Source of the DNA: Billgrantia tianxiuensis
Lineage (GTDB): Bacteria > Pseudomonadota > Gammaproteobacteria > Pseudomonadales > Halomonadaceae
Length of the DNA stretch: 64,000 bases
Reading direction: 5' to 3'
NCBI RefSeq assembly: GCF_009834345.1
Contig: NZ_CP035042.1
Span: 4,092,001-4,156,000, forward strand
Shown here: positions 1 to 64,000 of the stretch, one piece after another
Position numbering within the stretch: position 1 is the first letter of the stretch
Layout of the letters: each line of letters starts with the position of its first letter
Made by a program: the position numbers and the translations under genes
Notes under the pieces: generated by a model
Seen by the model: only the letters and a program-made list of their open reading frames with translations
Told to the model about the DNA's origin: nothing
Databases searched by the model: none

Positions 1-211
1 ATCAGATGGGCATGGGCCCAGAGCGGCTGGCTCATCAGTCCTAGCCATGCCACGACGCCCCAACGCAAGGCGTGCTTGCCTCTTGCTGCCATTGTCTTCG
101 TTCTCTCCCTGGAATAACCGCGATGCATGCCGGTGCAGCCCGGCGCCTCGGCCATCATGTCGCGATCCACGCTCGGAACCAAGTGACAGTGACAAGCTGC
201 CGCGGCTCATC

Positions 212-1690
212 TCAGGTCCCGCAGAAAGTACGGAACACCCGCTCGGTGGGCTCGGCCGGTCGCGTGTACTCCTCGCGTCCGGGCTGGTCGTCGAAGGGAT
301 GGGTGATGACTTCGAGCAGCGTCTCGAAGGGGCCGTAGTCGTTCTCGTCCATGGCCGCGGTGAGCGCCTGCTGTACGCGGTGGTTGCGCGGGATGAAGGC
401 CGGGTTGGCCAGGCGCATTCGCCGCGCCCGTTCGTCTTCGGTCCACAGATCCTGGGCCAGGCGTTGGCGCCAATCCTCTAGCCAGCCAGCGATCTCCTCC
501 GGGCGTTCGAACAGCGCGATCAGCGAGGCTTCGGCCTCACGATTCTCGGCGGCGTCCGCCAGGCGGCGGAAGGTCAGGGTGAAGTCGGCACGCCCCCGGT
601 GCATGATCGCCAGCAGCGCCTCGGCCAGCGCCTTGTCGCCGGGCTGTGCCCGCTCCAGGCCGAGCTTGGCCCGCATCACCGCGAGCCACTCCTCTTCGTA
701 GCGCTCCGGAAAACGCTGCAGCAGCTCGGTGGCAAGCTCGATTGCCCGGTCGGTGTCGTCGTCGATCAGCGGCAGCAGGGTTTCGGCCAGCCGCGCCAGG
801 TTCCACTGGGCAATCCACGGCTGGTTGGCGTAGGCGTAGCGACCGCCTTCATCGATGGAGCTGAACACCATCTGCGGGTCGTACTGCTCCATGAAGGCAC
901 AGGGACCGAAGTCGATGGTCTCGCCCGAGATCGAGGTATTGTCGGTATTCATCACGCCGTGAATGAAGCCGACACCCATCCACTTGGCGATCAGCGCCGC
1001 CTGGCGTGCCTGCACCGACTCCAGCAGCCCCAGGTAGCGCTCGCCACCCTTGCGTTTCGTGAGTTCCGGATAGTGCCGTTCGATGGCGTGATCGGCCAAC
1101 TCGCGCACGCCGTCGATGTCGCCGCGGGCGGCGAAGTACTGGAAGGTACCGACGCGAATATGGCTGGCCGCCACCCGGGTGAGAATGGCGCCCGGTTCGG
1201 GAATGCCGCGCACCACGTGTTCGCCGGTGGTCACTGCGGCGAGCGCCCGGGTAGAGGGAATGCCCATGGCATGCATCGCCTCGCTGACCAGGTACTCGCG
1301 TAGCACCGGGCCCAGCGGCGCACGCCCGTCTCCGCCGCGGGAGAACGGCGTGCGCCCGGCGCCCTTGAGCTGAATGTCGCGCAGCCGACCGTCGCGGTCG
1401 GTCACCTCGCCCAGCAGTACCGCACGGCCGTCGCCCAGTCGCGGCACGAAGCCACCGAACTGGTGCCCGGCATAGGCCTGGGCCAGCGGCTCCGCGCCGC
1501 GCGGCACGACATTGCCGGAAAACCATACCGCCGCTTCTTCGGCGTCGAAGGCGGCCAGATCGAAACCAAGCGCTTCCGCCAACGGCCGGTTGAAGGCGAT
1601 CAGCCGTGGTTCGCGCACGGGCACCGGCTCGAAGCGCTCGTAGAAGCGCTCCGGCAGGCGGGAATAGCGAAGGGTAAAAGCGGGAAACAT
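212..1690 (-). CDS. selO: Protein adenylyltransferase SelO (YdiU family)
   Basis: This 492-residue protein matches the SelO/YdiU pseudokinase family, whose members transfer AMP from ATP to Ser, Thr or Tyr of target proteins and are linked to redox stress. Visible family motifs are KGAGRTPFSRGGDG (near residue 118), HGVMNTDN and IDFGPC, which form the nucleotide- and metal-binding parts of the inverted kinase-like fold. The protein ends in FCGT, so a cysteine sits third from the end, the place of selenocysteine in animal SelO. The length is normal for bacterial homologs. It starts at an ATG and stands alone: the next gene, the GntR regulator, is 82 bp upstream on the same strand. The family assignment is very secure; the targets are unknown. 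Confidence 0.95.
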   Translation of the reverse strand: MFPAFTLRYSRLPERFYERFEPVPVREPRLIAFNRPLAEALGFDLAAFDAEEAAVWFSGNVVPRGAEPLAQAYAGHQFGGFVPRLGDGRAVLLGEVTDRDGRLRDIQLKGAGRTPFSRGGDGRAPLGPVLREYLVSEAMHAMGIPSTRALAAVTTGEHVVRGIPEPGAILTRVAASHIRVGTFQYFAARGDIDGVRELADHAIERHYPELTKRKGGERYLGLLESVQARQAALIAKWMGVGFIHGVMNTDNTSISGETIDFGPCAFMEQYDPQMVFSSIDEGGRYAYANQPWIAQWNLARLAETLLPLIDDDTDRAIELATELLQRFPERYEEEWLAVMRAKLGLERAQPGDKALAEALLAIMHRGRADFTLTFRRLADAAENREAEASLIALFERPEEIAGWLEDWRQRLAQDLWTEDERARRMRLANPAFIPRNHRVQQALTAAMDENDYGPFETLLEVITHPFDDQPGREEYTRPAEPTERVFRTFCGT

Positions 1691-1772
1691 GACGACTCCA
1701 CTGACGTTCCTGCCGTCACTGTAGGTGGGCGAAGGGCGAAAATCGAGAGTCTTTGCATGCGCTTACAAGCGA

Positions 1773-2471
1773 CTAGCCGGTTGCGGAAACCGGCCGTTCG
1801 AACTCACGGATGCTGGCCACGAAGTCGCTGAAGCGCTCGCCCTGGATCAGCACGTGATCGCGCAGGGCATGCTCCGCCGCGGCCGGGTCGCCCGCTTCGA
1901 TGGCCGCCACCACGGCCCGATGCTCGCGCAGCGAACTGTGCATGCGCTGGCGAACCTGCAGCTGCAGGCGACGATAGGGCTTGAGCCGCTGCTTGAGCTG
2001 GCGCGCCTCGCCGAGCAAAAAGCCGTTGTGACTGGCCCGGTAGATGCAGTCGTGGAAGGCTTCGTTCTCGTAGTAGTACTCATCGGTGTCACCAGCCAGG
2101 GCAGCGGCTTCGCAGCGCTCCAGCGCCCCGCGCAGCTCGGCCAGCTCCTCCTCGCTGATGCGCCGCGCCGCCAGCCGCCCGCACATGCCTTCGAGTTCCG
2201 CCATGACCTCGAACATCTCGATCAGCTGATCGATGCCCACCCGCGCCACGAAGGTGCCTTTCTTCGACTTGACCGTGACCAACCCGCTGGCTACCAACTG
2301 CTGGATCGCCTCGCGCACCGGGGTACGCGACACATTGAACTCGCGACCCAGCGCTTCGGGGTCGAGCCGCTCGCCCGGCACCCGGCGGCCATTAATGATG
2401 TCGTTCTCCAGCGAATCCCGCAGGCGCTGTGCGTTGGAGCGCTTGATATCGGAGCGCTTGGTATCGGCCAT
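1773..2471 (-). CDS. GntR-family regulator (FadR/FCD type), probable malonate operon repressor
   Basis: A 232-residue regulator with an N-terminal GntR winged helix (residues about 12-75, with RTPVREAIQQL as the recognition part) and a C-terminal FCD ligand-binding domain (about 85-220, with helical residues such as ENEAFHDCIY that usually bind a metal and a carboxylate effector). The ATG at 2471 is preceded by AGGAGG at a 5-nt spacing, which decides this start over a GTG two codons upstream. It is divergent from the TRAP/malonyl-CoA genes, as MatR is in known malonate operons, so malonate or malonyl-CoA responsive repression is inferred. The family is certain; the effector is inferred from context. 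Confidence 0.9.
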   Translation of the reverse strand: MADTKRSDIKRSNAQRLRDSLENDIINGRRVPGERLDPEALGREFNVSRTPVREAIQQLVASGLVTVKSKKGTFVARVGIDQLIEMFEVMAELEGMCGRLAARRISEEELAELRGALERCEAAALAGDTDEYYYENEAFHDCIYRASHNGFLLGEARQLKQRLKPYRRLQLQVRQRMHSSLREHRAVVAAIEAGDPAAAEHALRDHVLIQGERFSDFVASIREFERPVSATG

Positions 2472-2510
2472 GGGCACCTCCTCGACGCTTGGCTTTCAAC
2501 TGTAATGGAT

Positions 2511-2548
2511 TTGACATCGATATACATAGCGTCTATTGAAGTATACAT
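2511..2548 (+). promoter_or_regulatory. Promoter and candidate GntR operator of the malonate operon
   Basis: A perfect -35 hexamer TTGACA (2511-2516) lies 17 bp from a weak -10 TATTGA (2534-2539). The 7-mer TATACAT occurs at 2521-2527 and again at 2542-2548, two helical turns apart, bracketing the -10. Such repeats next to a divergent FadR-type regulator are a reasonable operator for it. Binding is inferred, not shown. Confidence 0.5.
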
Positions 2549-2613
2549 CAGCTCGACTGATAAACATCAAAACAAGCATGATCCCACACAACAACAAATC
2601 ATGGAGACGCCAA

Positions 2614-3615
2614 ATGCAACGCCAAACCCTAACCGCCCTGGCCGTGGCTCTCGGTCTGTCCCTCGCCTTGAGCGCCACCGCATCCGCCAATACCGTGCTG
2701 CGCGCCTCGCATCAGTTCCCCGGTGGCCAGGGCGACGTGCGCGATGAAATGGTGCAGATGATGGCCCGCCAGGTGGCCGAATCCGACGTCGGGCTCGAGA
2801 TCCAGGTATATCCCGGTCAATCGCTGTTCAAGGCCAACGAGCAGTGGGGCGCGCTGGTGCGCGGCCGCCTCGACATCACCGCCCTGCCGCTGGATTACGC
2901 CAGCGGTCGCCATCCGGAGTTCTCCGCCACCCTGATGCCGGGCCTGGTGCGCAATCACGAGCATGCCCAGCGGCTCAACCAGTCCGAGTACATGGACATG
3001 ATCAAGCAGGTGATCCAGGACAACGGCGCGCGGGTGCTGGCCGATGCTTGGCTCTCCGGCGGCTTCGCCTCCAGCGAACAGTGCATCACCTCGCCCGATA
3101 CCGTGCGCGGCCAGAACATCCGTGCCGCCGGCCCGGCTTTCGAGCAGATGCTGCAGGCCGCCGGGGCCTCCATCGCCTCGATGCCCTCCTCGGAGGTCTA
3201 CACCGCCATGCAGACCGGGGTGCTGGATGCCGCCAACACCTCGTCGATGTCGTTCATCTCCTTCCGCCTCTATGAACAGGTGGAGTGCCTGACCGAACCG
3301 GGCGATTTCGCGCTGTGGTTCATGTATGAACCGATCCTGATCTCGGAGCAGGTCTGGCAGGGCCTCAACGAAGAGCAGCAGACCGCCCTGATGGAAGCCG
3401 GCAAGGCTGCCGAGGAGTTCTTCGCCGCCGAGGCCGCCGCCATCGATCAGGAAATGGTCCAGGTCTACGAGGAGAACGGCATCGAGGTGGTGCGCATGAG
3501 CGAGGAGGACTACAACGCCTGGCTCGAGATCGCCCGCGAGACCTCCTACAAGAACTTCGCCGAAAACGTGCCCAACGGCCAGGCCATCATCGACGCGGCC
3601 CTCGCGGTCGAGTGA
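2614..3615 (+). CDS. TRAP transporter solute-binding protein, DctP family (malonate operon)
   Basis: This 333-residue periplasmic binding protein has a Sec signal peptide (about residues 1-24, ending ASA/N) and the DctP fold of TRAP transporters. The conserved stretch GQNIRAAGPAF (about 168-178) carries the arginine that normally salt-bridges a carboxylate substrate. GGAG seven bases before the ATG at 2614 selects this start over one 78 bp upstream. It is first in a same-strand series with DctQ, DctM, malonyl-CoA decarboxylase and malonyl-CoA synthetase, an arrangement like matPQMAB of Sinorhizobium. Malonate is therefore the most likely ligand. The family is certain; the ligand is inferred. 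Confidence 0.92.
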   Translation: MQRQTLTALAVALGLSLALSATASANTVLRASHQFPGGQGDVRDEMVQMMARQVAESDVGLEIQVYPGQSLFKANEQWGALVRGRLDITALPLDYASGRHPEFSATLMPGLVRNHEHAQRLNQSEYMDMIKQVIQDNGARVLADAWLSGGFASSEQCITSPDTVRGQNIRAAGPAFEQMLQAAGASIASMPSSEVYTAMQTGVLDAANTSSMSFISFRLYEQVECLTEPGDFALWFMYEPILISEQVWQGLNEEQQTALMEAGKAAEEFFAAEAAAIDQEMVQVYEENGIEVVRMSEEDYNAWLEIARETSYKNFAENVPNGQAIIDAALAVE

Positions 3616-3640
3616 CGCCGAACCCTTCCCCGCGTGAGCC

Positions 3641-3662
3641 GGGCCACCCCAGCGGGTGGCCC
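3641..3662 (+). other. Intercistronic hairpin between DctP and DctQ genes
   Basis: GGGCCACCC (3641-3649) pairs perfectly with GGGTGGCCC (3654-3662) around a 4-nt loop, with no T tract. It lies between the binding-protein stop and the DctQ ribosome site. A hairpin here typically lowers downstream expression or protects the upstream message, giving more binding protein than permease. Confidence 0.55.
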
Positions 3663-3687
3663 CCATTTCGACCCCCGGGAGGACTGC

Positions 3688-4209
3688 ATGGCCATGGCCC
3701 ACTCTCATCCCCTGACTCAACGAGCCGGCCTCGTCGGCAGCTACATCCGCTTGATGAACCTCCTGTCCCGCGCCAGCGCCTACCTGGCAGCCGTGATGTT
3801 CGTCGCTGGCGTGGCGGTGATCTGCCAGATGGTCTTCATCCGTTACGTGCTCGGCATGAGCACCAGCTGGCAGACCGAGTTCACGGTCTTTTCGGTGACC
3901 GGCGCCATGTTGATGGGTAGCCCCTACGTACTGATGACCGGCGGCCACGTGGCGATCACGATCCTGCCCGACGCCTTGGGCGGAGTGGCACGCAAGATCA
4001 TGCGCCTGGTCGCCGCCCTGTGCGGGCTCGCCTTCTGCGCGGCGCTGGCCTACGCCTCCTGGGTCTACGTGATCGAGGCGTACCAGTTCAACTGGCGCAC
4101 CGGCACCGTATGGAACCCGCTGCTGTGGCCGGGACTGCTGCCGATGGCGCTGGGCACCAGCCTGCTCACGCTGCAGTACGTGGCCGAAATCCTGCGCGGG
4201 GAGGAGTGA
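3688..4209 (+). CDS. TRAP transporter small permease, DctQ family
   Basis: A 173-residue inner-membrane protein with four predicted transmembrane helices, the usual DctQ layout. The segments after residue 30 contain the family-typical TSWQTEFTVF and later the WNPLLWPG turn. GGGAGGA lies just before the ATG at 3688, so this start is preferred to the in-frame ATG at 3634. DctQ forms the membrane complex with DctM encoded 2 bp downstream, and together they take up the ligand delivered by the upstream binding protein using a sodium gradient. The family assignment is secure. Confidence 0.92.
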   Translation: MAMAHSHPLTQRAGLVGSYIRLMNLLSRASAYLAAVMFVAGVAVICQMVFIRYVLGMSTSWQTEFTVFSVTGAMLMGSPYVLMTGGHVAITILPDALGGVARKIMRLVAALCGLAFCAALAYASWVYVIEAYQFNWRTGTVWNPLLWPGLLPMALGTSLLTLQYVAEILRGEE

Positions 4210-4211
4210 GC

Positions 4212-5546
4212 ATGGATCCGATCACCCTCGGTATCATCGTCGCCATTGCGCTCATCGTGCTGATGGCCATCGGCACGCCCATCGCCTTCGCCCTGGGCGG
4301 CGTCTCGCTGCTGGCCCTGATCTACGATCGCGGCCTGCCGGAACTCGTCTATTTCGGCGAAACCTTCTTCGACCGCATCGCCGAATTCGGCTTCGTCGCC
4401 ATCCCCATGTTCATCCTGATGGGCGCCGCCGTGGCCTCCTCGCCCACCGGTCGCGATCTCTATCGCTCTCTGGACCTGTGGATGGGCCGGCTGCCGGGTG
4501 GGCTCGCCGTCTCCAACATCGGTGCCTGTACCGTGTTCTCGGCGCTCTCCGGCTCGTCGCCGGCCACCTGTGCGGCGATCGGCAAGATGGGCATTCCCGA
4601 GATGCGCACCCGCGGCTATCCCGACGGCGTGGCGGCGGGCTGCATCGCCGCCGGCGGTACGCTGGGTATCCTGATCCCACCCTCGGTGACCATGATCATT
4701 TACGGCATTTCCACCGAGACCTCTATCGGTCGCCTGTTCATTGCCGGCGTGATGCCCGGGCTGATGCTGGCCGGGCTGTTCATGGCCTGGACCATGATCG
4801 CCTGCCGCCTGGCCGGGGGTTACGCCAATCCCATGGCCCAGGCTGCCGCCCAGGTGAAGCAGAACGTCAAGGCCAACGTCGACGCCAACCTCAAGGCGCT
4901 GGTTCGCGTGCTGCCCTTCCTGGCGGTGATCGCGGGGATCCTGTTCGCCCTGTACGGCGGCGTGGCCACGCCCTCCGAGGCCGCCGGGGTCGGTGCCTTC
5001 CTGTGCGTGGCGCTGGCGGTATTGATCTATCGCATGTGGCAGGTGGGCCCGATCAAGCTGATCATGCGCGACTCGCTGCGCGAGAGCGTGATGATCATGC
5101 TGGTCATCGCCTGCGCCGAGGTGTTCGCCTATGCCCTCTCCTCGATGTTCATCACCCAGACCGTGGCCGCGGCCATCGCCGACATGGAGGTGAACCGCTG
5201 GGTGCTGATGGGTGTGATCAACCTGTTCCTGCTGGTCGCCGGGTTCTTCCTGCCGCCGGTGGCGGTGATCGTGATGACCGCGCCGATCCTGCTGCCGATC
5301 ATCCTGGCCGCCGACTTCGACCCCTACTGGTTCGCGGTGATCCTGACCATCAACCTGGAGATCGGCCTGATCACTCCGCCGGTGGGTCTCAACCTGTTCA
5401 TCATCAAGGGCATTGCACCGGACATTTCGCTGCGCAACATCCTCATGGGTAGCCTGCCCTATGCCCTGTGCATGGTGCTGGGCATCGTCCTGCTGTGTTT
5501 CTTCCCAGGCATCGCCCTGTGGCTGCCCAACCTGATCATGGGCTGA
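4212..5546 (+). CDS. TRAP transporter large permease, DctM family
   Basis: A 444-residue membrane protein with about twelve hydrophobic segments and DctM signatures: SGSSPATCAAIGKMGIPEM in the first half, GTLGILIPPSVTMIIYG, and the mirrored LITPPVGLNLFIIKG in the second half. These repeats form the sodium and substrate sites of the elevator-type TRAP permease. It starts at the ATG two bases after the DctQ stop, so the two are translationally coupled, and it ends 12 bp before the malonyl-CoA decarboxylase start. Within this operon its likely substrate is malonate. Confidence 0.93.
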   Translation: MDPITLGIIVAIALIVLMAIGTPIAFALGGVSLLALIYDRGLPELVYFGETFFDRIAEFGFVAIPMFILMGAAVASSPTGRDLYRSLDLWMGRLPGGLAVSNIGACTVFSALSGSSPATCAAIGKMGIPEMRTRGYPDGVAAGCIAAGGTLGILIPPSVTMIIYGISTETSIGRLFIAGVMPGLMLAGLFMAWTMIACRLAGGYANPMAQAAAQVKQNVKANVDANLKALVRVLPFLAVIAGILFALYGGVATPSEAAGVGAFLCVALAVLIYRMWQVGPIKLIMRDSLRESVMIMLVIACAEVFAYALSSMFITQTVAAAIADMEVNRWVLMGVINLFLLVAGFFLPPVAVIVMTAPILLPIILAADFDPYWFAVILTINLEIGLITPPVGLNLFIIKGIAPDISLRNILMGSLPYALCMVLGIVLLCFFPGIALWLPNLIMG

Positions 5547-5558
5547 CGGAGAGCCATC

Positions 5559-6937
5559 ATGAACATGACCTTCCTGCAGGAGCTGTTCAACAGCATCACC
5601 CAGCGCGACGCCCTGCTGTGGCGGCGCCAGGGCGATACCGGCGCTCCCGACCACGACCAGATGCTCACCGCCTGCCGGGCGCTGCTGGAGAGCGACGGCG
5701 AGGCCTCGAGCATCAGCCTGGCCAGCCGCGCGCTCTCCATGTACAACCGCCTGACGGAGGAGGAGCGCACCCGCTTCTTCGAGGGGCTGGCCAGCGAGTT
5801 CGCCGCCGACCCGGCGCGCATCGACGAGGCCTACTCGGCCTACCGGGAGCGGCGCGACAACCGCAGCCTGCAGGCGCTTTTCGATGCTTGCGAGCCACGC
5901 CGCCAAGAGCTGTTCCGGCGTCTCAACCTGGCCAGCAACGGCACCTATGAGCTGGTACGCATGCGCGAAGGGCTGCTCGCGCGGTTGCGCGAACGGAGCG
6001 ACGACGACAGGCAGGAATTCGAGGCCATCGATGCCGACTTCGCCCACCTGTTCGGCTCCTGGTTCAACCGCGGTTTCCTGGTGCTCAAGCGTATCGACTG
6101 GAACACCCCGGCCTCGATCCTGGAGAAGATCATTCGCTACGAGGCGGTGCACGAGATTCGCGATTGGGACGACCTGCGTCGGCGTCTCGACGCCCGCGAC
6201 CGCCGCTGCTTCGCCTTCTTCCACCCCGCCATTGGCGACGAGCCGCTGATCTTCGTCGAGGTGGCGCTGTGCCGGGGCCTGCCCGACCGTATCCAGCCCA
6301 TCCTCTCGGGGAGCGTGCCGGCGAGCGCGACATCGACGACCCCGAGGCTGCCGACAGCGCCGCCTTCTTCGGCATCAGCAACTGCCAGACCGGCCTGCGC
6401 GGCATCTCCTTCGGCAACTTCCTGATCAAGCAGGTGGTCCAGGAGCTGAAGCTGGAACTGCCCCAGCTCAAGCACTTCGTCACGCTCTCTCCGGTGCCGG
6501 GCTTCGCCGCCTGGCTGGCCGAGCGCCGTGACGACGACATCCTGCCCGACGAGCTGCGCCAGGTGCTGCATGAGCTCGATGCCCCCGAATGGCACCTCGA
6601 CCCGGCCCACAGCGAGCGTCTCAAGGCAGTGGTCAAGCCGCTTGCCGCCCGCTACCTGGTCGAGGAGAAGAACGCTGGCGGCCTGCCGCTCAATCCGGTA
6701 GCCCGCTTCCATCTCGGCAACGGCGCCGAGCTGCATCGCATCAATTGGCTTGGCGACATCTCGCCCAAGGGCTTGAAGCAGGCCGCCGGGCTCATGGTCA
6801 ACTATCTCTACGTGCTCGACGACATCGAGCGCAATCACGAGAACTACACCGCCAATGCCACTGTGGTCTGCTCCAGTGGGGTTCGCGACCTCAATCGCCG
6901 CGCCCGCAAGATGGCCAAAGGAGAGCCTGCCAAATGA
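5559..6937 (+). pseudogene. Malonyl-CoA decarboxylase, interrupted by one frameshift
   Basis: Two reading frames together encode a full-length malonyl-CoA decarboxylase, which converts malonyl-CoA to acetyl-CoA and CO2. The first frame (5559 to about 6308) gives the helical N-terminal domain up to CRGLPDRIQPILS. The second (about 6311 to 6937) continues with GERAGERDIDD and holds the catalytic parts, including HFVTLSPVPGF and FHLGNGAELHRINW with the conserved serine and histidine. Adding one G to the run GGGG at 6308-6311 restores a continuous 459-residue protein. The stop overlaps the next start (ATGA). Because every domain is present and undecayed, a sequencing error or very recent mutation is more likely than an old pseudogene. 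Confidence 0.88.
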
Positions 6938-8451
6938 GTCACAACCTCTTCGAAACCTTCGCCGCCCGCATGCGCGACCGTGGCGATGCCGATTTCATCA
7001 CCACCCGCGAGGGCCGGCGCTACTCCTACCGCGATGCCCTGGACGCCAGCGCCCGCCTGGCCGGTGCGCTGAAAACGCTGGGTGTCGCTCCCGGCGACCG
7101 CGTCGCGGTGCAGGTCGACAAGAGTCCTGAGGCGATCCTGCTCTATCTCGCCTGCCTGCGCATGGGCGGCGTCTACCTGCCGCTCAACACCGGCTATACC
7201 TCTGACGAGATCCGTTATTTCCTCAACGACGCCGAACCGGCGCTGTTCGTGTGCCGCCCCGCCGCCCTCGAGGAGGCCCGCCGCGTGGCCGGCGAGACCG
7301 GCTGCCCGGCGGTGGAGACGCTGGGCACCGACGCCGACGGCAGCCTGCTGACGCTGGCCGAACAGGCCGAGCCCTACGCGAGCATCGAGCCGCGCGAGCA
7401 CGACGACCTCGCCGCCATTCTCTACACCTCGGGCACCACCGGGCGCTCCAAGGGCGCCATGCTGACCCACCGCAACCTGGGCTCCAACGCCGCCACTCTC
7501 AAGGATGCCTGGCGCTTCTCCGCCGAAGACCGGCTGATCCATGCGCTGCCCATCTTTCATACCCACGGGTTGTTCGTCGGCTGCAACGTCACCCTGATGG
7601 CAGGTGCTAGCATGCTGTTCCTGCCCAAGTTCGATGCCGACGTGATCTTCGAGGAGATGCCGCGCGGCACGGTATTGATGGGGGTGCCCACCTTCTATAC
7701 CCGCCTGGTGGCCGATGAGCGTCTCACGCCCGAGGCGACCGCCAGCATGCGCCTGTTCGTCTCCGGCTCCGCCCCGCTCACCGCCGAGACCCACCAGGCC
7801 TTCGAAGCGAAGACGGGGCACGCCATCCTCGAGCGCTACGGCATGACCGAGACCAACATGAACCTCTCCAACCCCTACGACGGCGAGCGCCGTGCCGGTA
7901 CCGTGGGCATGCCGCTGCCGGGGGTGGAGTACCGCATCACCGACCGCGAGACCCACGCGCCGGTACCCCAAGGCGAGATCGGCATGCTCGAGATTCGCGG
8001 CCCCAACGTCTTCATCGGCTACTGGCGCATGCCCGAGAAGACCCGCGAGGAGCTGCTGGAGGATGGCTTCTTCGTCACCGGCGACCTGGCCATGACCGAC
8101 GAGCAGGGCTACGTGCATATCGTCGGTCGCGACAAGGACCTGGTGATCTCGGGCGGCTACAACGTCTATCCCAAGGAGGTCGAGCAGGTCATCGACGAAC
8201 TGGAGGGCGTGGTGGAATCGGCGGTGATCGGTGTGCCGCACCCCGACTTCGGCGAGGGCGTCACCGCCGTGGTGGTACCGGAGCCGGGGGCCAGGCTGGA
8301 GGAAAAGCAGGTGCTTGGCCATCTCGAAGGGCGGCTGGCGAAGTACAAGCAGCCCAAGCGGGTGTTCTTCGCCGAGACCCTGCCGCGCAACACCATGGGC
8401 AAGGTGCAGAAGAACGAGCTGCGCAAGCGCTATCAGGATATCTATCGCTGA
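6934..8451 (+). CDS. matB: Malonyl-CoA synthetase (malonate:CoA ligase)
   Basis: A 505-residue acyl-CoA synthetase of the ANL superfamily. The P-loop-like YTSGTTGRSKGAMLTH is near residue 165, the adenylate motif YGMTETNMNLSNPYDGER near 303 carries the arginine-containing NPYDG(E/D)R signature specific for MatB malonyl-CoA synthetases, and the C-terminal catalytic lysine lies in MGKVQKNELR. It activates malonate with ATP and CoA, and malonyl-CoA decarboxylase then yields acetyl-CoA. The ATG at 6934 overlaps the stop of the decarboxylase, with AAAGGAG upstream. Much longer in-frame extensions upstream lie within the decarboxylase and are not used. Function is well supported by motif and context. 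Confidence 0.95.
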   Translation: MSHNLFETFAARMRDRGDADFITTREGRRYSYRDALDASARLAGALKTLGVAPGDRVAVQVDKSPEAILLYLACLRMGGVYLPLNTGYTSDEIRYFLNDAEPALFVCRPAALEEARRVAGETGCPAVETLGTDADGSLLTLAEQAEPYASIEPREHDDLAAILYTSGTTGRSKGAMLTHRNLGSNAATLKDAWRFSAEDRLIHALPIFHTHGLFVGCNVTLMAGASMLFLPKFDADVIFEEMPRGTVLMGVPTFYTRLVADERLTPEATASMRLFVSGSAPLTAETHQAFEAKTGHAILERYGMTETNMNLSNPYDGERRAGTVGMPLPGVEYRITDRETHAPVPQGEIGMLEIRGPNVFIGYWRMPEKTREELLEDGFFVTGDLAMTDEQGYVHIVGRDKDLVISGGYNVYPKEVEQVIDELEGVVESAVIGVPHPDFGEGVTAVVVPEPGARLEEKQVLGHLEGRLAKYKQPKRVFFAETLPRNTMGKVQKNELRKRYQDIYR

Positions 8452-8472
8452 TCTTGCGTTCGCCACCCAGGC

Positions 8473-8502
8473 CAGCCCGGCCGGTTTGCACCGGCCGGGC
8501 TG
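8473..8502. terminator. Bidirectional hairpin between convergent genes
   Basis: A perfect 13-bp stem, CAGCCCGGCCGGT with ACCGGCCGGGCTG, closes a 4-nt loop between the end of matB and the end of the convergent YjiH-like gene. There is no strong T tract on either side. Its position suits a shared terminator. Confidence 0.6.
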
Positions 8503-8526
8503 CGCTCGTTCCCAACCCTGCTTCTT

Positions 8527-9628
8527 CTAGACCACCAGCGGCGTGACGAAGAAGGCGATCACGAAGGCCGTGACCAGGCGCATCGCGATGCCCAACACGG
8601 CGGCCCCCATCGCCTCGCGCTCGCTAAGGTCGGAGCTCTCCGCCCACACCACCGGCACCTGGCCGAACACGGCGGAGAGCGGCAGGCCCGAGGAGGCCAG
8701 CACGAAGGAGCCGACCACCAGCGAGGGATCGAGATCGGCGGCGATGCTCTGCAGTTGTCCCATGGCCAGGGTCGGGCTGACCAGCACCGACAGCACGCCG
8801 GTTTCGGGATGGATGTTGAACAACAGCATGACCTTGCCCAGCCCCGCCTCGATCGGCGCCCAGATGCCGACGTAGTCGAGCACGCCGATCACGGCGAAGA
8901 CCAGCGCCACGGCGGGAATCAGGATCAACAGCAGCAGCTCCACGCCCTCCCGCGCAGCGCTGAACAGTGTGGGCATGAAGTCGCGCTCGGGGTAAAGGTG
9001 GGCAGATGGCCGATCTCGACCCGCTTGACGTCACGATAGAGCACCTTCGACAGGATCAATGGCGAAATCACCAGCGGCAGGAACACCGCCAGCAGCACCA
9101 CGGCAAAAACGTTGACGCCGGCGAAGGTCAGCGCCATCAGGCCCAGCATGAAGGTGGAAAACGACTGCTGCGACTGCACCATGGTGGCCACGGCGAGCTT
9201 CTGTTCGTCCTTGGTGGCGCCCGCCTTCTTGAGGATCGGCCCGGAGATTTTACCCGCCGCGTTGATGTCGCCGAAGATGTTGTAGACGCTGGGAATGATC
9301 ACTGCCGGATTGACGCCCAAAAGCTTCATGGCGGGCACGAAGATGCGTACCAGGGCATCGGTGAAGCCCAGCCGCTCCAGCAGCCGGCCGATGATCACGC
9401 TGACGATGATCGCCGTACCGACCACGCCGGTGAGGAAGACGTCGACCACCACGGGCCGCACGGAATCGAGAATCGAGTTGAACAGTCCCGAGAGACTGGT
9501 GGGAGAAAGCAGCAACATCAGCAGGCAGATGCACAGCAGTACGATGCCGACCACTTCGATGCGCTTCCAGGCGCGCTTGCTCGCGGGCAGCGCGGGCTTC
9601 GCTTCAGGGTAGTGACTGAGGTCTTCAT
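8527..9628 (-). pseudogene. Nucleoside-recognition (Gate) domain membrane protein, YjiH/YjiG-like, frameshifted
   Basis: Successive minus-strand frames encode a multi-pass membrane protein with two Gate (nucleoside recognition) halves: the first ends near VKRVEIGHLPTFTP and the second begins MPTLFSAAREGVELL. In enterobacteria these halves are separate proteins (YjiH and YjiG). Here a single 367-residue protein is restored by adding one C at the coding-strand run opposite 8989-8992 and one opposite 9607-9609. The latter joins the ATG at 9628, which has GAGG upstream, to PEAKPALPASKRAW. An alternative is two overlapping genes, the first starting at GTG 9554. It follows the NIF3 gene by 91 bp and is probably co-transcribed with it. 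The transported or bound ligand is unknown. Confidence 0.7.
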
Positions 9629-9719
9629 GTCGGTGCCTCTATTGTTGTTGGTTGGGCCTTGTCATTGATCGGGCGCTTGTGGATAACCTGTGTTTAACGT
9701 GTCATAACCCTGTGTCCGC

Positions 9720-10742
9720 TTAGGTCTCGCTCAAGGCATGCTTGCCCAGTAGATGGCTCGCCGACATCTCGCGCGCATAGGCCTGCATGGCCGCGTTGCC
9801 GACCTTGTGCACCGGCGTGGAGGTGACCCGGTCGCGGAACAGCACCACTTCCACGCCTTCGAGCAGCTCGGCGAGGGCATGGGCCAGCGGCAGTCCGTTC
9901 TCCAGAATCTCCATCACGTGGCAATTGCCGACCAGGAAGTTGAGCCCCAGCTCACAGGCCGTCTCGATCAGTTCGTGGCCGGCATAGACGCGGCTGATCG
10001 AGGCCAGCACGGTATCCACATCGGGGTTCTCGGCCACGGCCTGGCGCAGGTTCTCCGGCGAGAAACCGGTATGCGGAAAGATGTGCAGCACGTTCTCGAC
10101 CCGGCTGTCGCGCTCGCCGAGGTGGATGAAGCCTCGGGTCTCCACGCTGGTTTCGCGGATCTCCTCGATGCCGCGCACCAGGCGCTCCTCGGCCAGCAGG
10201 GCACGGTCCTGGTCCAGCGCCATGAAGCCGTCCAGGCGGTCGAGAATGTCGCCCAGGGTGGCGATCCCCGGCAGCGCCTGGCCCACGAACATGATATTGC
10301 CATGCACGCCGCCGTAGGCAATGCTGCCCTTCAGCACTTTGTGGCCGTGCAGGTAGGGAATGCCGGGGTGCAGGCCGTGAAAGGCCTCGTGGCACTCCAG
10401 CCCCGCCACGTCGTAGAGGTCGAGGTAGTTCTTCAGCGTCACCCCGCCGCAGCTGGCGGCATCGGCGATGGGGTGATGCGCCACGACGGCATCCACGCCG
10501 GTGGCGCCCGCCAGTTCGATCACCAGCTCGGTCATGGTCATGCACACGGCGATTTTCTTCACCTCCTTGTTTGGGTCGCCGTAGATCAGCCCCGGAATCT
10601 CCAACACCTCCTTGCCGTAGATGCCGGAGGATTTCAGGATCACGAAGGGGTGATCCCCCCGCTTCACCTCCTCCATGGACGACACCGTCCTGCCGCCCGT
10701 TATCACGCTCATCGCATTGACGATATCCGCTACCTTGGCCAT
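9720..10742 (-). CDS. NIF3-family (DUF34) protein
   Basis: A 340-residue NIF3/DUF34 protein. The di-metal site residues are visible in VVAHHPIADA (near residue 95) and in CHEAFHGLHPG, with a further acidic and histidine cluster (NCHVMEILENG) near the C-terminus. Members bind two metal ions and some have been linked to hydrolysis of cyclic compounds or to metal handling, but the biochemical role is unsettled. The ATG at 10742 has GAGGAG about 8 bp upstream; an upstream in-frame ATG lies inside a terminator hairpin and is rejected. It is followed by the YjiH-like membrane gene, and a strong terminator lies only 36 bp upstream, which suggests attenuation control. Confidence 0.9.
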   Translation of the reverse strand: MAKVADIVNAMSVITGGRTVSSMEEVKRGDHPFVILKSSGIYGKEVLEIPGLIYGDPNKEVKKIAVCMTMTELVIELAGATGVDAVVAHHPIADAASCGGVTLKNYLDLYDVAGLECHEAFHGLHPGIPYLHGHKVLKGSIAYGGVHGNIMFVGQALPGIATLGDILDRLDGFMALDQDRALLAEERLVRGIEEIRETSVETRGFIHLGERDSRVENVLHIFPHTGFSPENLRQAVAENPDVDTVLASISRVYAGHELIETACELGLNFLVGNCHVMEILENGLPLAHALAELLEGVEVVLFRDRVTSTPVHKVGNAAMQAYAREMSASHLLGKHALSET

Positions 10743-10778
10743 CGGCTCTCTCCTCTTTCCGGTCGCCATCTCGACCAC

Positions 10779-10831
10779 AAAAAAAACCGCCAGCACAGCA
10801 AGAGGCCTTTGCCTCCAACTGCGCTGACGGT
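10779..10831 (-). terminator. Strong intrinsic terminator or attenuator 36 bp upstream of the NIF3 gene
   Basis: Read on the minus strand, ACCGTCAGCGCAG pairs with CTGTGCTGGCGGT and an inner stem GAGGC/GCCTC closes an AAAG loop. Eight T residues follow directly (10786-10779). It lies 89 bp after the MpsC gene and ends 36 bp before the NIF3 start, leaving little room for a separate promoter. It is either the MpsC terminator or a regulated leader terminator for the NIF3-YjiH operon. A second small hairpin (GGTCG/CGACC, 10761-10776) sits just before the NIF3 ribosome site. Confidence 0.8.
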
Positions 10832-10919
10832 CTCGAGCACTCGTCCTGTCAGGGCGAGTTCACATCACCAGTCAACGGTCTTTCCTGTACGACTTGCGGC
10901 CTATGCCCTGACGTCGGGG

Positions 10920-11303
10920 TCAGAGGTAGTCGCGCACGTCTCGTTGCAACAACACCACGGTAGCGGAAAGCTCGGCCTGCGCGTCGTAGTCCTTGAAGAT
11001 GGAAACGATCTCGAAGCCGTACTTCTCTACCAGCAGCTGCTTGAATTCGTTCTTGAAACCCTTGATCAAGTAGTGGTCGGCCAGCTCGCTCACGTTGCTG
11101 TTCAGTGCATTCAGATAGGCCAGCGAGGGAACCCGCTTGTGTAGCGCGACGATCAGAATCTTGTCGCCCTGCACGTCGACCTTCTGGCGCACCACGCCGA
11201 TACCGAAGATACGATGGTTGATCTCGTTGTAGTCCTTGATCAGCTCCTGCTTGAACTGCCCCAGGGAGTGGGTGCCCGGAGAATGACTGTCCAAGGCGCT
11301 CAT
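10920..11303 (-). CDS. DUF2294 / MpsC-domain protein
   Basis: A 127-residue protein matching the DUF2294 family, now named MpsC after a component of a cation-translocating membrane-potential system in Staphylococcus. Family features include FKQELIKDYNEINHRIFG near residue 16, a central VALHKRVPSLAYL, and DYDAQAELSATVVLL at the C-terminus. It has no membrane segment or signal peptide, so it is soluble. The ATG at 11303 with CGAGG upstream is chosen; a longer form from 11351 lacks a good ribosome site. No mpsA or mpsB is visible beside it, so its role here is uncertain. Confidence 0.8.
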   Translation of the reverse strand: MSALDSHSPGTHSLGQFKQELIKDYNEINHRIFGIGVVRQKVDVQGDKILIVALHKRVPSLAYLNALNSNVSELADHYLIKGFKNEFKQLLVEKYGFEIVSIFKDYDAQAELSATVVLLQRDVRDYL

Positions 11304-11601
11304 GATCGACCTCGTATCGGCTCGGCCGGCTCTCGCCAGCTGGTATACCAACCTCGTACGTCACTGAGACTAGCCAAGCGGGAAAAACCTGTCAACCAGG
11401 AATAATCGATTATTTTCCTGACGCCTCGATACTGCGGTAACTCCCTATTCTTCGGTGAACTCTCAGCGTCACCGCCAGACCTTGCGGGTGCTGGAGAGGC
11501 CTGGCATGCCGAGAAATCCATCGAAACCCGGTATACCATAACGCCCTCCTGTTCACCCCTCCGTATTCCTCTCTTCACTGCTTCCACTCGCTCTCGCTGC
11601 G

Positions 11602-13590
11602 TTAGCGGCTCTGCACCACCTCGGGCGGCGCACTGCCATAGCGCAGTTGGTTGATGACGCCGCCGCACGCCAGCAAGCTACGCTGCCGCTCGGTCAGGCC
11701 ATGATGCAGCTTCACCCGCCCCTTGCCGACGATCTCGGCGACGAGTTCGGTACCCGTAGCGAGCTGGGCATGCAGGTTCTCGATCACCACGGCGTCGCCG
11801 CGCTCGAGGCGGGCATGATCGGCCTCGTCGACGAAGCTCAGCGGCAGGGCGCCGAAGCAGACCAGGTTCTGCCAGTGAATCCTGGCGAAGCTCTTGGCCA
11901 GCACCACCTGCAACCCCAGATAGCGGGGCACCAGTGCGGCATTCTCGCGGCTCGACCCCTGGCCGTAGTTATGGCCGGCCACGATGGCATGACCGCCATG
12001 CCCACGACTCGCCTCGGCACGGCGCGCATAGTCGGGATCGAGCGCCTCGAAGGTGAAAGGCGCCGAGGCGTAGACGCTGCTCCAGTAGGGCATCACCCGC
12101 TGCCCGGCCGGCATGATGTCGTCGGTGGAGACGTTGTCGCCGGCGACCAATAGCACCGGCACTTCGATGCGCTCCGGCAGCGCTGCCAGCTCGGGCAGGG
12201 CCGGAGTGTTCTCGGTTTTCTGCAACGGCTTGAGGCGTGCCTCGGCCGGCGGCAGCGGCGGTGTGAACAGCTCACGGTTGACCACCATGCGCTCGGGCTC
12301 GTCGATACGCGGATAGGCCATGTCGAGGCTGCGCGGGTCGGTGATCGCCCCGGCCAGCGCCGAAGCGGCAGCGGTTTCGGGGCTGCACAGGAAGACGCTG
12401 TCCTCGCGGGTGCCGGAGCGACCGGGAAAGTTGCGCGGCACGGTGCGCAGGCTGTTGCGCCCCACCGCGGGGGCCTGGCCCATACCGATGCAGCCGTTGC
12501 AGCCGGTCTGGTGCAGGCGCCCACCGCAGGCGATGAGGTCGGCCAGATAGCCGTCGCGTACCAGGGTGGCCAGCACCTGGCGCGACGACGGGTTGATGTC
12601 CAGCGAGACGCCATCGGCGACCTGGCGCCCCCTGACGATGCTCGCCACCACGGCGAAGTCGCGATAGCCGGGGTTGCCGGAAGAGCCGACATAGGCCTGG
12701 TGCAGCGGCTCGCCGGCCACCTCGCGCACCGGCACTACCCTGTCCGGACTGGAGGGCAGCGCGATCATCGGCTCCAGCGCGGAAAGATCGAGCGTTTCCT
12801 CGAGGTCGTAGCGGCAGCCCGGCTCGGCGGCGAGGGGCCGCCAGTCCGCCTCGCGGCCGCGCGCGGCGAGGAAACGCCGCGTCTCGCCGTCGCTGGGAAA
12901 GACGGTGGCGGTGGCGCCCATCTCGGTGCCCATGTTGGCCAGCACGTGGCGGTCCATGGCCGAGAGGTTGGCGAGCCCCGGGCCGTGGTACTCGATGATG
13001 GTGTCCTTGCCACCGGCCACGCCGTGGCGGCGCAGCAGCTCGAGCACCGCGTCCTTGGCCGAGACCCAGTCGGGCAGGCTGCCCTCCAGGCGGATACCCC
13101 AGATCCGCGGCATGGTCAGGTAGAGCGGCTCGCCAGCCATGGCCATGGCGACCTCGATGCCACCGGCGCCGATGGCCAGCATGCCGAGCGAGCCGGCGGC
13201 GGTGGTGTGGCTGTCGCAGCCGACGATCGACTGCCCCGGCACGCCGAAGTGCTCCATGTGCACCGGATGGCTGATGCCGTTGCCGGGACCGGAGTACCAC
13301 ACCCCGAAGCGCTCGCAGGCGCTCTTGAGGAACAGGTAGGTCTCGGCGTTGAGGTTGTCGGCCTGGATCAGGCCATGGTCGATGTACTGCACGCTGGGCT
13401 CGGTCTTCACCCGGTCGAGGCCCATGGCCTCGAGTTCGAGCATGACCAGGGTGCCGAGCACGTCCTGCAGCAGCGCCTGGTCCATGCGCAGGGCGATCTC
13501 GCGGCCGGGACTCATCTCTCCGGCCACCAGGTGGTCGCGGATGAGCTGCTGGGCCAGGTTGAGCGGGCCGTCGGGAATGGGGGCTGTCAT
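11602..13590 (-). CDS. Aconitate hydratase family protein (Fe-S hydro-lyase)
   Basis: A 662-residue aconitase-superfamily enzyme with the catalytic domain and swivel domain in the usual order. The [4Fe-4S] ligands appear as the cysteine in VGCDSHTTAAG (near 125) and the pair in TGCNGCIGMGQ (near 370), and the substrate-binding RNFPGRSG follows. The C-terminal swivel starts near GDNVSTDDIMPAG and contains GQGSSRENAALVPRYLG. The family isomerises citrate or related tricarboxylates through a dehydrated intermediate. It sits upstream of a TRAP operon and is followed on the same strand by no obvious partner, while a GntR regulator lies 88 bp before its start. It may be a dedicated aconitase for a substrate of that locus instead of the housekeeping enzyme. 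Confidence 0.88.
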   Translation of the reverse strand: MTAPIPDGPLNLAQQLIRDHLVAGEMSPGREIALRMDQALLQDVLGTLVMLELEAMGLDRVKTEPSVQYIDHGLIQADNLNAETYLFLKSACERFGVWYSGPGNGISHPVHMEHFGVPGQSIVGCDSHTTAAGSLGMLAIGAGGIEVAMAMAGEPLYLTMPRIWGIRLEGSLPDWVSAKDAVLELLRRHGVAGGKDTIIEYHGPGLANLSAMDRHVLANMGTEMGATATVFPSDGETRRFLAARGREADWRPLAAEPGCRYDLEETLDLSALEPMIALPSSPDRVVPVREVAGEPLHQAYVGSSGNPGYRDFAVVASIVRGRQVADGVSLDINPSSRQVLATLVRDGYLADLIACGGRLHQTGCNGCIGMGQAPAVGRNSLRTVPRNFPGRSGTREDSVFLCSPETAAASALAGAITDPRSLDMAYPRIDEPERMVVNRELFTPPLPPAEARLKPLQKTENTPALPELAALPERIEVPVLLVAGDNVSTDDIMPAGQRVMPYWSSVYASAPFTFEALDPDYARRAEASRGHGGHAIVAGHNYGQGSSRENAALVPRYLGLQVVLAKSFARIHWQNLVCFGALPLSFVDEADHARLERGDAVVIENLHAQLATGTELVAEIVGKGRVKLHHGLTERQRSLLACGGVINQLRYGSAPPEVVQSR

Positions 13591-13678
13591 GTCGAGCGGT
13601 CCTGTTGCTGTTGTTGTCGAAAACGGTTGTTGTTGGAGGCGGTTGTCGTCGAATACGCGCCGATCGTCAGGTAGCGAG

Positions 13679-14362
13679 TCAGGCCCGGCTCAGGCGCCGC
13701 CTCGGCGGCTCAGGCATCTCTTCGCCCGGCGCCGGGCGAAGCTGGGCCGCCCGCGCGGCCAGGATGTGAGCACGCATCACCGAGGCGGCCCATTCGCCAT
13801 CACCGGCGCCAAGGGCGCGGATCAGCTCGCGATGATGCTGCATGCTGCCGCGCAGCTCTACGCAGGTGTAGTGATGGAAGCTGCGGCGCGACACCGGCAC
13901 CTGCACGATGGTTTCCAGCAGGCGTTGCAGCCGCGGGCTGTCGGCCGCCGCGACGAGCTCGGCGTGAAAGCGGTCGTTGAGTTCGGCGATCTCCTCGACA
14001 GCCGCCTCGTTGACCTGCTCACAGAGGGCGTCCATGCGCGCGGCCAGCGCCTCGAGCGTCTCCAGGCGCTCCGCTGTGATACGCGAGGCAGCACGCCTCA
14101 CCACCTGCGGTTCGAGCAGCACCCGCAGCTCGAACACTTCCTCGACGTCGTGCTGGGTCCACGCCACGACCCGTGCTCCGTGGTGCGGAATGGCTTCCAC
14201 CCAGCCATCCGACACCAGCCGGCGCAGGGCTTCGCGAATCGGCGTTCGGCTGAGTTCGAGCTCCTGGCCGATAGTGGCCTCACGTACGTAGCTTCCCGCC
14301 GGATACTGGCCGTTGAGGATGCGCTTCTTGATGATCTGGTAAACGCGATCGGCAGCGGTCAT
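13679..14362 (-). CDS. GntR-family regulator (FadR/FCD type)
   Basis: A 227-residue regulator with a GntR winged helix (residues about 5-70, SRTPIREALRRLVSDGW) and a C-terminal FCD domain (about 80-210, with ELNDRFHAELV and the QHHRELIRAL helix). The start at 14362 has GAGGG about 8 bp upstream. A longer form from 14449 lacks a ribosome site and would begin at the edge of a candidate operator. It is upstream of and codirectional with the aconitase gene, and divergent from the LysR gene. It probably controls the aconitase gene or the adjacent TRAP operon; the effector is unknown. Confidence 0.88.
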   Translation of the reverse strand: MTAADRVYQIIKKRILNGQYPAGSYVREATIGQELELSRTPIREALRRLVSDGWVEAIPHHGARVVAWTQHDVEEVFELRVLLEPQVVRRAASRITAERLETLEALAARMDALCEQVNEAAVEEIAELNDRFHAELVAAADSPRLQRLLETIVQVPVSRRSFHHYTCVELRGSMQHHRELIRALGAGDGEWAASVMRAHILAARAAQLRPAPGEEMPEPPRRRLSRA

Positions 14363-14449
14363 CGGGCTGCCCTCACTGGCGTTGCGGTCATCTCGGGTTC
14401 CTGGCGAAGGGCCGGGGTCGGAACGTTTCCCGACTAAGGTCGAAGGCAT

Positions 14450-14463
14450 AATTGTGTACGATT
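14450..14463. promoter_or_regulatory. Candidate GntR operator 1
   Basis: AATTGTGTACGATT is an almost perfect palindrome (AATyGT-AC-rATT), the size and character of FadR-subfamily sites. It lies 87 bp upstream of the chosen GntR start in the divergent region shared with the LysR gene. Confidence 0.4.
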
Positions 14464-14512
14464 ATTTGCTTAAAGGGTCAATATAGGCCTACATTTCTCA
14501 GAAATCGAGCCA

Positions 14513-14526
14513 CATTGCATACAATG
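14513..14526. promoter_or_regulatory. Candidate GntR or LysR operator 2
   Basis: CATTGCATACAATG has perfect CATTG/CAATG arms, 28 bp before the LysR start. It resembles the site at 14450-14463 (ATTG, GTAC/ATAC, RAT) and both may be bound by the GntR protein. A LysR T-N11-A site is an alternative. Confidence 0.4.
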
Positions 14527-14554
14527 TCAAGAAAGGGGCCCGCTCGGCCACGTC

Positions 14555-15478
14555 ATGAAACTCGATACCACTTCCCTCAAGCTGTTCGTACGCGTCGCCG
14601 AAACGGGCACCATCACTGCAGCAGCCGAGGCCGAATACATCGCCACCTCAGCGGTCAGCAAGCGCTTGAGCGAGCTGGAGGCGTACTTCGGCACGCCACT
14701 TCTACGCCGCAACAATCGCGGGGTCGAACTGACCCCGGCGGGCAACGCCCTGCTCAATCTTTCGCGTGGCGTGCTGCACAACCTGGAAGATCTCGACCTG
14801 CAAATGCAGGAGTACACCAGCGGTGCGCGCGGCAACATCCGTGTCTATGCCAACATGTCGGCAATCACCCAGTACCTGCCAGGAGAGACTCAGCACTTCT
14901 TCGCCAAGTATCCCGATATCGGCGTGCACCTCGAAGAAAAGGTCAGCCCGGTCATCACCCGCGAAGTGATGGGCAACGGTGCCGATATCGGTATCTGTGC
15001 CAAGCTCCCCCACGGCTACGAGCTGGCCGAATTTCCCTACCATACGGACGACCTGGTACTGGTCACTCCGCTCGATCATCCGCTGGCCGACAGGGAGAGC
15101 ATCGCGTTTCGTGAAAGCCTCGATCATGCCTATGTTGGCCTGCACACCTCCAGCGCTATCAACCTGGAGCTGCTCAAGGCGGCAAGCCTCGCCAACCGGC
15201 CGCTGAAGCTGCGCATCCAGGTCACCAGCTACGACGCGCTGTGCATGATGGTGCAGGCCGGGCTGGGCATCGGCGTGGTACCCAGGGGGGCCATCCGCCA
15301 GTACGTAGGCGGACTGAGGGTCAAGGTGCTGACGATTCGCGACGCCTGGGCGCGGCGCAAGCTATGCATTTACGTGAAGGACGTGGAACGGCTCTCGATG
15401 GCGGCCCGCCTGTTCGTCGATCACCTGGTGCAGTCGGCGGCCGATCAAGAGTCAATTCCGCTGCAAAGACCGGCTTGA
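14555..15478 (+). CDS. LysR-family transcriptional regulator
   Basis: A 307-residue LysR-type regulator with an N-terminal winged helix (residues 1-65; TITAAAEAEYIATSAVSKRLSELE is the helix-turn-helix region) and a substrate-binding domain that includes VQAGLGIGVVPRGA near residue 235. It lies 258 bp upstream of the TAXI TRAP operon and in the same direction, and is divergent from the GntR gene. The likely role is sensing the transported compound and activating the operon. The family is certain; the effector is unknown. Confidence 0.92.
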   Translation: MKLDTTSLKLFVRVAETGTITAAAEAEYIATSAVSKRLSELEAYFGTPLLRRNNRGVELTPAGNALLNLSRGVLHNLEDLDLQMQEYTSGARGNIRVYANMSAITQYLPGETQHFFAKYPDIGVHLEEKVSPVITREVMGNGADIGICAKLPHGYELAEFPYHTDDLVLVTPLDHPLADRESIAFRESLDHAYVGLHTSSAINLELLKAASLANRPLKLRIQVTSYDALCMMVQAGLGIGVVPRGAIRQYVGGLRVKVLTIRDAWARRKLCIYVKDVERLSMAARLFVDHLVQSAADQESIPLQRPA

Positions 15479-15736
15479 TTCACCGCTTTTCCTTCGCGGT
15501 TGCAGCAAAAAGTGCGTGCACTTCCAGCCTTCTCCGTTCGCGAAGGCAGGCTCATGAATCACCAATACACAAGGCCATGGTGAGCAGGTATCAATAGAGT
15601 ATGGCGAGGTTGATTCGCCTTTTCGCGCCGCAATGGGGTGCCCCCAGGCAGCCCTCAACGGCCCGATTCAATCAGGAGAGGCTCCCATATTTTGCCTGAC
15701 GAGAAATGGCCTCCCTAACCGCAAGAGGACATAACA

Positions 15737-16720
15737 ATGACGCAATTCCGCTGGAAAACACGCCAGATCATACCCGCCTCCCTGCTGGTACTCGGCAGCC
15801 TGGCGGCCACTACTGCCCAGGCCAATACCGCGCTCAACCTCGGCGCCGTTCCCACCGGCACCGGCTGGTTCTTCGGCATCTCCGAGGGCGCACGGGTGAT
15901 CAGCGCCAATACTCCGTACGAGATTACCGTGCGCGAGACCGGCGGCACCCGCGAGAACGCCATTCGTCTGACCCGCGGCGAACTCGACCTGGCTTTCACC
16001 GAGGCCCTGGTGGGTTATGAAATGTACAACGGCACCGGTCGCTTCGAGGACACCCCCAACCCGGATGCCCGGCTGATCTACTGGATCGCCCCGTCCACCA
16101 TGCACTGGGCGGTGCGCCAGGACAGCGGCATCGAAACCTTCGAAGATCTCAATGGCGAGCGCTTCAACCCAAGCAGCATCGGCGGCGGCGGCGAGTACAT
16201 CACCGAACTGGTGTTCGACATCCTCGGCGTGGAGCCCGACTTCCAGCGCATGCGCATCGACGATGCCGCCGAGGGCGTGGTCGACGGACGCCTGGTCGGC
16301 TTCAGCTATAACGGCGTACCGCCGATCCCGGCCTTCACCGAGGTGCACTCGTCACGCCCGCTGCGGCTGCTGTCGCTCTCCGAGGAGCAGGTCGATCAGG
16401 TCACCGCCGAGCTGCCCTTCCTGACCGGCACTGTGATCCCGGAAGGTACCTACCGCGACATGCCCGAGGCCACCTCGCTCGGCATCTTCATGGGCGTGGC
16501 CGCCAACGCCGACCTCGACGATGATGTGGTCTACGAAATCACCAAGGCGTACTGGGAGAACCAGGAACAGGTCGCGGCCTCGTTCAAACCCGCCGAGGGC
16601 GTGACGCCTCAGACTGTCATCGACAACGCCACCTTCCCGCTGCACGCCGGGGCGCTGCGCTACTATCAGGAGCTGGGACTCGACATCCCCGACGACGTCC
16701 TGCCGCCCGAAGCGCAATAA
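15737..16720 (+). CDS. TAXI-family TRAP solute-binding protein (first copy)
   Basis: A 327-residue periplasmic TAXI binding protein with a signal peptide (about residues 1-29, ending AQA/N). After it comes NLGAVPTGTGWFFGISEG, the variant of the TAXI motif that opens the mature domain, and later the strongly conserved SSIGGGGEYITELVFD and VPPIPAFTEVHSSRPL. It shares these blocks nearly unchanged with the second copy at 20203. It should pass its ligand to the fused permease encoded 98 bp downstream. The ligand is unknown; TAXI proteins often bind dicarboxylates or amino acids such as glutamate. Confidence 0.93.
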   Translation: MTQFRWKTRQIIPASLLVLGSLAATTAQANTALNLGAVPTGTGWFFGISEGARVISANTPYEITVRETGGTRENAIRLTRGELDLAFTEALVGYEMYNGTGRFEDTPNPDARLIYWIAPSTMHWAVRQDSGIETFEDLNGERFNPSSIGGGGEYITELVFDILGVEPDFQRMRIDDAAEGVVDGRLVGFSYNGVPPIPAFTEVHSSRPLRLLSLSEEQVDQVTAELPFLTGTVIPEGTYRDMPEATSLGIFMGVAANADLDDDVVYEITKAYWENQEQVAASFKPAEGVTPQTVIDNATFPLHAGALRYYQELGLDIPDDVLPPEAQ

Positions 16721-16774
16721 ACCGCCCCCCTGCCCCGCGCCAGCCCGCGAGGCAAACCGTAACCACAGCATGAC

Positions 16775-16806
16775 GTGCCGCCGCCTCCCTCCGGATGCGG
16801 CGGCAC
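16775..16806 (+). other. Intercistronic hairpin before the fused TRAP permease
   Basis: GTGCCGCCGC and GCGGCGGCAC form a perfect 10-bp stem ending directly against the GGGAG ribosome site of the permease gene. There is no T tract. As in the malonate operon, the hairpin follows the binding-protein gene and probably reduces permease translation or stabilises the upstream message. Confidence 0.55.
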
Positions 16807-16818
16807 GGGAGTCATCCG

Positions 16819-18777
16819 ATGGACACCCCTGAAAATCCGAAAGTGGTCGAAAAATATTCCGAGGATTCGGGAAAGCGGAAGCTCACGGGCTTCTGGTTCC
16901 TGGTAACGCGTCTTGCCGCGGTGTCCATGGCACTGTTCCATCTCTACACCGCCGTTACCGGCCCAGTGAACACGCAGAACGCCGTGCACTTGCTGTTCGC
17001 CATTCCGCTGATCTTCCTGGCATACAGCTGCCGGGCACGGGACGCCGACCGCGTGCCCTGGTTCGACATCGTGCCGGTCGCGCTGGGCGTGGCGATCAGC
17101 GCCTACTACATCCACCATTTCGACCGCATCATCTATCAATTGGGTTACCTGATGCCCACCACGCTGGACTTGGTCTTCGGGGTTTCGGCGATCCTGCTGC
17201 TGCTGGAGGCATGCCGCCGTGCCATCGGCCTGGCCTTTCCCATCCTGGTGCTGATCGCCCTGGCCTACGCCGCCTTCGGCCATTACCTGCCCGGGGTGTG
17301 GGGCCATGGCGGCTTCCGCTGGGACGATCTGGTGGCGACCTTCTACATGAGCCCCACCGGCGTTTACGGCAGCCTGATGCGCACCTCCTCCACGGTAATC
17401 GTGATGTTCATCATGTTCGGTGCGCTGCTGGTCACCACCGGTGGCGGCGACACTTTCATGCGTCTCTCCAACGCGGCCACCGGACGCATGGCGGGCGGCC
17501 CGGCCAAGGCCGCCACCCTGTGCAGCGCCATGTTCGGCAGCATCAGCGGCAGCACCGCGGCCAACGTGGCCACCACCGGGGTATTCACCATCCCGCTGAT
17601 GAAGCGCAACGGCTACAGCCCGCGCTTCGCCGCCGCCACGGAAGCCTCCGCTTCCACCGGCGGCCAGATCCTGCCGCCGGTGATGGGCGCGGCCGCCTTC
17701 GTCATGGCCGACGTGATCTCGACCAGCTACCTGAACATCATCGGCGCCGCACTGATCCCGGCGCTGCTGTTCTACCTCGCCATCTGGATGAGCGTGCACT
17801 TCGAAGCCAAGCGCCTGGGGCTCAACCCGATCCCCAAGTCGGAACGCCCCACCCTGCGCCAGGGCCTCTACAACATCGAGACCCTGGCGATCCCCCTGGC
17901 GGTGCTGATCGCGCTGCTGGTGATGCGCTACACGCCCACCACCGCGGCGGTGGCGGCTTACTTCACGGCGCTGCTGCTCTATCTGTTCTCCTGGCGCAGC
18001 CCCGGCACCTTCGTCGAGCGCCTCAAGTCGCTGCCGGCGGCGCTGGAAACCGGCGCCATGACCGCCGCCATGATCGCGGTGATCATCGGTAGCGTGGCGA
18101 TCATCGCCTCGGTCATCAGCCTCACCGGTCTGGGGCTCAAGGTCTCCTCGGTGATCCTCGTGGTCAGCGGCGGCGACGTGCTGATCACCCTGCTGCTGGC
18201 CATGGTGGTGGCAATCATCCTCGGCATGGGCCTGCCCACCGTGGCGGCCTACATGCTGGCCGCCTCGGTGGTCGCCGCCGCCTTCGTCGAGGCCGGGCTG
18301 CCGAGTCTCTCGGCCCACCTGTTCATCCTTTACTTCGCCATCCTCTCCGGCGTCACGCCGCCGGTGGCGCTGGCCGCCTACATCGGTGGCGCCATCGCTG
18401 GCTCGCACTGGTTCCGCACCGCGCTCACTGCCACCAAGATTTCGCTGGGCGGCTTCCTGATCCCCTACATGTTCATCTACCACCCGCCGCTGCTGGGCAA
18501 CGGCACGGGGCTGGAAATCGCCCTGGCGGTGGGCAGCGGGGTGCTCGGCATCATCGCCCTGGCGGCTTCCACCATTGGCTACTTCCTGCGCCCCTGCTCC
18601 TGGCCCGAGCGCGGCCTGCTGTTGGCAGCAGCACTGATGTTGATCAGTGGCCAACTGATCACCGACGCAGTGGGCATCGCCCTGATCGGCGCCGTGTGGG
18701 CCTGGCAATATCGGCTGAATCGCAGCACATTAGGAGCCTCTTCATCCCCTTCGGCCAGCAAGGAGCCTGCCCAATGA
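16819..18777 (+). CDS. TRAP transporter fused permease (4TM-12TM, DctQM)
   Basis: A 652-residue membrane protein in which the small DctQ-like part (about residues 20-150) is fused to the large DctM-like part, the form that pairs with TAXI binding proteins. DctM signatures include GSISGSTAANVATTGVFTIP, the GGQILPPVMGAAAFVMAD loop and, in the second half, MGLPTVAAYMLAA and SGVTPPVALAAY. The ATG at 16819 has GGGAG nine bases upstream and is preferred over 16795, which falls inside the hairpin. The ATGA overlap with the next gene shows translational coupling. Confidence 0.94.
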   Translation: MDTPENPKVVEKYSEDSGKRKLTGFWFLVTRLAAVSMALFHLYTAVTGPVNTQNAVHLLFAIPLIFLAYSCRARDADRVPWFDIVPVALGVAISAYYIHHFDRIIYQLGYLMPTTLDLVFGVSAILLLLEACRRAIGLAFPILVLIALAYAAFGHYLPGVWGHGGFRWDDLVATFYMSPTGVYGSLMRTSSTVIVMFIMFGALLVTTGGGDTFMRLSNAATGRMAGGPAKAATLCSAMFGSISGSTAANVATTGVFTIPLMKRNGYSPRFAAATEASASTGGQILPPVMGAAAFVMADVISTSYLNIIGAALIPALLFYLAIWMSVHFEAKRLGLNPIPKSERPTLRQGLYNIETLAIPLAVLIALLVMRYTPTTAAVAAYFTALLLYLFSWRSPGTFVERLKSLPAALETGAMTAAMIAVIIGSVAIIASVISLTGLGLKVSSVILVVSGGDVLITLLLAMVVAIILGMGLPTVAAYMLAASVVAAAFVEAGLPSLSAHLFILYFAILSGVTPPVALAAYIGGAIAGSHWFRTALTATKISLGGFLIPYMFIYHPPLLGNGTGLEIALAVGSGVLGIIALAASTIGYFLRPCSWPERGLLLAAALMLISGQLITDAVGIALIGAVWAWQYRLNRSTLGASSSPSASKEPAQ

Positions 18778-19721
18778 AGATCGTGATTCCCGACGACTAC
18801 CAGGACTGCGTGCGCCACCTCGACGCCTTCGCCAAGCTGGAGGGCAAGGAAGTCACCCTCTACAACGACAGCGTGAGCGACGAGGACGCCCTGGTGGAAC
18901 GCTTCAGGGATGCCGATGCCCTGGTACTGATTCGCGAGCGCACGCCGATCACCGAGTCCCTGCTGGCCAAACTGCCCAATCTGAAGGCGATCAGCCAGAC
19001 CGGCGGCGGCGCGGCACACGTCGACATGGCCGCCTGCCAGCGCCACGGCGTCACGGTCATGGCCGGCACCGGCTCGCCCCATGCCGCCGCCGAACTCACC
19101 TGGGGCCTGGTACTGGCGGCCATGCGCCACATTCCCGAGGAGTTCGAGAACCTCAAGGCCGGCCGCTGGCAGCGCACCCTGGGCACTGGCCTCAAGGGCC
19201 GCACCCTGGGGATCTTCGGCTACGGCAAGATCGGCCAGTTGATCGCCCGCTATGGCCAGGCGTTCGAAATGAACGTGCTGGCATGGGGCCGCGAGGGTAC
19301 CCGCGCCCGCGCCGCCGAAGCCGGCCTCGAAGTGGCAGGCAGCCAGGCCGAACTGTTCGAGCGCAGCGACGTGCTGAGCCTGCACCTGCGATTGAACGCG
19401 GAAACCCAAGGCATCGTCACCGCCGAGGACCTTGCGCGCATGAAGCCCAGCGCCCTGCTGGTCAATACCAGCCGTGCGCCACTGATCGAGCCGGGCGCCT
19501 TGGAGGCTGCCCTGCGCGCCGGCCGCCCGGGTCGCGCCGCGGTGGACGTGTTCGAAGAGGAGCCGGTGACGAGCCATCCCCTGCTCGCGCTGCCCAACTT
19601 CCTCGCCACGCCGCACCTGGGCTACGTGGAGAAGGACAGCTACGAACTCTACTTCGGCGATGCCTTCGACAACCTGCTGGCCTTCGAGGCGGGCCGGCCG
19701 GTGAAGAACCTGGCCGAGTGA
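18774..19721 (+). CDS. D-2-hydroxyacid dehydrogenase family protein
   Basis: A 315-residue NAD(P)-dependent dehydrogenase of the D-isomer-specific 2-hydroxyacid family. The Rossmann loop is LGIFGYGKIGQLIA (near 145), and the catalytic Arg, Glu and His are in NTSRAPLI, FEEEPV and ATPHLGYVEKDSY. The family reversibly converts 2-oxo acids to D-2-hydroxy acids; SerA, glyoxylate reductase and similar enzymes belong here. It overlaps the permease stop by ATGA, so it probably acts on the imported compound or its first product. It lacks the C-terminal ACT domain of many SerA proteins. The exact substrate cannot be named from sequence. Confidence 0.9.
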   Translation: MKIVIPDDYQDCVRHLDAFAKLEGKEVTLYNDSVSDEDALVERFRDADALVLIRERTPITESLLAKLPNLKAISQTGGGAAHVDMAACQRHGVTVMAGTGSPHAAAELTWGLVLAAMRHIPEEFENLKAGRWQRTLGTGLKGRTLGIFGYGKIGQLIARYGQAFEMNVLAWGREGTRARAAEAGLEVAGSQAELFERSDVLSLHLRLNAETQGIVTAEDLARMKPSALLVNTSRAPLIEPGALEAALRAGRPGRAAVDVFEEEPVTSHPLLALPNFLATPHLGYVEKDSYELYFGDAFDNLLAFEAGRPVKNLAE

Positions 19722-19750
19722 ACGGGCCGCCCGCAAGGAGAGACACTCCC

Positions 19751-20155
19751 ATGACCTCACGCCAAGACAGGCTCGACCCAAACGGGCTCGCCACCCGCCG
19801 CGAGGTGCTCGGCGATGCCTACGTCGACGCCGCCCTCGCCCAGGCCGACGACTTCGGCTGGCCGATGCAAGAGCTGGTCACCAGCAATTGCTGGAACGAC
19901 ATCTGGAACCGCCCAGGACTCGCCCGCCCCACCCGCAGCCTGATCAACATCGGCATGCTGGTAGCGCTCAACCGGCCCCACGAACTCAAGGTGCACCTGC
20001 GCGGCGCACTCAACAACGGCTGCAGCGAGGAGGAGATCCGCGAGGTGCTGCTGCAGTGCGTGCCCTATTGCGGCTTTCCTGCCGCCATCGATGGCCTGCG
20101 GGTGGCCCGCGAGGTGATCGCCGCCTACCGCGAAGAGCAGCAGGCCGGCAACTGA
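19751..20155 (+). CDS. Carboxymuconolactone decarboxylase family protein
   Basis: A 134-residue protein of the CMD/AhpD-like superfamily, close in size and layout to 4-carboxymuconolactone decarboxylase (TRSLINIGMLVALNRPHELKVHLRGALNNGCS, then EEIREVLLQCVPYCGFPAAIDGL). A pair of cysteines in an AhpD-type CxxC is absent, so a peroxidase-reducing role is unlikely. AAGGAG precedes the ATG. It lies between the dehydrogenase and the second TAXI gene, with no other protocatechuate pathway genes nearby, so its substrate here is probably a product of the operon's own pathway. Confidence 0.88.
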   Translation: MTSRQDRLDPNGLATRREVLGDAYVDAALAQADDFGWPMQELVTSNCWNDIWNRPGLARPTRSLINIGMLVALNRPHELKVHLRGALNNGCSEEEIREVLLQCVPYCGFPAAIDGLRVAREVIAAYREEQQAGN

Positions 20156-20202
20156 GCCACCGGCCACCACCATAACCACAACGACAAGCGAGGAGATTCG
20201 CC

Positions 20203-21186
20203 ATGAGATTGCCCAGCCCACTCCAGCGCGCCCTGAAGCCGCTCGCCGCGGCAACTCTCGCCGCCGGCCTGGTCGCGCCAGCCGCCGCCCAGGAGGCGAT
20301 CGGCATCGGCGTGGCACCGGCGGCTTCCGGCTGGTACTTCGGCTTCTCGGAGCTTTCGCGGCTGGTCAGCGCCGATTCGCCGCTCGAGGTCTCGGTGCGC
20401 GAGACCGGCGGCTCGCGGGAGAACGCCATCCGCCTCGGCCGCGGCGAGATCGACATGGGCCTGATCGACGCCCCGGGCGCCTACGAGGCCTATACCGGCA
20501 CGGGGCGCTACGAGAACGACGCCATCGAGCAGATGCGCATGGTGCTGTGGGTAGCGCCTTCGACCATGCACTGGGCGGTACGCCAGGACAGCGGCATCGA
20601 GACTTTCGAGGATCTCGAGGGCGAGCGCTTCAACCCCAGCAGCATCGGCGGCGGCGGCGAATACATCACCGAACTGGTGTTCGATGCCCTGGGCATCTCA
20701 CCGGACTTCCAGCGCATGAGCATGTCCGATGCCGCCGATGCCGTGGTCGATGGACGCATCGTCGGCTTCAGCTACAACGGCATCCCGCCGATCCCGGCCT
20801 TCACCGAGGTGCACTCCTCACGCCCGCTGCACGTGCTCTCGCTGACCGACGAACAGGTGGCCACCGCCACCGAGGCGCTGCCATTCCTCTCGGCCACCGA
20901 GATCCCCGAAGGCACCTACCGCGACATGCCGGCGGCCACCACGCTTGGCACCTACATCGGCATCGCCGCCACCAGCGACCTCTCGGAGGACGCCGCCTAC
21001 GAATTCACCCGCGCCTACTGGGAGAACGTCGAGCAACTGGGCCAGACCTTCGCCCCGGCCCAGGGCATGAGTGCCGAAATCTCGGTGGAGAACACTGCCA
21101 CGCCGCTGCATGCCGGCGCGCTGCGCTATTACCGCGAGATCGGTATCGAGGTACCGGAGGAACTGGTGCCGCCCGAAGCGCAGTAA
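20203..21186 (+). CDS. TAXI-family TRAP solute-binding protein (second copy)
   Basis: A 327-residue TAXI binding protein, a close paralog of the one at 15737 and of equal length. The signal peptide (about 1-30) ends AAAQ/E, and the mature start differs (EAIGIGVAPAASGWYFGFSE). The core blocks SSIGGGGEYITELVFD, AFTEVHSSRPL and TEIPEGTYRDMP are almost the same. A single permease gene serves both copies, so this may be a second ligand specificity feeding the same transporter. It closes the operon, 47 bp after the decarboxylase-like gene. Confidence 0.93.
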   Translation: MRLPSPLQRALKPLAAATLAAGLVAPAAAQEAIGIGVAPAASGWYFGFSELSRLVSADSPLEVSVRETGGSRENAIRLGRGEIDMGLIDAPGAYEAYTGTGRYENDAIEQMRMVLWVAPSTMHWAVRQDSGIETFEDLEGERFNPSSIGGGGEYITELVFDALGISPDFQRMSMSDAADAVVDGRIVGFSYNGIPPIPAFTEVHSSRPLHVLSLTDEQVATATEALPFLSATEIPEGTYRDMPAATTLGTYIGIAATSDLSEDAAYEFTRAYWENVEQLGQTFAPAQGMSAEISVENTATPLHAGALRYYREIGIEVPEELVPPEAQ

Positions 21187-21219
21187 GCACGCCATTCACA
21201 GCATCGGCCACCTTATGAC

Positions 21220-21244
21220 GCCGCCGGTGAGCCCCATCGGCGGC
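21220..21244 (+). terminator. Possible terminator hairpin after the TAXI operon
   Basis: GCCGCCG and CGGCGGC pair around an 11-nt loop 33 bp after the second TAXI stop. No T tract follows, so termination efficiency is uncertain. Confidence 0.35.
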
Positions 21245-21275
21245 GGAACGGCACTGAGAAATAGTACCGAGAAAT

Positions 21276-21294
21276 AGTATTGAGAACCATTATC
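21276..21294 (+). promoter_or_regulatory. Fur-box-like site upstream of the siderophore reductase
   Basis: The 19 bases ending GAGAACCATTATC match the Fur consensus (GATAATGATAATCATTATC) at 14 of 19 positions and lie 44 bp before the siderophore-interacting protein start. Two short GAGAAATAGTA repeats sit just upstream. Iron-dependent repression is inferred. Confidence 0.6.
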
Positions 21295-21337
21295 GAAGAA
21301 TGCTAGCCTGCCGCCATCTCACGCGGAGCGACAAACC

Positions 21338-22267
21338 ATGGCCAAGCAGAGCTACCAGGTCTTCGATATCACCCTTGCCCACCGGCATCAGGTCAGCGCC
21401 TCGCTGGTCAGGTTCACTTTCACCGGGCCCGAAGTCTCGCGCATGACCACCTTCGCGCCGGACCAGCGCATCAAGCTGTTCTTCCCCGAAGCCCAAGGCA
21501 GTCTCGACGCCCTGTTCGACTGCGTCGAGCGCGAGCCCGAAAACTGGTACGCCGCCTATCGCGCCCTGCCGGAAGCCCTGCGCCCGCCGATGCGCACCTA
21601 TACCATTCGCGAGCTGCGCGCCGAACGCGGCGAAGTCGACGTCGAATTCGTGCTGCACGGCGACGCAGGCCCCGCCTCGCGCTGGGCCATGCGCGCCCAG
21701 CCGGACGAGCGCCTGGCCATGACCGCACCGGCCGTCGAGGTGGAAAACCTCGGCGTTGGCTACGAATGGAAGCCGCCGCGCGGCGTGAAGCGTATCCTCG
21801 TCGTGGCCGACGAAACGGCCCTGCCGGCGGCGGCCGGCATCCTGGAGGAACTCGCTGCGCGTGCCGATCGCCCACAGGTGGATGCACTGATCGAGGTCCC
21901 CCTGGGCGATGACGCCCGGCCACTAGCCGCCACCGCCGGGGTGCGCTGGCTGCCGCGCGATGCCACGCCCGGCTGCGCCCACGGCGAGCGGCTGCTGCGC
22001 GCGATTCGCGACGTCGACCTGCGCCGCGAGATCGCCCACCAGGGCGCCAGCCCCGAAGGCGGCGCCGAGACGCCAGCGGAGCCAGGCGACGACGAGCTGC
22101 TGTGGGAAGCGGCGGAAACCAACGATGGCGCTCCCTTCTATGCCTGGATCGCCGCCGAGACCAAGGTGGCGCTGGGTATCCGGCGCTACCTGGTCAACGA
22201 GTGCGGGCTGCCCAAGCACTGCGTCAGCAGCATGGGCTACTGGCGTGAGGGCAAGGTGCTGGGGTGA
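21338..22267 (+). CDS. Siderophore-interacting protein (FAD-binding ferric-siderophore reductase)
   Basis: A 309-residue SIP-family flavoprotein. The FAD-binding motif is RTYTIRE (near residue 88), followed by a [10 protein letters not shown] phosphate-contact segment; the NAD(P)H-binding C-terminal half has [18 protein letters not shown] and SMGYWREG at the end. The family reduces ferric siderophores in the cytoplasm to release iron. The upstream Fur-box-like site supports iron control. Its last 31 bp overlap the end of the convergent chemoreceptor gene. Confidence 0.92.
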
Positions 22268-24417
22268 GCCCCAGCCAGGGCCTCCTCCTCGACCCGGGTA
22301 ACTGCCGGCGGCAGGACAGCAGGGCTCCATAGCGGAGCTCCGCTGGTCGCACCGGCCAAGGTGAAGGTTCCCACCGCCTCGGCCAGACGCAGCGACTGCT
22401 CCTCGAGCCGCTCGGCGGCGGCGCTCGACTGTTCGACCAGGGCGGCGTTCTCCTGGGTCATGCGGTCCAGCTCGGCAACCGCCACATTGACCTGGCCGAT
22501 ACCGTCGCTCTGCTCGCCGGTGGCCGCCGTGATCTGCTGGAGCACGGTACTCACCCGGGAGACACTAGTGACGATCTCGCTCATGGTGGTGCCAGCCTGG
22601 CCGACCAGCTCGGTACCGTCACGCACCTTGGCCCCCGATGCCTCGATCAGCGCCTTTATCTCGCTCGCGGCCGCCGCCGAGCGGCTGGCGAGCTGGCGCA
22701 CTTCGCCGGCGACCACCGCGAACCCGCGCCCCTGCTCGCCGGCACGGGCCGCCTCCACCGAGGCGTTCAAAGCCAGCAGGTTGGTCTGGAAGGCAATACC
22801 GTCGATCACCGTGACGATTTCGGCGATCTTGCGTGAGGCCTCGGAGATCTCGTCCATGGTCACCACCACCCGGGACACCACCTCGCCACCACGTGCAGCC
22901 ACGTCGGAGGCTGTCTGCGACAGGTCATTGGCCTCGCGTGCGGATTCGGCGGTGTGTTCCACGGTGCTGGTGATTTCCTCCATCGAGGCCGAGGTTTGCT
23001 GCAAGCTGGCGGCGGCAGTATCGGTACGCCGCGACAGATCCTGTCCGCCGCTGGCGATCTCGCTGGCGGCGACACGCACCGCCTCGCTGCTTACGCGTAC
23101 CTCGAGCAGCACGTCATGGATCTTGTCGGCGAAGGCATTGAACTGGATGGCCAGCTCGGCACTCTCGTCGCGCCCTTTGACCGGCAGGCGCTGGGTCAGG
23201 TCACCGTCGCCGGTGGCAATCTCGCGCATGCGCCCGGCCAACTCTCGCAGCGGCCTGGCGATGCCGCCTCCCACCAGCCAGATCGCGATCAGGCCGAGGC
23301 CGGCGACCAGCAGCCCCACCAGGCCCATGCCCAGCAAGTGCTCGCGGCGCTGATCGCCCAAGGTACGCTGCAAGGCCCCCAGCTCCGCCAACACCACCTC
23401 CCGCGGCAGGCGGGTGAGCAGCACCCAAGGAGCCTGGTCGTCGCTGACGCTGAAGGGCAGGTAGAGTTCGAGCATACCGTCGGCATCTTCTATCCGCTGC
23501 ATCTCGCCGCTGCGCTGGGCTTCGAGAATGCGCTGCTGAACCGCATCGCCCAGCACCTGACCGGCCGCATCCCCCAAGGTACCGTCATCGGCGGTATAAG
23601 CCGCCACGCTGCCCAGCGAGGCAATCAGCGCCATCTCGCCGGCACCGTCATAGAGTTCCTGGTTGGCCCGGTTCAGGAACTCCTGGGTGAAATCCACCGA
23701 CAGGTCGACGCCGGCGATACCGCGGAACTCACCCGCGACGAGAATGGGCACGTTGAAGGAGGTGACCATGCGCATGACGCCCGCATAGTCATAGGCTGCC
23801 GGATCGATGATGCAGGGAGCCAGGGTATCGCGCGGGCAGAGATAGTATTCGCCCCGGCGCATACCGTTGCCCAGTGGCGCCTCGCTCTCCATGTTCTCCT
23901 CGTTGAGAAGCCCCAGGCGCATGCTGCCGTCGGCCTCGCGCACCCACCAGGGCCGAAAGCGTCCGCTATCCTCCCCAAAGCCGGCCTCACGACCGGCATA
24001 CCGGGCGTCGGGACCGAATGCGTCCGGCTCCCAAGCGACATAGGCATCCATCAATCCGGAGTTCTCGACCACCGTGTGGCGTACCAGGTTGGAAAGCTCC
24101 TCGCGACTCAGGCGCAACTGGGGGCGACCGTCGTCACCGGACATTCCCATGAGAGCATTGGCATGGGCCAACTGGCTGGCCAGGGTCAGGGCACGATCCA
24201 GTTCGTTGCGGATGCGCTCGGCTTCGGCGTCGGCGAGCGAGGAGAGCCGCTCATCGATGCCACTTTCGAGCAGTGACTGGGTATGTTCGGCCACCACGTC
24301 CTGGGTGCGCGAAGCAGACACCAGTGAATAGCCTACCAGGGCAGCCGTTACGGCCAAGAGACACGCACCGGCCAGGGTGACGACGAGCAGTTGAAGGGAG
24401 CGGAATCGTAAGTGCAT
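22237..24417 (-). CDS. Methyl-accepting chemotaxis protein with dCache sensor
   Basis: A 726-residue chemoreceptor. The first transmembrane helix is at about residues 9-30, a large periplasmic dCache sensor spans about 35-350, and the second helix lies near 365-385 ([20 protein letters not shown]). A HAMP domain ([16 protein letters not shown]) follows, and then the cytoplasmic signalling domain with the conserved tip [20 protein letters not shown]. The sensor is the double-Cache type that often binds amino acids or organic acids, but the ligand cannot be told. The gene ends inside the siderophore reductase 3' end on the other strand. Confidence 0.93.
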
Positions 24418-24682
24418 GAGGGGGGCTCATTATAGTTATGAAAGTCAGTTCCAAGGCCGACCATAGTGCTTTCAAGAACGCAGCGAAGTAGCCAGACCGA
24501 CCGGATATTTGGCGTTTGCGGCACAATTGGCGTTATGCATCCAACGAATGCTTCGTTCTCCTCGCTTGCGTCTCACTGTCGCCACGGTCACGCCGCTCCG
24601 TTCGTGCAGCCAAAAGCGGGACACTTACCCCCAAGCGCGCTAGCCTCAGGAAACCCTACGCAACGGATGTGAGGAAGCCCCC

Positions 24683-25285
24683 ATGTCGCACACCATCACC
24701 TACTACTACAGCCTGGTATCGCCGTGGACCTACCTGGGCCACGCCCGGCTAGGCGAAATCGCTACCCACCACGGCGCCACCATCGACTACGTGCCGGTCA
24801 CGGTAAGCGCGGTGTTCCCCCGGACCGGCGGGCTGCCGTTGCCCAAGCGTGCGCCGGAGCGCCAGGCCTATCGCCTGATCGAGCTCAAGCGCTGGCCGCA
24901 ATTGCTGGGCATTCCGCTCAACGTGGAACCAAAGCACTTCCCCACCGACGATCGCCCGGCGGCACGCATGGCGCTGAGCGCCAAGGCCCAGGGGCACGGC
25001 ATTGCGGGACTCTCGCTGGCCATCCTGCGGGCCTGCTGGGCCGAGGAACGCGATATTGCCGACCTCGCCACCCTGCGCGAGATCGCCGATGCCTGCGGCC
25101 TGGACGGCCAGGCGCTGCTGGACGAATCGGAAACCCAAGCGGGGCAGGAGCGGCTCGACGATGCCTGCGAGCAAGCCGTCGCCGCCGGCTGCTTCGGCGT
25201 GCCATGGTACGAGGTCGCTGGCGAACCGTTCTGGGGCCAGGACCGCCTGGAGCTGGTCGAGAAGAAGCTCGCCGGAGCGTTTTGA
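24683..25285 (+). CDS. DsbA-family oxidoreductase, 2-hydroxychromene-2-carboxylate isomerase-like
   Basis: A 200-residue cytoplasmic protein of the DsbA/GST-kappa superfamily. It lacks a CxxC motif; SPWTYLG near residue 13 replaces the active site, as in 2-hydroxychromene-2-carboxylate isomerases, which have a serine at this place. GCFGVPWYEVAGEPFWGQDRL near the C-terminus is the family cis-proline and glutathione-binding segment. It likely acts with glutathione, but without other naphthalene-type genes nearby the substrate is unknown. It stands alone between spacers of 265 and 180 bp in which no further gene was seen. Confidence 0.85.
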   Translation: MSHTITYYYSLVSPWTYLGHARLGEIATHHGATIDYVPVTVSAVFPRTGGLPLPKRAPERQAYRLIELKRWPQLLGIPLNVEPKHFPTDDRPAARMALSAKAQGHGIAGLSLAILRACWAEERDIADLATLREIADACGLDGQALLDESETQAGQERLDDACEQAVAAGCFGVPWYEVAGEPFWGQDRLELVEKKLAGAF

Positions 25286-25465
25286 TCCTCTGCTGCGAAG
25301 CGTCGGCGCTGAGGCGGTCACGACGACTTCATCGTTTGGCACAGCAGAAACGTGCAAACCACCGCACGGCCGGGCAAGCCCCATCCTGGGCGACGTCTCA
25401 TCATCAATGCGACGAACCGGACTTTCCGGCTCGTTACCCCTGGAGCATGACAGGAGGTCGCCAAC

Positions 25466-25747
25466 ATGAGACTTCGCACACTTGCCCTGTTGCTTGCCCT
25501 GGCCAGCGTTCCCATCACGGCGCTAGCCGAACGTCCTGGCCCCGAGGATGGCCCGCTGATGACCCGCAGCGGCAGCATGGAAGCCCCGCTGGTCAAGCGT
25601 AGCTTCGATCAACTCGACACCGACGACGACGGCCGGCTGTCGCAGGCCGAAACCGTCGGTGCGGCGCTGACCGATTCGTTCTGGGAGCTCGACCACAATC
25701 GCGACGGCTTTCTCAGCCGTCAGGAGTACGACTATCACCCTAACTGA
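25466..25747 (+). CDS. Exported EF-hand protein
   Basis: A 93-residue secreted protein with a Sec signal peptide (about residues 1-21, ending ALA/E) and two EF-hand loops, DTDDDGRLSQAE and DHNRDGFLSRQE. All positions needed for calcium ligation are present. AGGAGG lies upstream of the ATG. Similar small calvin-like proteins occur in other gammaproteobacteria and are of unknown function. A related but frameshifted gene is at 29173. Confidence 0.82.
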   Translation: MRLRTLALLLALASVPITALAERPGPEDGPLMTRSGSMEAPLVKRSFDQLDTDDDGRLSQAETVGAALTDSFWELDHNRDGFLSRQEYDYHPN

Positions 25748-25769
25748 TCGCGATATCCCTGCCCGTGTC

Positions 25770-25795
25770 GACGCGAGTGCCTAGGCACTCGCGTC
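25770..25795. terminator. Perfect 26-bp palindrome, probable terminator
   Basis: The arm GACGCGAGTGCCT and its exact complement form a palindrome without a loop, 23 bp after the EF-hand gene. A T-run is lacking. It probably ends the EF-hand transcript. Confidence 0.5.
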
Positions 25796-25931
25796 TGTGC
25801 TTGGAGGAGATAATTCAGCTGTCCGGCAGGCCCGAATGGGAATTGGCGGGAGTTGGGCTAGCCTATACTTCTTAACGGCCCGTTCAACGGAACCAGACCC
25901 TCTGAGCGACAAGACTCCAGCTTCGCCCAGG

Positions 25932-26498
25932 ATGTCCGAACTTTCGGGGGCGATGCCAATGACGCCGTTACCTGCCGGGACACCGCGAGTACCAAGCACC
26001 ATCCATGAGATGCGGGAAAGGTTGATCCAACTGCTCGACGAAGCCACGGCGACTCTGGCCCGGGATCAGGAAGCGGCACGCAAAAGCCTGGCCGAGGCCC
26101 TGCTGCTGCTGGCACAGGCACCTTTGGCAACCGCACCGGAGCCGGCGCTGCATGGTGGGCTTGTCGGCTGGCAGATTCGGCGCGTGATCGCCTTCGTCGA
26201 TACGCACCTAGATACGACGATCCACGTAAAGGAGATGGCAGCCGAAGCGCGCCTCAGCCTCAGTCACTTCTCGCACGCCTTCAAGCTGACCTTCGGCGAA
26301 CCGCCGCTGGCCTACGTGACCCGCCGTCGCCTGGCCCTGGCCTGCGAGATGATGCTGGCCAGTACTGCACCGCTATCGCACATTGCGCACGAATGCGGCT
26401 TCTACGACCAATCGCACTTCACTCGCCACTTTCACCGCCGCTTGGGCATGACACCACAGCGTTGGCGTCGCCAGCATGCCGAAGAGCCCAACGACTGA
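25932..26498 (+). CDS. AraC-family transcriptional regulator
   Basis: The C-terminal half is a typical AraC double helix-turn-helix (RRVIAFVDTHLDTTIHVKEMA through CGFYDQSHFTRHFHRRLG). The N-terminal part (about 75 residues before it) is a charged helix-rich region (EMRERLIQLLDEATATL) with no cupin-type ligand domain, so a large sensory domain is lacking. The start is uncertain: ATG at 25932 gives 188 residues, while in-frame ATG codons at 25797 and 25953 are alternatives without a clear ribosome site. It stands alone between the EF-hand gene and the convergent flavin reductase gene. Confidence 0.75.
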   Translation: MSELSGAMPMTPLPAGTPRVPSTIHEMRERLIQLLDEATATLARDQEAARKSLAEALLLLAQAPLATAPEPALHGGLVGWQIRRVIAFVDTHLDTTIHVKEMAAEARLSLSHFSHAFKLTFGEPPLAYVTRRRLALACEMMLASTAPLSHIAHECGFYDQSHFTRHFHRRLGMTPQRWRRQHAEEPND

Positions 26499-26533
26499 GA
26501 CAACGGAAGCACCTGCGTCTCGCAACCCTCACC

Positions 26534-27148
26534 TCACGACGGCCGCTCCAGTCCGAACAAGTCGCTGGTACGGGCGTAGTCGCTGCCCGCCATCCGCCCG
26601 ATGGGCTTGAGTGCCTCGACGCTCACGTGACGGCCGTTCCAGATGGCATCGTCGATATGGATCGACACCACCTCCGCCAGCACCAGGCAGCCCGCCATGG
26701 GCTGGTCGCCGAAGCGCACGATCTCGCGCAGCCGACAGCCGAAGGCCACCGGGGCCGCCGCCACCCGCGGCACCGACAGCCCCGGCATGGCGACCTTCTC
26801 CAGGCCGGCCAGGGCGAACTCGTCCTCTCCCGCCGGCAGGCTGGCGCTGGTGGCGTTCATTTCATTGACCAGCGCCTCGCCGCTGATGTGCACCACGCAC
26901 TCCGGCACCTGCTCCAGGTTGCGAATGGTGTCCTTGGGCTGACTTTCGCCATTGAGCAGCGGCGAGAAGCCCAGCACCGGCGGCGCCACGCTCACCACGT
27001 TGAAGAAGGAGAACGGCGCCAGGTTGGTGTTACCGTCGCGATCGTGGGTCGACACCCAGGCGATGGGGCGCGGGCAGATGGTGCCGCAGAACAGGCGATA
27101 GATGGCCCCGCTGCTCAGCGGTGACTCTTCCAGCAGATAGTCGCTCAT
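26534..27148 (-). CDS. Flavin reductase family (FMN-binding) protein
   Basis: A 204-residue protein of the DIM6/NTAB flavin reductase-like family. Key stretches are RLFCGTICPRPIAWVSTHDRDGN, which starts the split-barrel FMN site, APFSFFNVVSVAPPVLGFSP and FGCRLREIVRFG. It probably binds FMN and reduces it or uses it as a cofactor. The start at 27148 is chosen because AAGGG lies 8 bp upstream; the in-frame ATG at 27166 is less good. It is 57 bp from the downstream end of the AraC gene on the same strand. The substrate is unknown. Confidence 0.85.
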   Translation of the reverse strand: MSDYLLEESPLSSGAIYRLFCGTICPRPIAWVSTHDRDGNTNLAPFSFFNVVSVAPPVLGFSPLLNGESQPKDTIRNLEQVPECVVHISGEALVNEMNATSASLPAGEDEFALAGLEKVAMPGLSVPRVAAAPVAFGCRLREIVRFGDQPMAGCLVLAEVVSIHIDDAIWNGRHVSVEALKPIGRMAGSDYARTSDLFGLERPS

Positions 27149-27205
27149 GGCCAGCCCTTGTTGCATTCGGTAAGGCCTTCCATCCTACACCCGCCGAGGC
27201 ATTGC

Positions 27206-28150
27206 TCAATGTGTCATCGCCATGCCCGCCGCCTGGGCCGGCGGCAACAGCGCCAGCGAAGCCTTCATTTCGCGCACCTCCTCGCCGGGCGGCCGGCCGA
27301 AGAAGCGCTTGAACTCGCGGCTGAACTGCGAAGGACTCTCGTAGCCCACCCGGGCAGCAGCGGCGGCGGCGGGCAGGCCATCCCGGATCATCAACAGCCG
27401 TGCCTGGTGCAGTCGCGTCGACTTGATGTACTGCAGGGGCGAGGTTTGCGTCACCGCCTTGAAGTGCACGTGAAAGGCCGCCGTGCTCATGCCGACCTCG
27501 CCGGCCAGGCGGCCCACCTCCAGGGGCTCGGCAAACTCCGCGTGGATGCGGTGCAGCGCCTTGGCGATCCTGCCGAACTGGCCCTGCTGGGCCAGCGCCG
27601 CGCGCACGCTGCCGCCCTGCTCGCCGACCAGCACGCGATAGCAGATCTCCCGCACGATATTGGGCGCCAGCACCTGCGCTTCCGTGGGCGAGGCCAGCGC
27701 CTCGAGCAGCCTGAGCGTGGCATCCGCCATGGACGCGCCGAGCGGCGTGGAGAGGATGCCCCGCGGCGGCGCCTCAGTGCGCGCATCCATCTGGTCCAGC
27801 AGGAAGACCAGCTCCGCCACCACGGCCATGTCGAGTCGAATCGACATGGCCAGCAGCGGCTCCTCGGGGCTGGCCTCGGTTTCCGAGGCAAAGGGAAGCG
27901 GTACCGACAGCACGAGATAGTGTAGGGCATCGTAGAGATAGACCTCACCGCCCAGGTAGCCTCGCTTGCGACCCTGGCACACGATCACGATGCTCGGCTC
28001 GTACAGCACCGGGGTGAGCTTCAGCGGACGATTGGAACGCAGGAAACGCACCCCATCCAGCTGTGACTCGGTATAGCCCTCGTGCGGCGCGAGCCGATAC
28101 AGCAGCTCGATCATGCGCTGTTGGGGGGGAGGGGAAGACAGGCTGGCCAC
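27206..28150 (-). CDS. AraC-family transcriptional regulator (AraC-N domain)
   Basis: A 314-residue regulator with the AraC N-terminal domain found in YqhC-like proteins (VLYEPSIVIVCQGRKRGYLG near residue 48) and a C-terminal AraC helix-turn-helix pair (GRIAKALHRIHAEFAEPLEVGRLA to YESPSQFSREFKRFFGRP). It starts at GTG 28150 with GAGGAG about 7 bp upstream. It is divergent from the short-chain dehydrogenase at 28391, a common arrangement in which an AraC protein of this group activates an aldehyde or carbonyl reductase gene. Confidence 0.9.
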   Translation of the reverse strand: MASLSSPPPQQRMIELLYRLAPHEGYTESQLDGVRFLRSNRPLKLTPVLYEPSIVIVCQGRKRGYLGGEVYLYDALHYLVLSVPLPFASETEASPEEPLLAMSIRLDMAVVAELVFLLDQMDARTEAPPRGILSTPLGASMADATLRLLEALASPTEAQVLAPNIVREICYRVLVGEQGGSVRAALAQQGQFGRIAKALHRIHAEFAEPLEVGRLAGEVGMSTAAFHVHFKAVTQTSPLQYIKSTRLHQARLLMIRDGLPAAAAAARVGYESPSQFSREFKRFFGRPPGEEVREMKASLALLPPAQAAGMAMTH

Positions 28151-28390
28151 AGGGAAACTCCTCGTTTCCGGATCAATTTATCTTTATGCAATTCAAACGG
28201 CAAACTTTGCTCGATATCGCAGCCTCACAAATAGGATCAGGCAAGACTTCGATAGGATTGGCTCTGTCGGCCTTGCCACCGCCTCCGTAGTCTTGTCTCA
28301 ACGACGCTCTGGCTCCTGGGCTCACCCACGGGTCGCTTTCCGAGCCCAGCGAGAGGGTCGTTTCAAGCCACCCCTACGGAGGTCACCCTG

Positions 28391-29113
28391 ATGAGCAAAG
28401 TCATCCTTCTCACCGGCGCCAGCAGCGGTATTGGCGAGGCTACCGCCCGCCTGCTGGCAAGCCACGGCCATCGGCTGGTCATCGGCGCACGCCGCACCGA
28501 CAGGCTGGAAGCGCTGGCCCAGGGCATTCGCAGCGAGGGCGGCAACGTGGAGTACCACGCGCTGGACGTCACCCTGCGCGAAGACGTGCAGGCCTTCGCC
28601 GATGCTGCACTGAAGCTTCATGGCCGCATCGACGTGATCGTCAACAATGCCGGCGTCATGCCGCTTTCGCCCCTGGCCTCGCTCAAGGTCGACGAATGGG
28701 ACCGCATGATCGACGTCAACATCCGCGGCGTGCTGCATGGCATAGCCGCCGTACTGCCCACCATGCAGGCCCAGGGCAGCGGACAGGTAATCAACATCTC
28801 CTCCATCGGCGGGCTCTATGTGGTGCCCACCGCCGCCGTCTACTGCGCGACCAAGTATGCCGTGCGGGCGATTTCCGACGGGCTGCGCCAGGAGCACGAC
28901 ACGCTGCGCGTCACCTGCGTCTGCCCCGGCGTCGTCGAATCGGAGCTGGCCGACACCATCACCGATCCCGGCGCCGCCGAAGCAATGAAGAGTTACCGCC
29001 AGATCGCGCTCAAGCCCGACGCCATCGCCACGGCCATCGCCCATGTTATCGACCAGCCCGACGACGTGGACACCAGCGAAATCGTGGTCCGCCCCACCGC
29101 CAGCCCGGCATAA
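28391..29113 (+). CDS. Short-chain dehydrogenase/reductase
   Basis: A 240-residue classical SDR with the cofactor motif TGASSGIG (residues 8-15), NNAG near 88, the serine in NISSIGG, and the catalytic YCATK near 153. It is likely an NADP-preferring enzyme because a basic GARRTDR follows the second strand. It is of the YdfG-like type, which reduces small 3-hydroxy or 3-oxo acids, but the substrate is not fixed by sequence. It is divergent from the AraC gene with a 240-bp spacer. Confidence 0.9.
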   Translation: MSKVILLTGASSGIGEATARLLASHGHRLVIGARRTDRLEALAQGIRSEGGNVEYHALDVTLREDVQAFADAALKLHGRIDVIVNNAGVMPLSPLASLKVDEWDRMIDVNIRGVLHGIAAVLPTMQAQGSGQVINISSIGGLYVVPTAAVYCATKYAVRAISDGLRQEHDTLRVTCVCPGVVESELADTITDPGAAEAMKSYRQIALKPDAIATAIAHVIDQPDDVDTSEIVVRPTASPA

Positions 29114-29172
29114 GCCCAGCCACCGCAATGAGCCGCACTCAGCAGTCATTCAATTGCCGAAGGAATAGCCAG

Positions 29173-29441
29173 ATGAAATATCAGAAAACCGCACTGTTTC
29201 TTGCCCTCGTTCTAGCCTCGGGATTTGCCTTGGCCGAAAAGGGGCAGAAGAGCTGGTTCCGCTACCTCCCACTTCCTCGCATACCGGCCAGAACGGCTTC
29301 GATCGGCTGGACCTGGATGGGGATGGCTATATCTCACGTGAAGAGGCCCAGGCGGGTACGCTGCCGGAGATATTCCTGTTCATGGATCGCAGCCATGACG
29401 GCAGGATCTCCCGCCAGGAGTTCCACCACCGTCCGCGTTGA
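29173..29441 (+). pseudogene. Exported EF-hand protein, frameshifted
   Basis: The first frame encodes a clear Sec signal peptide (about 22 residues, ending ALA/E) and continues to SWFRYLP. The next frame encodes two EF-hand loops, DLDGDGYISREE and DRSHDGRISRQE, and ends at 29441. Adding one C in the run CCC at 29268-29270 restores an 89-residue protein (joined through RYLPTSSHTGQNGFD). It resembles the EF-hand protein at 25466 in size and layout. AGGA lies 8 bp upstream of the ATG. Probably intact in the organism. Confidence 0.8.
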
Positions 29442-29503
29442 TCGGTGGGCATAGCACAAAGCCAATGCAGGCAAGCAATAGCATTTTCAGCCTGCACATT
29501 GAT

Positions 29504-29525
29504 AAGGGGGCCCCTAGGCCCCCTT
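29504..29525. terminator. Hairpin between convergent EF-hand and 5'-nucleotidase genes
   Basis: AAGGGGGCC and GGCCCCCTT form a perfect 9-bp stem with loop CCTA, between two convergent genes. It probably ends both transcripts. Confidence 0.65.
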
Positions 29526-29554
29526 CGTCGTTTCTGGCAGAAGGCTGGCTAATT

Positions 29555-30547
29555 TCAAGGCGAATTCTCTTCAGGTAGGGAGTGGACAGGTCGAGACGCC
29601 CCCTCCTCACCGGAAACGAGGCCCTGATTGAGCTGACCGAACGGCACATGCACCGACGGCAGAATATCGCTGGTGGCCGAGAGATGAGACGCCTGGTCGT
29701 CGAAGAAAATATGCGGCTTGATAATGCCGAGGACATGCTCCTTGGCGATGCCGCCGAGAAAATAGGCCTCGTTGACCGTCACGCCCCAGCTACGCATGGT
29801 GTGGATGACCCGCTCATGGGCCGGCGCGTTGCGGGCGGTGACGATGGAAACCCTGACCTTGGGTCGATATGCTCCCTGCGTTTCCTCTTCGCGCTGCTTC
29901 TCCAGCATCTGGATATGCGCCAGCTTGCGCAGGAAAACGGCCAGCAAACCCGCCTCCGCCGGCACCTGTGCATTGGCCCGCTCGTACTCGCGAAATGCCT
30001 CGATCCCCTGCTGCTGGTAGATGGTTTCGGACTCGTCGGTGACCAGCACGCCATCGAAGTCGAAGGCTATGCGCAGCTCCTCCTCGTCGGTCAGGTCGAG
30101 ATCGCCCGATGACAGCACCTGCCCCGCCGGATGCCCGGCCAGGATCGCCTGGTCGACGTCCTGGCGATTGGCGGACAGAAAGAGGCTGATGTTCAACGCC
30201 GGAATGAAGCGATGGGGGTAACGCCCCTGCAGGAAGATGGCCCGTGTGATGCCCAGCTCATGGTGCTCGATCGACTTCATGACCCGCAGCCCGGTTTCCG
30301 GATCGTTGCGTGAAAGCAGCACCACCTCGATGGGCGGGTTGTCCGGGCTCAGCTCGTTCAACGACAGCAGACGCTTGATGAACGGGAAGGCAACGCCAGT
30401 GCTTAACGGCTTGTTCTCGTTGTCACGCTGATAGATGCGATAGGACGCCTCGCCCTGCTCGCGAAAGACCCGATCGGATTCCTCCAGATCGAACAAGGCG
30501 CTGGATGCCAGCCCGATTACCAAGCGTTCGCTGAGATCGTAGGCCAT
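29555..30547 (-). CDS. 5'-nucleotidase (cytosolic type 1-like)
   Basis: A 330-residue HAD-type nucleotidase related to the NT5C1 family. The nucleophile motif is FDFDGVLVTDES near residue 168, and a C-terminal IFFDDQASHL holds the final acidic motif. The upstream region LSRNDPETGLRVMKSIEHH and FLQGRYPHRFIPALN is also typical. It hydrolyses nucleoside 5'-monophosphates, probably in nucleotide salvage. The ATG at 30547 with CAGGGA upstream is chosen over an in-frame ATG at 30577. Confidence 0.9.
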   Translation of the reverse strand: MAYDLSERLVIGLASSALFDLEESDRVFREQGEASYRIYQRDNENKPLSTGVAFPFIKRLLSLNELSPDNPPIEVVLLSRNDPETGLRVMKSIEHHELGITRAIFLQGRYPHRFIPALNISLFLSANRQDVDQAILAGHPAGQVLSSGDLDLTDEEELRIAFDFDGVLVTDESETIYQQQGIEAFREYERANAQVPAEAGLLAVFLRKLAHIQMLEKQREEETQGAYRPKVRVSIVTARNAPAHERVIHTMRSWGVTVNEAYFLGGIAKEHVLGIIKPHIFFDDQASHLSATSDILPSVHVPFGQLNQGLVSGEEGASRPVHSLPEENSP

Positions 30548-30717
30548 GGTCGTCCCTGATGAAGAAGTGCAACGCACGATCTCCAGACCATGCCTCAGAG
30601 TTTTCGGCCAGACAAGCGCCTATCCGTATAGGCGTCTCGGCTTGGAAGCGCATGACTGTAAAAGCGTAAACCTGTAAAACTGCAAAACTGTATTTAAGTT
30701 TGCAGCAAGGACCCGCC

Positions 30718-33700
30718 ATGCCGTTCGCCGCCCCTCTGCAGAATGACCTCACCCCCGGCTTTATGGTCGTTCACGGCAATCGCCTGGAGGACCTGCGCGG
30801 CGTGGCGGTGGAGTGGATGAAGCGCCACCCGCTGGCACCGCTGGAGAACGAGACGATCCTGGTGCAGAGCAACGGCATCGGCCAGTGGATGAAGCTGGCG
30901 CTGGCCGCCGACGAGGCCGACGGCGGCAGCGGCATCGCCGCCGCGCTGGACGTCACGCTGCCGGCGCGCTTCCTGTGGCAGGCCTACCGCGCGGTGCTCA
31001 ACCACGTGGAAGGCGACCCCAACGCGGTGCCGGCCACCTCGCCCTTCGACAAGTCGCGCCTGCTGTGGCGGCTGCTGCGCCTGCTGCCGGAGCTGATGCC
31101 GCGCGACGAGTTCGCTCCGCTGCGCCGCTTCCTCGAAGGCGACAGCGACCTGCGCAAGCATCACCAGCTCGCCGAGCGCCTGGCCGACCTGCTCGATCAG
31201 TACCAGGTGTACCGCGCCGACTGGCTCGAGGCCTGGTCCCGCGGCGAAGACGTGCTGATCTCCGCCCGCGGCGAGGCCCGCCCTATCGACGACACCCAGC
31301 GCTGGCAGCCCGCCCTGTGGCGTGCCGTGGTGAAAAGCGTTGCCGAGGACGTGGGCGACGACGGCGTGGCCTCCAGCCGCGCCATGGTGCACCAGCGCTT
31401 TCTCGCCGCCGCTCGCGAGCTTCACGGCAGCGAATGCCCCCCCGGCCTGCCGCGGCGGGTGATGGTGTTCGGCATCTCCTCGCTGCCCCAGCAGGCGCTG
31501 GAAGCGCTGGCCGCCATCGCCCGCTGCTGCCAGGTGGTGCTGTGCGTGCACAACCCCTGCCAGCACTACTGGGCCGACATCATCGAGCACAAGGACCTGC
31601 TCCGCGCCCAGCGCTACCGCCAGCGGCGCAAGGCCGGCATGCCCGAGCGGCTCGACGTACTCGGCGTTGGCGACGCCAGTGGTGACGGAGCCGAGAGCCT
31701 GCACCTGCACGCCCAGCCGCTGTTGGCCGCCTGGGGCAAGCAGGGCCGCGACTACCTGCGCCTGCTCGACGAGCACGACGACGCCCAGCAGTACGAGGCC
31801 TTGTTCCGGGCCGACTCGCTGCGCATCGACCTGTTCGAGCCCTTCGTGCGCGAGGGCGACGGCCGGCTGCTGCAGCAGTTGCAGGACGACATCCGCGAGC
31901 TGCGCCCGCTGCACGAGACCCACGAGACCTGGCCGGCGGTGGACCCGAGCCGCGACGACTCCATCGTCTTCCACGCCGCCCACAGCCCCCAGCGCGAGGT
32001 GGAGATCCTGCACGACCAGTTGCTCGCCGCCTTCAGCGCCGACCCGAAGCTCAAGCCCCGCGACGTGATCGTGATGGTGCCGGATATCGACCACTACGCT
32101 CCGCATGTTCAGGCGGTCTTCGGTCAATATGCGAGGGGCCAGATCGAGCGCGACGACCCGCGCTACATCCCCTTCACCCTCTCCGACCAGGGCAGCCGCC
32201 ACCGCCTGCCGCTGCTGATCGCGCTGGAGAAACTGCTGCGCCTGCCGGAGCTGCGCCTCTCGGTGAGCGACCTGCTCGACCTGCTCGACGTGCCCGCCCT
32301 CCGCGCTCGCTTCGGCATCGACGAGCAGGACGTGCCCACCCTGCGCCGCTGGATCGAGGGCGCCGGCATCCGCTGGGGGCTCGACGCCGGCCAGCGCGGC
32401 AGCCTCGACCTGCCCGCCGGCATGGAGCAGAACACCTGGGCCTTCGGCCTGCGCCGGCTGCTGCTGGGCTACGCCGTGGGCGAAGCCGCCAGCGGCCCGT
32501 GGCAGGGCATCGAACCCTTCGACGACATCGGCGGGCTGGAAGCGGCGCTTGCCGGCCCGCTGGCCGCGCTGCTGGAAACCCTGGAACAGCAGTGGCGCCG
32601 CCTGCGCGAGCCCACCGACGTGGCCGGCTGGGTAGCGCGCCTGCGCACCCTGCTGGAAGCGAGCTTTCTGGCGGAAGCGCCGGAAGACAGCCTGATGCTG
32701 GCCCAGCTCGAACAGGCGCTGCAGAGCTGGCAGGAGAGCGCCGAGGAGGCGGGGCTGGCCCGTGAGCTGCCGCTTTCCGTGGTGCGCGAGCACTGGCTGT
32801 CCCAACTCGACGAGCCGAGCCTGTCGCAGCGCTTCCTGGCCGGCGCGGTGAACTTCGCCACCCTGATGCCGATGCGCGCCATCCCCTTCAAGCGGGTCTG
32901 CCTGCTGGGCATGAACGACGGCGACTACCCGCGCAGCCACCCGCCGATGGACTTCGACCTGATGAACGGCGACTACCGCCCCGGCGACCGCTCGCGCCGC
33001 GAGGACGACCGCTACCTGTTCCTGGAAGCACTGCTCTCCGCCCGGGAGCAGCTCTACGTCAGCTGGGTGGGCCGCAGCATCGTCGACAACAGCGAAAAGC
33101 CACCCTCGGTGCTGGTCGGCCAGCTGCGCGATCATCTACAGGCCGGCTGGCGCACAAGCGATGGCAGCGACCTGCTCGACGCCCTCACCACCGAGCACCC
33201 GCTGCAGCCGTTCAGCCGCACCTACTTCCCCACCGCGGCGCAGCAGGCCGAACGCAGCGTTGCCGCCAGGCGGCTGTTCACCTTCGCCCACGAATGGCGC
33301 GAGGTGCATGGTGAAGCGGCTCCGGCAGCGGCACCCCTCGAGCTGACGCCATACGCGCAGGACGCCCCGCTGACTCTCACGCAGCTAGGGAGCTTTTTGA
33401 GAGACCCGGCCCGCGCCTTCTTCACCACTCGCCTCAAGGTCTTCCTGGAACGCGAGGACATCGTCAGCCTCGACCACGAGCCCTTCGACCTGGACGGTCT
33501 CGCCAACTGGCAGCTACAGGACCTGCTGATCCGCGAGCAGCGCCGCGCCGTGGATGAAGGCCGCGAGCGCCTGCCCGTGCTGCTCGACACCCTCGACCGT
33601 TTGCAGGGCCAAGGCGTGCTGGCCATGGGCGCCTTCGGCGAGCGCATGCGCGAACAGCTCAGCGAACCGATGGACGCGCTGTTCGAAGCCTACGAGGAAG

Positions 33701-34374
33701 CGCTGGAAGCCTGGCCCCACGACATCGAGGAGCCCGAGCCGGTGCAGCTCGACGTGCCCGGCGCCCCGCCCCTCGAGGATTGGCTCGATGAGCTGCGCGA
33801 GAGCGCCACCGGCGAGCGCTGCCGCCTGGTGCTCGCCAGCAGCAGCCTGGTCAAGAAGGGCAAGTACCGCTGGTCGCACATTCTGCGCCACTGGGTTGCG
33901 CACCTGGCCGGGCATTTGAACGACAGGCCCATGACCAGCCTGCTGCTCTCCAAGGCCGGCCACGTCACCCTGCCGCCCCTCGATCCGGAAGCGGCACGCC
34001 AGCAGCTGCGCGAGATCGTCCGCACCTGGCAGGCCGGCATGCAGATGCCGTTGCCGCTGGCCTGCGACACCGCCTTCGTGTGGCTGAGCAAGCTGGGAAC
34101 ACCGGAGAGCGAGCGCGACAGCGACGCCTGGCGCGCCGCCGCCAGCGCCTACAACGGCGACGACTTCAATGCCGGCGAGGCGGGCCGCAATGCCTACCTC
34201 GCCCACCGCTGGCCGAGTTTCACCGCGCTCTATGAAGCCCGCCAGGACAGGCTCGGCTTCGCCGAACTCACTGAGCGGCTGCTCGCCCCGGTGCATCTGG
34301 CCGTGAAAGGCGACAAGAAAGAAGAAGGGAAGAGCAAAGAGGGAAGAGGGAAGACAGCGGGAGGCAAGAAATGA
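30718..34374 (+). CDS. recC: Exodeoxyribonuclease V subunit gamma (RecC)
   Basis: A 1218-residue RecC. N-terminal NRLEDLRGVAVEWMKRHPLAPLENETILVQSNGIGQW is the conserved start of the inactive helicase-like fold that recognises Chi, and the C-terminal nuclease-like fold is inactive, as in the family. RecC joins RecB and RecD in the complex that degrades duplex ends until Chi and then loads RecA. The start at 30718 has AAGGA seven bases upstream. The last 20 residues are a Lys- and Gly-rich tail (GDKKEEGKSKEGRGKTAGGKK) which carries the recB ribosome site. Stop and recB start overlap (ATGA). Confidence 0.95.
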   Translation: MPFAAPLQNDLTPGFMVVHGNRLEDLRGVAVEWMKRHPLAPLENETILVQSNGIGQWMKLALAADEADGGSGIAAALDVTLPARFLWQAYRAVLNHVEGDPNAVPATSPFDKSRLLWRLLRLLPELMPRDEFAPLRRFLEGDSDLRKHHQLAERLADLLDQYQVYRADWLEAWSRGEDVLISARGEARPIDDTQRWQPALWRAVVKSVAEDVGDDGVASSRAMVHQRFLAAARELHGSECPPGLPRRVMVFGISSLPQQALEALAAIARCCQVVLCVHNPCQHYWADIIEHKDLLRAQRYRQRRKAGMPERLDVLGVGDASGDGAESLHLHAQPLLAAWGKQGRDYLRLLDEHDDAQQYEALFRADSLRIDLFEPFVREGDGRLLQQLQDDIRELRPLHETHETWPAVDPSRDDSIVFHAAHSPQREVEILHDQLLAAFSADPKLKPRDVIVMVPDIDHYAPHVQAVFGQYARGQIERDDPRYIPFTLSDQGSRHRLPLLIALEKLLRLPELRLSVSDLLDLLDVPALRARFGIDEQDVPTLRRWIEGAGIRWGLDAGQRGSLDLPAGMEQNTWAFGLRRLLLGYAVGEAASGPWQGIEPFDDIGGLEAALAGPLAALLETLEQQWRRLREPTDVAGWVARLRTLLEASFLAEAPEDSLMLAQLEQALQSWQESAEEAGLARELPLSVVREHWLSQLDEPSLSQRFLAGAVNFATLMPMRAIPFKRVCLLGMNDGDYPRSHPPMDFDLMNGDYRPGDRSRREDDRYLFLEALLSAREQLYVSWVGRSIVDNSEKPPSVLVGQLRDHLQAGWRTSDGSDLLDALTTEHPLQPFSRTYFPTAAQQAERSVAARRLFTFAHEWREVHGEAAPAAAPLELTPYAQDAPLTLTQLGSFLRDPARAFFTTRLKVFLEREDIVSLDHEPFDLDGLANWQLQDLLIREQRRAVDEGRERLPVLLDTLDRLQGQGVLAMGAFGERMREQLSEPMDALFEAYEEALEAWPHDIEEPEPVQLDVPGAPPLEDWLDELRESATGERCRLVLASSSLVKKGKYRWSHILRHWVAHLAGHLNDRPMTSLLLSKAGHVTLPPLDPEAARQQLREIVRTWQAGMQMPLPLACDTAFVWLSKLGTPESERDSDAWRAAASAYNGDDFNAGEAGRNAYLAHRWPSFTALYEARQDRLGFAELTERLLAPVHLAVKGDKKEEGKSKEGRGKTAGGKK

Positions 34375-37300
34375 GCGACGTGACGCAGCTAAATCCGCTC
34401 GATTTTCCCTTACATGGGAGCAGGTTGATAGAGGCGAGCGCCGGTACGGGCAAGACCTTCACCATCGCCCTGCTCTACGTGCGCCTGGTGCTCGGCGCCC
34501 GCTCGGCCGACGACGATACCGCCTTCGAGCGCCCGCTCACGCCGCCCGAGATCCTCGTCGTCACCTTCACCAACGCCGCCACCCAGGAGCTGCGCGAGCG
34601 TATCCGTGCGCGGCTGGTCGAGGCGGCCAATGTTTTTCTGCAACCGGTGGAAGGCGCCGAGGGCGACGGTCTTCTTCTTCAATTACGCGACCAGTATGAC
34701 CCCGCCACCTGGCCCGCCTGCGCCCGGCGCCTGCAGCTCGCCGCCGAATGGATGGACGAAGCCGCCGTCTCCACCATCCACAGTTGGTGCTATCGCATGC
34801 TGCGCGAGCACGCCTTCGACAGCGGCAGTCTGTTCTCGCTCGACCTGGAAAACGACCAGACCGAGATGGAACTCGAGGTGGTGCGCGACTACTGGCGCAG
34901 CTTCTACTACCCGCTCAACCTCGACGAGCTGGCCACCGTGGTGCGCCACTGGAGCACGCCCGAGCAGCTCCACGCCGCCGTGCGCGGTCTGATGCCCGAA
35001 GCCGAAGCGCTGAACAAGAATGCCCCGCCCCGGCCGAGACCATCGCCAACGCCAGCCGCGAGACCGCCGAGCGCCTGGCCCAGCTCAAGGCCCCCTGGCC
35101 CCAGTGGGTGGACGAGTGCGAAGCGCTGTTCGAGGAGGCCGCCCAGCAGAAGGCCTTCAAGGGCCAGAGCTTCAACGCCAAGAGCCGCGCCAACTGGCTC
35201 GGCGCCCTGCGTGAATGGTGCCAAGGGGAGGCCACCTGGCCCGGCCTGACCGATGCCGCCTGGAAGCGCCTCACGCCCCAGGGTATGGCCGATATCTGGC
35301 TCAAGGGCGAGCCGCCGGATCACCCGGCGCTGGCTGCGCTGGAAAAGCTCCAGGACGAACTCAACGCCCTGCCCGATCCCTACGCCGACCTGCTCACCCA
35401 CGCCGTGCACTGGTGCCGGGCGCGACTCGACCGCGAGCAGGAACGCCGCGCCGAGATGGGCCCCAACGAGCTGCTCACCCATCTCGACCGGGCGCTCACC
35501 GGCCCCAACTGCGAAGCGCTGGGCGCGCAGATACGCCGGCAGTTCCCGGTCGCCCTGGTCGACGAGTTCCAGGACACCGACCCGGTGCAGTACCGCATCT
35601 TCGACTGCGTCTACCGCATCCATGAGAACCGCCCAGAGTGCGGAGTCTTCCTGATCGGCGACCCCAAGCAGGCGATCTACGCCTTCCGCGGCGCCGACAT
35701 CCACACCTACCTGCGCGCCCGCCGCGACACCCAAGGCCGCCACGTCACCCTGGGCACCAACTTCCGCTCCAGCCGCGAGATGGTCGAGGCGGTGAACCGC
35801 TGCTTCGCATTCGCCGAAGCGCACCCGCCCGGCGCCTTCCTGTTCAACTCGCCCGAGGGGAACCCCGTTCCCTTCCTGCCCGTGGGAGCGAAAGGTCGCA
35901 AAGACTCACTCACCCGCCAGGGCCAGCCCCTGCCGGCGATGACCCTGTGGCAGCTTGAGTGCGACGAACCGCTCTCCAAGACCGCCTACCAGCAGGAGAT
36001 GGCCGAGCGCTGCGCCTCCACCATGGTGGAGCTGCTCAACGAGGGGCTAAGTGGCCGCACCGGCTTCCTCAACGAGCAGGGCGAATTGCAGCCACTCAAG
36101 CCTTCCGATATGGCGGTGCTGGTCAACGGCCTGGGCGAGGCGCGCTCTATCCGTCAGGCGCTGGCCCGGCGCGGGGTGAAGAGCGTCTACCTCTCGGACA
36201 AGGACAAGGTGTTCGCCTCGCCCGTCGCCCCCAGCTCGACGCCTGGCTGCGCGCCTGCGCCGAGCCCGGCGCTTCTTCAGGACAGGGGGACCGACTGCTG
36301 CGCACCGCCCTGGCCACCCCGGTGCTGGGGCTCGAAAACGCCACGCTGGATAAGTTGAACGAAGACGAGCTGGCCTGGGAAGGCCGCGTGCTGCAGTTCC
36401 GCGACTACCATCGGCTGTGGCAGCGCCAGGGCGTGCTGCCACTGGTGCGCAAGATCATCCACGACTTCGACGTGGCGCAGCGGCTGCTCTCCAGCGGCCC
36501 CGCCAGCGAGGGTGAGCGCTTCCTAACGGATCTACTGCACCTGGGTGAACTCTTGCAGCACGCCAGCCAGGAGCTCGACGGCGAACACGCGCTGATCCGC
36601 TTTCTCGCCGAAGCCATCGCCAACCCCGAAGGCCACGGCGATACCCACAAGCTGCGCCTGGAGAGCGACGCCGACCTGGTGCAGGTCATCACCATTCACA
36701 AGTCCAAGGGGCTGGAGTACCCGCTGGTGTTCCTGCCCTTCATCTGCAACCACCGCCCGACCAGGAAGGACGACTCGCCGCTGCGCTGGCACGACGCCGA
36801 GGGCCGCCTGCGCATCAGCCTGGAAGCCGACGAGGAGACCCTGGCCACCGTCGACCGCGAACGACTGGGTGAGGACCTGCGCAAGCTCTACGTGGCGCTG
36901 ACCCGCGCGCGCCACGCCACCTGGCTTGGCATGGCCCCGCTCAAGGGCGGCGAAGGCAGCGCCATCGGCCAGCTGCTGGCCAACGGCGAACCGCTGAGCC
37001 CGGCAGGATTCCCCAGCGCACTCACCCGGCTCAAGGGCGACTGCGCCGCCATCGAGATCGCCCCGGCGCCGCCGGCCCATGCGCAGATCGTCCGCCAGAC
37101 CGAGCGCGACGATGCCCTTGGCGAAGCACGTTCCCCCACGCGCCCCGCCCGGGAACACTGGTGGATTGCCAGCTATTCGGCGCTGCGCCTCTCCGGCGAG
37201 ATCGTCAGCGTCGAATCGGCCAGCGCCCCAGTAAGGACTGACTTACCGCCAAGCCCCCATGACAGCGAAGCGCAGCGGAGCGACAGCCTGCCCGAACCCG

Positions 37301-38166
37301 CCACCGCCATGGAAGCCACCGCGTTGGAGGTATTGGAAGAGCCCCGCGACAGCGGCCAGAGCGAACCGTTGCCTTCCTTGCATCGGTTCCCCCGGGGTCC
37401 AGGGCCTGGCACCTTCCTCCACGGGATTTTGGAGTGGGCTGGGGAACTGGGCTTCACCCGCGTGGCCCGCGACCCCGCCCTGCGCGAGGAGACCCTGGCC
37501 CGGCGCTGCCAGGTGCGCGGCTGGCAGCCGTGGCTGAACACCCTGCACGCCTGGTTCGGCACCCTGCTCGCCGCCCCGCTGCCGCTGCCCAACGGCGCGG
37601 GCAGCCTCAGGCTCGAAGCGCTCAGCCGCTACCAGGTCGAGATGGAGTTCTGGTTCGCCTCGCGCCAGGTCGACACCCGTCGGCTGGACGCCCTCGTAAG
37701 TGCTTACACACTGGCAAGCCCGGATAACAGCTCGGATGCCGGCCTGCCCCGCCCCGCGCTGGATGCCGACACCCTCAACGGCATGCTCAAGGGCTTCATC
37801 GACTTGGTGTTCGAGCATGAGGGGCGCTACTACGTGGCCGACTGGAAATCGAACCACCTGGGGCCGGACGACAGCGCCTACAGCCAGGAGGCCATGCGCC
37901 AGGCGGTGGCCGCCAAGCGCTACGACCTGCAGTACGCGCTCTACCTGCTGGCCCTGCATCGTCTGCTCAAGGCGCGCCTGCCGGGCTACGATTACGACCG
38001 CCATATCGGCGGCTCGCTCACCGTCTTTCTCCGGGGCGCCAACGCCGAGAGCCGAGGCGTATACGCCGAGCGCCCCCCGCGGGAGTTGATCGAAGCGCTG
38101 GACGCGCTGTTCCAGGGCGACACCCGAGCGGCAGGCACCCGCACCACCACGGAGGCGCCGGCATGA
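34371..38166 (+). pseudogene. recB: Exodeoxyribonuclease V subunit beta (RecB), interrupted by two frameshifts
   Basis: Three frames together encode a full-length RecB. The first (34371 to about 35026) has Walker A EASAGTGKTFTIA, the second (about 35027-36230) runs through the UvrD-type helicase with VDEFQDTDPVQYR, GDPKQAIYAFRGAD and ending VFASPVAP, and the third (from about 36232) starts LDAWLRACAEP and contains VYVALTRARHATW-like motif VI and the C-terminal nuclease motif ADWKSNHLG. Adding one C in 35023-35031 and one C in 36228-36232 gives a 1265-residue protein. It overlaps recC (ATGA) at its start and recD (ATGA) at its end. All motifs are undamaged, so the shifts are probably sequence errors. 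Confidence 0.92.
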
Positions 38167-40520
38167 GCAAGCGCATCAAGCACCACGACGACGCCACCCC
38201 GGACCTGTTCGCCGATCTCGGAGAGGAACCAGCAGGCAGCTGCCAGGCAGCCGACGAGGGCGCCGAACCTGAACCGCCCCAAGCCGAGCCGGAACCGAAC
38301 CAAGCCGCGCCGGGCAGCGCACAAGCCGCGCTTCACGACACCCAGGCACTGTTCGCCCTGCTCGACCGCTGGGTGGAGCGCGGCTGGCTGCGCGCGCTGG
38401 ATCGGGCACTGGCGAGCTTCTTCCAGCGCGAGGTGAACGACGCCCCGCCCCTGCTGCTACTCGCCGCGGCGCTGGCCAGCCATCAGCTTGGCCGCGGCCA
38501 CGTGTGCCTCGACCTCGCCCAGACCCTCGCCGCTCCCGACCTGGCGCTCTCGCTGCCGCCGGAAGGCGACGACCTTAGCGACCCGCCGCCGCTGCCAAGC
38601 GACCTATTGGCCGAACTGGATCTCGCCACCTGGCGCGACGCCCTGCACCACACCGCCCTGGTGGCGGACGGCAACGAACCACCGGGAAACACCCCGCTGG
38701 TGCGCAGCGAACGCGACGGCAACGTGCGGCTCTACCTGCGCCGCTACTGGCAGTACGAGCAGGACATTCGCGGCCTGATCGGCAGCCGGCTTACAGCCGC
38801 CACCGAGGCAGAAGCCGATACCGTCACCCTGGCCCGGGCACTGGCCGCGCTCTTTACCCCAGGGCATGAACTCGACTGGCAGCAGGCCGCCTGTGCGCTG
38901 GCCAGCCGCTCGCGCTTCGCCGTGATCACCGGTGGCCCCGGCACCGGCAAGACCACCACCGTGGTCAAGTTGCTCGCCCTGCTCCAGGCGCTGGCCCTGG
39001 GGGAGCCGGTACAGGCGGGCTCAAGCGCCCCGCGCCCGCTGCGCATTCGCCTGGCCGCCCCCACCGGCAAGGCTGCCGCCCGGCTCAACGAATCCATCGC
39101 CAAGCAGGTGCAGGGGCTTTCGCTGGTGGAACTGGCCGCCGCCGTGGGCCAACAGGGTGTGGATATCTCAACCCTGCGCGACAGCATTCCCACCGAAGTC
39201 ACTACGCTGCATAGATTGCTGGGCTCACGGCCGGATACCCGCCACTTCCGTCACCACGCCGGCAACCCGCTGGCGCTGGACGCCCTGGTGATCGACGAAG
39301 CCTCGATGGTGGATATCGAGATGATGGCTGCCGTGCTCACCGCCCTGCCGCCCAAGGCGCGACTGATTCTGCTCGGCGACAAGGACCAGCTCGCCTCGGT
39401 GGAGGCCGGCGCCGTGCTCGGCGACCTGTGCCAACGCGCCGAAGGCGGCCACTACACCCCGGCCACCTGCGACTGGCTGCAACGGGTGACCGGCACGCCG
39501 ATTCCCGAGCAATACCGGGACGAAACCGGCCAGCCGCTGGACCAGGCCATCGCCATGCTGCGGGTGAGCCACCGCTTCGATGCCAAAAGCGGCATCGGCC
39601 AGCTCGCCGAAGCGGTCAACCGCCCGCTCGCACCCGAGCATGGGCAAAAAGAGAAAAAACGCGCGGTACGCGAAATCTTCGGCACTGATGAAAAGTCACG
39701 CTACGCCGACATCGCCCGGCTCGCCCTGGCGGACGCCGACGACTCGGCGCTGGATCGCCTGGTGGTGAATGGCAACCCGGCTGGTTTCATCAACAGCGGC
39801 GAAGGCCGCCATGACCGACGCGGCGAGCCCATCGCCCCGCCCCGCGGCTACGCTCACTACCTGGAAGTGAGGCAGGCCGCGCGGCCCGCCCAGCCGTTCT
39901 TTGGCGAAGGCGATGCACGCCAGCCCTACGACGACTGGGCCCGCCAGGTACTCGCCGCCCACGGCCATTTCCAGTTGCTGTGCGCACTGAGAAAAGGCCC
40001 CTGGGGCATCGAAGGGCTGAACCCGCGCATCGGCCGCGCACTGCGCCGCGCCGGCTGGCTCAAGGCCAGCGACCTGGAGCTGGAACAGGGCTGGTTCGAA
40101 GGCCGCCCGGTGCTCGTTACCCGCAACGACTACGGCTTGGGGCTGATGAACGGCGATATCGGCATCACCCTCGCCGTGCCCGAAGCTCGCAGCGCAAGCG
40201 AAACGCCCGGCCGCACCCTGCTGCGCGTCGCCTTCCCGGCCAGCGACGGCAGCGGCGACATCAAATGGGTGCTGCCCAGCCGCCTGCAAGCGGTGGAAAC
40301 CGTATTCGCCATGACGGTACACAAATCCCAGGGCTCGGAATTCACCCACACCGCCCTGCTGCTCCCCGACGCCCCCAATCCCATCCTCACCCGGGAGCTG
40401 GTCTATACCGGCATCACCCGGGCGCGGGACTGGCTGACGCTGGTGGAGACGGGCCGCGGCATGCTGGATGAGGCGGTGACGAGGGAGGTGGTCAGGGTGA
40501 GTGGGTTGGGGAAGTTGTAA
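38163..40520 (+). CDS. recD: Exodeoxyribonuclease V subunit alpha (RecD)
   Basis: A 785-residue superfamily 1B helicase. Walker A ITGGPGTGKTTTVVKLLALL is near residue 258, Walker B DALVIDEASMVDI near 380, GDKDQLASVEAG follows, and the late motifs TVHKSQGSEF and YTGITRA are near the C-terminus. It provides the fast 5'-3' motor of RecBCD. It is longer than E. coli RecD (608), partly from an N-terminal acidic, proline-rich extension (about residues 20-60) and from a segment near residue 495-570 (KKRAVREIFGTDEKSRY and after). It overlaps the recB stop by ATGA. The function is well supported. Confidence 0.95.
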   Translation: MSKRIKHHDDATPDLFADLGEEPAGSCQAADEGAEPEPPQAEPEPNQAAPGSAQAALHDTQALFALLDRWVERGWLRALDRALASFFQREVNDAPPLLLLAAALASHQLGRGHVCLDLAQTLAAPDLALSLPPEGDDLSDPPPLPSDLLAELDLATWRDALHHTALVADGNEPPGNTPLVRSERDGNVRLYLRRYWQYEQDIRGLIGSRLTAATEAEADTVTLARALAALFTPGHELDWQQAACALASRSRFAVITGGPGTGKTTTVVKLLALLQALALGEPVQAGSSAPRPLRIRLAAPTGKAAARLNESIAKQVQGLSLVELAAAVGQQGVDISTLRDSIPTEVTTLHRLLGSRPDTRHFRHHAGNPLALDALVIDEASMVDIEMMAAVLTALPPKARLILLGDKDQLASVEAGAVLGDLCQRAEGGHYTPATCDWLQRVTGTPIPEQYRDETGQPLDQAIAMLRVSHRFDAKSGIGQLAEAVNRPLAPEHGQKEKKRAVREIFGTDEKSRYADIARLALADADDSALDRLVVNGNPAGFINSGEGRHDRRGEPIAPPRGYAHYLEVRQAARPAQPFFGEGDARQPYDDWARQVLAAHGHFQLLCALRKGPWGIEGLNPRIGRALRRAGWLKASDLELEQGWFEGRPVLVTRNDYGLGLMNGDIGITLAVPEARSASETPGRTLLRVAFPASDGSGDIKWVLPSRLQAVETVFAMTVHKSQGSEFTHTALLLPDAPNPILTRELVYTGITRARDWLTLVETGRGMLDEAVTREVVRVSGLGKL

Positions 40521-40581
40521 TAAAGCCCAAGGGGTGCCCTGGAAATCGACATGTATAGTTATCAAAGCAAGGGAGTTGCGA

Positions 40582-41337
40582 ATGAAGCACTACAGAAAAA
40601 TCGAACATGTGAGACGCCACGGCCTCTCCCTGCTGGCTCGGCTCGGCCGCTACGAGTTGGCAGTGCTGCTGTGTGTCTCGGTCCTTTCCGGCGGGGTCTG
40701 GGGGTTCATCGAACTGGCCGATGCTGTCATCGAGGGAGAGACCCAGAGCATCGACGAAACCCTGCTGCTCTCCCTGCGCAATCCTGCCGATCACACCGAT
40801 CCGCTCGGCCCGGGCTGGGTCGAGGAAATGGGGCGGGACTTTACCGCGCTCGGCGGTGTCGGCGTGCTGGTCGTGATCACCCTGGGCGCCCTGGGCTACC
40901 TGCTACTCGCCCGGCACTATCGCGCGGCGCTCTTTGCCTCGGTCGTGGTGCCAGGCGGCATGCTGCTCAGCACGTTGATGAAGATGGGCTTCGATCGTCC
41001 TCGGCCCGACCTCGTGCCGCATGAAGCCATGGTCTACACCGCGAGCTTCCCCAGCGGTCACTCGATGATGTCTGCCGTCACCTACCTCACCCTGGCCGCC
41101 CTGCTCATTCGAGTACAGCCGGCGCTGAGGCTGAAGGCCTACCTGCTGATACTGGCGATACTGCTCACCCTGCTGGTGGGCATCAGCCGTGTCTACCTCG
41201 GCGTGCATTGGCCGACGGATGTACTTGCCGGCTGGACCGCCGGAGCGGCCTGGGCCGCGCTGTGCTGGCTGGTGATGCGCTGGTTGCAGCGGCGCGGGCA
41301 GGTAGAGACAGAAGAGAGCAGCTCGGGTACTGAGTAG
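40582..41337 (+). CDS. PAP2-superfamily membrane phosphatase
   Basis: A 251-residue integral membrane phosphatase. The three PAP2 motifs appear: KMGFDRPRP, FPSGHSMMS and SRVYLGVHWPTDV, with the catalytic histidines in the second and third. Five to six hydrophobic segments are visible. It probably hydrolyses a lipid phosphate or undecaprenyl diphosphate at the outer face of the inner membrane. AAGGGAG lies upstream of the ATG at 40582. It follows recD by 61 bp and is the last backbone-like gene before the cassette at 41370. Confidence 0.9.
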   Translation: MKHYRKIEHVRRHGLSLLARLGRYELAVLLCVSVLSGGVWGFIELADAVIEGETQSIDETLLLSLRNPADHTDPLGPGWVEEMGRDFTALGGVGVLVVITLGALGYLLLARHYRAALFASVVVPGGMLLSTLMKMGFDRPRPDLVPHEAMVYTASFPSGHSMMSAVTYLTLAALLIRVQPALRLKAYLLILAILLTLLVGISRVYLGVHWPTDVLAGWTAGAAWAALCWLVMRWLQRRGQVETEESSSGTE

Positions 41338-41363
41338 GTGATCAAGCGATGGGAGCCGCAGAA

Positions 41364-41432
41364 TCCTAACGCTCAAGCTCAGCTGGGAAACCGCGCAGAG
41401 GTTTGGCGGTCGGCTGAAGCGCCTTGTTGGGC
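41364..41432 (-). other. attC-like integron recombination site
   Basis: Read on the minus strand, GCCCAAC (41432-41426, consensus RYYYAAC) begins the element one base after the SnoaL stop, and GTTAGGA (41370-41364) ends it. Between them are the paired arms AAGGCGCTTCAGCCGACC and CAGCTGAGCTTGAGC, plus an inner ACCGC/GCGGT pair. Both ends fit the published degenerate consensus for environmental attC sites well. Size (69 bp) is in the attC range. Confidence 0.7.
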
Positions 41433-41861
41433 GTCATTCGCCATCCTCCGGCACTGGAGCCAGCATGTTTGCATCCCGTGCAAGCACCCATTTGCCGTTC
41501 TCTTTTTTGAGGATGGATAGCGTATGGCCCGCACGAGTGACTGTTTTACCGCCAGGCGGCGTAACCACAACGGTGAGCTTAGTCCACATATAAGCCCATT
41601 CTCCCAGGATCTTGATCTCCTGAACTTCGCTCGTGCCATCAAACTGCGGCGCATTTTCACCCGATTGGGCATTGGCCGCGGCTACGAAATCGCTCTTTCT
41701 CATTACCGGCTGGCCAGTGACCAGAAAGATGGCATCCTCGGACATGAGTGACAAGACAGTCTCGGCATCGCCCGATTTAGTGGCAGCCATCCAAGTAGAT
41801 ACAAGCTGCCGAATTTGTTCTTTATCTCTTTGCATGTGAGCTCCTGTGCTTCGATGTCCAA
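41370..41861 (-). mobile_element. Solitary integron-type gene cassette
   Basis: The cassette reads minus: start TTGGAC (41861-41856), ribosome site, SnoaL-like ORF, attC-like site ending at the G of GTTAGGA. If closed into a circle its attC would have R' GTTGGAC, which pairs 6 of 7 with its own R'' GCCCAAC, as expected for a real cassette. No integrase or attI and no second convincing attC was seen in the window. The length is 492 bp. Confidence 0.6.
41434..41835 (-). CDS. SnoaL-like/DUF4440 (SgcJ/EcaC family) protein in a gene cassette
   Basis: A 133-residue NTF2-fold protein of the SgcJ/EcaC type. The starting helix KEQIRQLVSTWMAATKSGD, VLSLMSEDAIFLV near 30 and the WVLARDANMLAPV ending are characteristic. 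Such proteins bind small hydrophobic ligands or act as isomerases; many are carried on integron cassettes with unknown roles. GGAG lies 6 bases before the ATG at 41835. The stop is followed at once by an attC-like site. Its lower GC content than neighbours agrees with acquisition by transfer. Confidence 0.82.
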   Translation of the reverse strand: MQRDKEQIRQLVSTWMAATKSGDAETVLSLMSEDAIFLVTGQPVMRKSDFVAAANAQSGENAPQFDGTSEVQEIKILGEWAYMWTKLTVVVTPPGGKTVTRAGHTLSILKKENGKWVLARDANMLAPVPEDGE

Positions 41862-41867
41862 CAGGCA

Positions 41868-41913
41868 TTAAACCACACGGCATGATATCGGATGAATCCG
41901 CATGCACGTTTAA
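41868..41913. repeat. Imperfect inverted repeat at the cassette 5' flank
   Basis: TTAAAC, CATG and CGGAT arms pair with ATCCG, CATG and GTTTAA across a short loop, about 7 bp from the cassette start at 41861. It could be a folded secondary site at which the cassette entered. It does not fit the attC end consensus. Confidence 0.35.
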
Positions 41914-42094
41914 CAATGTCATACTTCACGCCACTTTCCCCCTCAACCATTGAAACTCAGAGACATTAAGAATGGCTCGGCCAAATAACATCTGTCATCG
42001 CGCATGCCGCATAACACTGATGTACGGGCATGCTGCATTTGCCACCATGGCCGCTATGGGCCGACAGCTGCCAAACGCTTTTCATCAGCATAGA

Positions 42095-42262
42095 CTAACG
42101 TTTCCAATATGGCCATAAGCGGGACATTGCATACATAAACCCCAAGGCCATAAAGCCTATTGCCCAACCCACTCCCTGCAACACAAAAGTTAAATCATTC
42201 CTGACTCTGATAGTGCGCCTATCAAAGCAGATACTGTCTTCCTCAAGCAACTCCCCCAACAT
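42095..42262 (-). CDS. Small membrane protein, unassigned
   Basis: A 55-residue ORF with one hydrophobic helix near the C-terminus (VLQGVGWAIGFMALGFMYAM) after an acidic start (MLGELLEEDSICFD). It overlaps the preceding ORF by 20 bp in another frame. If one G of the GGGG run near 42266 were removed, the two would join into one protein of about 104 residues with an N-terminal signal and a C-terminal helix. No homolog is recognised, and coding is supported only by context and composition. It may be a small cassette-type gene. Confidence 0.35.
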   Translation of the reverse strand: MLGELLEEDSICFDRRTIRVRNDLTFVLQGVGWAIGFMALGFMYAMSRLWPYWKR

Positions 42263-42410
42263 CTCCCCTATTGTTCACATACACCGCCACAGATGAAAAC
42301 CCATACCCTAAATACTCAGGATTAATATAACTCTTTCCTGCCGCGGCGCTGCATTCAGAAATAAAAACAAGAGTCAACAAAACAACCACAAAGCCAACTA
42401 TACGATTCAT
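42243..42410 (-). CDS. Small exported protein, unassigned
   Basis: A 55-residue ORF starting ATG at 42410 with a signal-peptide-like segment (MNRIVGFVVVLLTLVFISE) and a short polar tail containing YLGYGFSSVAVYVNN. The region is AT-rich for this window. It may be continuous with the next ORF, as noted there. No family is recognised; coding is uncertain. Confidence 0.35.
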   Translation of the reverse strand: MNRIVGFVVVLLTLVFISECSAAAGKSYINPEYLGYGFSSVAVYVNNRGDVGGVA

Positions 42411-42788
42411 GGACCCACCCCGCCAACTTGCTGCACAGGAAATTACCAACCACCACCCTTGCAAGCCAATCACCACCCAGCATTCATCACAAAAAATTAA
42501 GCATCCCTGCTCATTTATAATATAACCTTCGACAGTCCGCTTTGTATCGATACCGGCCAGCGTGGCAGGCATCCTCGCTCGCGAAATTTTATAGCACTGG
42601 GAGTAACGGCGCTGGATAACATGCTCTCGACAGCCAAGCGGCTGGAGCGTTAGCTTAGTCTCAGTGGATTCCTTTTCCAGGCGATTGTCCTACGCGTACG
42701 GTTGTATTGTTATGTATCTTTGCGTTTCAGCCTAGCACCGAAACATGTGTTGTCCTATGACGAGAATCAACGCAGCTCTACGAAAGGA
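42411..42788. other. AT-richer spacer without a supported gene
   Basis: A 378-bp stretch, lower in GC than the flanks. It contains only poor ORFs and a weak GCGTTAGC inverted pair at about 42613-42660 that was examined as a possible attC and rejected. It separates the small cassette-like ORFs from the truncated DUF6544 copy. Confidence 0.5.
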
Positions 42789-43300
42789 TCAGCTCTGCGC
42801 CACAGGAAACCTAACCTCCTCCACCCTCGCTTGAAAGAAAGGAAAGTACGCCTCGGTGCCGAAGTGGTTGCCCGCCTCGACCTTGGTGGGCAGGGTGAAG
42901 CCTTCGAAGTTTTGGAAGTCGTCCAGGTAGCCGCCGAAGGGCTGGAGCCGCCACTCCTTCTCGGGGTTGGCGTTGCTCCAGCGCTGGAACTGTACCCAGC
43001 GCGGTTGGCCGTTCTCGGCCACGGCGATCTCTATCGCTTGTTCCAGGGTGCCGTGGGTGATGATCGCTCGGGCCAGGTTGGGCTCGCCGGTATCTTCCCA
43101 GCGCACGCCGGCCTCTTCCCAGTGCACTCCGTGCTGGGGCAGCAGCGCTGCCGGGGCCCAGAAGGCGGCTTCCGCTACCGCTCGGCCGGACGAGGCGCGC
43201 AGGTGGTTGTCGTCACCCCCGCCCTGGCGACGGGTAGTGTGACGCTGAGCCAGAAGCGCGTCCAGGAGCTGCCTTCCGCCATGCTGTTCGTCCGTGAGGG
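42789..43300 (-). pseudogene. Truncated DUF6544-family gene (3' part only)
   Basis: This is a partial copy of the gene at 46509-47375. It encodes the C-terminal half, including AIITHGTLEQAIEIAVAENG and FGGYLDDFQNFEGFTLP, and ends FPVAQS. The copy breaks off near 43296, where similarity to the intact gene stops. It has lost one G relative to the intact copy (near 43225), which shifts the upstream frame, and has a 21-bp tandem duplication at 43093-43134 (HWEEAGV/RWEDTGE). No start or membrane segment remains, so it is a relic. Confidence 0.85.
42815..43296 (-). repeat. Direct repeat, copy A (truncated DUF6544)
   Basis: This segment is highly similar to 46529-46986 and has the same orientation. 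The two copies bracket a roughly 3.2 kb block with the potassium channel, DUF4236 gene, RES remnant and HigBA. Confidence 0.8.
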
Positions 43301-43433
43301 CTCGGTGGAAGCGTTGGCAATAGCGCCATCCGTACACCTAAGCATTATGCTAATAATGCTGCGATCCCCATTCATTTTGGCAATGGGTCTGAGAAGCTTG
43401 AACTGGCCAGCTGGCGACGGGATAGGGGGACGC

Positions 43434-44243
43434 ATGCAGCCATTGGATAGCCAGAAGGCCAGCCCCTATGCGGGTTGGCGCCGTCGCCTTTACCTGATGC
43501 TCGAGCCCACCGCTCGCCAAGCTCCTGGGCTGTCGATCCCCAACCGCTTCATCGCCGTGGTAATAATTCTCGCAACGGCACTGACGATTTTGGAGACGGA
43601 GCCGGTAGTTCGAGCGCTGGCTCCTAGCTTCTTCGTCACCGCCGAGGCAGTGCTGGCCTTGGCTTTTCTGGTGGAGTACGTCGCGCGCGTGATTGCGGCT
43701 GGCGAAGATGCTCGATATCGAGGGCTAGCTGGACGTTTACGCTTCATGGTCAGCCCATGGGCAATCATCGACCTGCTGGCGATTCTGCCATTCTTCCTGA
43801 CCATGGGGGCAGTCAACGCCTTTGCGTTGCGTCTGCTCAAGCTGATCCGGCTGCTCAGGCTAGCGCGCCTGGGGCACTTCTCCAACGCGATCGGCGATCT
43901 CTATTCAGCAGTGCGCGGTCGGCGCTATGAACTCACGGTAAGCTTGATGGTGGCTGTGGCACTGCTGATCGTCACCAGCAGCGTGATCTATGTTCTGGAA
44001 GCCAGCCATCAGCCCGAGGCCTTCGGGAGCATTCCCAGGGCGCTCTGGTGGAGCGTAGCCACACTTACCACGGTGGGCTATGGGGACGTGACACCGGTGA
44101 CTGCGGCTGGGCAGCTGTTTGCAGGCCTGACCGCCATCGTCGGCATCGGCATGATCGCCATGCCGACCGGCATCCTGGCTGCTGCTTTCAGCGATGCCAT
44201 GCAGAAACGTCGGGAGCAGGCTGAAAACGACAACAACAAGTGA
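43434..44243 (+). CDS. Voltage-gated-type potassium channel
   Basis: A 269-residue six-helix ion channel. The S4-like segment is RLLKLIRLLRLARLG, the selectivity filter is TTVGYGDVTPVT and the pore ends in the S6 helix IVGIGMIAMPTGILAAAFS. The filter is a canonical K+ signature, and the S4 has regularly spaced basic residues so it may sense voltage. GGGGGA lies 4 bases before the ATG at 43434. It is inside the block flanked by the DUF6544 repeats. Confidence 0.93.
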   Translation: MQPLDSQKASPYAGWRRRLYLMLEPTARQAPGLSIPNRFIAVVIILATALTILETEPVVRALAPSFFVTAEAVLALAFLVEYVARVIAAGEDARYRGLAGRLRFMVSPWAIIDLLAILPFFLTMGAVNAFALRLLKLIRLLRLARLGHFSNAIGDLYSAVRGRRYELTVSLMVAVALLIVTSSVIYVLEASHQPEAFGSIPRALWWSVATLTTVGYGDVTPVTAAGQLFAGLTAIVGIGMIAMPTGILAAAFSDAMQKRREQAENDNNK

Positions 44244-44261
44244 CAAGACAGGGAGCAGGGA

Positions 44262-45524
44262 ATGGCACTTCGATTCCGTCGCCGCATCCGTATTGCCCCA
44301 GGCATTAGCCTCAACCTCAGCAAAAGCGGGATCGGGGCCTCCATCGGTCCTCGTGGCGCCAAGATAAGCGTAGGGAGTCGTGGCGTTTATGCCAACGTGG
44401 GGCTGCCGGGTACCGGCCTCGCCTTCCGTGAGAAGCTCAACAAGAGCGGTGGCCGGCGCTCAACCAGCGCCCTGGCGGGGGCACCTTCTGCGGGAAAAAT
44501 ACTTGAGCAACAGCTCAAGACAGGTGGCTCGGCAGCTGCGCGTGTCCGTGTCGATGAGAACGGCGAGGTCGTGATCACCGACGACGATGGCCAGCCATAT
44601 GATGAGACGGAGCTCCGTGTACTTCGTAAGTACGCTGGAGAGGGCATGCGCGATTTGCTCCAGCAAGCGTGCGATCGGCTAAACGCCGATCTGTCCGCGC
44701 TGGCGACGGTGCACCTTGATACGCTGCCCCCACGAGACACCCCAGTGTTTCAGGCTCGTGCGTTTTCCGAGCCTGAGCCTCAGCGCTGGACTCGCCTCAA
44801 GCCGACGTTGTGGTGCCGTATCTGGCCACCGGCGGGGCGTCGGCTAGAAGAACAGAACGAGCAACGGGCTGGGCAATACGCACACGCCTTCAGCGAATGG
44901 GAGGCGGCGGCGCGAGCCTTCAACGAGCAGGAACGGCAACGGCGCAAGCAAGAGACCGAGTTAGTACTGACGAGCCTCGATGCCATGGCCAATGTCCTTG
45001 AGGAACATCTGGGGGAAATCCCATGGCCGAGGGAGACGAACGTGAGCTTCGATCTCGGTGATGATGCCAGCACCATCGCTATCGACATCGAGCTACCCGA
45101 AGAGGATGCCTTCCCGGACGTGGAGTACAACCTGGCCGCCAAACAGGCAAAGGTTTCCGTCAAAAAAGTTGCCTCCACGCGACGTCGAATGCTCTACCGC
45201 GACTACGCTCATGGTGTTGCGATGCGGGTGCTGGGTGAGATATTCCACCGCCTCCCAACCGTTCAGGTGGCGCTGGTATCGGCCTACATGCCGGCACTCG
45301 ACGCTGGTACTGGACAACCCACCGAAAGCTACCTCTACAGCGTCCTGGTCACTAAGCCCCAGTGGCGAGAAATCAACTTCCAGGCCTTGGCCGACATCGA
45401 GCCACCTGCCACTTTGGAGCGCTTCGAGCTGCGAAGAAAAATGACCAAGACGGGAGTATTCAAGCCTATTGAACCGTTCGATGTCGAAGCGCTGGCAAGC
45501 TGTCGCGCACAGCTGATTGACTAA
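44262..45524 (+). CDS. DUF4236 domain-containing protein
   Basis: A 420-residue protein. The N-terminal DUF4236 domain (about residues 1-57) shows FRRRIRIAPGISLNLSKSGI and SVGSRGVYANVGLPGTGLA. The remainder is polar, with a helical part near 205-245 rich in Glu and Gln and a beta-rich C-terminal part near 265-400 (DDASTIAIDIELPEEDAFP, LYSVLVTKPQWREINF). There is no membrane segment. The domain is of unknown function and is seen in proteins associated with mobile and phage-related regions. It follows the channel gene by 18 bp and is probably in the same transcript. Confidence 0.85.
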   Translation: MALRFRRRIRIAPGISLNLSKSGIGASIGPRGAKISVGSRGVYANVGLPGTGLAFREKLNKSGGRRSTSALAGAPSAGKILEQQLKTGGSAAARVRVDENGEVVITDDDGQPYDETELRVLRKYAGEGMRDLLQQACDRLNADLSALATVHLDTLPPRDTPVFQARAFSEPEPQRWTRLKPTLWCRIWPPAGRRLEEQNEQRAGQYAHAFSEWEAAARAFNEQERQRRKQETELVLTSLDAMANVLEEHLGEIPWPRETNVSFDLGDDASTIAIDIELPEEDAFPDVEYNLAAKQAKVSVKKVASTRRRMLYRDYAHGVAMRVLGEIFHRLPTVQVALVSAYMPALDAGTGQPTESYLYSVLVTKPQWREINFQALADIEPPATLERFELRRKMTKTGVFKPIEPFDVEALASCRAQLID

Positions 45525-45548
45525 CAGGTTCCAAGAAAAAGGCAATAA

Positions 45549-45716
45549 GGCCTGGGAGCCCCACGCGTCTACCCAAGCGTGCGTGATCCGGGCGGTGAGT
45601 ATGCCGCGGTGCTTCGTCCGCCAGTATTGTCGGCCACCTGGCAGGGCCGGCACTTCGGCTATGAGTGGGGCGGTGAACGAATTCGCCATGTCCTCGAGCT
45701 GCGATTGGTGGAGTGA
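45549..45716 (+). pseudogene. RES-domain toxin remnant (C-terminal part)
   Basis: A 55-codon open stretch, preceded by an in-frame TAA at 45546 and without a start codon, encodes VYPSVRDPGGEYAAVLRPPVL and ends HVLELRLVE. This matches the C-terminal end of RES-domain proteins (YPSVR, PGG, then an aromatic ending), which degrade NAD+ as the toxin of Xre-RES pairs. No N-terminal part and no Xre-type antitoxin gene is next to it. It is a relic and probably came with the neighbouring HigBA genes or an earlier element. Confidence 0.65.
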
Positions 45717-45840
45717 GGATTGATTCGAGGGAAGGCAAACCATCGCCCTTTGCTGATGTAATATCTCTATGTCGAACCATCGTGTGCGCTTGACATAGCC
45801 TGGCGCTGCAGCAAAGCTATACGCAATCTACGTACACTAC

Positions 45841-46179
45841 ATGAAAGCCATATTTGTCGAGCTGCCACCCTTCGAGCGGCACCGTTCCACCTACTTCGAT
45901 GACGCCGCCTTTCGTGCCTTCCAGAATTTCTTGCTTCAGAACCCTGGGGCCGGTGACGTCATCCAAGGAACAGGCGGGCTGCGCAAGGTCCGGTTCAGTG
46001 ATCCCAAGCGGCAGAAGGGAAAGCGGGGCGGTGTTCGCATCATTTACTACTGGTGGCTGGGAGGCTCCCAGTTCTGGCTGTTCACCCTGTACGACAAGGA
46101 TTCACAGGATGACCTCACGACAGCCCAGCGCAAGACCCTGAGACAGCTGCTGGATGCGGAAATCAACGCGAGGACATGA
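45841..46179 (+). CDS. higB: Type II toxin, RelE/HigB family
   Basis: A 112-residue RelE-superfamily toxin. The core is QGTGGLRKVRFSDPKRQKGKRGGVRIIYYWW, with the GGLRKVR and GVRIIYYWW strands of the RNase fold, followed by LFTLYDKDSQDDLTTAQRKTLRQLL. It likely cleaves mRNA on ribosomes. It precedes the antitoxin gene, the HigBA order, and overlaps it by ATGA. The ATG at 45841 is the only one that keeps the N-terminal FVELPPFERHR. Confidence 0.9.
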   Translation: MKAIFVELPPFERHRSTYFDDAAFRAFQNFLLQNPGAGDVIQGTGGLRKVRFSDPKRQKGKRGGVRIIYYWWLGGSQFWLFTLYDKDSQDDLTTAQRKTLRQLLDAEINART

Positions 46180-46496
46180 CCATGGGCCGTAACATTTTTG
46201 ATGAACTCATCGAGGGCTTCGATGCATTGGCAGATGAGCGCCATGGCAAGCGCACGCTACGCTCCCACTCCGTAGAGCTGGCAGAGGTTCCCGACGTCAC
46301 AGCCAGCGAGCTCATCGAGCTGCGGGAGCGGCTGCATATGTCCCGCCCGGTTTTCGCCATGTACCTCCGCACCAACCCAAGGACGCTGGAGAATTGGGAG
46401 CAAGGCCGCGCCAAGCCCAATGCCCAGGCCATGACACTCATCCGGCTGGTCCAGAAGTATCCTGAAACCCTCGAGCATCTCGCTGATCTTGCCTAG
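46176..46496 (+). CDS. higA: Antitoxin, HigA-like (XRE family)
   Basis: A 106-residue Xre-type DNA-binding protein whose helix-turn-helix (ELIELRERLHMSRPVFAMYLRTNPRTLENWEQG) lies near residues 43-75, with an N-terminal toxin-binding part (IFDELIEGFDALADERHG). It neutralises HigB and should repress its own operon. Start at 46176 overlaps the toxin stop by ATGA; a second ATG at 46182 is possible. Confidence 0.9.
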   Translation: MTMGRNIFDELIEGFDALADERHGKRTLRSHSVELAEVPDVTASELIELRERLHMSRPVFAMYLRTNPRTLENWEQGRAKPNAQAMTLIRLVQKYPETLEHLADLA

Positions 46497-46508
46497 TGCA
46501 ATTGAGCG

Positions 46509-47375
46509 CTACGACACCGAAAACCGCACTTCCTCCACCCTCGCCCGGAAGAACGGAAAGTACGCCTCGGTACCGAAGTGGTTTCCCGCCTCGACCTGGG
46601 TGGGCAGGGTGAAGCCTTCGAAGTTTTGGAAGTCGTCCAGGTAGCCGCCGAAGGGCTGGAGCCGCCACTCCTTCTCGGGGTTGGCGTTGCTCCAGCGTTG
46701 GATTTGCACCCAGCGCGGTTGGCCGTTTTCGGCCACGGCGATCTCTATCGCTTGCTCCAGGCTGCCGTGGGTGATGATCGCTCGTACCAGGTTGGGTTCG
46801 CCGGTCTCTTCCCAGCGCACGCCGTGCTGCGGCAGCAGCGCTGCCGGGACCCAGAAGGCGGCTTCCGCCACCGCTCGCCCGAACGAGGCGCGCAGGTGGT
46901 TGTCGTCGCCCCCGGCCCTGGCGACGGGCAGCGTGCCGTTGAGCCAGAAGCGCGTCCAGGAGCGGCCTTCCGCCATGCCGTCCGAGCCGCTCATCTGCAT
47001 CAGGCCGGCGCCGGCCCGTTCGAGGTGCCAGATGAAGCCGTGCGGTGGCGCGAGTAGCTGGCGTGCCCGCATGGGGCGATAGCCGGGTGTTTCCTTACTA
47101 CCCAGGCCGATCTCGCCTGTCATGCGGATCACGCTGACTATATGAAGCGGCGTGCCCGGGGCGATGGTGTAGCGGAAGTAGCGCCGGGCGGCATCGGGCA
47201 GGCCTTCCACCATGGCGGGGTCGAACGCTTCGACGCTGGCGGGCGCCTGGGCTTGCAGCCAGGTCCAGGCCTTTTCCATGGCGCTGTTGTCGGTCAGGCG
47301 CCAGGCCTGCATGGCCAGTACGCCGATGAGTACTAGCGCCAGCAGCAGGGCTATGGCCATTGCCAGGTATGCCAT
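46509..47375 (-). CDS. DUF6544-family membrane-anchored protein
   Basis: A 288-residue protein with one N-terminal transmembrane helix (about residues 2-24) and a large domain similar to DUF6544 (also DUF6920), whose conserved strings are RYFRYTIAPGTP, GFIWHLERAGAG and AYFPFFRARVEEVRF. The function is unknown. A truncated copy at 42789-43300 shares the C-terminal half. Only 12 bp separate its 3' end from the HigA stop on the other strand. Confidence 0.82.
   Translation of the reverse strand: MAYLAMAIALLLALVLIGVLAMQAWRLTDNSAMEKAWTWLQAQAPASVEAFDPAMVEGLPDAARRYFRYTIAPGTPLHIVSVIRMTGEIGLGSKETPGYRPMRARQLLAPPHGFIWHLERAGAGLMQMSGSDGMAEGRSWTRFWLNGTLPVARAGGDDNHLRASFGRAVAEAAFWVPAALLPQHGVRWEETGEPNLVRAIITHGSLEQAIEIAVAENGQPRWVQIQRWSNANPEKEWRLQPFGGYLDDFQNFEGFTLPTQVEAGNHFGTEAYFPFFRARVEEVRFSVS
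46529..46986 (-). repeat. Direct repeat, copy B (3' half of DUF6544 gene)
   Basis: This segment is highly similar to 42815-43296 in the same orientation; the intact gene contains this copy. Recombination between the copies would remove the block holding the potassium channel, DUF4236, RES remnant and HigBA. Confidence 0.8.
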
Positions 47376-47447
47376 TCGCCTGCTCCTTCGCTCCGCTGCC
47401 GTTCCCGTTTCAGCCTTCAGAGAGGGCCACCTTCTCGTAGAATGCGT

Positions 47448-48461
47448 TTAACCGGACACTTTTCGATGATACTCCCGCTTGGCGGCGAGTAGCTGCTGGT
47501 CAGCGCGGACGGCGAGGCTTTCCAGGCTGTCATCGCGGCGCAGGGTGGCAACCCCCACGCTGATCGAGATGGCGGCCAGCTCGTGCGTCTGCTGCTGCAG
47601 TCGCTCGGCGGTGGCACGGGCGTCTTCGTTGCTGCTTTCGGGGAGCAGGATCATGAATTCATCGCCGCCGAAGCGGCCCAGCAGGTCGCTTGCGCGCAAG
47701 GCGCTCTGCAGGCTCGCCGCAACGCGCTTGAGCGCGGCGTCACCTGCGGCATGGCCTTGGGTGTCGTTGACCTGCTTGAAGGCGTCCAGATCGATCATCA
47801 ACACGCTGAGCGAAGTGCCGTAGCGCCGTGCCCGCTCAATTTCGCGCTGGCCCAGGGTCTCGATATGTCGACGGTTGTAGCAGCCGGTCAGGAAGTCGCG
47901 GGTGGCCATCTCCTCGAGCTGGCCGTTGAGCAACCTGAGCTCGCGGTTGGCGTACTGCAATTCAGCGGTACGCTGCTCCACGCGTGCTTCCAGCACCTGA
48001 TTGTGGCGCTCCAGCGCATCCCGGGCCCGGTGCAGTTCGGTCACGTCCTGAGAGATGCCGAACAGGTGAGTGACGCGCTGCGGGGCATCGTCAGCATTGT
48101 GCAGCGGCACGATCAGCGTCAGCCAGTAGCCGTACTGCTCGTTGCCATGCTCGTCGAAGAAGGCGGCATGCTCTTGATAGCGCATCGGCTTGTTCCGCGC
48201 CACGCATTCACGGTAGCGCGCATAGATCGACTCAGCCGTAGCAGCGGGCAAGAATGCCGGCAGCGGCTGGCCCAGGCACTCACGGCCAATGGTGTCGAGC
48301 TGCGCCGGGTTGGCTGCCTCGACCGTGAAGTGTCCGTTATCCTCCACACGTACCAGGAACATGTTCTCGGGGAAGTGATTCCACAGCTCGCGAATCAGCG
48401 GATGCCCCATGAGGGCATCGTGGAAGGATTGCTGCATCTGCTGAGGTGGTTCAACTGTCAT
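47448..48461 (-). CDS. PAS-GGDEF diguanylate cyclase
   Basis: A 337-residue protein with a PAS sensor domain (about residues 15-140, MGHPLIRELWNHFPENMFLVRVED) followed by a helical linker (residues about 135-165) and a GGDEF domain (about 170-335). The catalytic motif is RFGGDEFMILLPES and the inhibitory I-site RxxD is present as RASD, correctly placed before GGDEF. It should make cyclic di-GMP, with product feedback. No membrane segment is seen, so the sensor is cytoplasmic. The start at 48461 is weak in ribosome site but fits the domain start. The stretch upstream in frame lies in the DsbA gene region and is not used. Confidence 0.92.
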   Translation of the reverse strand: MTVEPPQQMQQSFHDALMGHPLIRELWNHFPENMFLVRVEDNGHFTVEAANPAQLDTIGRECLGQPLPAFLPAATAESIYARYRECVARNKPMRYQEHAAFFDEHGNEQYGYWLTLIVPLHNADDAPQRVTHLFGISQDVTELHRARDALERHNQVLEARVEQRTAELQYANRELRLLNGQLEEMATRDFLTGCYNRRHIETLGQREIERARRYGTSLSVLMIDLDAFKQVNDTQGHAAGDAALKRVAASLQSALRASDLLGRFGGDEFMILLPESSNEDARATAERLQQQTHELAAISISVGVATLRRDDSLESLAVRADQQLLAAKREYHRKVSG

Positions 48462-48687
48462 GCGGTCACCCACGGCGAGGTTTACACTACCTTTACAGCA
48501 ACCACCTGACCTGGCAAGTGTCGCCAGCCTATCCGTAGCGGGCTGCCGCACTCGGCACAGAACACCGGTCTCTTTTCCCGGTGGCTTGCGCTTACGATAC
48601 CGTTTCGCTATTCGATGGCTGACATCGTTCAAACACGACCTGGAGATGCTAGGGTACGAGGAAACCCTACCCAATGGCTCCGCGATC

Positions 48688-49329
48688 ATGCCCCACGTCG
48701 ACATCGCCGTGATCTCCGATGCCATCTGCCCATGGTGCTTCATCGGCAAACGCCACCTCGACCTCGCCCTGGCCGAACTGCCCGAGGAGATCAGCGTATC
48801 GGTGGCCTGGCATCCCTTCGAGCTCAACCCCGACATGCCTGCCGGGGGCCTGTCGCGGCGTGAGTACCGCACCGCCAAGTTCGGCTCGTGGGAGCGATCC
48901 CAGGCGCTCGACGCCCAGGTGGAGGCCGCTGCCGCCCAGGCCGGCATCCAGATCCACCACGAGCGCATGACGCGAACGCCCAATACCTTCGATGCCCACC
49001 GGGTGATCTGGCTTGCCGGGGAGCATGGTGTTCAAACAGCCGTGGTCGCAGCACTCTTCCGCAGCTACTTTGTCGAGGGTAAGGACATCGGTGATAGTGC
49101 GGTACTGGCCAAGGCCGCCCGGGACGGCGGGCTGGCGAATATCGACATACCCGCCTTTCTCGCCAGCGACCAAGGCCGCCGCGAGGTCAGAGCCGGCCTC
49201 GACGAGGCGAGGCGCCTGGGCGTGAGCGGTGTGCCCACCTTCATCATCAACGACACTACCGGCCTGTCGGGCGCCCAACCGCCCGAGGCACTGCGCCAGG
49301 CGATTCTCGAGACAGCCGGCATGAGTTGA
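48688..49329 (+). CDS. DsbA-family oxidoreductase (FrnE-like)
   Basis: A 213-residue thioredoxin-fold protein with the active-site ICPWCFIGKRHLDLAL near residue 13 and the cis-proline loop GVSGVPTFIIND near 180. No signal peptide is seen, so it is cytoplasmic as are other FrnE proteins, which act in oxidative stress or as disulfide isomerases. The start at 48688 has no clear ribosome site, and an in-frame ATG at 48646 is another option. It is divergent from the diguanylate cyclase gene. Confidence 0.85.
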   Translation: MPHVDIAVISDAICPWCFIGKRHLDLALAELPEEISVSVAWHPFELNPDMPAGGLSRREYRTAKFGSWERSQALDAQVEAAAAQAGIQIHHERMTRTPNTFDAHRVIWLAGEHGVQTAVVAALFRSYFVEGKDIGDSAVLAKAARDGGLANIDIPAFLASDQGRREVRAGLDEARRLGVSGVPTFIINDTTGLSGAQPPEALRQAILETAGMS

Positions 49330-49511
49330 AGGCCCGCCTACCTCGAGTCTCTGCCTTCCACGGTCACTCTGCCAATGTGGTTGGTGCCGCTCTGGTGTCT
49401 CAGCAGGGCTTCACCGTCGAGGGTGGGGCGCATGTGGCGCAAGATGCCGGCATGTACCGGGCCTGAAGGGATCGGCCAGCTCTGGAGACGAGGCCAGGCT
49501 ATCGGTAAAGA

Positions 49512-49916
49512 TCAGCGCTTCGGCGCGCCTTGCGGATAACAGGGCAGCCCGTCTTCGAACTCGAACCACTCGGCCTTGGACGAGACCCAAGCGTGGTAGC
49601 GTTTGCTGGGCGTTATCGGCGTATCCAGCGTGCCCAGCCGCAGCCGCTTGGCCTCGGGCAGGTCGTCGCGGGCGCTGTAGAGTGGGCTGCCGCACTCGGC
49701 GCAGAACACCCTCACCTTGCCCGGCGTGGCGCGATACTCCTTGAGGTACTCCGCGCCTCGGGTGATGGAAAAGTCGGCCGAGCGGATGGGCGCCACGGCA
49801 ACGAAGGCCGAGCCCTGGGCCTTCTGGCACTGCTTGCAGTGGCACATCGAGACCTCATCGATCTCGCCGCGGTACTCGTATTCCACCTTGCCGCATAGGC
49901 AGCTTCCCTGGTGCAT
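49512..49916 (-). CDS. GFA-family (CENP-V/GFA) zinc-binding protein
   Basis: A 134-residue protein of the glutathione-dependent formaldehyde-activating (GFA) family. The zinc ligands are visible as SCLCGKVEY, CHCKQCQKAQGS and CAECGSPLY, and the family ending LGTLDTP is present. Members bind zinc and some act on S-hydroxymethyl glutathione; most are uncharacterised. A second member is at 60204. About 180 bp of spacer separates it from the end of the DsbA gene; no gene is clear there. Confidence 0.88.
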   Translation of the reverse strand: MHQGSCLCGKVEYEYRGEIDEVSMCHCKQCQKAQGSAFVAVAPIRSADFSITRGAEYLKEYRATPGKVRVFCAECGSPLYSARDDLPEAKRLRLGTLDTPITPSKRYHAWVSSKAEWFEFEDGLPCYPQGAPKR

Positions 49917-50059
49917 CGGCGTCTTCTCCCGGGTGGCGTTTTCGCTATCTTGGCCTGTTTACGACCGAAGCACACGCCCCGCTGGGCCGGGGCGAGCCAA
50001 ACGGCGGCATGCGCTGAGTGATCGAAGCCTATCCGGTCATCGGATCCTGACGGACTGCT

Positions 50060-50371
50060 TCAACCTAAGGTGTGTACCAGTGCGAAGTAGAGCGTCAGGC
50101 CTAGCACGGCGGTGCCAATCAGACCCAAAAGATTGAGTAGGGCAATGGCACCGACCACCGCCAGGGATATCAATGCCGGAACCGGTTCGCGCACCATTTC
50201 ACTATATGCAATGTAGACGGCGAAGTTGATGAATACCGCCGCCGGCAGCAGACGTTCGAAATAGCGCTGTGTCTGTGTATCGATTCGCAGTGAGATGAAC
50301 GTCGGTGCGATGCGAACCAGACAGCTGGTGGTGAATAGCGCGGCAATCGCCACCAGTACGGATTCGCTCAC
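50060..50371 (-). CDS. azlD: AzlD-family branched-chain amino acid export subunit
   Basis: A 103-residue membrane protein with four hydrophobic segments of the AzlD type (TSCLVRIAPTFI near 18, then LLPAAVFINFAVYIAY and GAIALLNLLGLIGTAVLG). It starts at GTG 50371, which overlaps the AzlC stop in GTGA. With AzlC it forms an exporter of branched-chain amino acids or related compounds. Confidence 0.85.
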   Translation of the reverse strand: MSESVLVAIAALFTTSCLVRIAPTFISLRIDTQTQRYFERLLPAAVFINFAVYIAYSEMVREPVPALISLAVVGAIALLNLLGLIGTAVLGLTLYFALVHTLG

Positions 50372-51099
50372 GACCACGCTCTCCCCAAAATAAAAGTCGC
50401 GAGCAGCACGCTCGGAATCCAGAAGTACACCGGCCCGAGCCACAGAATGAACAGCAGTGCCAGACCTGCGCTCACTCCGGCCGCGGCCAGTAGCGCCCCC
50501 CTTCGTTGCCCTTGATGCCACAGCCGAACTCGCAGCTGTACAGCCGACAGGTACATCAGCACCACACTGGCGGGATACCCCAGGTTTACCTCCGACCCAA
50601 GCCAGGCAGCCGGCATGGCCTGCCCCAGCAGCGCGCCAATCAGCCCAGCCAATACCCAGGCGGTGAAAATGATGAGCCGGATCCACCTCACGCTGGCGGC
50701 GTTATCCCGCTCATGCTCCGTGGCGTACGCTTCGTCTCCCAGCATGTGGGCCAGGCAGGCTCGCATGCCAGCCCCCGATGGCAACCGCTTGGCAGAGATA
50801 TAGGCGATTGGCAGATAACGGCTATTGATCGAGGCGGTGACCAGCAGCATGGTGAAAAAGCCAGCGCCGGCATCGGCAAGTGGCAGCAAGGCAAACTGGC
50901 CACTTCCGGAGAATCCCAAGAGGCTGATGGCCACGACCTCGAGCAGTGACCAGTCGAAGCGAACGGCCAGCACGCCGAACAGCATGCTGACCGGCACAAC
51001 CGCGATTGCCGCTGGTGCCACTCGCCGCAGCACGGCGACTCTGCTGTTGCCACCGGACGGTGCCGCCCTCTCATCCATGGCCGGTTGCGCATCATTCAT
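50368..51099 (-). CDS. azlC: AzlC-family branched-chain amino acid export permease
   Basis: A 243-residue membrane protein with about seven hydrophobic segments and AzlC features such as LGFSGSGQFALLPL, SINSRYLPIAYISAKRL and LGDEAYATEHE. It is the large part of the AzlCD exporter, inner membrane. The gene lies 103 bp after an AraC regulator on the same strand, which probably controls it. Confidence 0.92.
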   Translation of the reverse strand: MNDAQPAMDERAAPSGGNSRVAVLRRVAPAAIAVVPVSMLFGVLAVRFDWSLLEVVAISLLGFSGSGQFALLPLADAGAGFFTMLLVTASINSRYLPIAYISAKRLPSGAGMRACLAHMLGDEAYATEHERDNAASVRWIRLIIFTAWVLAGLIGALLGQAMPAAWLGSEVNLGYPASVVLMYLSAVQLRVRLWHQGQRRGALLAAAGVSAGLALLFILWLGPVYFWIPSVLLATFILGRAWS

Positions 51100-51202
51100 C
51101 GTTCACTCGCCATTGCGTCACGTGAGGGCGAGTCTAGAGAGAGGACTTAACATGCGTCTTGTAAGATCGTGCAGGTTTGCCGTGGTCGCGTTGCGGGAGC
51201 GA

Positions 51203-52024
51203 TCAGGTGGGAGCGACCGTTCCGTGGCAGCGCAGCATTCGCAGCCAGCGCGCCGGCGTAATGCCATATGCCCGGCAGAAATGATGGGTCATGTGGCTCT
51301 GGTCGGAGAAGCCGGCAATCAGGGCGGCCTCTGTCAGCGTCTGCCCTGCGACGATCAATGAGCGCACATGATCCAGGCGGCGCATGGTCAGGTAGCGGTA
51401 GGGGCTGGTGCCATAGAGTGCCCGAAAATCACGCGATAGGCACCAGCGGTCGCGTCCGCTGGCCTGTTCGAGTTCTTCGAGGGTGATGGTGCTGTCCAGC
51501 GCGCTGTGAATGTATTCGCGAGCGCGCTCTGCGGCCTGATAATCCAGCGCCTTTCGCCCACGCCGCGCTCCTGCCACCAGGGCCAATGCCTGGGCCAGGT
51601 CATAGATGGCGTCGTCTTCCTCAAGAGGATCAATTGTGCACTCCATGCCCTGCATGAGGGTCTGGGTGGCCGCGTACAGCCGCGGATCACGGGAGATGCC
51701 TTCGGGTATGAACGGCAGCGGCTTGCCGCCGAGAGCTTGCTGCAGCAAGGCTGGCTCGATATACAAGATACGGTAGTGGAAGCCGGCATTGGTTCCCGCC
51801 TCACCGTCGTGCAGTTCGTCCGGGTGCAGCACGATGGTCCCGCCCGGCAAACTGTGGCGCATGCTGTTGCGATAATGAAAGCAGTGCACCCCAGCCAGCG
51901 TCCGGCCAATGGCATAGGTGTCATGGCGGTGTGGCTCAAAGCCATATCCACCGAAGAATGCTTCCATGCGCTCCAGCTTCGCGGATGGTGGAGCACGTAA
52001 CGCCCAGTCCTGGTTGCCGTTCAT
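51203..52024 (-). CDS. AraC-family regulator upstream of azlCD
   Basis: A 273-residue regulator with an N-terminal cupin-like AraC-binding domain (FGGYGFEPHRHDTYAIGRTL near 30, GGTIVLHPDELHDGEAG near 62) and C-terminal double helix-turn-helix (LDSTITLEELEQASGRDRW to FSDQSHMTHHFCRAYGITP). The arrangement is like that of the AraC protein at 61288, which sits upstream of a LysE-type exporter gene. The start at 52024 is preferred over 52039 because GGGA lies seven bases upstream. It likely senses an amino acid and activates azlCD. Confidence 0.9.
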   Translation of the reverse strand: MNGNQDWALRAPPSAKLERMEAFFGGYGFEPHRHDTYAIGRTLAGVHCFHYRNSMRHSLPGGTIVLHPDELHDGEAGTNAGFHYRILYIEPALLQQALGGKPLPFIPEGISRDPRLYAATQTLMQGMECTIDPLEEDDAIYDLAQALALVAGARRGRKALDYQAAERAREYIHSALDSTITLEELEQASGRDRWCLSRDFRALYGTSPYRYLTMRRLDHVRSLIVAGQTLTEAALIAGFSDQSHMTHHFCRAYGITPARWLRMLRCHGTVAPT

Positions 52025-52142
52025 TTGTCTTCCCTGCATTGCTGCGGCGCTGATTGGCTTTTGGACATGTTAATGCGATGCCGAGATGATCGACACCTAG
52101 CCGCCTATTACTGTGGCCTCTGTATCAAGGCGGTACACTGAC

Positions 52143-52916
52143 ATGAAGTCCCTTATGGCAAGGCAAACCGCATCGATGAACGATTTCTCACCTTCTGCCC
52201 CCCGTGCCGCGGATTGCGGCGCACCCACGCTGACAGCACTGGGCGGCCACCAGGTTCTTTTCGCCATGGCCGCCGAGGCCGAGTACGGGCCTCATCTCAA
52301 GCAGCGTTTTATTCCGATCATGACCGGCGTCGGCCCGGTGGAGGCGGCAGTGGAACTCACCGCGGCCCTGGCAGCTCTTGCTCAGCAGGGACGCCTGCCG
52401 GATCTGGTGGTGTCGCTGGGCTCAGCGGGCAGCCGGGTGCTCGAGCAGACCGAGATCTATCAGGCGACGTCCGTTGCCTACCGCGACATGGACGCCTCAC
52501 CGCTGGGCTTCGAGAAGGGCACCACGCCCTTTCTCGACCTTCCGGCGATCGTTCCCCTGCCACTACGCATTCCCGGCATTCGTGAAGCGACGCTCTCGAC
52601 CGGGGCTAATATCGTCTCGGGCGAGGCCTATTCCGCCATCGCCGCCGAGATGGTGGACATGGAGAGCTACGCCTGCCTGCGCGCCTGCACCCGCTTCGAT
52701 GTTCCGCTGGTGGTGCTGCGCGGCATCTCGGACGGCAAGGCGGAGCTACACCACGTCGACGACTGGACGGAGTACCTCCACGTCATCGACGAGAAGCTGG
52801 CCGCCGCCCTGGACCGGCTCGGCGAGGCGCTGGCCGGGGGCTGTTGGATCGCTGACGCTCATGGGTGGCCGGGTCAGGGAGTGTCCGACGCGGCTTCGCC
52901 CCCTTCCGGGCCATAG
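52143..52916 (+). CDS. 5'-methylthioadenosine/S-adenosylhomocysteine nucleosidase family protein
   Basis: A nucleoside phosphorylase-fold protein (about 257 residues from this start) with MTAN features: ITGVGPVEAA-type stretch (MTGVGPVEAAVEL near 60), LVVSLGSAGSRVLE, SGEAYSA, and the purine-site MVDMESYACLRAC with the catalytic Glu and Asp nearby (LRGISDGKAELHHVDDW). It would cleave methylthioadenosine, S-adenosylhomocysteine or 5'-deoxyadenosine. The start is not sure: ATG codons at 52143, 52155 and 52176 all fit. Its 3' end overlaps the convergent cupin gene by 43 bp. There is a weak C-terminal extension compared with E. coli Pfs. Confidence 0.85.
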   Translation: MKSLMARQTASMNDFSPSAPRAADCGAPTLTALGGHQVLFAMAAEAEYGPHLKQRFIPIMTGVGPVEAAVELTAALAALAQQGRLPDLVVSLGSAGSRVLEQTEIYQATSVAYRDMDASPLGFEKGTTPFLDLPAIVPLPLRIPGIREATLSTGANIVSGEAYSAIAAEMVDMESYACLRACTRFDVPLVVLRGISDGKAELHHVDDWTEYLHVIDEKLAAALDRLGEALAGGCWIADAHGWPGQGVSDAASPPSGP

Positions 52917-53215
52917 AAGAACACCCAGGTGGCGAAGTCGTCGGTGAAGTCTTCGAACCGGTGGACGACGCCCGCCGGCACGAACAGCACCTCACCGGCC
53001 TCGAAGGGCTGTCGGGTGTCACCGTTGACGAAATGGCCCGAGCCGGAGATGACGACATACACCTCGTCTCGGGTATGCGGCATTTGCCGGTCCACGCCTT
53101 CCGGCTTGTAGATCTCGACCTGGAGCGAGCCGTGTCGGAACACCTCGGCAAAGGGCACACCGTTATTGTCCTGCAGCTTCTTCAATGCCGCCGGTGGGAT
53201 CAGGCGCTCCATCAT
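52874..53215 (-). CDS. Cupin-domain protein
   Basis: A 113-residue single-domain cupin with the two motif halves HTRDEVYVVISGSGHFVNGD (residues near 47-66) and FVPAGVVHRFEDF (near 78), giving likely metal-binding histidines and a glutamate. The role is unknown; small cupins of this type bind metal and may act as dioxygenases or sensors. The stop lies inside the end of the convergent nucleosidase gene. Confidence 0.88.
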   Translation of the reverse strand: MMERLIPPAALKKLQDNNGVPFAEVFRHGSLQVEIYKPEGVDRQMPHTRDEVYVVISGSGHFVNGDTRQPFEAGEVLFVPAGVVHRFEDFTDDFATWVFFYGPEGGEAASDTP

Positions 53216-53256
53216 GGTCTCTCCACGGTAGATTTAAAGGTCCATGCTGGTCTGGC

Positions 53257-53691
53257 TTAGACCAGGTGCGGCTCGAGCCAGCGCTTGAGCTGTGAGCCCT
53301 GCAACACCCCGGCCTGGCGGGCGACCTCACGCCCCTGCTTGAACACGATCAGCGTGGGAATGCTGCGAATGCCGAAGCGCCCGGCCAGGGCCTGTTCCGC
53401 CTCGGTGTCGAGCTTGGCGAAGCGGATGCGCGGCTCCAGCTCGGCGGCGGTCTGGGAAAAGATCGGCGCCATCATCTTGCAGGGTCCGCACCAGCCGGCC
53501 CAGAAGTCCACCACCACCGGCAGCTCGCTGCGCTCGATCAACGCCGCGTAGTTGGCGCCGGTGAGTTCCAGGGGTGCCCCGGTGAACATTGGCTGCTTGC
53601 ACTTGCCGCAGCGCGAAGCGGCCAGGCGCGCCGTAGCCACGCGGTTGATGGCCAGGCAGTGGGGGCAGGCCAGATGCAGGGAGTCGGACAT
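53257..53691 (-). CDS. trxC: Thioredoxin TrxC (thioredoxin 2)
   Basis: A 144-residue thioredoxin with the zinc-binding N-terminal extension (CPHC near 9 and CGKC near 28) that defines TrxC, and the active site WAGWCGPCKMMAP near 63. The GIRSIPTLIVF cis-proline loop follows. It reduces protein disulfides in the cytoplasm, and in E. coli is induced by peroxide through OxyR. The ATG at 53691 is clear. Confidence 0.95.
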   Translation of the reverse strand: MSDSLHLACPHCLAINRVATARLAASRCGKCKQPMFTGAPLELTGANYAALIERSELPVVVDFWAGWCGPCKMMAPIFSQTAAELEPRIRFAKLDTEAEQALAGRFGIRSIPTLIVFKQGREVARQAGVLQGSQLKRWLEPHLV

Positions 53692-53819
53692 GGCTGGGCT
53701 CCAGAATGAATGACAACTGACAGAACTATGGAGGCCTTCGGGACGAAAGCAAAGCCAGGCGCAGTCAGGTAGGCACGTGCCGATGAGCCGAAAAAGCGGA
53801 ATATTCGACTCACTTGCTG

Positions 53820-53844
53820 AGCCGAATAGATGGGCGATTCGGCT
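53820..53844. repeat. Inverted repeat upstream of hipBA
   Basis: AGCCGAAT (53820-53827) and ATTCGGCT (53837-53844) are perfect 8-bp arms about 120 bp before hipB. It may be a terminator-like or regulatory structure; no T run follows. Confidence 0.4.
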
Positions 53845-53944
53845 GACGGTTCAAGCGAGGCTCATGGTGGGCATTGGCGGCTCCGGGTAGCTTAGTGGCA
53901 CCCGGCAGCCTAAACCGACATTAAAATGTCGATAGCGCTTACAA

Positions 53945-53962
53945 CCGATACTATACTATCGG
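53945..53962 (+). promoter_or_regulatory. Candidate HipB operator before hipB
   Basis: CCGATA and TATCGG flank CTATAC to make an 18-bp palindrome ending one base before the hipB ATG. A related half site TCGATAG lies at about 53929. HipB-type repressors bind TATCC-N8-GGATA-like palindromes, so this is probably the autoregulatory operator. Confidence 0.6.
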
Positions 53963-53963
53963 C

Positions 53964-54301
53964 ATGAAAACGAGACACGTCACCCTCAGCCCCCAAGCCT
54001 CCCTCTCGCTTCGCCTGTTCGCCGGGTTGATCGAGGAGGGGCGGCTACGCAAGGGTTGGACCCGGGACGAACTCGCCGAGCGGGTGGGCGTTGGTGTGGT
54101 CACGATCCGCCAGATCGCCAAGGGTTCCCCCGGGTAGCCATCGGCACCTACTTCGAAGCAGCTACGCTGGTCGGCGTATCGCTGTTCACCGATGATTCTG
54201 ACACCCTGAAACGCGAGTACACCACCCAGTTGGAACGGCTGTCACTCTTGCCCAAGCGTGCCTACCGCCAGCCGCGAGAGCCTCTCGACGATGACTTCTA
54301 G
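53964..54301 (+). pseudogene. hipB: HipB-like antitoxin, interrupted by one frameshift
   Basis: The first frame encodes an N-terminal Xre-type DNA-binding domain (LFAGLIEEGRLRKGWTRDELAERVGVGVVTIRQI), then stops after GSPG. The following frame continues PRVAIGTYFEAATLVGVSLF and ends LDDDF at 54301. Adding one C to CCCCC at 54127-54131 restores a 112-residue protein. Both halves are well conserved and it overlaps the hipA start by 11 bp. The antitoxin should neutralise HipA and repress the operon through the palindrome before the ATG. With an intact hipA beside it, a true loss is unlikely. Confidence 0.82.
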
Positions 54302-55550
54302 CCAACGTGCCTATGTTTGGGTCTGGCTGCCCAATCAGACCTCTCCAGTGACCGCCGGCCTAGTGGAACGCGACGATCGGGATCGGGATCGGTACCGTTT
54401 CGCTTACGGGCGGCGCTATCTTGCCCGAGAGGATGCCATCAGCCTTTTTCCCCGTGAGCTTCCCCTGCGCCCCGGCAGCCAGGAACAGGCAGACGGCACA
54501 CTGCCTTCTTGCCTGCGGGATGCGTCCCCAGACGCCTGGGGGCGCCGTGTCATCATCAACCGGCTGACGGGAAAGACAGGCGCGAGAGCCGATCAGGCCG
54601 ACTTCAATGAAATGGTTTATCTGCTGGAATCGGGATCGGATCGAATCGGCGCGCTCGATTTTCAGCTCTCTCCCACCGAATATCAGCCTCGCGAATATCA
54701 AGATGCCTCCTTGGCGGAGTTGCAGACGGCTTCTGAATACGTGGAGGCGGGGGAGCCGCTACCTCCCGCTCTCGACCAGGCCATTCAGCACGGCAGCAGT
54801 ATCGGCGGCGCCCGCCCCAAGGCTCTGTTAAATGATCGGGATCGCAAGCTGGTGGCGAAATTCTCTTCCAGCACCGACCTCTATAGCGTGGTAAAGGCGG
54901 AGTTCGTCGCCATGCGCCTCGCCAGTCTCGTGGGACTCGATGTGGCTCCCGTCGAGATGACCCGCTCGCTGGGTAAAGACGTGCTGCTGGTAGAACGCTT
55001 CGACCGCATGAAAACCGTCGACGGTTGGTCCCGGAGGATCGTCCTTTCGGCATTGACTCTGTTAGGCCTTGACGAGATGACCGCTCGCTATGCCAGTTAT
55101 GAGGATCTGGGCCATCTCATACGGGCGGAATTCGACCAGCCGGGTTCAACCCTCCAGGAACTGTTCGGGCGCATCGTCTTCAACATACTTTGCGGCAATA
55201 CCGATGACCACGCTCGCAACCACGCTGCCTTCTGGGATGGCGAGACCTATCGGCTGACGCCAGCCTATGACATTTGCCCACAATCAAGAACCGGGGGAGA
55301 AGCCACTCAAGCGATGCTGCTGCACGACCAGGAGCGTCGCAGCCAGCTTGTCCATTGCCTGAGGGCAGCTGAGGGACTTGGTCTAACCCAAATGCAGGCA
55401 AAAGAGATCATCGGCCGCCAGCTCGCCACGATTCGGGAACGGTGGGAAAGCGTTTGCGATGAAGCCGACTTGAGCAAAGTCGACCGGGACTATCTTTGGG
55501 GCAGGCAGTTTCTCAATCCCTTCGCGCTGGAGGGGTATCGCGAGTCTTGA
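54291..55550 (+). CDS. hipA: HipA-family serine/threonine kinase toxin
   Basis: A 419-residue HipA-type kinase. The N-terminal HipA domain and PSCLRDASPDAWGRR near 84 are followed by the glycine-rich GSSIGGARPKALLND that closes the ATP site, then AKFSSSTDLYSVVKAEFVAM, and FNILCGNTDDHARNHAAFWD carrying the catalytic Asp, with LTPAYDICPQ for magnesium binding. In E. coli HipA phosphorylates GltX and causes persistence. The start at 54291 lies inside the hipB end. Its 3' end overlaps the convergent nitroreductase gene by 38 bp. Confidence 0.9.
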   Translation: MTSSQRAYVWVWLPNQTSPVTAGLVERDDRDRDRYRFAYGRRYLAREDAISLFPRELPLRPGSQEQADGTLPSCLRDASPDAWGRRVIINRLTGKTGARADQADFNEMVYLLESGSDRIGALDFQLSPTEYQPREYQDASLAELQTASEYVEAGEPLPPALDQAIQHGSSIGGARPKALLNDRDRKLVAKFSSSTDLYSVVKAEFVAMRLASLVGLDVAPVEMTRSLGKDVLLVERFDRMKTVDGWSRRIVLSALTLLGLDEMTARYASYEDLGHLIRAEFDQPGSTLQELFGRIVFNILCGNTDDHARNHAAFWDGETYRLTPAYDICPQSRTGGEATQAMLLHDQERRSQLVHCLRAAEGLGLTQMQAKEIIGRQLATIRERWESVCDEADLSKVDRDYLWGRQFLNPFALEGYRES

Positions 55551-56583
55551 GGCACGCTGTGCTTGTCGGGACTAGAACCGCTTCCACCGGCCGGCGCAGC
55601 GAGCGCGGCATCGCCTTGCCCCGGCCGAACCGCACCACCAGGTCGGGGCGCCCGCCGACGATCCCCAGGGCCTCGGCGAAGGCCGGGCGTACGCTCGCCT
55701 CCTCGACCGGCTGGTTGATGAAGGCGTTGCAGATGCCCAGCGCCGTGGCCTGCAGGGCGAAACGCTGGTAGCAGCGCCCGGCTTCGACCCAGTGCGCCCG
55801 GTCGTCGGCTGCCGAGATGAATACGGCAATGCCGGCGGAGCTGCGCACCTGACGGGCGACCTTGGCGTTCTCGGCGCCTTGCCGCAGCAACGCGCGAAAC
55901 AGCCAGCGGCCCAGCCAGCGCGGCGTGGCGGGGCTGCCCATCGAGCGGGCGAACAGCCCATCCCCAGCCTCGACCGCTTCCCGCTCGCCGAAGCGGATCC
56001 AGCCTTCGAGTTCCTGGCGAAACGCCGCGTTGGCGATCTGCCGGCCGTTGGCCTGGAGCACGTACTCCAACACCTTTTCGATGGCCTTCTTCTCGGTCAG
56101 CAGGCTGATGGAAACCCCATGCCCGGTGCCAGCGGCCTGAAGCAAGTGCAGCTCTTCATCGGCAAGGGGCGAGCCGTCGTAGTCGGTGCGCGAACATTGC
56201 CGTGCAGGAATGGCCTCGAACAGTGGGGAGACCTCCGGGTGGCAGGGCGCCAGCGTCACGCGCACCTCCCCGGCCCCTTCGGGATGGAAGGTGACCTCGC
56301 CCTGCATGCCGAGCGCCCGCGCCGCCAGGCTCAGGTTCTCGGCGGCGCATCCCAGCGAGACGTAAAGGTGGTGGTCGTCCGGATCGACCACCGGGGTGCG
56401 CCGAGTGAGATCCGGCAGGATGGTGATGGCATCCTCGGCGATGTGGAAGCGCCAGCACTGGGTGTTGTGGCCGGAAGGGGCCAGGGTGGCATAGCGAATG
56501 AGTTCCTTCAGCCTTGCGGCTTGGTCGGGCAACTGCCCGCCACCATGGCGCCAGAGAGTCTTTACCACTTGCTCGTAGTTCAT
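55513..56583 (-). CDS. Acg-like nitroreductase family protein
   Basis: A 356-residue nitroreductase-fold protein of the Acg-like type, in which two FMN-reductase-like halves are fused. LIRYATLAPSGHNTQCWRF near 29 and FALQATALGICNAFINQPVE near 280 represent the FMN-binding start and late segments. Members may sequester or reduce flavin; some belong to dormancy or stress regulons. The length fits the family. Its C-terminal coding end overlaps the end of hipA by 38 bp. Confidence 0.8.
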   Translation of the reverse strand: MNYEQVVKTLWRHGGGQLPDQAARLKELIRYATLAPSGHNTQCWRFHIAEDAITILPDLTRRTPVVDPDDHHLYVSLGCAAENLSLAARALGMQGEVTFHPEGAGEVRVTLAPCHPEVSPLFEAIPARQCSRTDYDGSPLADEELHLLQAAGTGHGVSISLLTEKKAIEKVLEYVLQANGRQIANAAFRQELEGWIRFGEREAVEAGDGLFARSMGSPATPRWLGRWLFRALLRQGAENAKVARQVRSSAGIAVFISAADDRAHWVEAGRCYQRFALQATALGICNAFINQPVEEASVRPAFAEALGIVGGRPDLVVRFGRGKAMPRSLRRPVEAVLVPTSTACLKTRDTPPARRD

Positions 56584-56809
56584 CGTCCGCCCCCACCCTG
56601 CTCCACACCCTTGCCGATGCCCCTTGCTGACTTCAGTTTAGTGCCAACACCGCCCCCGAGCGCATGATCCACGGCATGTTCGAGGCACTGCCATCGACGC
56701 AGTTGCTGGGGCTGAGGCTGATCTCGTCATGTACGGCGGCAGCGCCTGTAAGGGGGAGGACCATTTCTCGACAACACCTCTGGAGCGACGAGTCGTGAGG
56801 AGGTGAAAC

Positions 56810-57259
56810 ATGAAGCGTATGAATTGGTGGCTGGCAGCCGCCCTGGTGATCGGTCTGGTTTGGCCCATGGGGGCGTTCGCCGAGGGGCGCATCTTTACCC
56901 GCGATGGCCTGGCCATTGGCGGCACGGACCCAGTGGCCTACTTCACCCAGGGGCAACCGGTCCAGGGCTCGCCCGACTACCAGTGGGAGTGGCGCAATGC
57001 CACCTGGCAGTTCGTGTCGGCCGAGCATCGCGACCGGTTCCAGGCAGACCCCGAAGCCTATGCCCCCCAGTACGGCGGCTGGTGCGCTTGGGCAGCGGCG
57101 CGCGGTGAGGCCGCGGCAACCATTCCCGAGGCGTGGAAGATCGTCGACGGCAAGCTCTATCTGAACTTCAGCAGGCTGATCCAGTGGCGCTGGGAAAGGG
57201 ACATTCCCGGCTACATCGCCGCGGCCGACGACCACTGGCCGAATATCTTCCAGCAGTGA
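56810..57259 (+). CDS. Exported YHS-domain protein
   Basis: A 149-residue secreted protein with a signal peptide (about residues 1-25, ending AFA/E) and a YHS-like domain (LAIGGTDPVAYFTQG near 35, then WRNATWQFVSAEHRDRFQADPEAYAPQYGGWCAWA). This form, with one conserved Cys, is common in gammaproteobacteria near redox genes and is of unknown function. AGGAGG lies upstream of the ATG. The 226-bp spacer before it (56584-56809) shows no supportable gene. Confidence 0.88.
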   Translation: MKRMNWWLAAALVIGLVWPMGAFAEGRIFTRDGLAIGGTDPVAYFTQGQPVQGSPDYQWEWRNATWQFVSAEHRDRFQADPEAYAPQYGGWCAWAAARGEAAATIPEAWKIVDGKLYLNFSRLIQWRWERDIPGYIAAADDHWPNIFQQ

Positions 57260-57423
57260 GCCCGACGAGATGGGCCTCGCTCCGCGCGGCTTCGCCGCCG
57301 TCGCCTGGGTGCGCGCGGATAGAGACCATTTTTCCATTGAGCCCGCCGCCTTGCCTCAGGCAGGATGGAGAGAGGAAAGCAGGTTGGTAGAGACAAGCAA
57401 CGGCATACCGCTGGAGGAGCCAC

Positions 57424-57759
57424 ATGCAACCGCTGAGCTATTACTACTACAACGTGCTGGAAGGTCTCGAAAAACCGTGCGACGTGCCGTCGTCCCAACT
57501 GCAGGAGGGTTACGATATCCTGTATCGACATGGCGGGCGTATCGAAATGGACCTGATGCGCAAGGCCGAGGATAGCAATGCCCAGGGTAAGCCCTACCAC
57601 TGGTATGAGGCCCTCGACGAAGAGCAGCAGGCGAAACTGCACAAGGCCCTGGATGAAGAAAATCCCGCCAAGATTCTCAAGATCATTCAGCGCAACGGCT
57701 ACGCCGGCGTGCTCTACCACCATGCCTGGCATCATTTCCGGGAGTCGGGAGCCGCCTAA
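57424..57759 (+). CDS. Conserved hypothetical protein
   Basis: A 111-residue soluble protein with a helix-rich sequence (LSYYYYNVLEGLEKPCDVP at the start; YEALDEEQQAKLHKALDEEN in the middle; YAGVLYHHAWHHFRESG at the end). No known domain, membrane segment or signal peptide is recognised. GGAGG precedes the ATG and codon use is like that of the neighbours. A strong terminator follows 61 bp after the stop. Confidence 0.65.
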   Translation: MQPLSYYYYNVLEGLEKPCDVPSSQLQEGYDILYRHGGRIEMDLMRKAEDSNAQGKPYHWYEALDEEQQAKLHKALDEENPAKILKIIQRNGYAGVLYHHAWHHFRESGAA

Positions 57760-57820
57760 GACCGACCTCAAGGATTTACCAGCACGTCGGACATGCCGAC
57801 TGCTTAAGCCGTAACGTGCA

Positions 57821-57850
57821 GGGCCGCTTTTCCCGAAAAGCGGCCCTTTT
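57821..57850 (+). terminator. Rho-independent terminator
   Basis: GGGCCGCTTTTC and GAAAAGCGGCCC make a nearly perfect long stem with a short loop, followed by TTTT at 57847-57850. It ends the transcript of the hypothetical gene at 57424. Confidence 0.85.
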
Positions 57851-57887
57851 GCTAATCGTTTGATACCGCCGGGGCTCCTGGCTAGGC

Positions 57888-58103
57888 CTAGTCGTCTAGC
57901 TTGGTCAACGCCGAGTCCTTGTGCATGGCGATATGATCGGTCTTGTCGCTCTTGATCTCGTATTGCGGCTCGTCTTCGCTGGCGTGGCGCTTGTGCCCCT
58001 TGTACTCCGTATCCTGGGTGTGAACGCGGATGATCTTGCCGCTCACCCGGCCCGCCTCGGAGTTCCAGCTCACGTGATCGCCTACCTTGAAACGCTTGGC
58101 CAT
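57888..58103 (-). CDS. DUF2945 (hypervirulence-associated TUDOR-like) protein
   Basis: A 71-residue protein of the DUF2945 family: FKVGDHVSWNSEAGRVSGKI and the YEIKSDKTDHIAMHK ending are typical. It forms a small beta-barrel thought to resemble Tudor or SH3 folds. The function is unknown. It precedes, on the same strand, no close partner; the terminator at 57821 lies past its end. Confidence 0.85.
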   Translation of the reverse strand: MAKRFKVGDHVSWNSEAGRVSGKIIRVHTQDTEYKGHKRHASEDEPQYEIKSDKTDHIAMHKDSALTKLDD

Positions 58104-58169
58104 GGCTCACCTCTCCCTGGGGAATGTCCAACGAGCTGAAGCATAGCCCAGGCCGTCGCGGCCCTCCGC

Positions 58170-58511
58170 CTAGCGGCTTTCCGTCACGAGCGCCTTGTCG
58201 TCATCGAATGCCAGGTATTCCGCAATCGTCTCCATTCCCTCTAGCGGTCGCTCGTAGCTCCACGCCACATCGGCCTGGTCGCCGAACGAAAAGTAGGCGG
58301 CATCACCCTTGAACGGGCAGTGGGTCACGGTGTCGGAGCGGGTCAGCCGGTCCAGGCTCACGTCTTCGCGGGGAACATAGAGGCGTGGCGGGTAGCCACG
58401 TTCGCGCAGCTCGAGGGCACGGGTGGTATCGGCAAGCAGGGTGTCGCCGATCATGACTTGCACCCGTCGATCATGCGGTTGAAGGGTGATACGGTGCTCG
58501 GTGGAGGTCAT
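58170..58511 (-). CDS. DUF427-domain protein
   Basis: A 113-residue DUF427 protein: LRERGYPPRLYVPREDVSLDRL and THCPFKGDAAYFSF are the family strings, with the conserved aromatic W in DVAWSYERPL. The fold is a small beta-sandwich of unknown biochemical role. It is likely a soluble cytoplasmic protein and lies 66 bp upstream of the DUF2945 gene on the same strand. Confidence 0.85.
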   Translation of the reverse strand: MTSTEHRITLQPHDRRVQVMIGDTLLADTTRALELRERGYPPRLYVPREDVSLDRLTRSDTVTHCPFKGDAAYFSFGDQADVAWSYERPLEGMETIAEYLAFDDDKALVTESR

Positions 58512-58626
58512 CGCTTCACCTCGAATGCATTGAAATTTCTCGCTTGGAACCTGTAGCGGTTACATACAAGGCAGCGTGCTATCGACAAGCCTAGCATGAG
58601 CATGATCTGCCAAGAACAACGAGGGC

Positions 58627-59127
58627 ATGACCATGCGTAGCCTGCAGCAATTTCTCGACGACTATGGCGAGAGCCATCGCCACCCGGTGAACCAGTGGGT
58701 ACACATCGTCTGTGTGCCGGCCATCCTGTTCTCCACCCTGGGCCTGCTGTGGCTGGTGCCGATTGGCCGCTGGCTGGGGCTGGAGGGTGCCGCCGCCGAG
58801 TGGATCAATGGCGCCACCCTGCTGGGCCTGTTTGCCAGCGCAGTCTACCTGCGCCTCTCTTTCGGCGTCTTCCTGATGATGCTCGCCTGGCTCGCCCTTT
58901 CCGTGTTGGGAATCCTCGCCATCCAGAACCTGGGATGGCCACTGTTCTGGATCTCGCTGATCACCTGGGTGGTGGCGTGGGCGGTGCAGGTATGGGGCCA
59001 CAAGGTGGAAGGCAAGAAGCCGTCCTTCATTGAAGACCTAGTCTTTCTGCTGATCGGCCCGATCTTCGTTACCTTCGAAGTGGCGCACAAGTTGGGGGTG
59101 CGCGTGCCGCGTCCGGCGGGGCATTGA
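58627..59127 (+). CDS. DUF962 (Mpo1-like) membrane protein
   Basis: A 166-residue membrane protein with four hydrophobic helices, matching DUF962. FLDDYGESHRHPVNQWVHIVCVPAI near the N-terminus carries the histidines that in yeast Mpo1 bind iron, and VQVWGHKVEGKKP with EDLVFLLIGPIFVTFEV lies later. Mpo1 is a dioxygenase for 2-hydroxy fatty acids; whether the bacterial protein does this is open. A second ATG at 58633 fits GAGG spacing better and may be the true start. Confidence 0.85.
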   Translation: MTMRSLQQFLDDYGESHRHPVNQWVHIVCVPAILFSTLGLLWLVPIGRWLGLEGAAAEWINGATLLGLFASAVYLRLSFGVFLMMLAWLALSVLGILAIQNLGWPLFWISLITWVVAWAVQVWGHKVEGKKPSFIEDLVFLLIGPIFVTFEVAHKLGVRVPRPAGH

Positions 59128-59158
59128 GCTGCCCTACCGGCGTCTGTTGCTTGAATGG

Positions 59159-59278
59159 ATGCTGCTTGGCCTGCTGCCGGCCAACCAGGCGCACCGCCGC
59201 GACATGTTCGATGCCCTACCCTCGGCCTATATCGGTACGGGGGAGTTTCGTATCTGCCGCTGCGGCGAAGCTGATTGA
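59159..59278 (+). other. Short unassigned ORF, possible remnant
   Basis: A 39-codon reading frame (MLLGLLPANQAHRRDMFDAL, then an ending with FRICRCGEAD) lies after the DUF962 gene. It has an in-frame open extension upstream to about 59124. Two cysteines near the end suggest a partial zinc-type protein, but no family is recognised and coding is not established. Confidence 0.3.
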
Positions 59279-59293
59279 ACGGCGGCAGATGCC

Positions 59294-60025
59294 TCACTTC
59301 ATCTCGAAGCCGCGCTGGGTAAGGAACTCCCGCATGTGGGCGCGCAGCTTGCTGTCGAACAGCGGGGTCAGGTTCCGCGACCAGTTGGAATCCTTGGTGC
59401 CACCGCGACGCTCACTGTAATAGTGCTGCATGGCATCATCGAAGGCGGCCACCAGCTCGCTGTCGTCGGTGTAATAGTCCTCCTTGAGGATCGCTTCCAC
59501 CGGCAGGCGCGGCTTGACGTCCGGATCGGCGGCCGGGTAGCCGAGGCACATGCCGAATACCGGATAGACGTGTTCGGGCAGGTGCAGCAGGTCGCTGATG
59601 GCCTGCGGGTTATTACGAATGCCGCCGATGTAGCAGATCCCGAGACCCTCGGACTCGGCGGCGATGGCCACGTTCTGGGCCATCAGCGCCGTATCCACGC
59701 TGGCTACCAGCAGTTGCTCGGTCATACCGCGCACGACGTTGGCGCCGGTGCGTTCCGAGGCCTCGGTGGGTCGCTTCATGTCGGCGCAGAACACCAGGAA
59801 ATCGGAGGCGGTAGCTACGTACGACTGCCCGCCGGCCAGCTCGGCGATCCTCTCGCGGTTGGCCGGGTTCTTAACGTGGATGACGGTATAGGCCTGGACA
59901 TGGCTGGAGGTCGCGGCGGCCTGACCGGCACGAATCAGCTCGACCAAGAGCTCATGCGGGATCTTGCGGTCGGTGAATTTGCGAATCGAGCGATGGGATT
60001 TCAGCAGTTCGATGGTGGGGTTCAT
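59294..60025 (-). CDS. nfsA: NfsA-like oxygen-insensitive NADPH nitroreductase
   Basis: A 243-residue FMN nitroreductase with the N-terminal SHRSIRKFTDRKIP, the HSSHVQAYTVI-like segment TSSHVQAYTVIHV, and the glycine-rich GLGICYIGGIRNN near 128. The late FGMCLGYPA, then the C-terminal helix, is typical of NfsA. It would reduce nitroaromatics and quinones with NADPH. It stands alone; the spacer to the GFA gene is 178 bp. Confidence 0.88.
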   Translation of the reverse strand: MNPTIELLKSHRSIRKFTDRKIPHELLVELIRAGQAAATSSHVQAYTVIHVKNPANRERIAELAGGQSYVATASDFLVFCADMKRPTEASERTGANVVRGMTEQLLVASVDTALMAQNVAIAAESEGLGICYIGGIRNNPQAISDLLHLPEHVYPVFGMCLGYPAADPDVKPRLPVEAILKEDYYTDDSELVAAFDDAMQHYYSERRGGTKDSNWSRNLTPLFDSKLRAHMREFLTQRGFEMK

Positions 60026-60203
60026 GTCGCCTCATGATATGCGTGTCGTTTCGTTACCCTGCTTATTATCTTTTATTTCGACGCGCATTGCATTTCGCCA
60101 GGCGCTGGGCTGACCGCTATCTTTGGCATTATCGTCGCCGAAGGGCACTTTGCCCCCTTAGGCCCCCTGAAGCTCCGGTTACTCGATCCCTAGGAGGCGC
60201 AGC

Positions 60204-60596
60204 ATGGACCAGTACACCGGCGGTTGCCTCTGCGGCAACGTGCGCATCGTGGCGTCGGGACGCCCCTACCGCGTCGGCATCTGTCACTGCCTGGACTGCC
60301 GCAAGCATCATGGCGCGCTCTTCTACGCCTCCGCGGTGTTCCTCCAGGAGGCGGTAGCGATCGAAGGCGAAACCCGCGACTACCATGGGCGCTTCTTCTG
60401 CCCCCGCTGCGGCTCGTCGGTGTTCGCCCGCACCGGGGACGAAGTCGAGGTGCACCTGGGCACCCTGGATACCCCTGACCAGCTAAGGCCCACCTACGAA
60501 AGTTGGGTCGTGCGCCGCGAGGCCTGGCTGCCGCCGTTTCCGCACATGAAGCGCTACGACTGCGATCGTGACGATACGGGGCGGATTGAGGAGTAG
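60204..60596 (+). CDS. GFA-family (CENP-V/GFA) zinc-binding protein
   Basis: A 130-residue GFA-family protein with zinc ligands in GGCLCGNVRI, CHCLDCRKHHGA and CPRCGSSVFA, and LGTLDTPDQLRP near 90. It is a paralog of the one at 49512. Its last 20 residues are charged (HMKRYDCDRDDTGR). AGGAGG precedes the ATG. The physiological substrate is unknown. Confidence 0.88.
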   Translation: MDQYTGGCLCGNVRIVASGRPYRVGICHCLDCRKHHGALFYASAVFLQEAVAIEGETRDYHGRFFCPRCGSSVFARTGDEVEVHLGTLDTPDQLRPTYESWVVRREAWLPPFPHMKRYDCDRDDTGRIEE

Positions 60597-60617
60597 CCGC
60601 GCGGCGAAAGGGGTCTC

Positions 60618-61228
60618 TCAAAAAGTGCCCGAGGCCAGCGGCAGCCACACGTGTTCGTAGCCGATGGTGATCGCGACCCACACCAGCAGCGCGGCCATGG
60701 CGAGGCTGAAGCCCTTCAGCAGCCAGGGACTCGCGAGGCGCTGACCAACCACGGCGCCCATGAGCGCGTAGCTGGTGGGAGCTCCAAAGGCCAGTGCAGC
60801 CAGCCCGAGCGACCAGAACAGCAGGCTCACGCCATGGATGCCGGCGGCGGGGAACTGGATGGTGGCGATCGGCAGGGTTGCGATCATCGCCTTGGGGTTG
60901 CAGAGCTGCATGATCAGGCCATCACGGAAGCTCAGCACGCGCGGTACGTGTTTTACCGCACCAAGATCGATGCTGGAGCGGGCGACCTTGAGCGCCAGGT
61001 AGAGAATGTAGCCGCACCCCACTGCCCCACCACCGCGAGCATGTCGCCGCGCACCCAGGCCGCCCCGGCCCAACCGAATAGCAGGAATAGCGTGAGCATG
61101 GCGAGCCCCACGCCGGCGAAGAAGCCAAGCGATGTCTTGGCCTGGCCGTTGAGGCCGGCGTTCAGGCCGAGCAGGTTCACGGGCCCAGGCGTGTACATGA
61201 CGCCCAGGGCATAGGCGACGATCTCCAT
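60618..61228 (-). pseudogene. LysE-family amino acid exporter, interrupted by one frameshift
   Basis: The first frame starts at ATG 61228 (SD GGAG), MEIVAYALGVMYTPGPVNLLGL, and runs to RGDMLAVVG; the second continues GCGYILYLALKVARSSI to a final VWLPLASGTF at 60618. The GPVNLLGLNAG motif and five to six membrane helices are those of LysE-type exporters. Adding one G (coding strand) to the run opposite 61025-61028 restores a 203-residue protein. An AraC gene lies 59 bp upstream on the same strand. Likely intact in reality. Confidence 0.85.
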
Positions 61229-61287
61229 GGGAGTCTCTCCGATAGATGGTGTGTCGTGTGTGGCCGAGCGGCCGGAGTTCAGTGCCG

Positions 61288-62118
61288 CTAGGTCACGCTG
61301 CGCTGGTACTGAAAGGGCGTCTTGCCGTAGATGCGCTTGAAGCGGCGATTGAAGTGGCTGAGATCGGTGAAGCCGTAGCGGAAGGCCACCTCGGAAGGGG
61401 CCACGCCGGCCTCCAGCGCGCTGCGCGCGGCGTTGACCCGGCAACTCAACACGTACTGGTGCGGCGTGATGCCGAACTGCTGCCGGAACAGGCGCAGGAA
61501 GTGAAACTTCGAGAGATGGGCGGCCTGGCTGATCTCGTCCAGCGAGAGGTCCGCTTCCAGGTTGGCAAGCACGTACTCCTTGGCCCTCAGCAGCAGCGCA
61601 TCGGGGCGGCTCGCCCTGCCGCCGGGCTGGAACTTGCCGGCCCGCTGCACCAGGCGAGTCGCCATGCGGTGCAGTGCGTGCTCCTGGTCGATGCGCGTGC
61701 CCTGCCAATGGATCAGCAATTGCGCGAGATCGAGGATGGCGTGGCGCAGCTCGGGGTCGGCCAGCAGGGTTTCGCTGCCGTGGAACCGGGCGGCACGTTC
61801 GCACCCCGCCGCATCGGCAAACGAGGCCTCGAGCTGGGCGGAGGGCACATAGATCATCACATAGCCCAGCGTGGCATCGTCCCCGGGATGGCCGTCGTGC
61901 ACCTGATCCGGATTGAACTGGATGACGTTGCCGGGCGGGCTGCGGTGGAATTCACCGCCGCTGAAGAAGTCCTGCCGGCCGGAAAGGGTCACGCCGAAAG
62001 CGTACTCTTCATGTGCATGGCGGTCGTAGCTGAAGTCGCTCAGCGATGCCTGGAGCACTGTCACTCCGGGTATCTGCCGGCTTTTGTAGTAGTCGAACCG
62101 ACTGGATTGCTTGGCCAT
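61288..62118 (-). CDS. AraC-family regulator upstream of lysE-like gene
   Basis: A 276-residue AraC regulator with an N-terminal cupin-like domain (HAHEEYAFGVTLSGRQDFFSG near 34, GNVIQFNPDQVHDGHPG near 62) and a C-terminal double helix-turn-helix (LSLDEISQAAHLSKFHF to YGFTDLSHFNRRFKRIYGK). Its layout is similar to the AraC at 51203. It lies directly upstream of the LysE-type exporter, so it probably activates export in response to an amino acid. Confidence 0.9.
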   Translation of the reverse strand: MAKQSSRFDYYKSRQIPGVTVLQASLSDFSYDRHAHEEYAFGVTLSGRQDFFSGGEFHRSPPGNVIQFNPDQVHDGHPGDDATLGYVMIYVPSAQLEASFADAAGCERAARFHGSETLLADPELRHAILDLAQLLIHWQGTRIDQEHALHRMATRLVQRAGKFQPGGRASRPDALLLRAKEYVLANLEADLSLDEISQAAHLSKFHFLRLFRQQFGITPHQYVLSCRVNAARSALEAGVAPSEVAFRYGFTDLSHFNRRFKRIYGKTPFQYQRSVT

Positions 62119-62197
62119 GCCACACCTCCCTGAACGCCACTATGGCATAGCTTAGGCCCAGCCCAGGACGGGAGCTTGGACATTATTGCGGAAATGG

Positions 62198-63130
62198 CTA
62201 GCGGTTATCGGCGGCCGGAGCCATACCCATGCCAGCCTGAACATCTGGCGCCTTCATCAGGTCGATGAAGGCGCGCAGCGCCGCGGGTACGTGGCGATGC
62301 CCAGGGTAGTAGAGCATCAAGCCGGGGTATGGTGGGCTCCACGCTTCGAGCAGCGCCACGAGCTGGCCCGAGGCGAGGCGTTCGCCGGCCACGATTTCGG
62401 GAACGTAGGCAATGCCGAGGCCGTCGGCTGCCGCTTCGACCATGAGTTCGTTGTCGTCAAGCGTCAGCGCGCCGGGAACGTCGATGGCGATCTCCTGCCC
62501 TCGCCGCTCGAACTCCCAGCGGTAGCGCTTGCCGCTGGGCAGCCGCTGGCGGATGCAGCGATGCTTGTGCAGATCGTCGGGAACGCCGGGCGTGCCGAAT
62601 CGATGCAGGTACTCCGGCGAGGCCACCGCCAGGAAGCGCATGGCACCGCCCAGCTTCACCGCGATCATGTCTTGGGGTACCGCCTCGCCCAGCCGGACCC
62701 CAGCATCGAAGCCCTGTTCGACGATGTCTACGAGGCGCCCTTCGCTGACGAGATCGAGCTCCACCGCCGGATAGCGACGTAGATAAGCCGGCACGACATG
62801 GGCAAGCAGCAGTCGAGCCGCTGCCCTGCTGGCGTTGATGCGCAGCACGCCGCCGGGTTCGCCGCGGTCGTCGGCGAGGGTATCCAGCGTGGCGTTCAGT
62901 TCACTCAAGGTCGGTGTGATACGCGCCAGGAACCGGCCGCCGGCATCGGTCAGGGAAACGCTGCGGGTAGTGCGGTGTAGCAGCCGCACGCCGAGTTGTT
63001 CTTCCAGATGCCGCATTCGGTGGCTCAGCGCCGAGCGCGAGACCCCGATGACATCGGCTGCGCGCCGAAAGCTGCGCTCGGCAGCCACCACCGCGAAAGC
63101 TTCCAGGTCGGCCAGTGTCGGCTTGGTCAT
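62198..63130 (-). CDS. LysR-family transcriptional regulator
   Basis: A 310-residue LysR-type regulator of the DhaR/CrgA-like group. The helix-turn-helix is ERSFRRAADVIGVSRSALSHRM (residues 17-38), and the effector domain has GGVLRINASRAAARLLLAHVVPAYL and a later DGLGIAYVPEIVAGERL. It is divergent from the dehydrogenase at 63236 with about 105 bp between, the usual regulator-target pairing. The effector is unknown. Confidence 0.92.
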   Translation of the reverse strand: MTKPTLADLEAFAVVAAERSFRRAADVIGVSRSALSHRMRHLEEQLGVRLLHRTTRSVSLTDAGGRFLARITPTLSELNATLDTLADDRGEPGGVLRINASRAAARLLLAHVVPAYLRRYPAVELDLVSEGRLVDIVEQGFDAGVRLGEAVPQDMIAVKLGGAMRFLAVASPEYLHRFGTPGVPDDLHKHRCIRQRLPSGKRYRWEFERRGQEIAIDVPGALTLDDNELMVEAAADGLGIAYVPEIVAGERLASGQLVALLEAWSPPYPGLMLYYPGHRHVPAALRAFIDLMKAPDVQAGMGMAPAADNR

Positions 63131-63235
63131 TAGTGAAATCCTCTCACGAGTTCATACCACAGTAGCCTACTTCTTCATTCCAATCGGGAGCGCCACCATG
63201 GAGCCGTCAATCCACCCGAAGGAAGGAACGGAACG

Positions 63236-64000
63236 ATGAGCAAGACATGGTTGATTACCGGAGCATCCTCGGGCCTCGGCCGACTGATGACGGAACGTCT
63301 GCTGGCGCGTGGCGATCGCGTGGTTGCCACGCTGCGCCGGGAAGGCGTGCTCGACGAACTGCAGCAGGCCCATGGCGAACGCCTGCTGGTGCTGAAACTC
63401 GATCTTACCGATGTGGCTGGGATCCGCGAGGTCACAAGACAGGCCTTCGAGCGTATGGAAAGGATCGATGTGGTGGTGTCCAATGCCGGCTACGGGCTCT
63501 TCGGTGCCGCCGAAGAACTCAGCGATGAGCAGATCGATCACCAGATCGCCACTAACCTCACCGGCTCGATTCAGTTGATCCGCGCGGCGCTGCCCCACCT
63601 GCGCGCCCAAGACGGCGGACGCATCGTACAGGTCTCCTCCGAAGGCGGCCAGAAGGCCTACCCCAACTTCTCGCTCTATCACGCCACCAAGTGGGGCATC
63701 GAGGGCTTCGTCGAAGCGACGGCGCAGGACGTGGCGCCGTTCGGGATCGACTTCATCATTGTCGAACCGGGCCCCACCGCGACCGACTTCGCCGCAGGGC
63801 TCGTGCGCGGAGCGCCGATGAGCGCCTATGACGCAACGCCGGCGGGCGATGTCAGGCGCGCCCTGGCAGATGGCAGCTTCGAGATAAAAGGCGATGCCGC
63901 CAGGACGGTAGACGCCATGATCGCTGCCGCCGACGCGGCGAAGCCGCCATTGCGGCTGGCACTCGGCAGCACGGCATATTCGGGCATCAAGCAGGCGTTG
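63236..64000 (+). CDS. Short-chain dehydrogenase/reductase (cut by window end)
   Basis: At least 255 codons of an SDR are present and the frame is open at the window end. TGASSGLG opens the cofactor site, SNAGYG follows, and SLYHATKWGIEGF holds the catalytic tyrosine and lysine. AAGGAACGGAACG lies before the ATG at 63236. It is divergent from the LysR gene, which probably regulates it. The substrate is unknown. Confidence 0.9.
   Translation, partial: MSKTWLITGASSGLGRLMTERLLARGDRVVATLRREGVLDELQQAHGERLLVLKLDLTDVAGIREVTRQAFERMERIDVVVSNAGYGLFGAAEELSDEQIDHQIATNLTGSIQLIRAALPHLRAQDGGRIVQVSSEGGQKAYPNFSLYHATKWGIEGFVEATAQDVAPFGIDFIIVEPGPTATDFAAGLVRGAPMSAYDATPAGDVRRALADGSFEIKGDAARTVDAMIAAADAAKPPLRLALGSTAYSGIKQAL

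Follow-up and report, generated by a model that had tools for sequence, protein, structure and literature searches.

Homopolymer indels in long-read bacterial assemblies shift reading frames and create false pseudogenes, according to the published descriptions of Homopolish (PMC8011154) and Kastor (PMC12007338). In an example genome presented with Kastor, runs of four to five were most often followed by a deletion, and A/T runs were affected more often than G/C ones (PMC12007338). By contrast, G/C runs dominate among the affected sites of the genome described here, partly since A/T runs are rare in its genes. Two assemblies from the same genus group offer a comparison, as far as their reports describe them. 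Billgrantia sp. C5P2 was assembled from PacBio HiFi and paired short reads to 4.76 Mb and is 99.27% complete (PMC13248617); Billgrantia sp. SL18_1, a Nanopore assembly, is one contig of 4.14 Mb with a completeness of 93.65% (PMC13297067). The genome studied here resembles SL18_1 in genus group, in consisting of one contig and in its lowered completeness, the features on which this comparison was made.

The window, a stretch of 64,000 nt, lies within a single-contig genome of 5,015,118 bases (the study genome). This genome falls in the Halomonas/Billgrantia group, and its top RecD match is Billgrantia antri (93%). Members of the group are free-living halophiles. Two relatives, here called G057 and G053, served as the main references; G057 is also one contig and shares 94% identity with the study genome across window positions 33000-38500. 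The completeness of the study genome is 95.21%, compared with 99-100% in ten of the ten other congeners drawn that have one or two contigs. Several fragmented congener genomes in the same draw are less complete than the study genome, for other reasons.

An initial annotation of the window had listed eight single-base shifts in six genes and read them as a systematic loss of homopolymer bases. Are these genes broken in the organism, or only in the assembly? We are almost certain that they are broken only in the assembly, through errors in its consensus, and that the breaks are a matter of data quality and not of biology.

To place the breaks, ORFs of relatives were matched by tblastn to the window without any change to its sequence, and DNA alignments served as support. 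All the runs named in the initial annotation are present in the window sequence, and one-base breaks were confirmed at eight places in six genes, together with a ninth that had been missed. Of the eight, seven had been placed correctly; the break in the EF-hand gene is not at 29268-29270, and its real place is some 27 bases upstream. In the malonyl-CoA decarboxylase gene (5559-6937, forward strand), the relatives' proteins pass from frame 3 to frame 2 at 6308-6311 when G053, G041 and G057 are the references, and there is a one-base gap against G008. The G057 reference is a fused ORF of 815 aa, and the frame switch lies at or just past the run. Both PF05292 and PF17408 are found in the G053 copy. 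A further genome, G010, is without the malonyl-CoA decarboxylase stretch.

The YjiH-like gene (about 8527-9630, reverse strand) is broken twice. A frame switch against G008 and G010 marks the break at 8989-8992, and the break at 9607-9609, within the first seven or so codons, is seen as a gap of one base when the DNA is aligned with these two genomes. The latter is the weaker-supported break. Of 14 loci, 13 have residues 1-373 of the protein in a single frame, those of G008 and G010 among them; the fourteenth gives a partial match in a shorter locus. The name of the gene lacks confirmation, as its sole Pfam match is a Gate-domain match of 29.1 bits with a cut-off of 29.6.

The EF-hand gene (29173-29441, forward strand) has its break in the G run 29241-29244: the G057 protein is in frame 3 from 29220, and a DNA gap is seen in this run against G041, G057 and L009, of which L009 and G041, with contigs of equal length, are probably the same genome. 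The EF-hand domain is present in the G057 copy. At the far end of the window, the LysE-like gene (about 60624-61228, reverse strand) switches frame against G057 at 61025-61028 and shows the same gap against G041; the G057 copy contains PF01810. The original list was incomplete: the additional break, at 52836-52840, affects a phosphorylase-superfamily gene (ORF 52113-52916, forward strand) close to where it ends; here five of five relatives match only to 52841 and four show a one-base gap. PF01048 is found in the G057 copy of this gene. A further candidate break, in the gene at 212-1690, was ruled out, as relatives match it in one frame up to their own start region.

The recB gene (34371-38166, forward strand) has two breaks, and at both the frame of the study genome changes when it is compared with five of five relatives: from 3 to 2 at 35023-35031 and from 2 to 1 at 36228-36232. 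TIGR00609 was matched in the G057 copy. Comparison with relatives had been proposed as one check on these breaks, and it finds the genes unbroken elsewhere, not only in the YjiH-like loci described above: 78 of the 80 named loci of relatives carry recB as a single ORF of 1100 aa or more, and hipB is a single ORF in all 17 relatives' loci that cover it. The two recB exceptions are L066, which is cut by a contig start, and L043, which is spread over several frames.

The hipB-like antitoxin gene (53964-54301, forward strand) is broken at 54127-54131, so that it occupies two frames in the study genome (locus L202) and one ORF in relatives. A search for the hipBA pair gave some match in 54 of 275 genomes, the study genome included; 20 loci were inspected for hipB, one of them its own and two not covering hipB. 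The hipA-like gene at 54258-55550 (forward strand) is one open frame whose product carries HipA_C and Couple_hipA and is a putative HipA. Its relatives start about 33 bases further in, and their complete ORFs are 416-424 aa long. HTH_3 was detected in a relative's intact hipB copy; a gene for an HTH antitoxin stands directly upstream of a HipA-domain gene, and the two ORFs are adjacent in relatives.

At each of the sites originally listed, the study genome is one base short of its relatives, as had been stated, and where codons could be scored they are conserved on both sides. The remark that the cell would lack functional RecBCD and carry an unopposed HipA becomes moot if the breaks are assembly errors; neither RecBCD loss nor an orphan HipA is a conclusion to draw from this sequence.

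How far do such breaks extend beyond the window? The sample consisted of 400 kb of the study genome in three distant blocks, plus the window, and the matching blocks of G057 and G053. One-base shifts were counted inside conserved ORFs, away from ORF ends and with conserved codons on both sides; this stricter counting was used in place of a looser first indel list, many entries of which came from badly aligned stretches or from the ends of ORFs. Against G057, the study genome has 28 losses and one gain in 268,911 nt (254 genes); against G053 it has 33 losses, four of them doubtful, and no gains in 228,886 nt (213 genes). In the control comparisons, G057 has five losses and two gains against G053 in 257,417 nt, and G053 two losses and one gain against G057 in 257,914 nt. 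The four doubtful sites, which were dropped, lie in a single doubtful G053 ORF of 102 aa (block 1, 52897-53026), and three of the four recur in G057; dropping this ORF removes four of the 33 losses of the study genome and three of the five of G057, both with G053 as reference.

Losses were seen in all four sampled regions, at a rate of about one conserved-coding break per 7-10 kb, which agrees with the eight to nine in the window. A cause local to the window was ruled out by the similar break rate elsewhere in the genome. If 86% of the genome is coding, a fraction taken from the window ORFs, the coding sequence amounts to about 4.3 Mb, and by extrapolation some 450-550 breaks would be expected on the chromosome. 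When the lists from the two references are merged, 43 sites result; 18 of them appear with either reference and 25 with a single one. After the four doubtful sites were dropped, 39 remained, four of them window sites. For 33 of the 39, the longest nearby run is a G/C run of at least three bases, as against 33.5% of 20,000 random positions, and a G/C run of at least four lies near 22 of them (8.2% of 20,000 random positions). The longest nearby run is G/C at 35 of the 39; six have only short or A/T runs.

A second count considered conserved runs with strict flanks. With G057 as reference, the study genome lost eight and gained none of 2,559 G/C runs of at least three bases; with G053, it lost five and gained none of 1,510. 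The corresponding A/T losses are 0 of 249 (G057) and 1 of 197 (G053), and in the reverse direction one G/C run is lost in G057. This table is too sparse to give rates by run length. The aligned genes contain 249 conserved A/T runs of at least three bases against 2,559 G/C runs, roughly a tenfold difference, and the exclusivity of G/C among the losses is partly due to this rarity of A/T runs.

The genes ffh and trmD, both generally essential, are broken as well. None of the study genome's matches to ffh reaches the family cut-off, and two frames share the gene between them (profile positions 1-164 and 158-428), whereas the G057 copy scores 596.6 bits with a cut-off of 473.2. The next match to the Ffh profile in the study genome (224.7 bits, 24-298) probably comes from FtsY, a protein whose own profile picks up Ffh too. 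The trmD gene is split at profile position 172/169, with the first part alone above the cut-off, and rimM has a break near the gene end that is seen against G057 only. The mutS gene is also in two frames. Where the frames of ffh, trmD and mutS join, the study genome has runs of at most three bases, and these genes alone do not demonstrate the loss of bases from long runs. A run that is now three bases may once have been four.

The rRNA genes provide a comparison that is free of reading frames and of other genomes. When the four 23S copies of the study genome are aligned together, there is one substitution column and there are five gap columns, and every gap is a G/C run that is one base short. 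The losses rise with run length: none of 272 instances at three bases, one of 80 at four, three of 28 at five and four of eight at six, for a total of eight in 388. None of 248 A/T runs of three to five bases is lost; for lengths four and five only, the figures are 0 of 48 for A/T and 4 of 108 for G/C, which does not prove a base preference. The 23S copies of G057 lost none of 402 G/C runs. They show eight substitution columns and 92 gap columns, 91 of which are two inserts in two copies. In G053, three of 376 G/C runs are lost, all in one copy (L231), and this assembly seems to contain a few errors of the same kind. At column 920 of the alignment, all four 23S copies of the study genome are one base short, outside any run, relative to all eight copies of the relatives; this may be a true difference. 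The aligned 16S copies of the study genome have no gaps or losses.

The initial proposal of systematic homopolymer loss is supported on several grounds: the indels fall at runs, they are one-sided and found in every sampled region, the loss rises with run length, essential genes (ffh and trmD) and untranslated genes are hit alike, and the 23S copies differ from each other almost only by missing bases in G/C runs. The proposal is also backed by the low counts of the control comparisons, by the lower completeness, by a smaller number of G/C runs of at least six bases than in G057 and G053, and by the published descriptions of this type of error. Set against consensus error are the 16S genes without loss, the short junction runs of ffh, trmD and mutS, the intact 23S runs of three, the missing base at column 920, the greater share of A/T runs in the Kastor example, and the 25 merged sites that appear with a single reference.

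Could the breaks be real? In a mutator lineage, the loss of mismatch repair would shrink homopolymers and genes would decay, and a mutS gene that is in two frames here and in one in both G057 and G053 is what such a lineage predicts. The mutS split, however, belongs to the very class of breaks whose reality is at issue. Slippage without mismatch repair yields both gains and losses, but losses stand to gains as 28 to 1 and 33 to 0; a mutator also fits poorly with a single substitution column among four 23S copies and with the splits in the generally essential ffh and trmD, and survival without ffh is hardly possible. We regard a mutator as very improbable. Another way in which the breaks could be real is that they are bridged by programmed ribosomal frameshifting or by transcriptional slippage at G/C runs. 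Most breaks do lie at runs, with protein conserved on both sides, which speaks for this reading. Many of the runs, however, have only two to four bases, which is short for known slippage, untranslated 23S rRNA has the same losses, and the window breaks are absent from the relatives examined. The chance that recoding explains the breaks is vanishingly small. We give just as little credence to the broader form of this idea, in which the missing bases are truly absent and efficient recoding, or slippage at G/C runs of small length, lets the organism live with hundreds of breaks, those in ffh and trmD too.

A mixed case is unlikely, although less far-fetched: most breaks would be assembly errors and at least one in the window a true pseudogene. 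The control genomes have a few breaks too (two and five losses per about 258 kb), so a low true rate is possible, and the site at 9607-9609 has the thinnest backing among the sites of the window. On the other hand, codons are conserved on both flanks wherever sites could be scored, and the errors expected per 64 kb already cover the eight to nine seen.

If the breaks are consensus errors, G/C homopolymers would have been called one base short at some step from base calling to the finished consensus. The chance of losing one base climbs with the length of the run, as shown on the 23S copies, and all four of the sampled regions are affected. The organism itself most likely has recB, hipB and the other broken genes intact. 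Given the type of error and an assembly in one contig, the errors most likely stem from long reads assembled without accurate polishing. The breaks have no importance as biology; their importance lies in data hygiene. Hundreds of spurious breaks in a genome that represents its species would give rise to false claims of RecBCD loss, of an orphan HipA and of gene decay. A comparison of rRNA copies within one genome is a cheap and reference-free way of exposing such assemblies.

In the sampled sequence, the GC content is 63.5% for the study genome, 65.3% for G057 and 62.3% for G053. G/C runs of at least six bases number 69 in 464 kb of the study genome, and 145 and 105 in 480 kb each of G057 and G053, respectively. 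As to the base beside the affected runs, a T lies 5' of a C run at 13 of 37 G/C sites, which is somewhat commoner than the background of 19%.

The mutS gene of Billgrantia tianxiuensis (719430-721975 on contig C1 of its own genome) reads in two frames. This split would be of consequence if real; it is probably the same assembly artefact as the other one-base frame breaks of this genome.

In one 23S copy (L231) of G053, a relative's genome used as a control for one-base frame breaks, three G/C runs are short by one base, and the other G053 copies, with four copies aligned, do not have these losses. Judged from the alignment, the control assembly seems to carry a few G/C-run errors like those of the B. 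tianxiuensis genome. At alignment column 920, a base that lies outside any run is missing from all four B. tianxiuensis 23S copies and present in all copies from relatives; this absence may be a true difference. In G057, the other control genome, two of the four 23S copies (L229 and L232) have inserts that are 33 and 58 columns long and lie close to columns 1154 and 1200; these inserts are absent from the other copies and resemble intervening sequences.

The recB match of Vreelandella azerica (locus L043, 6192-9896) falls into four pieces across three frames, and is one more broken-looking assembly or gene. Within the window, 15834-16713 and 20327-21184 are likely to be a paralogous pair, being about 74-75% alike as judged through their matches in two further relatives, G008 and G010.
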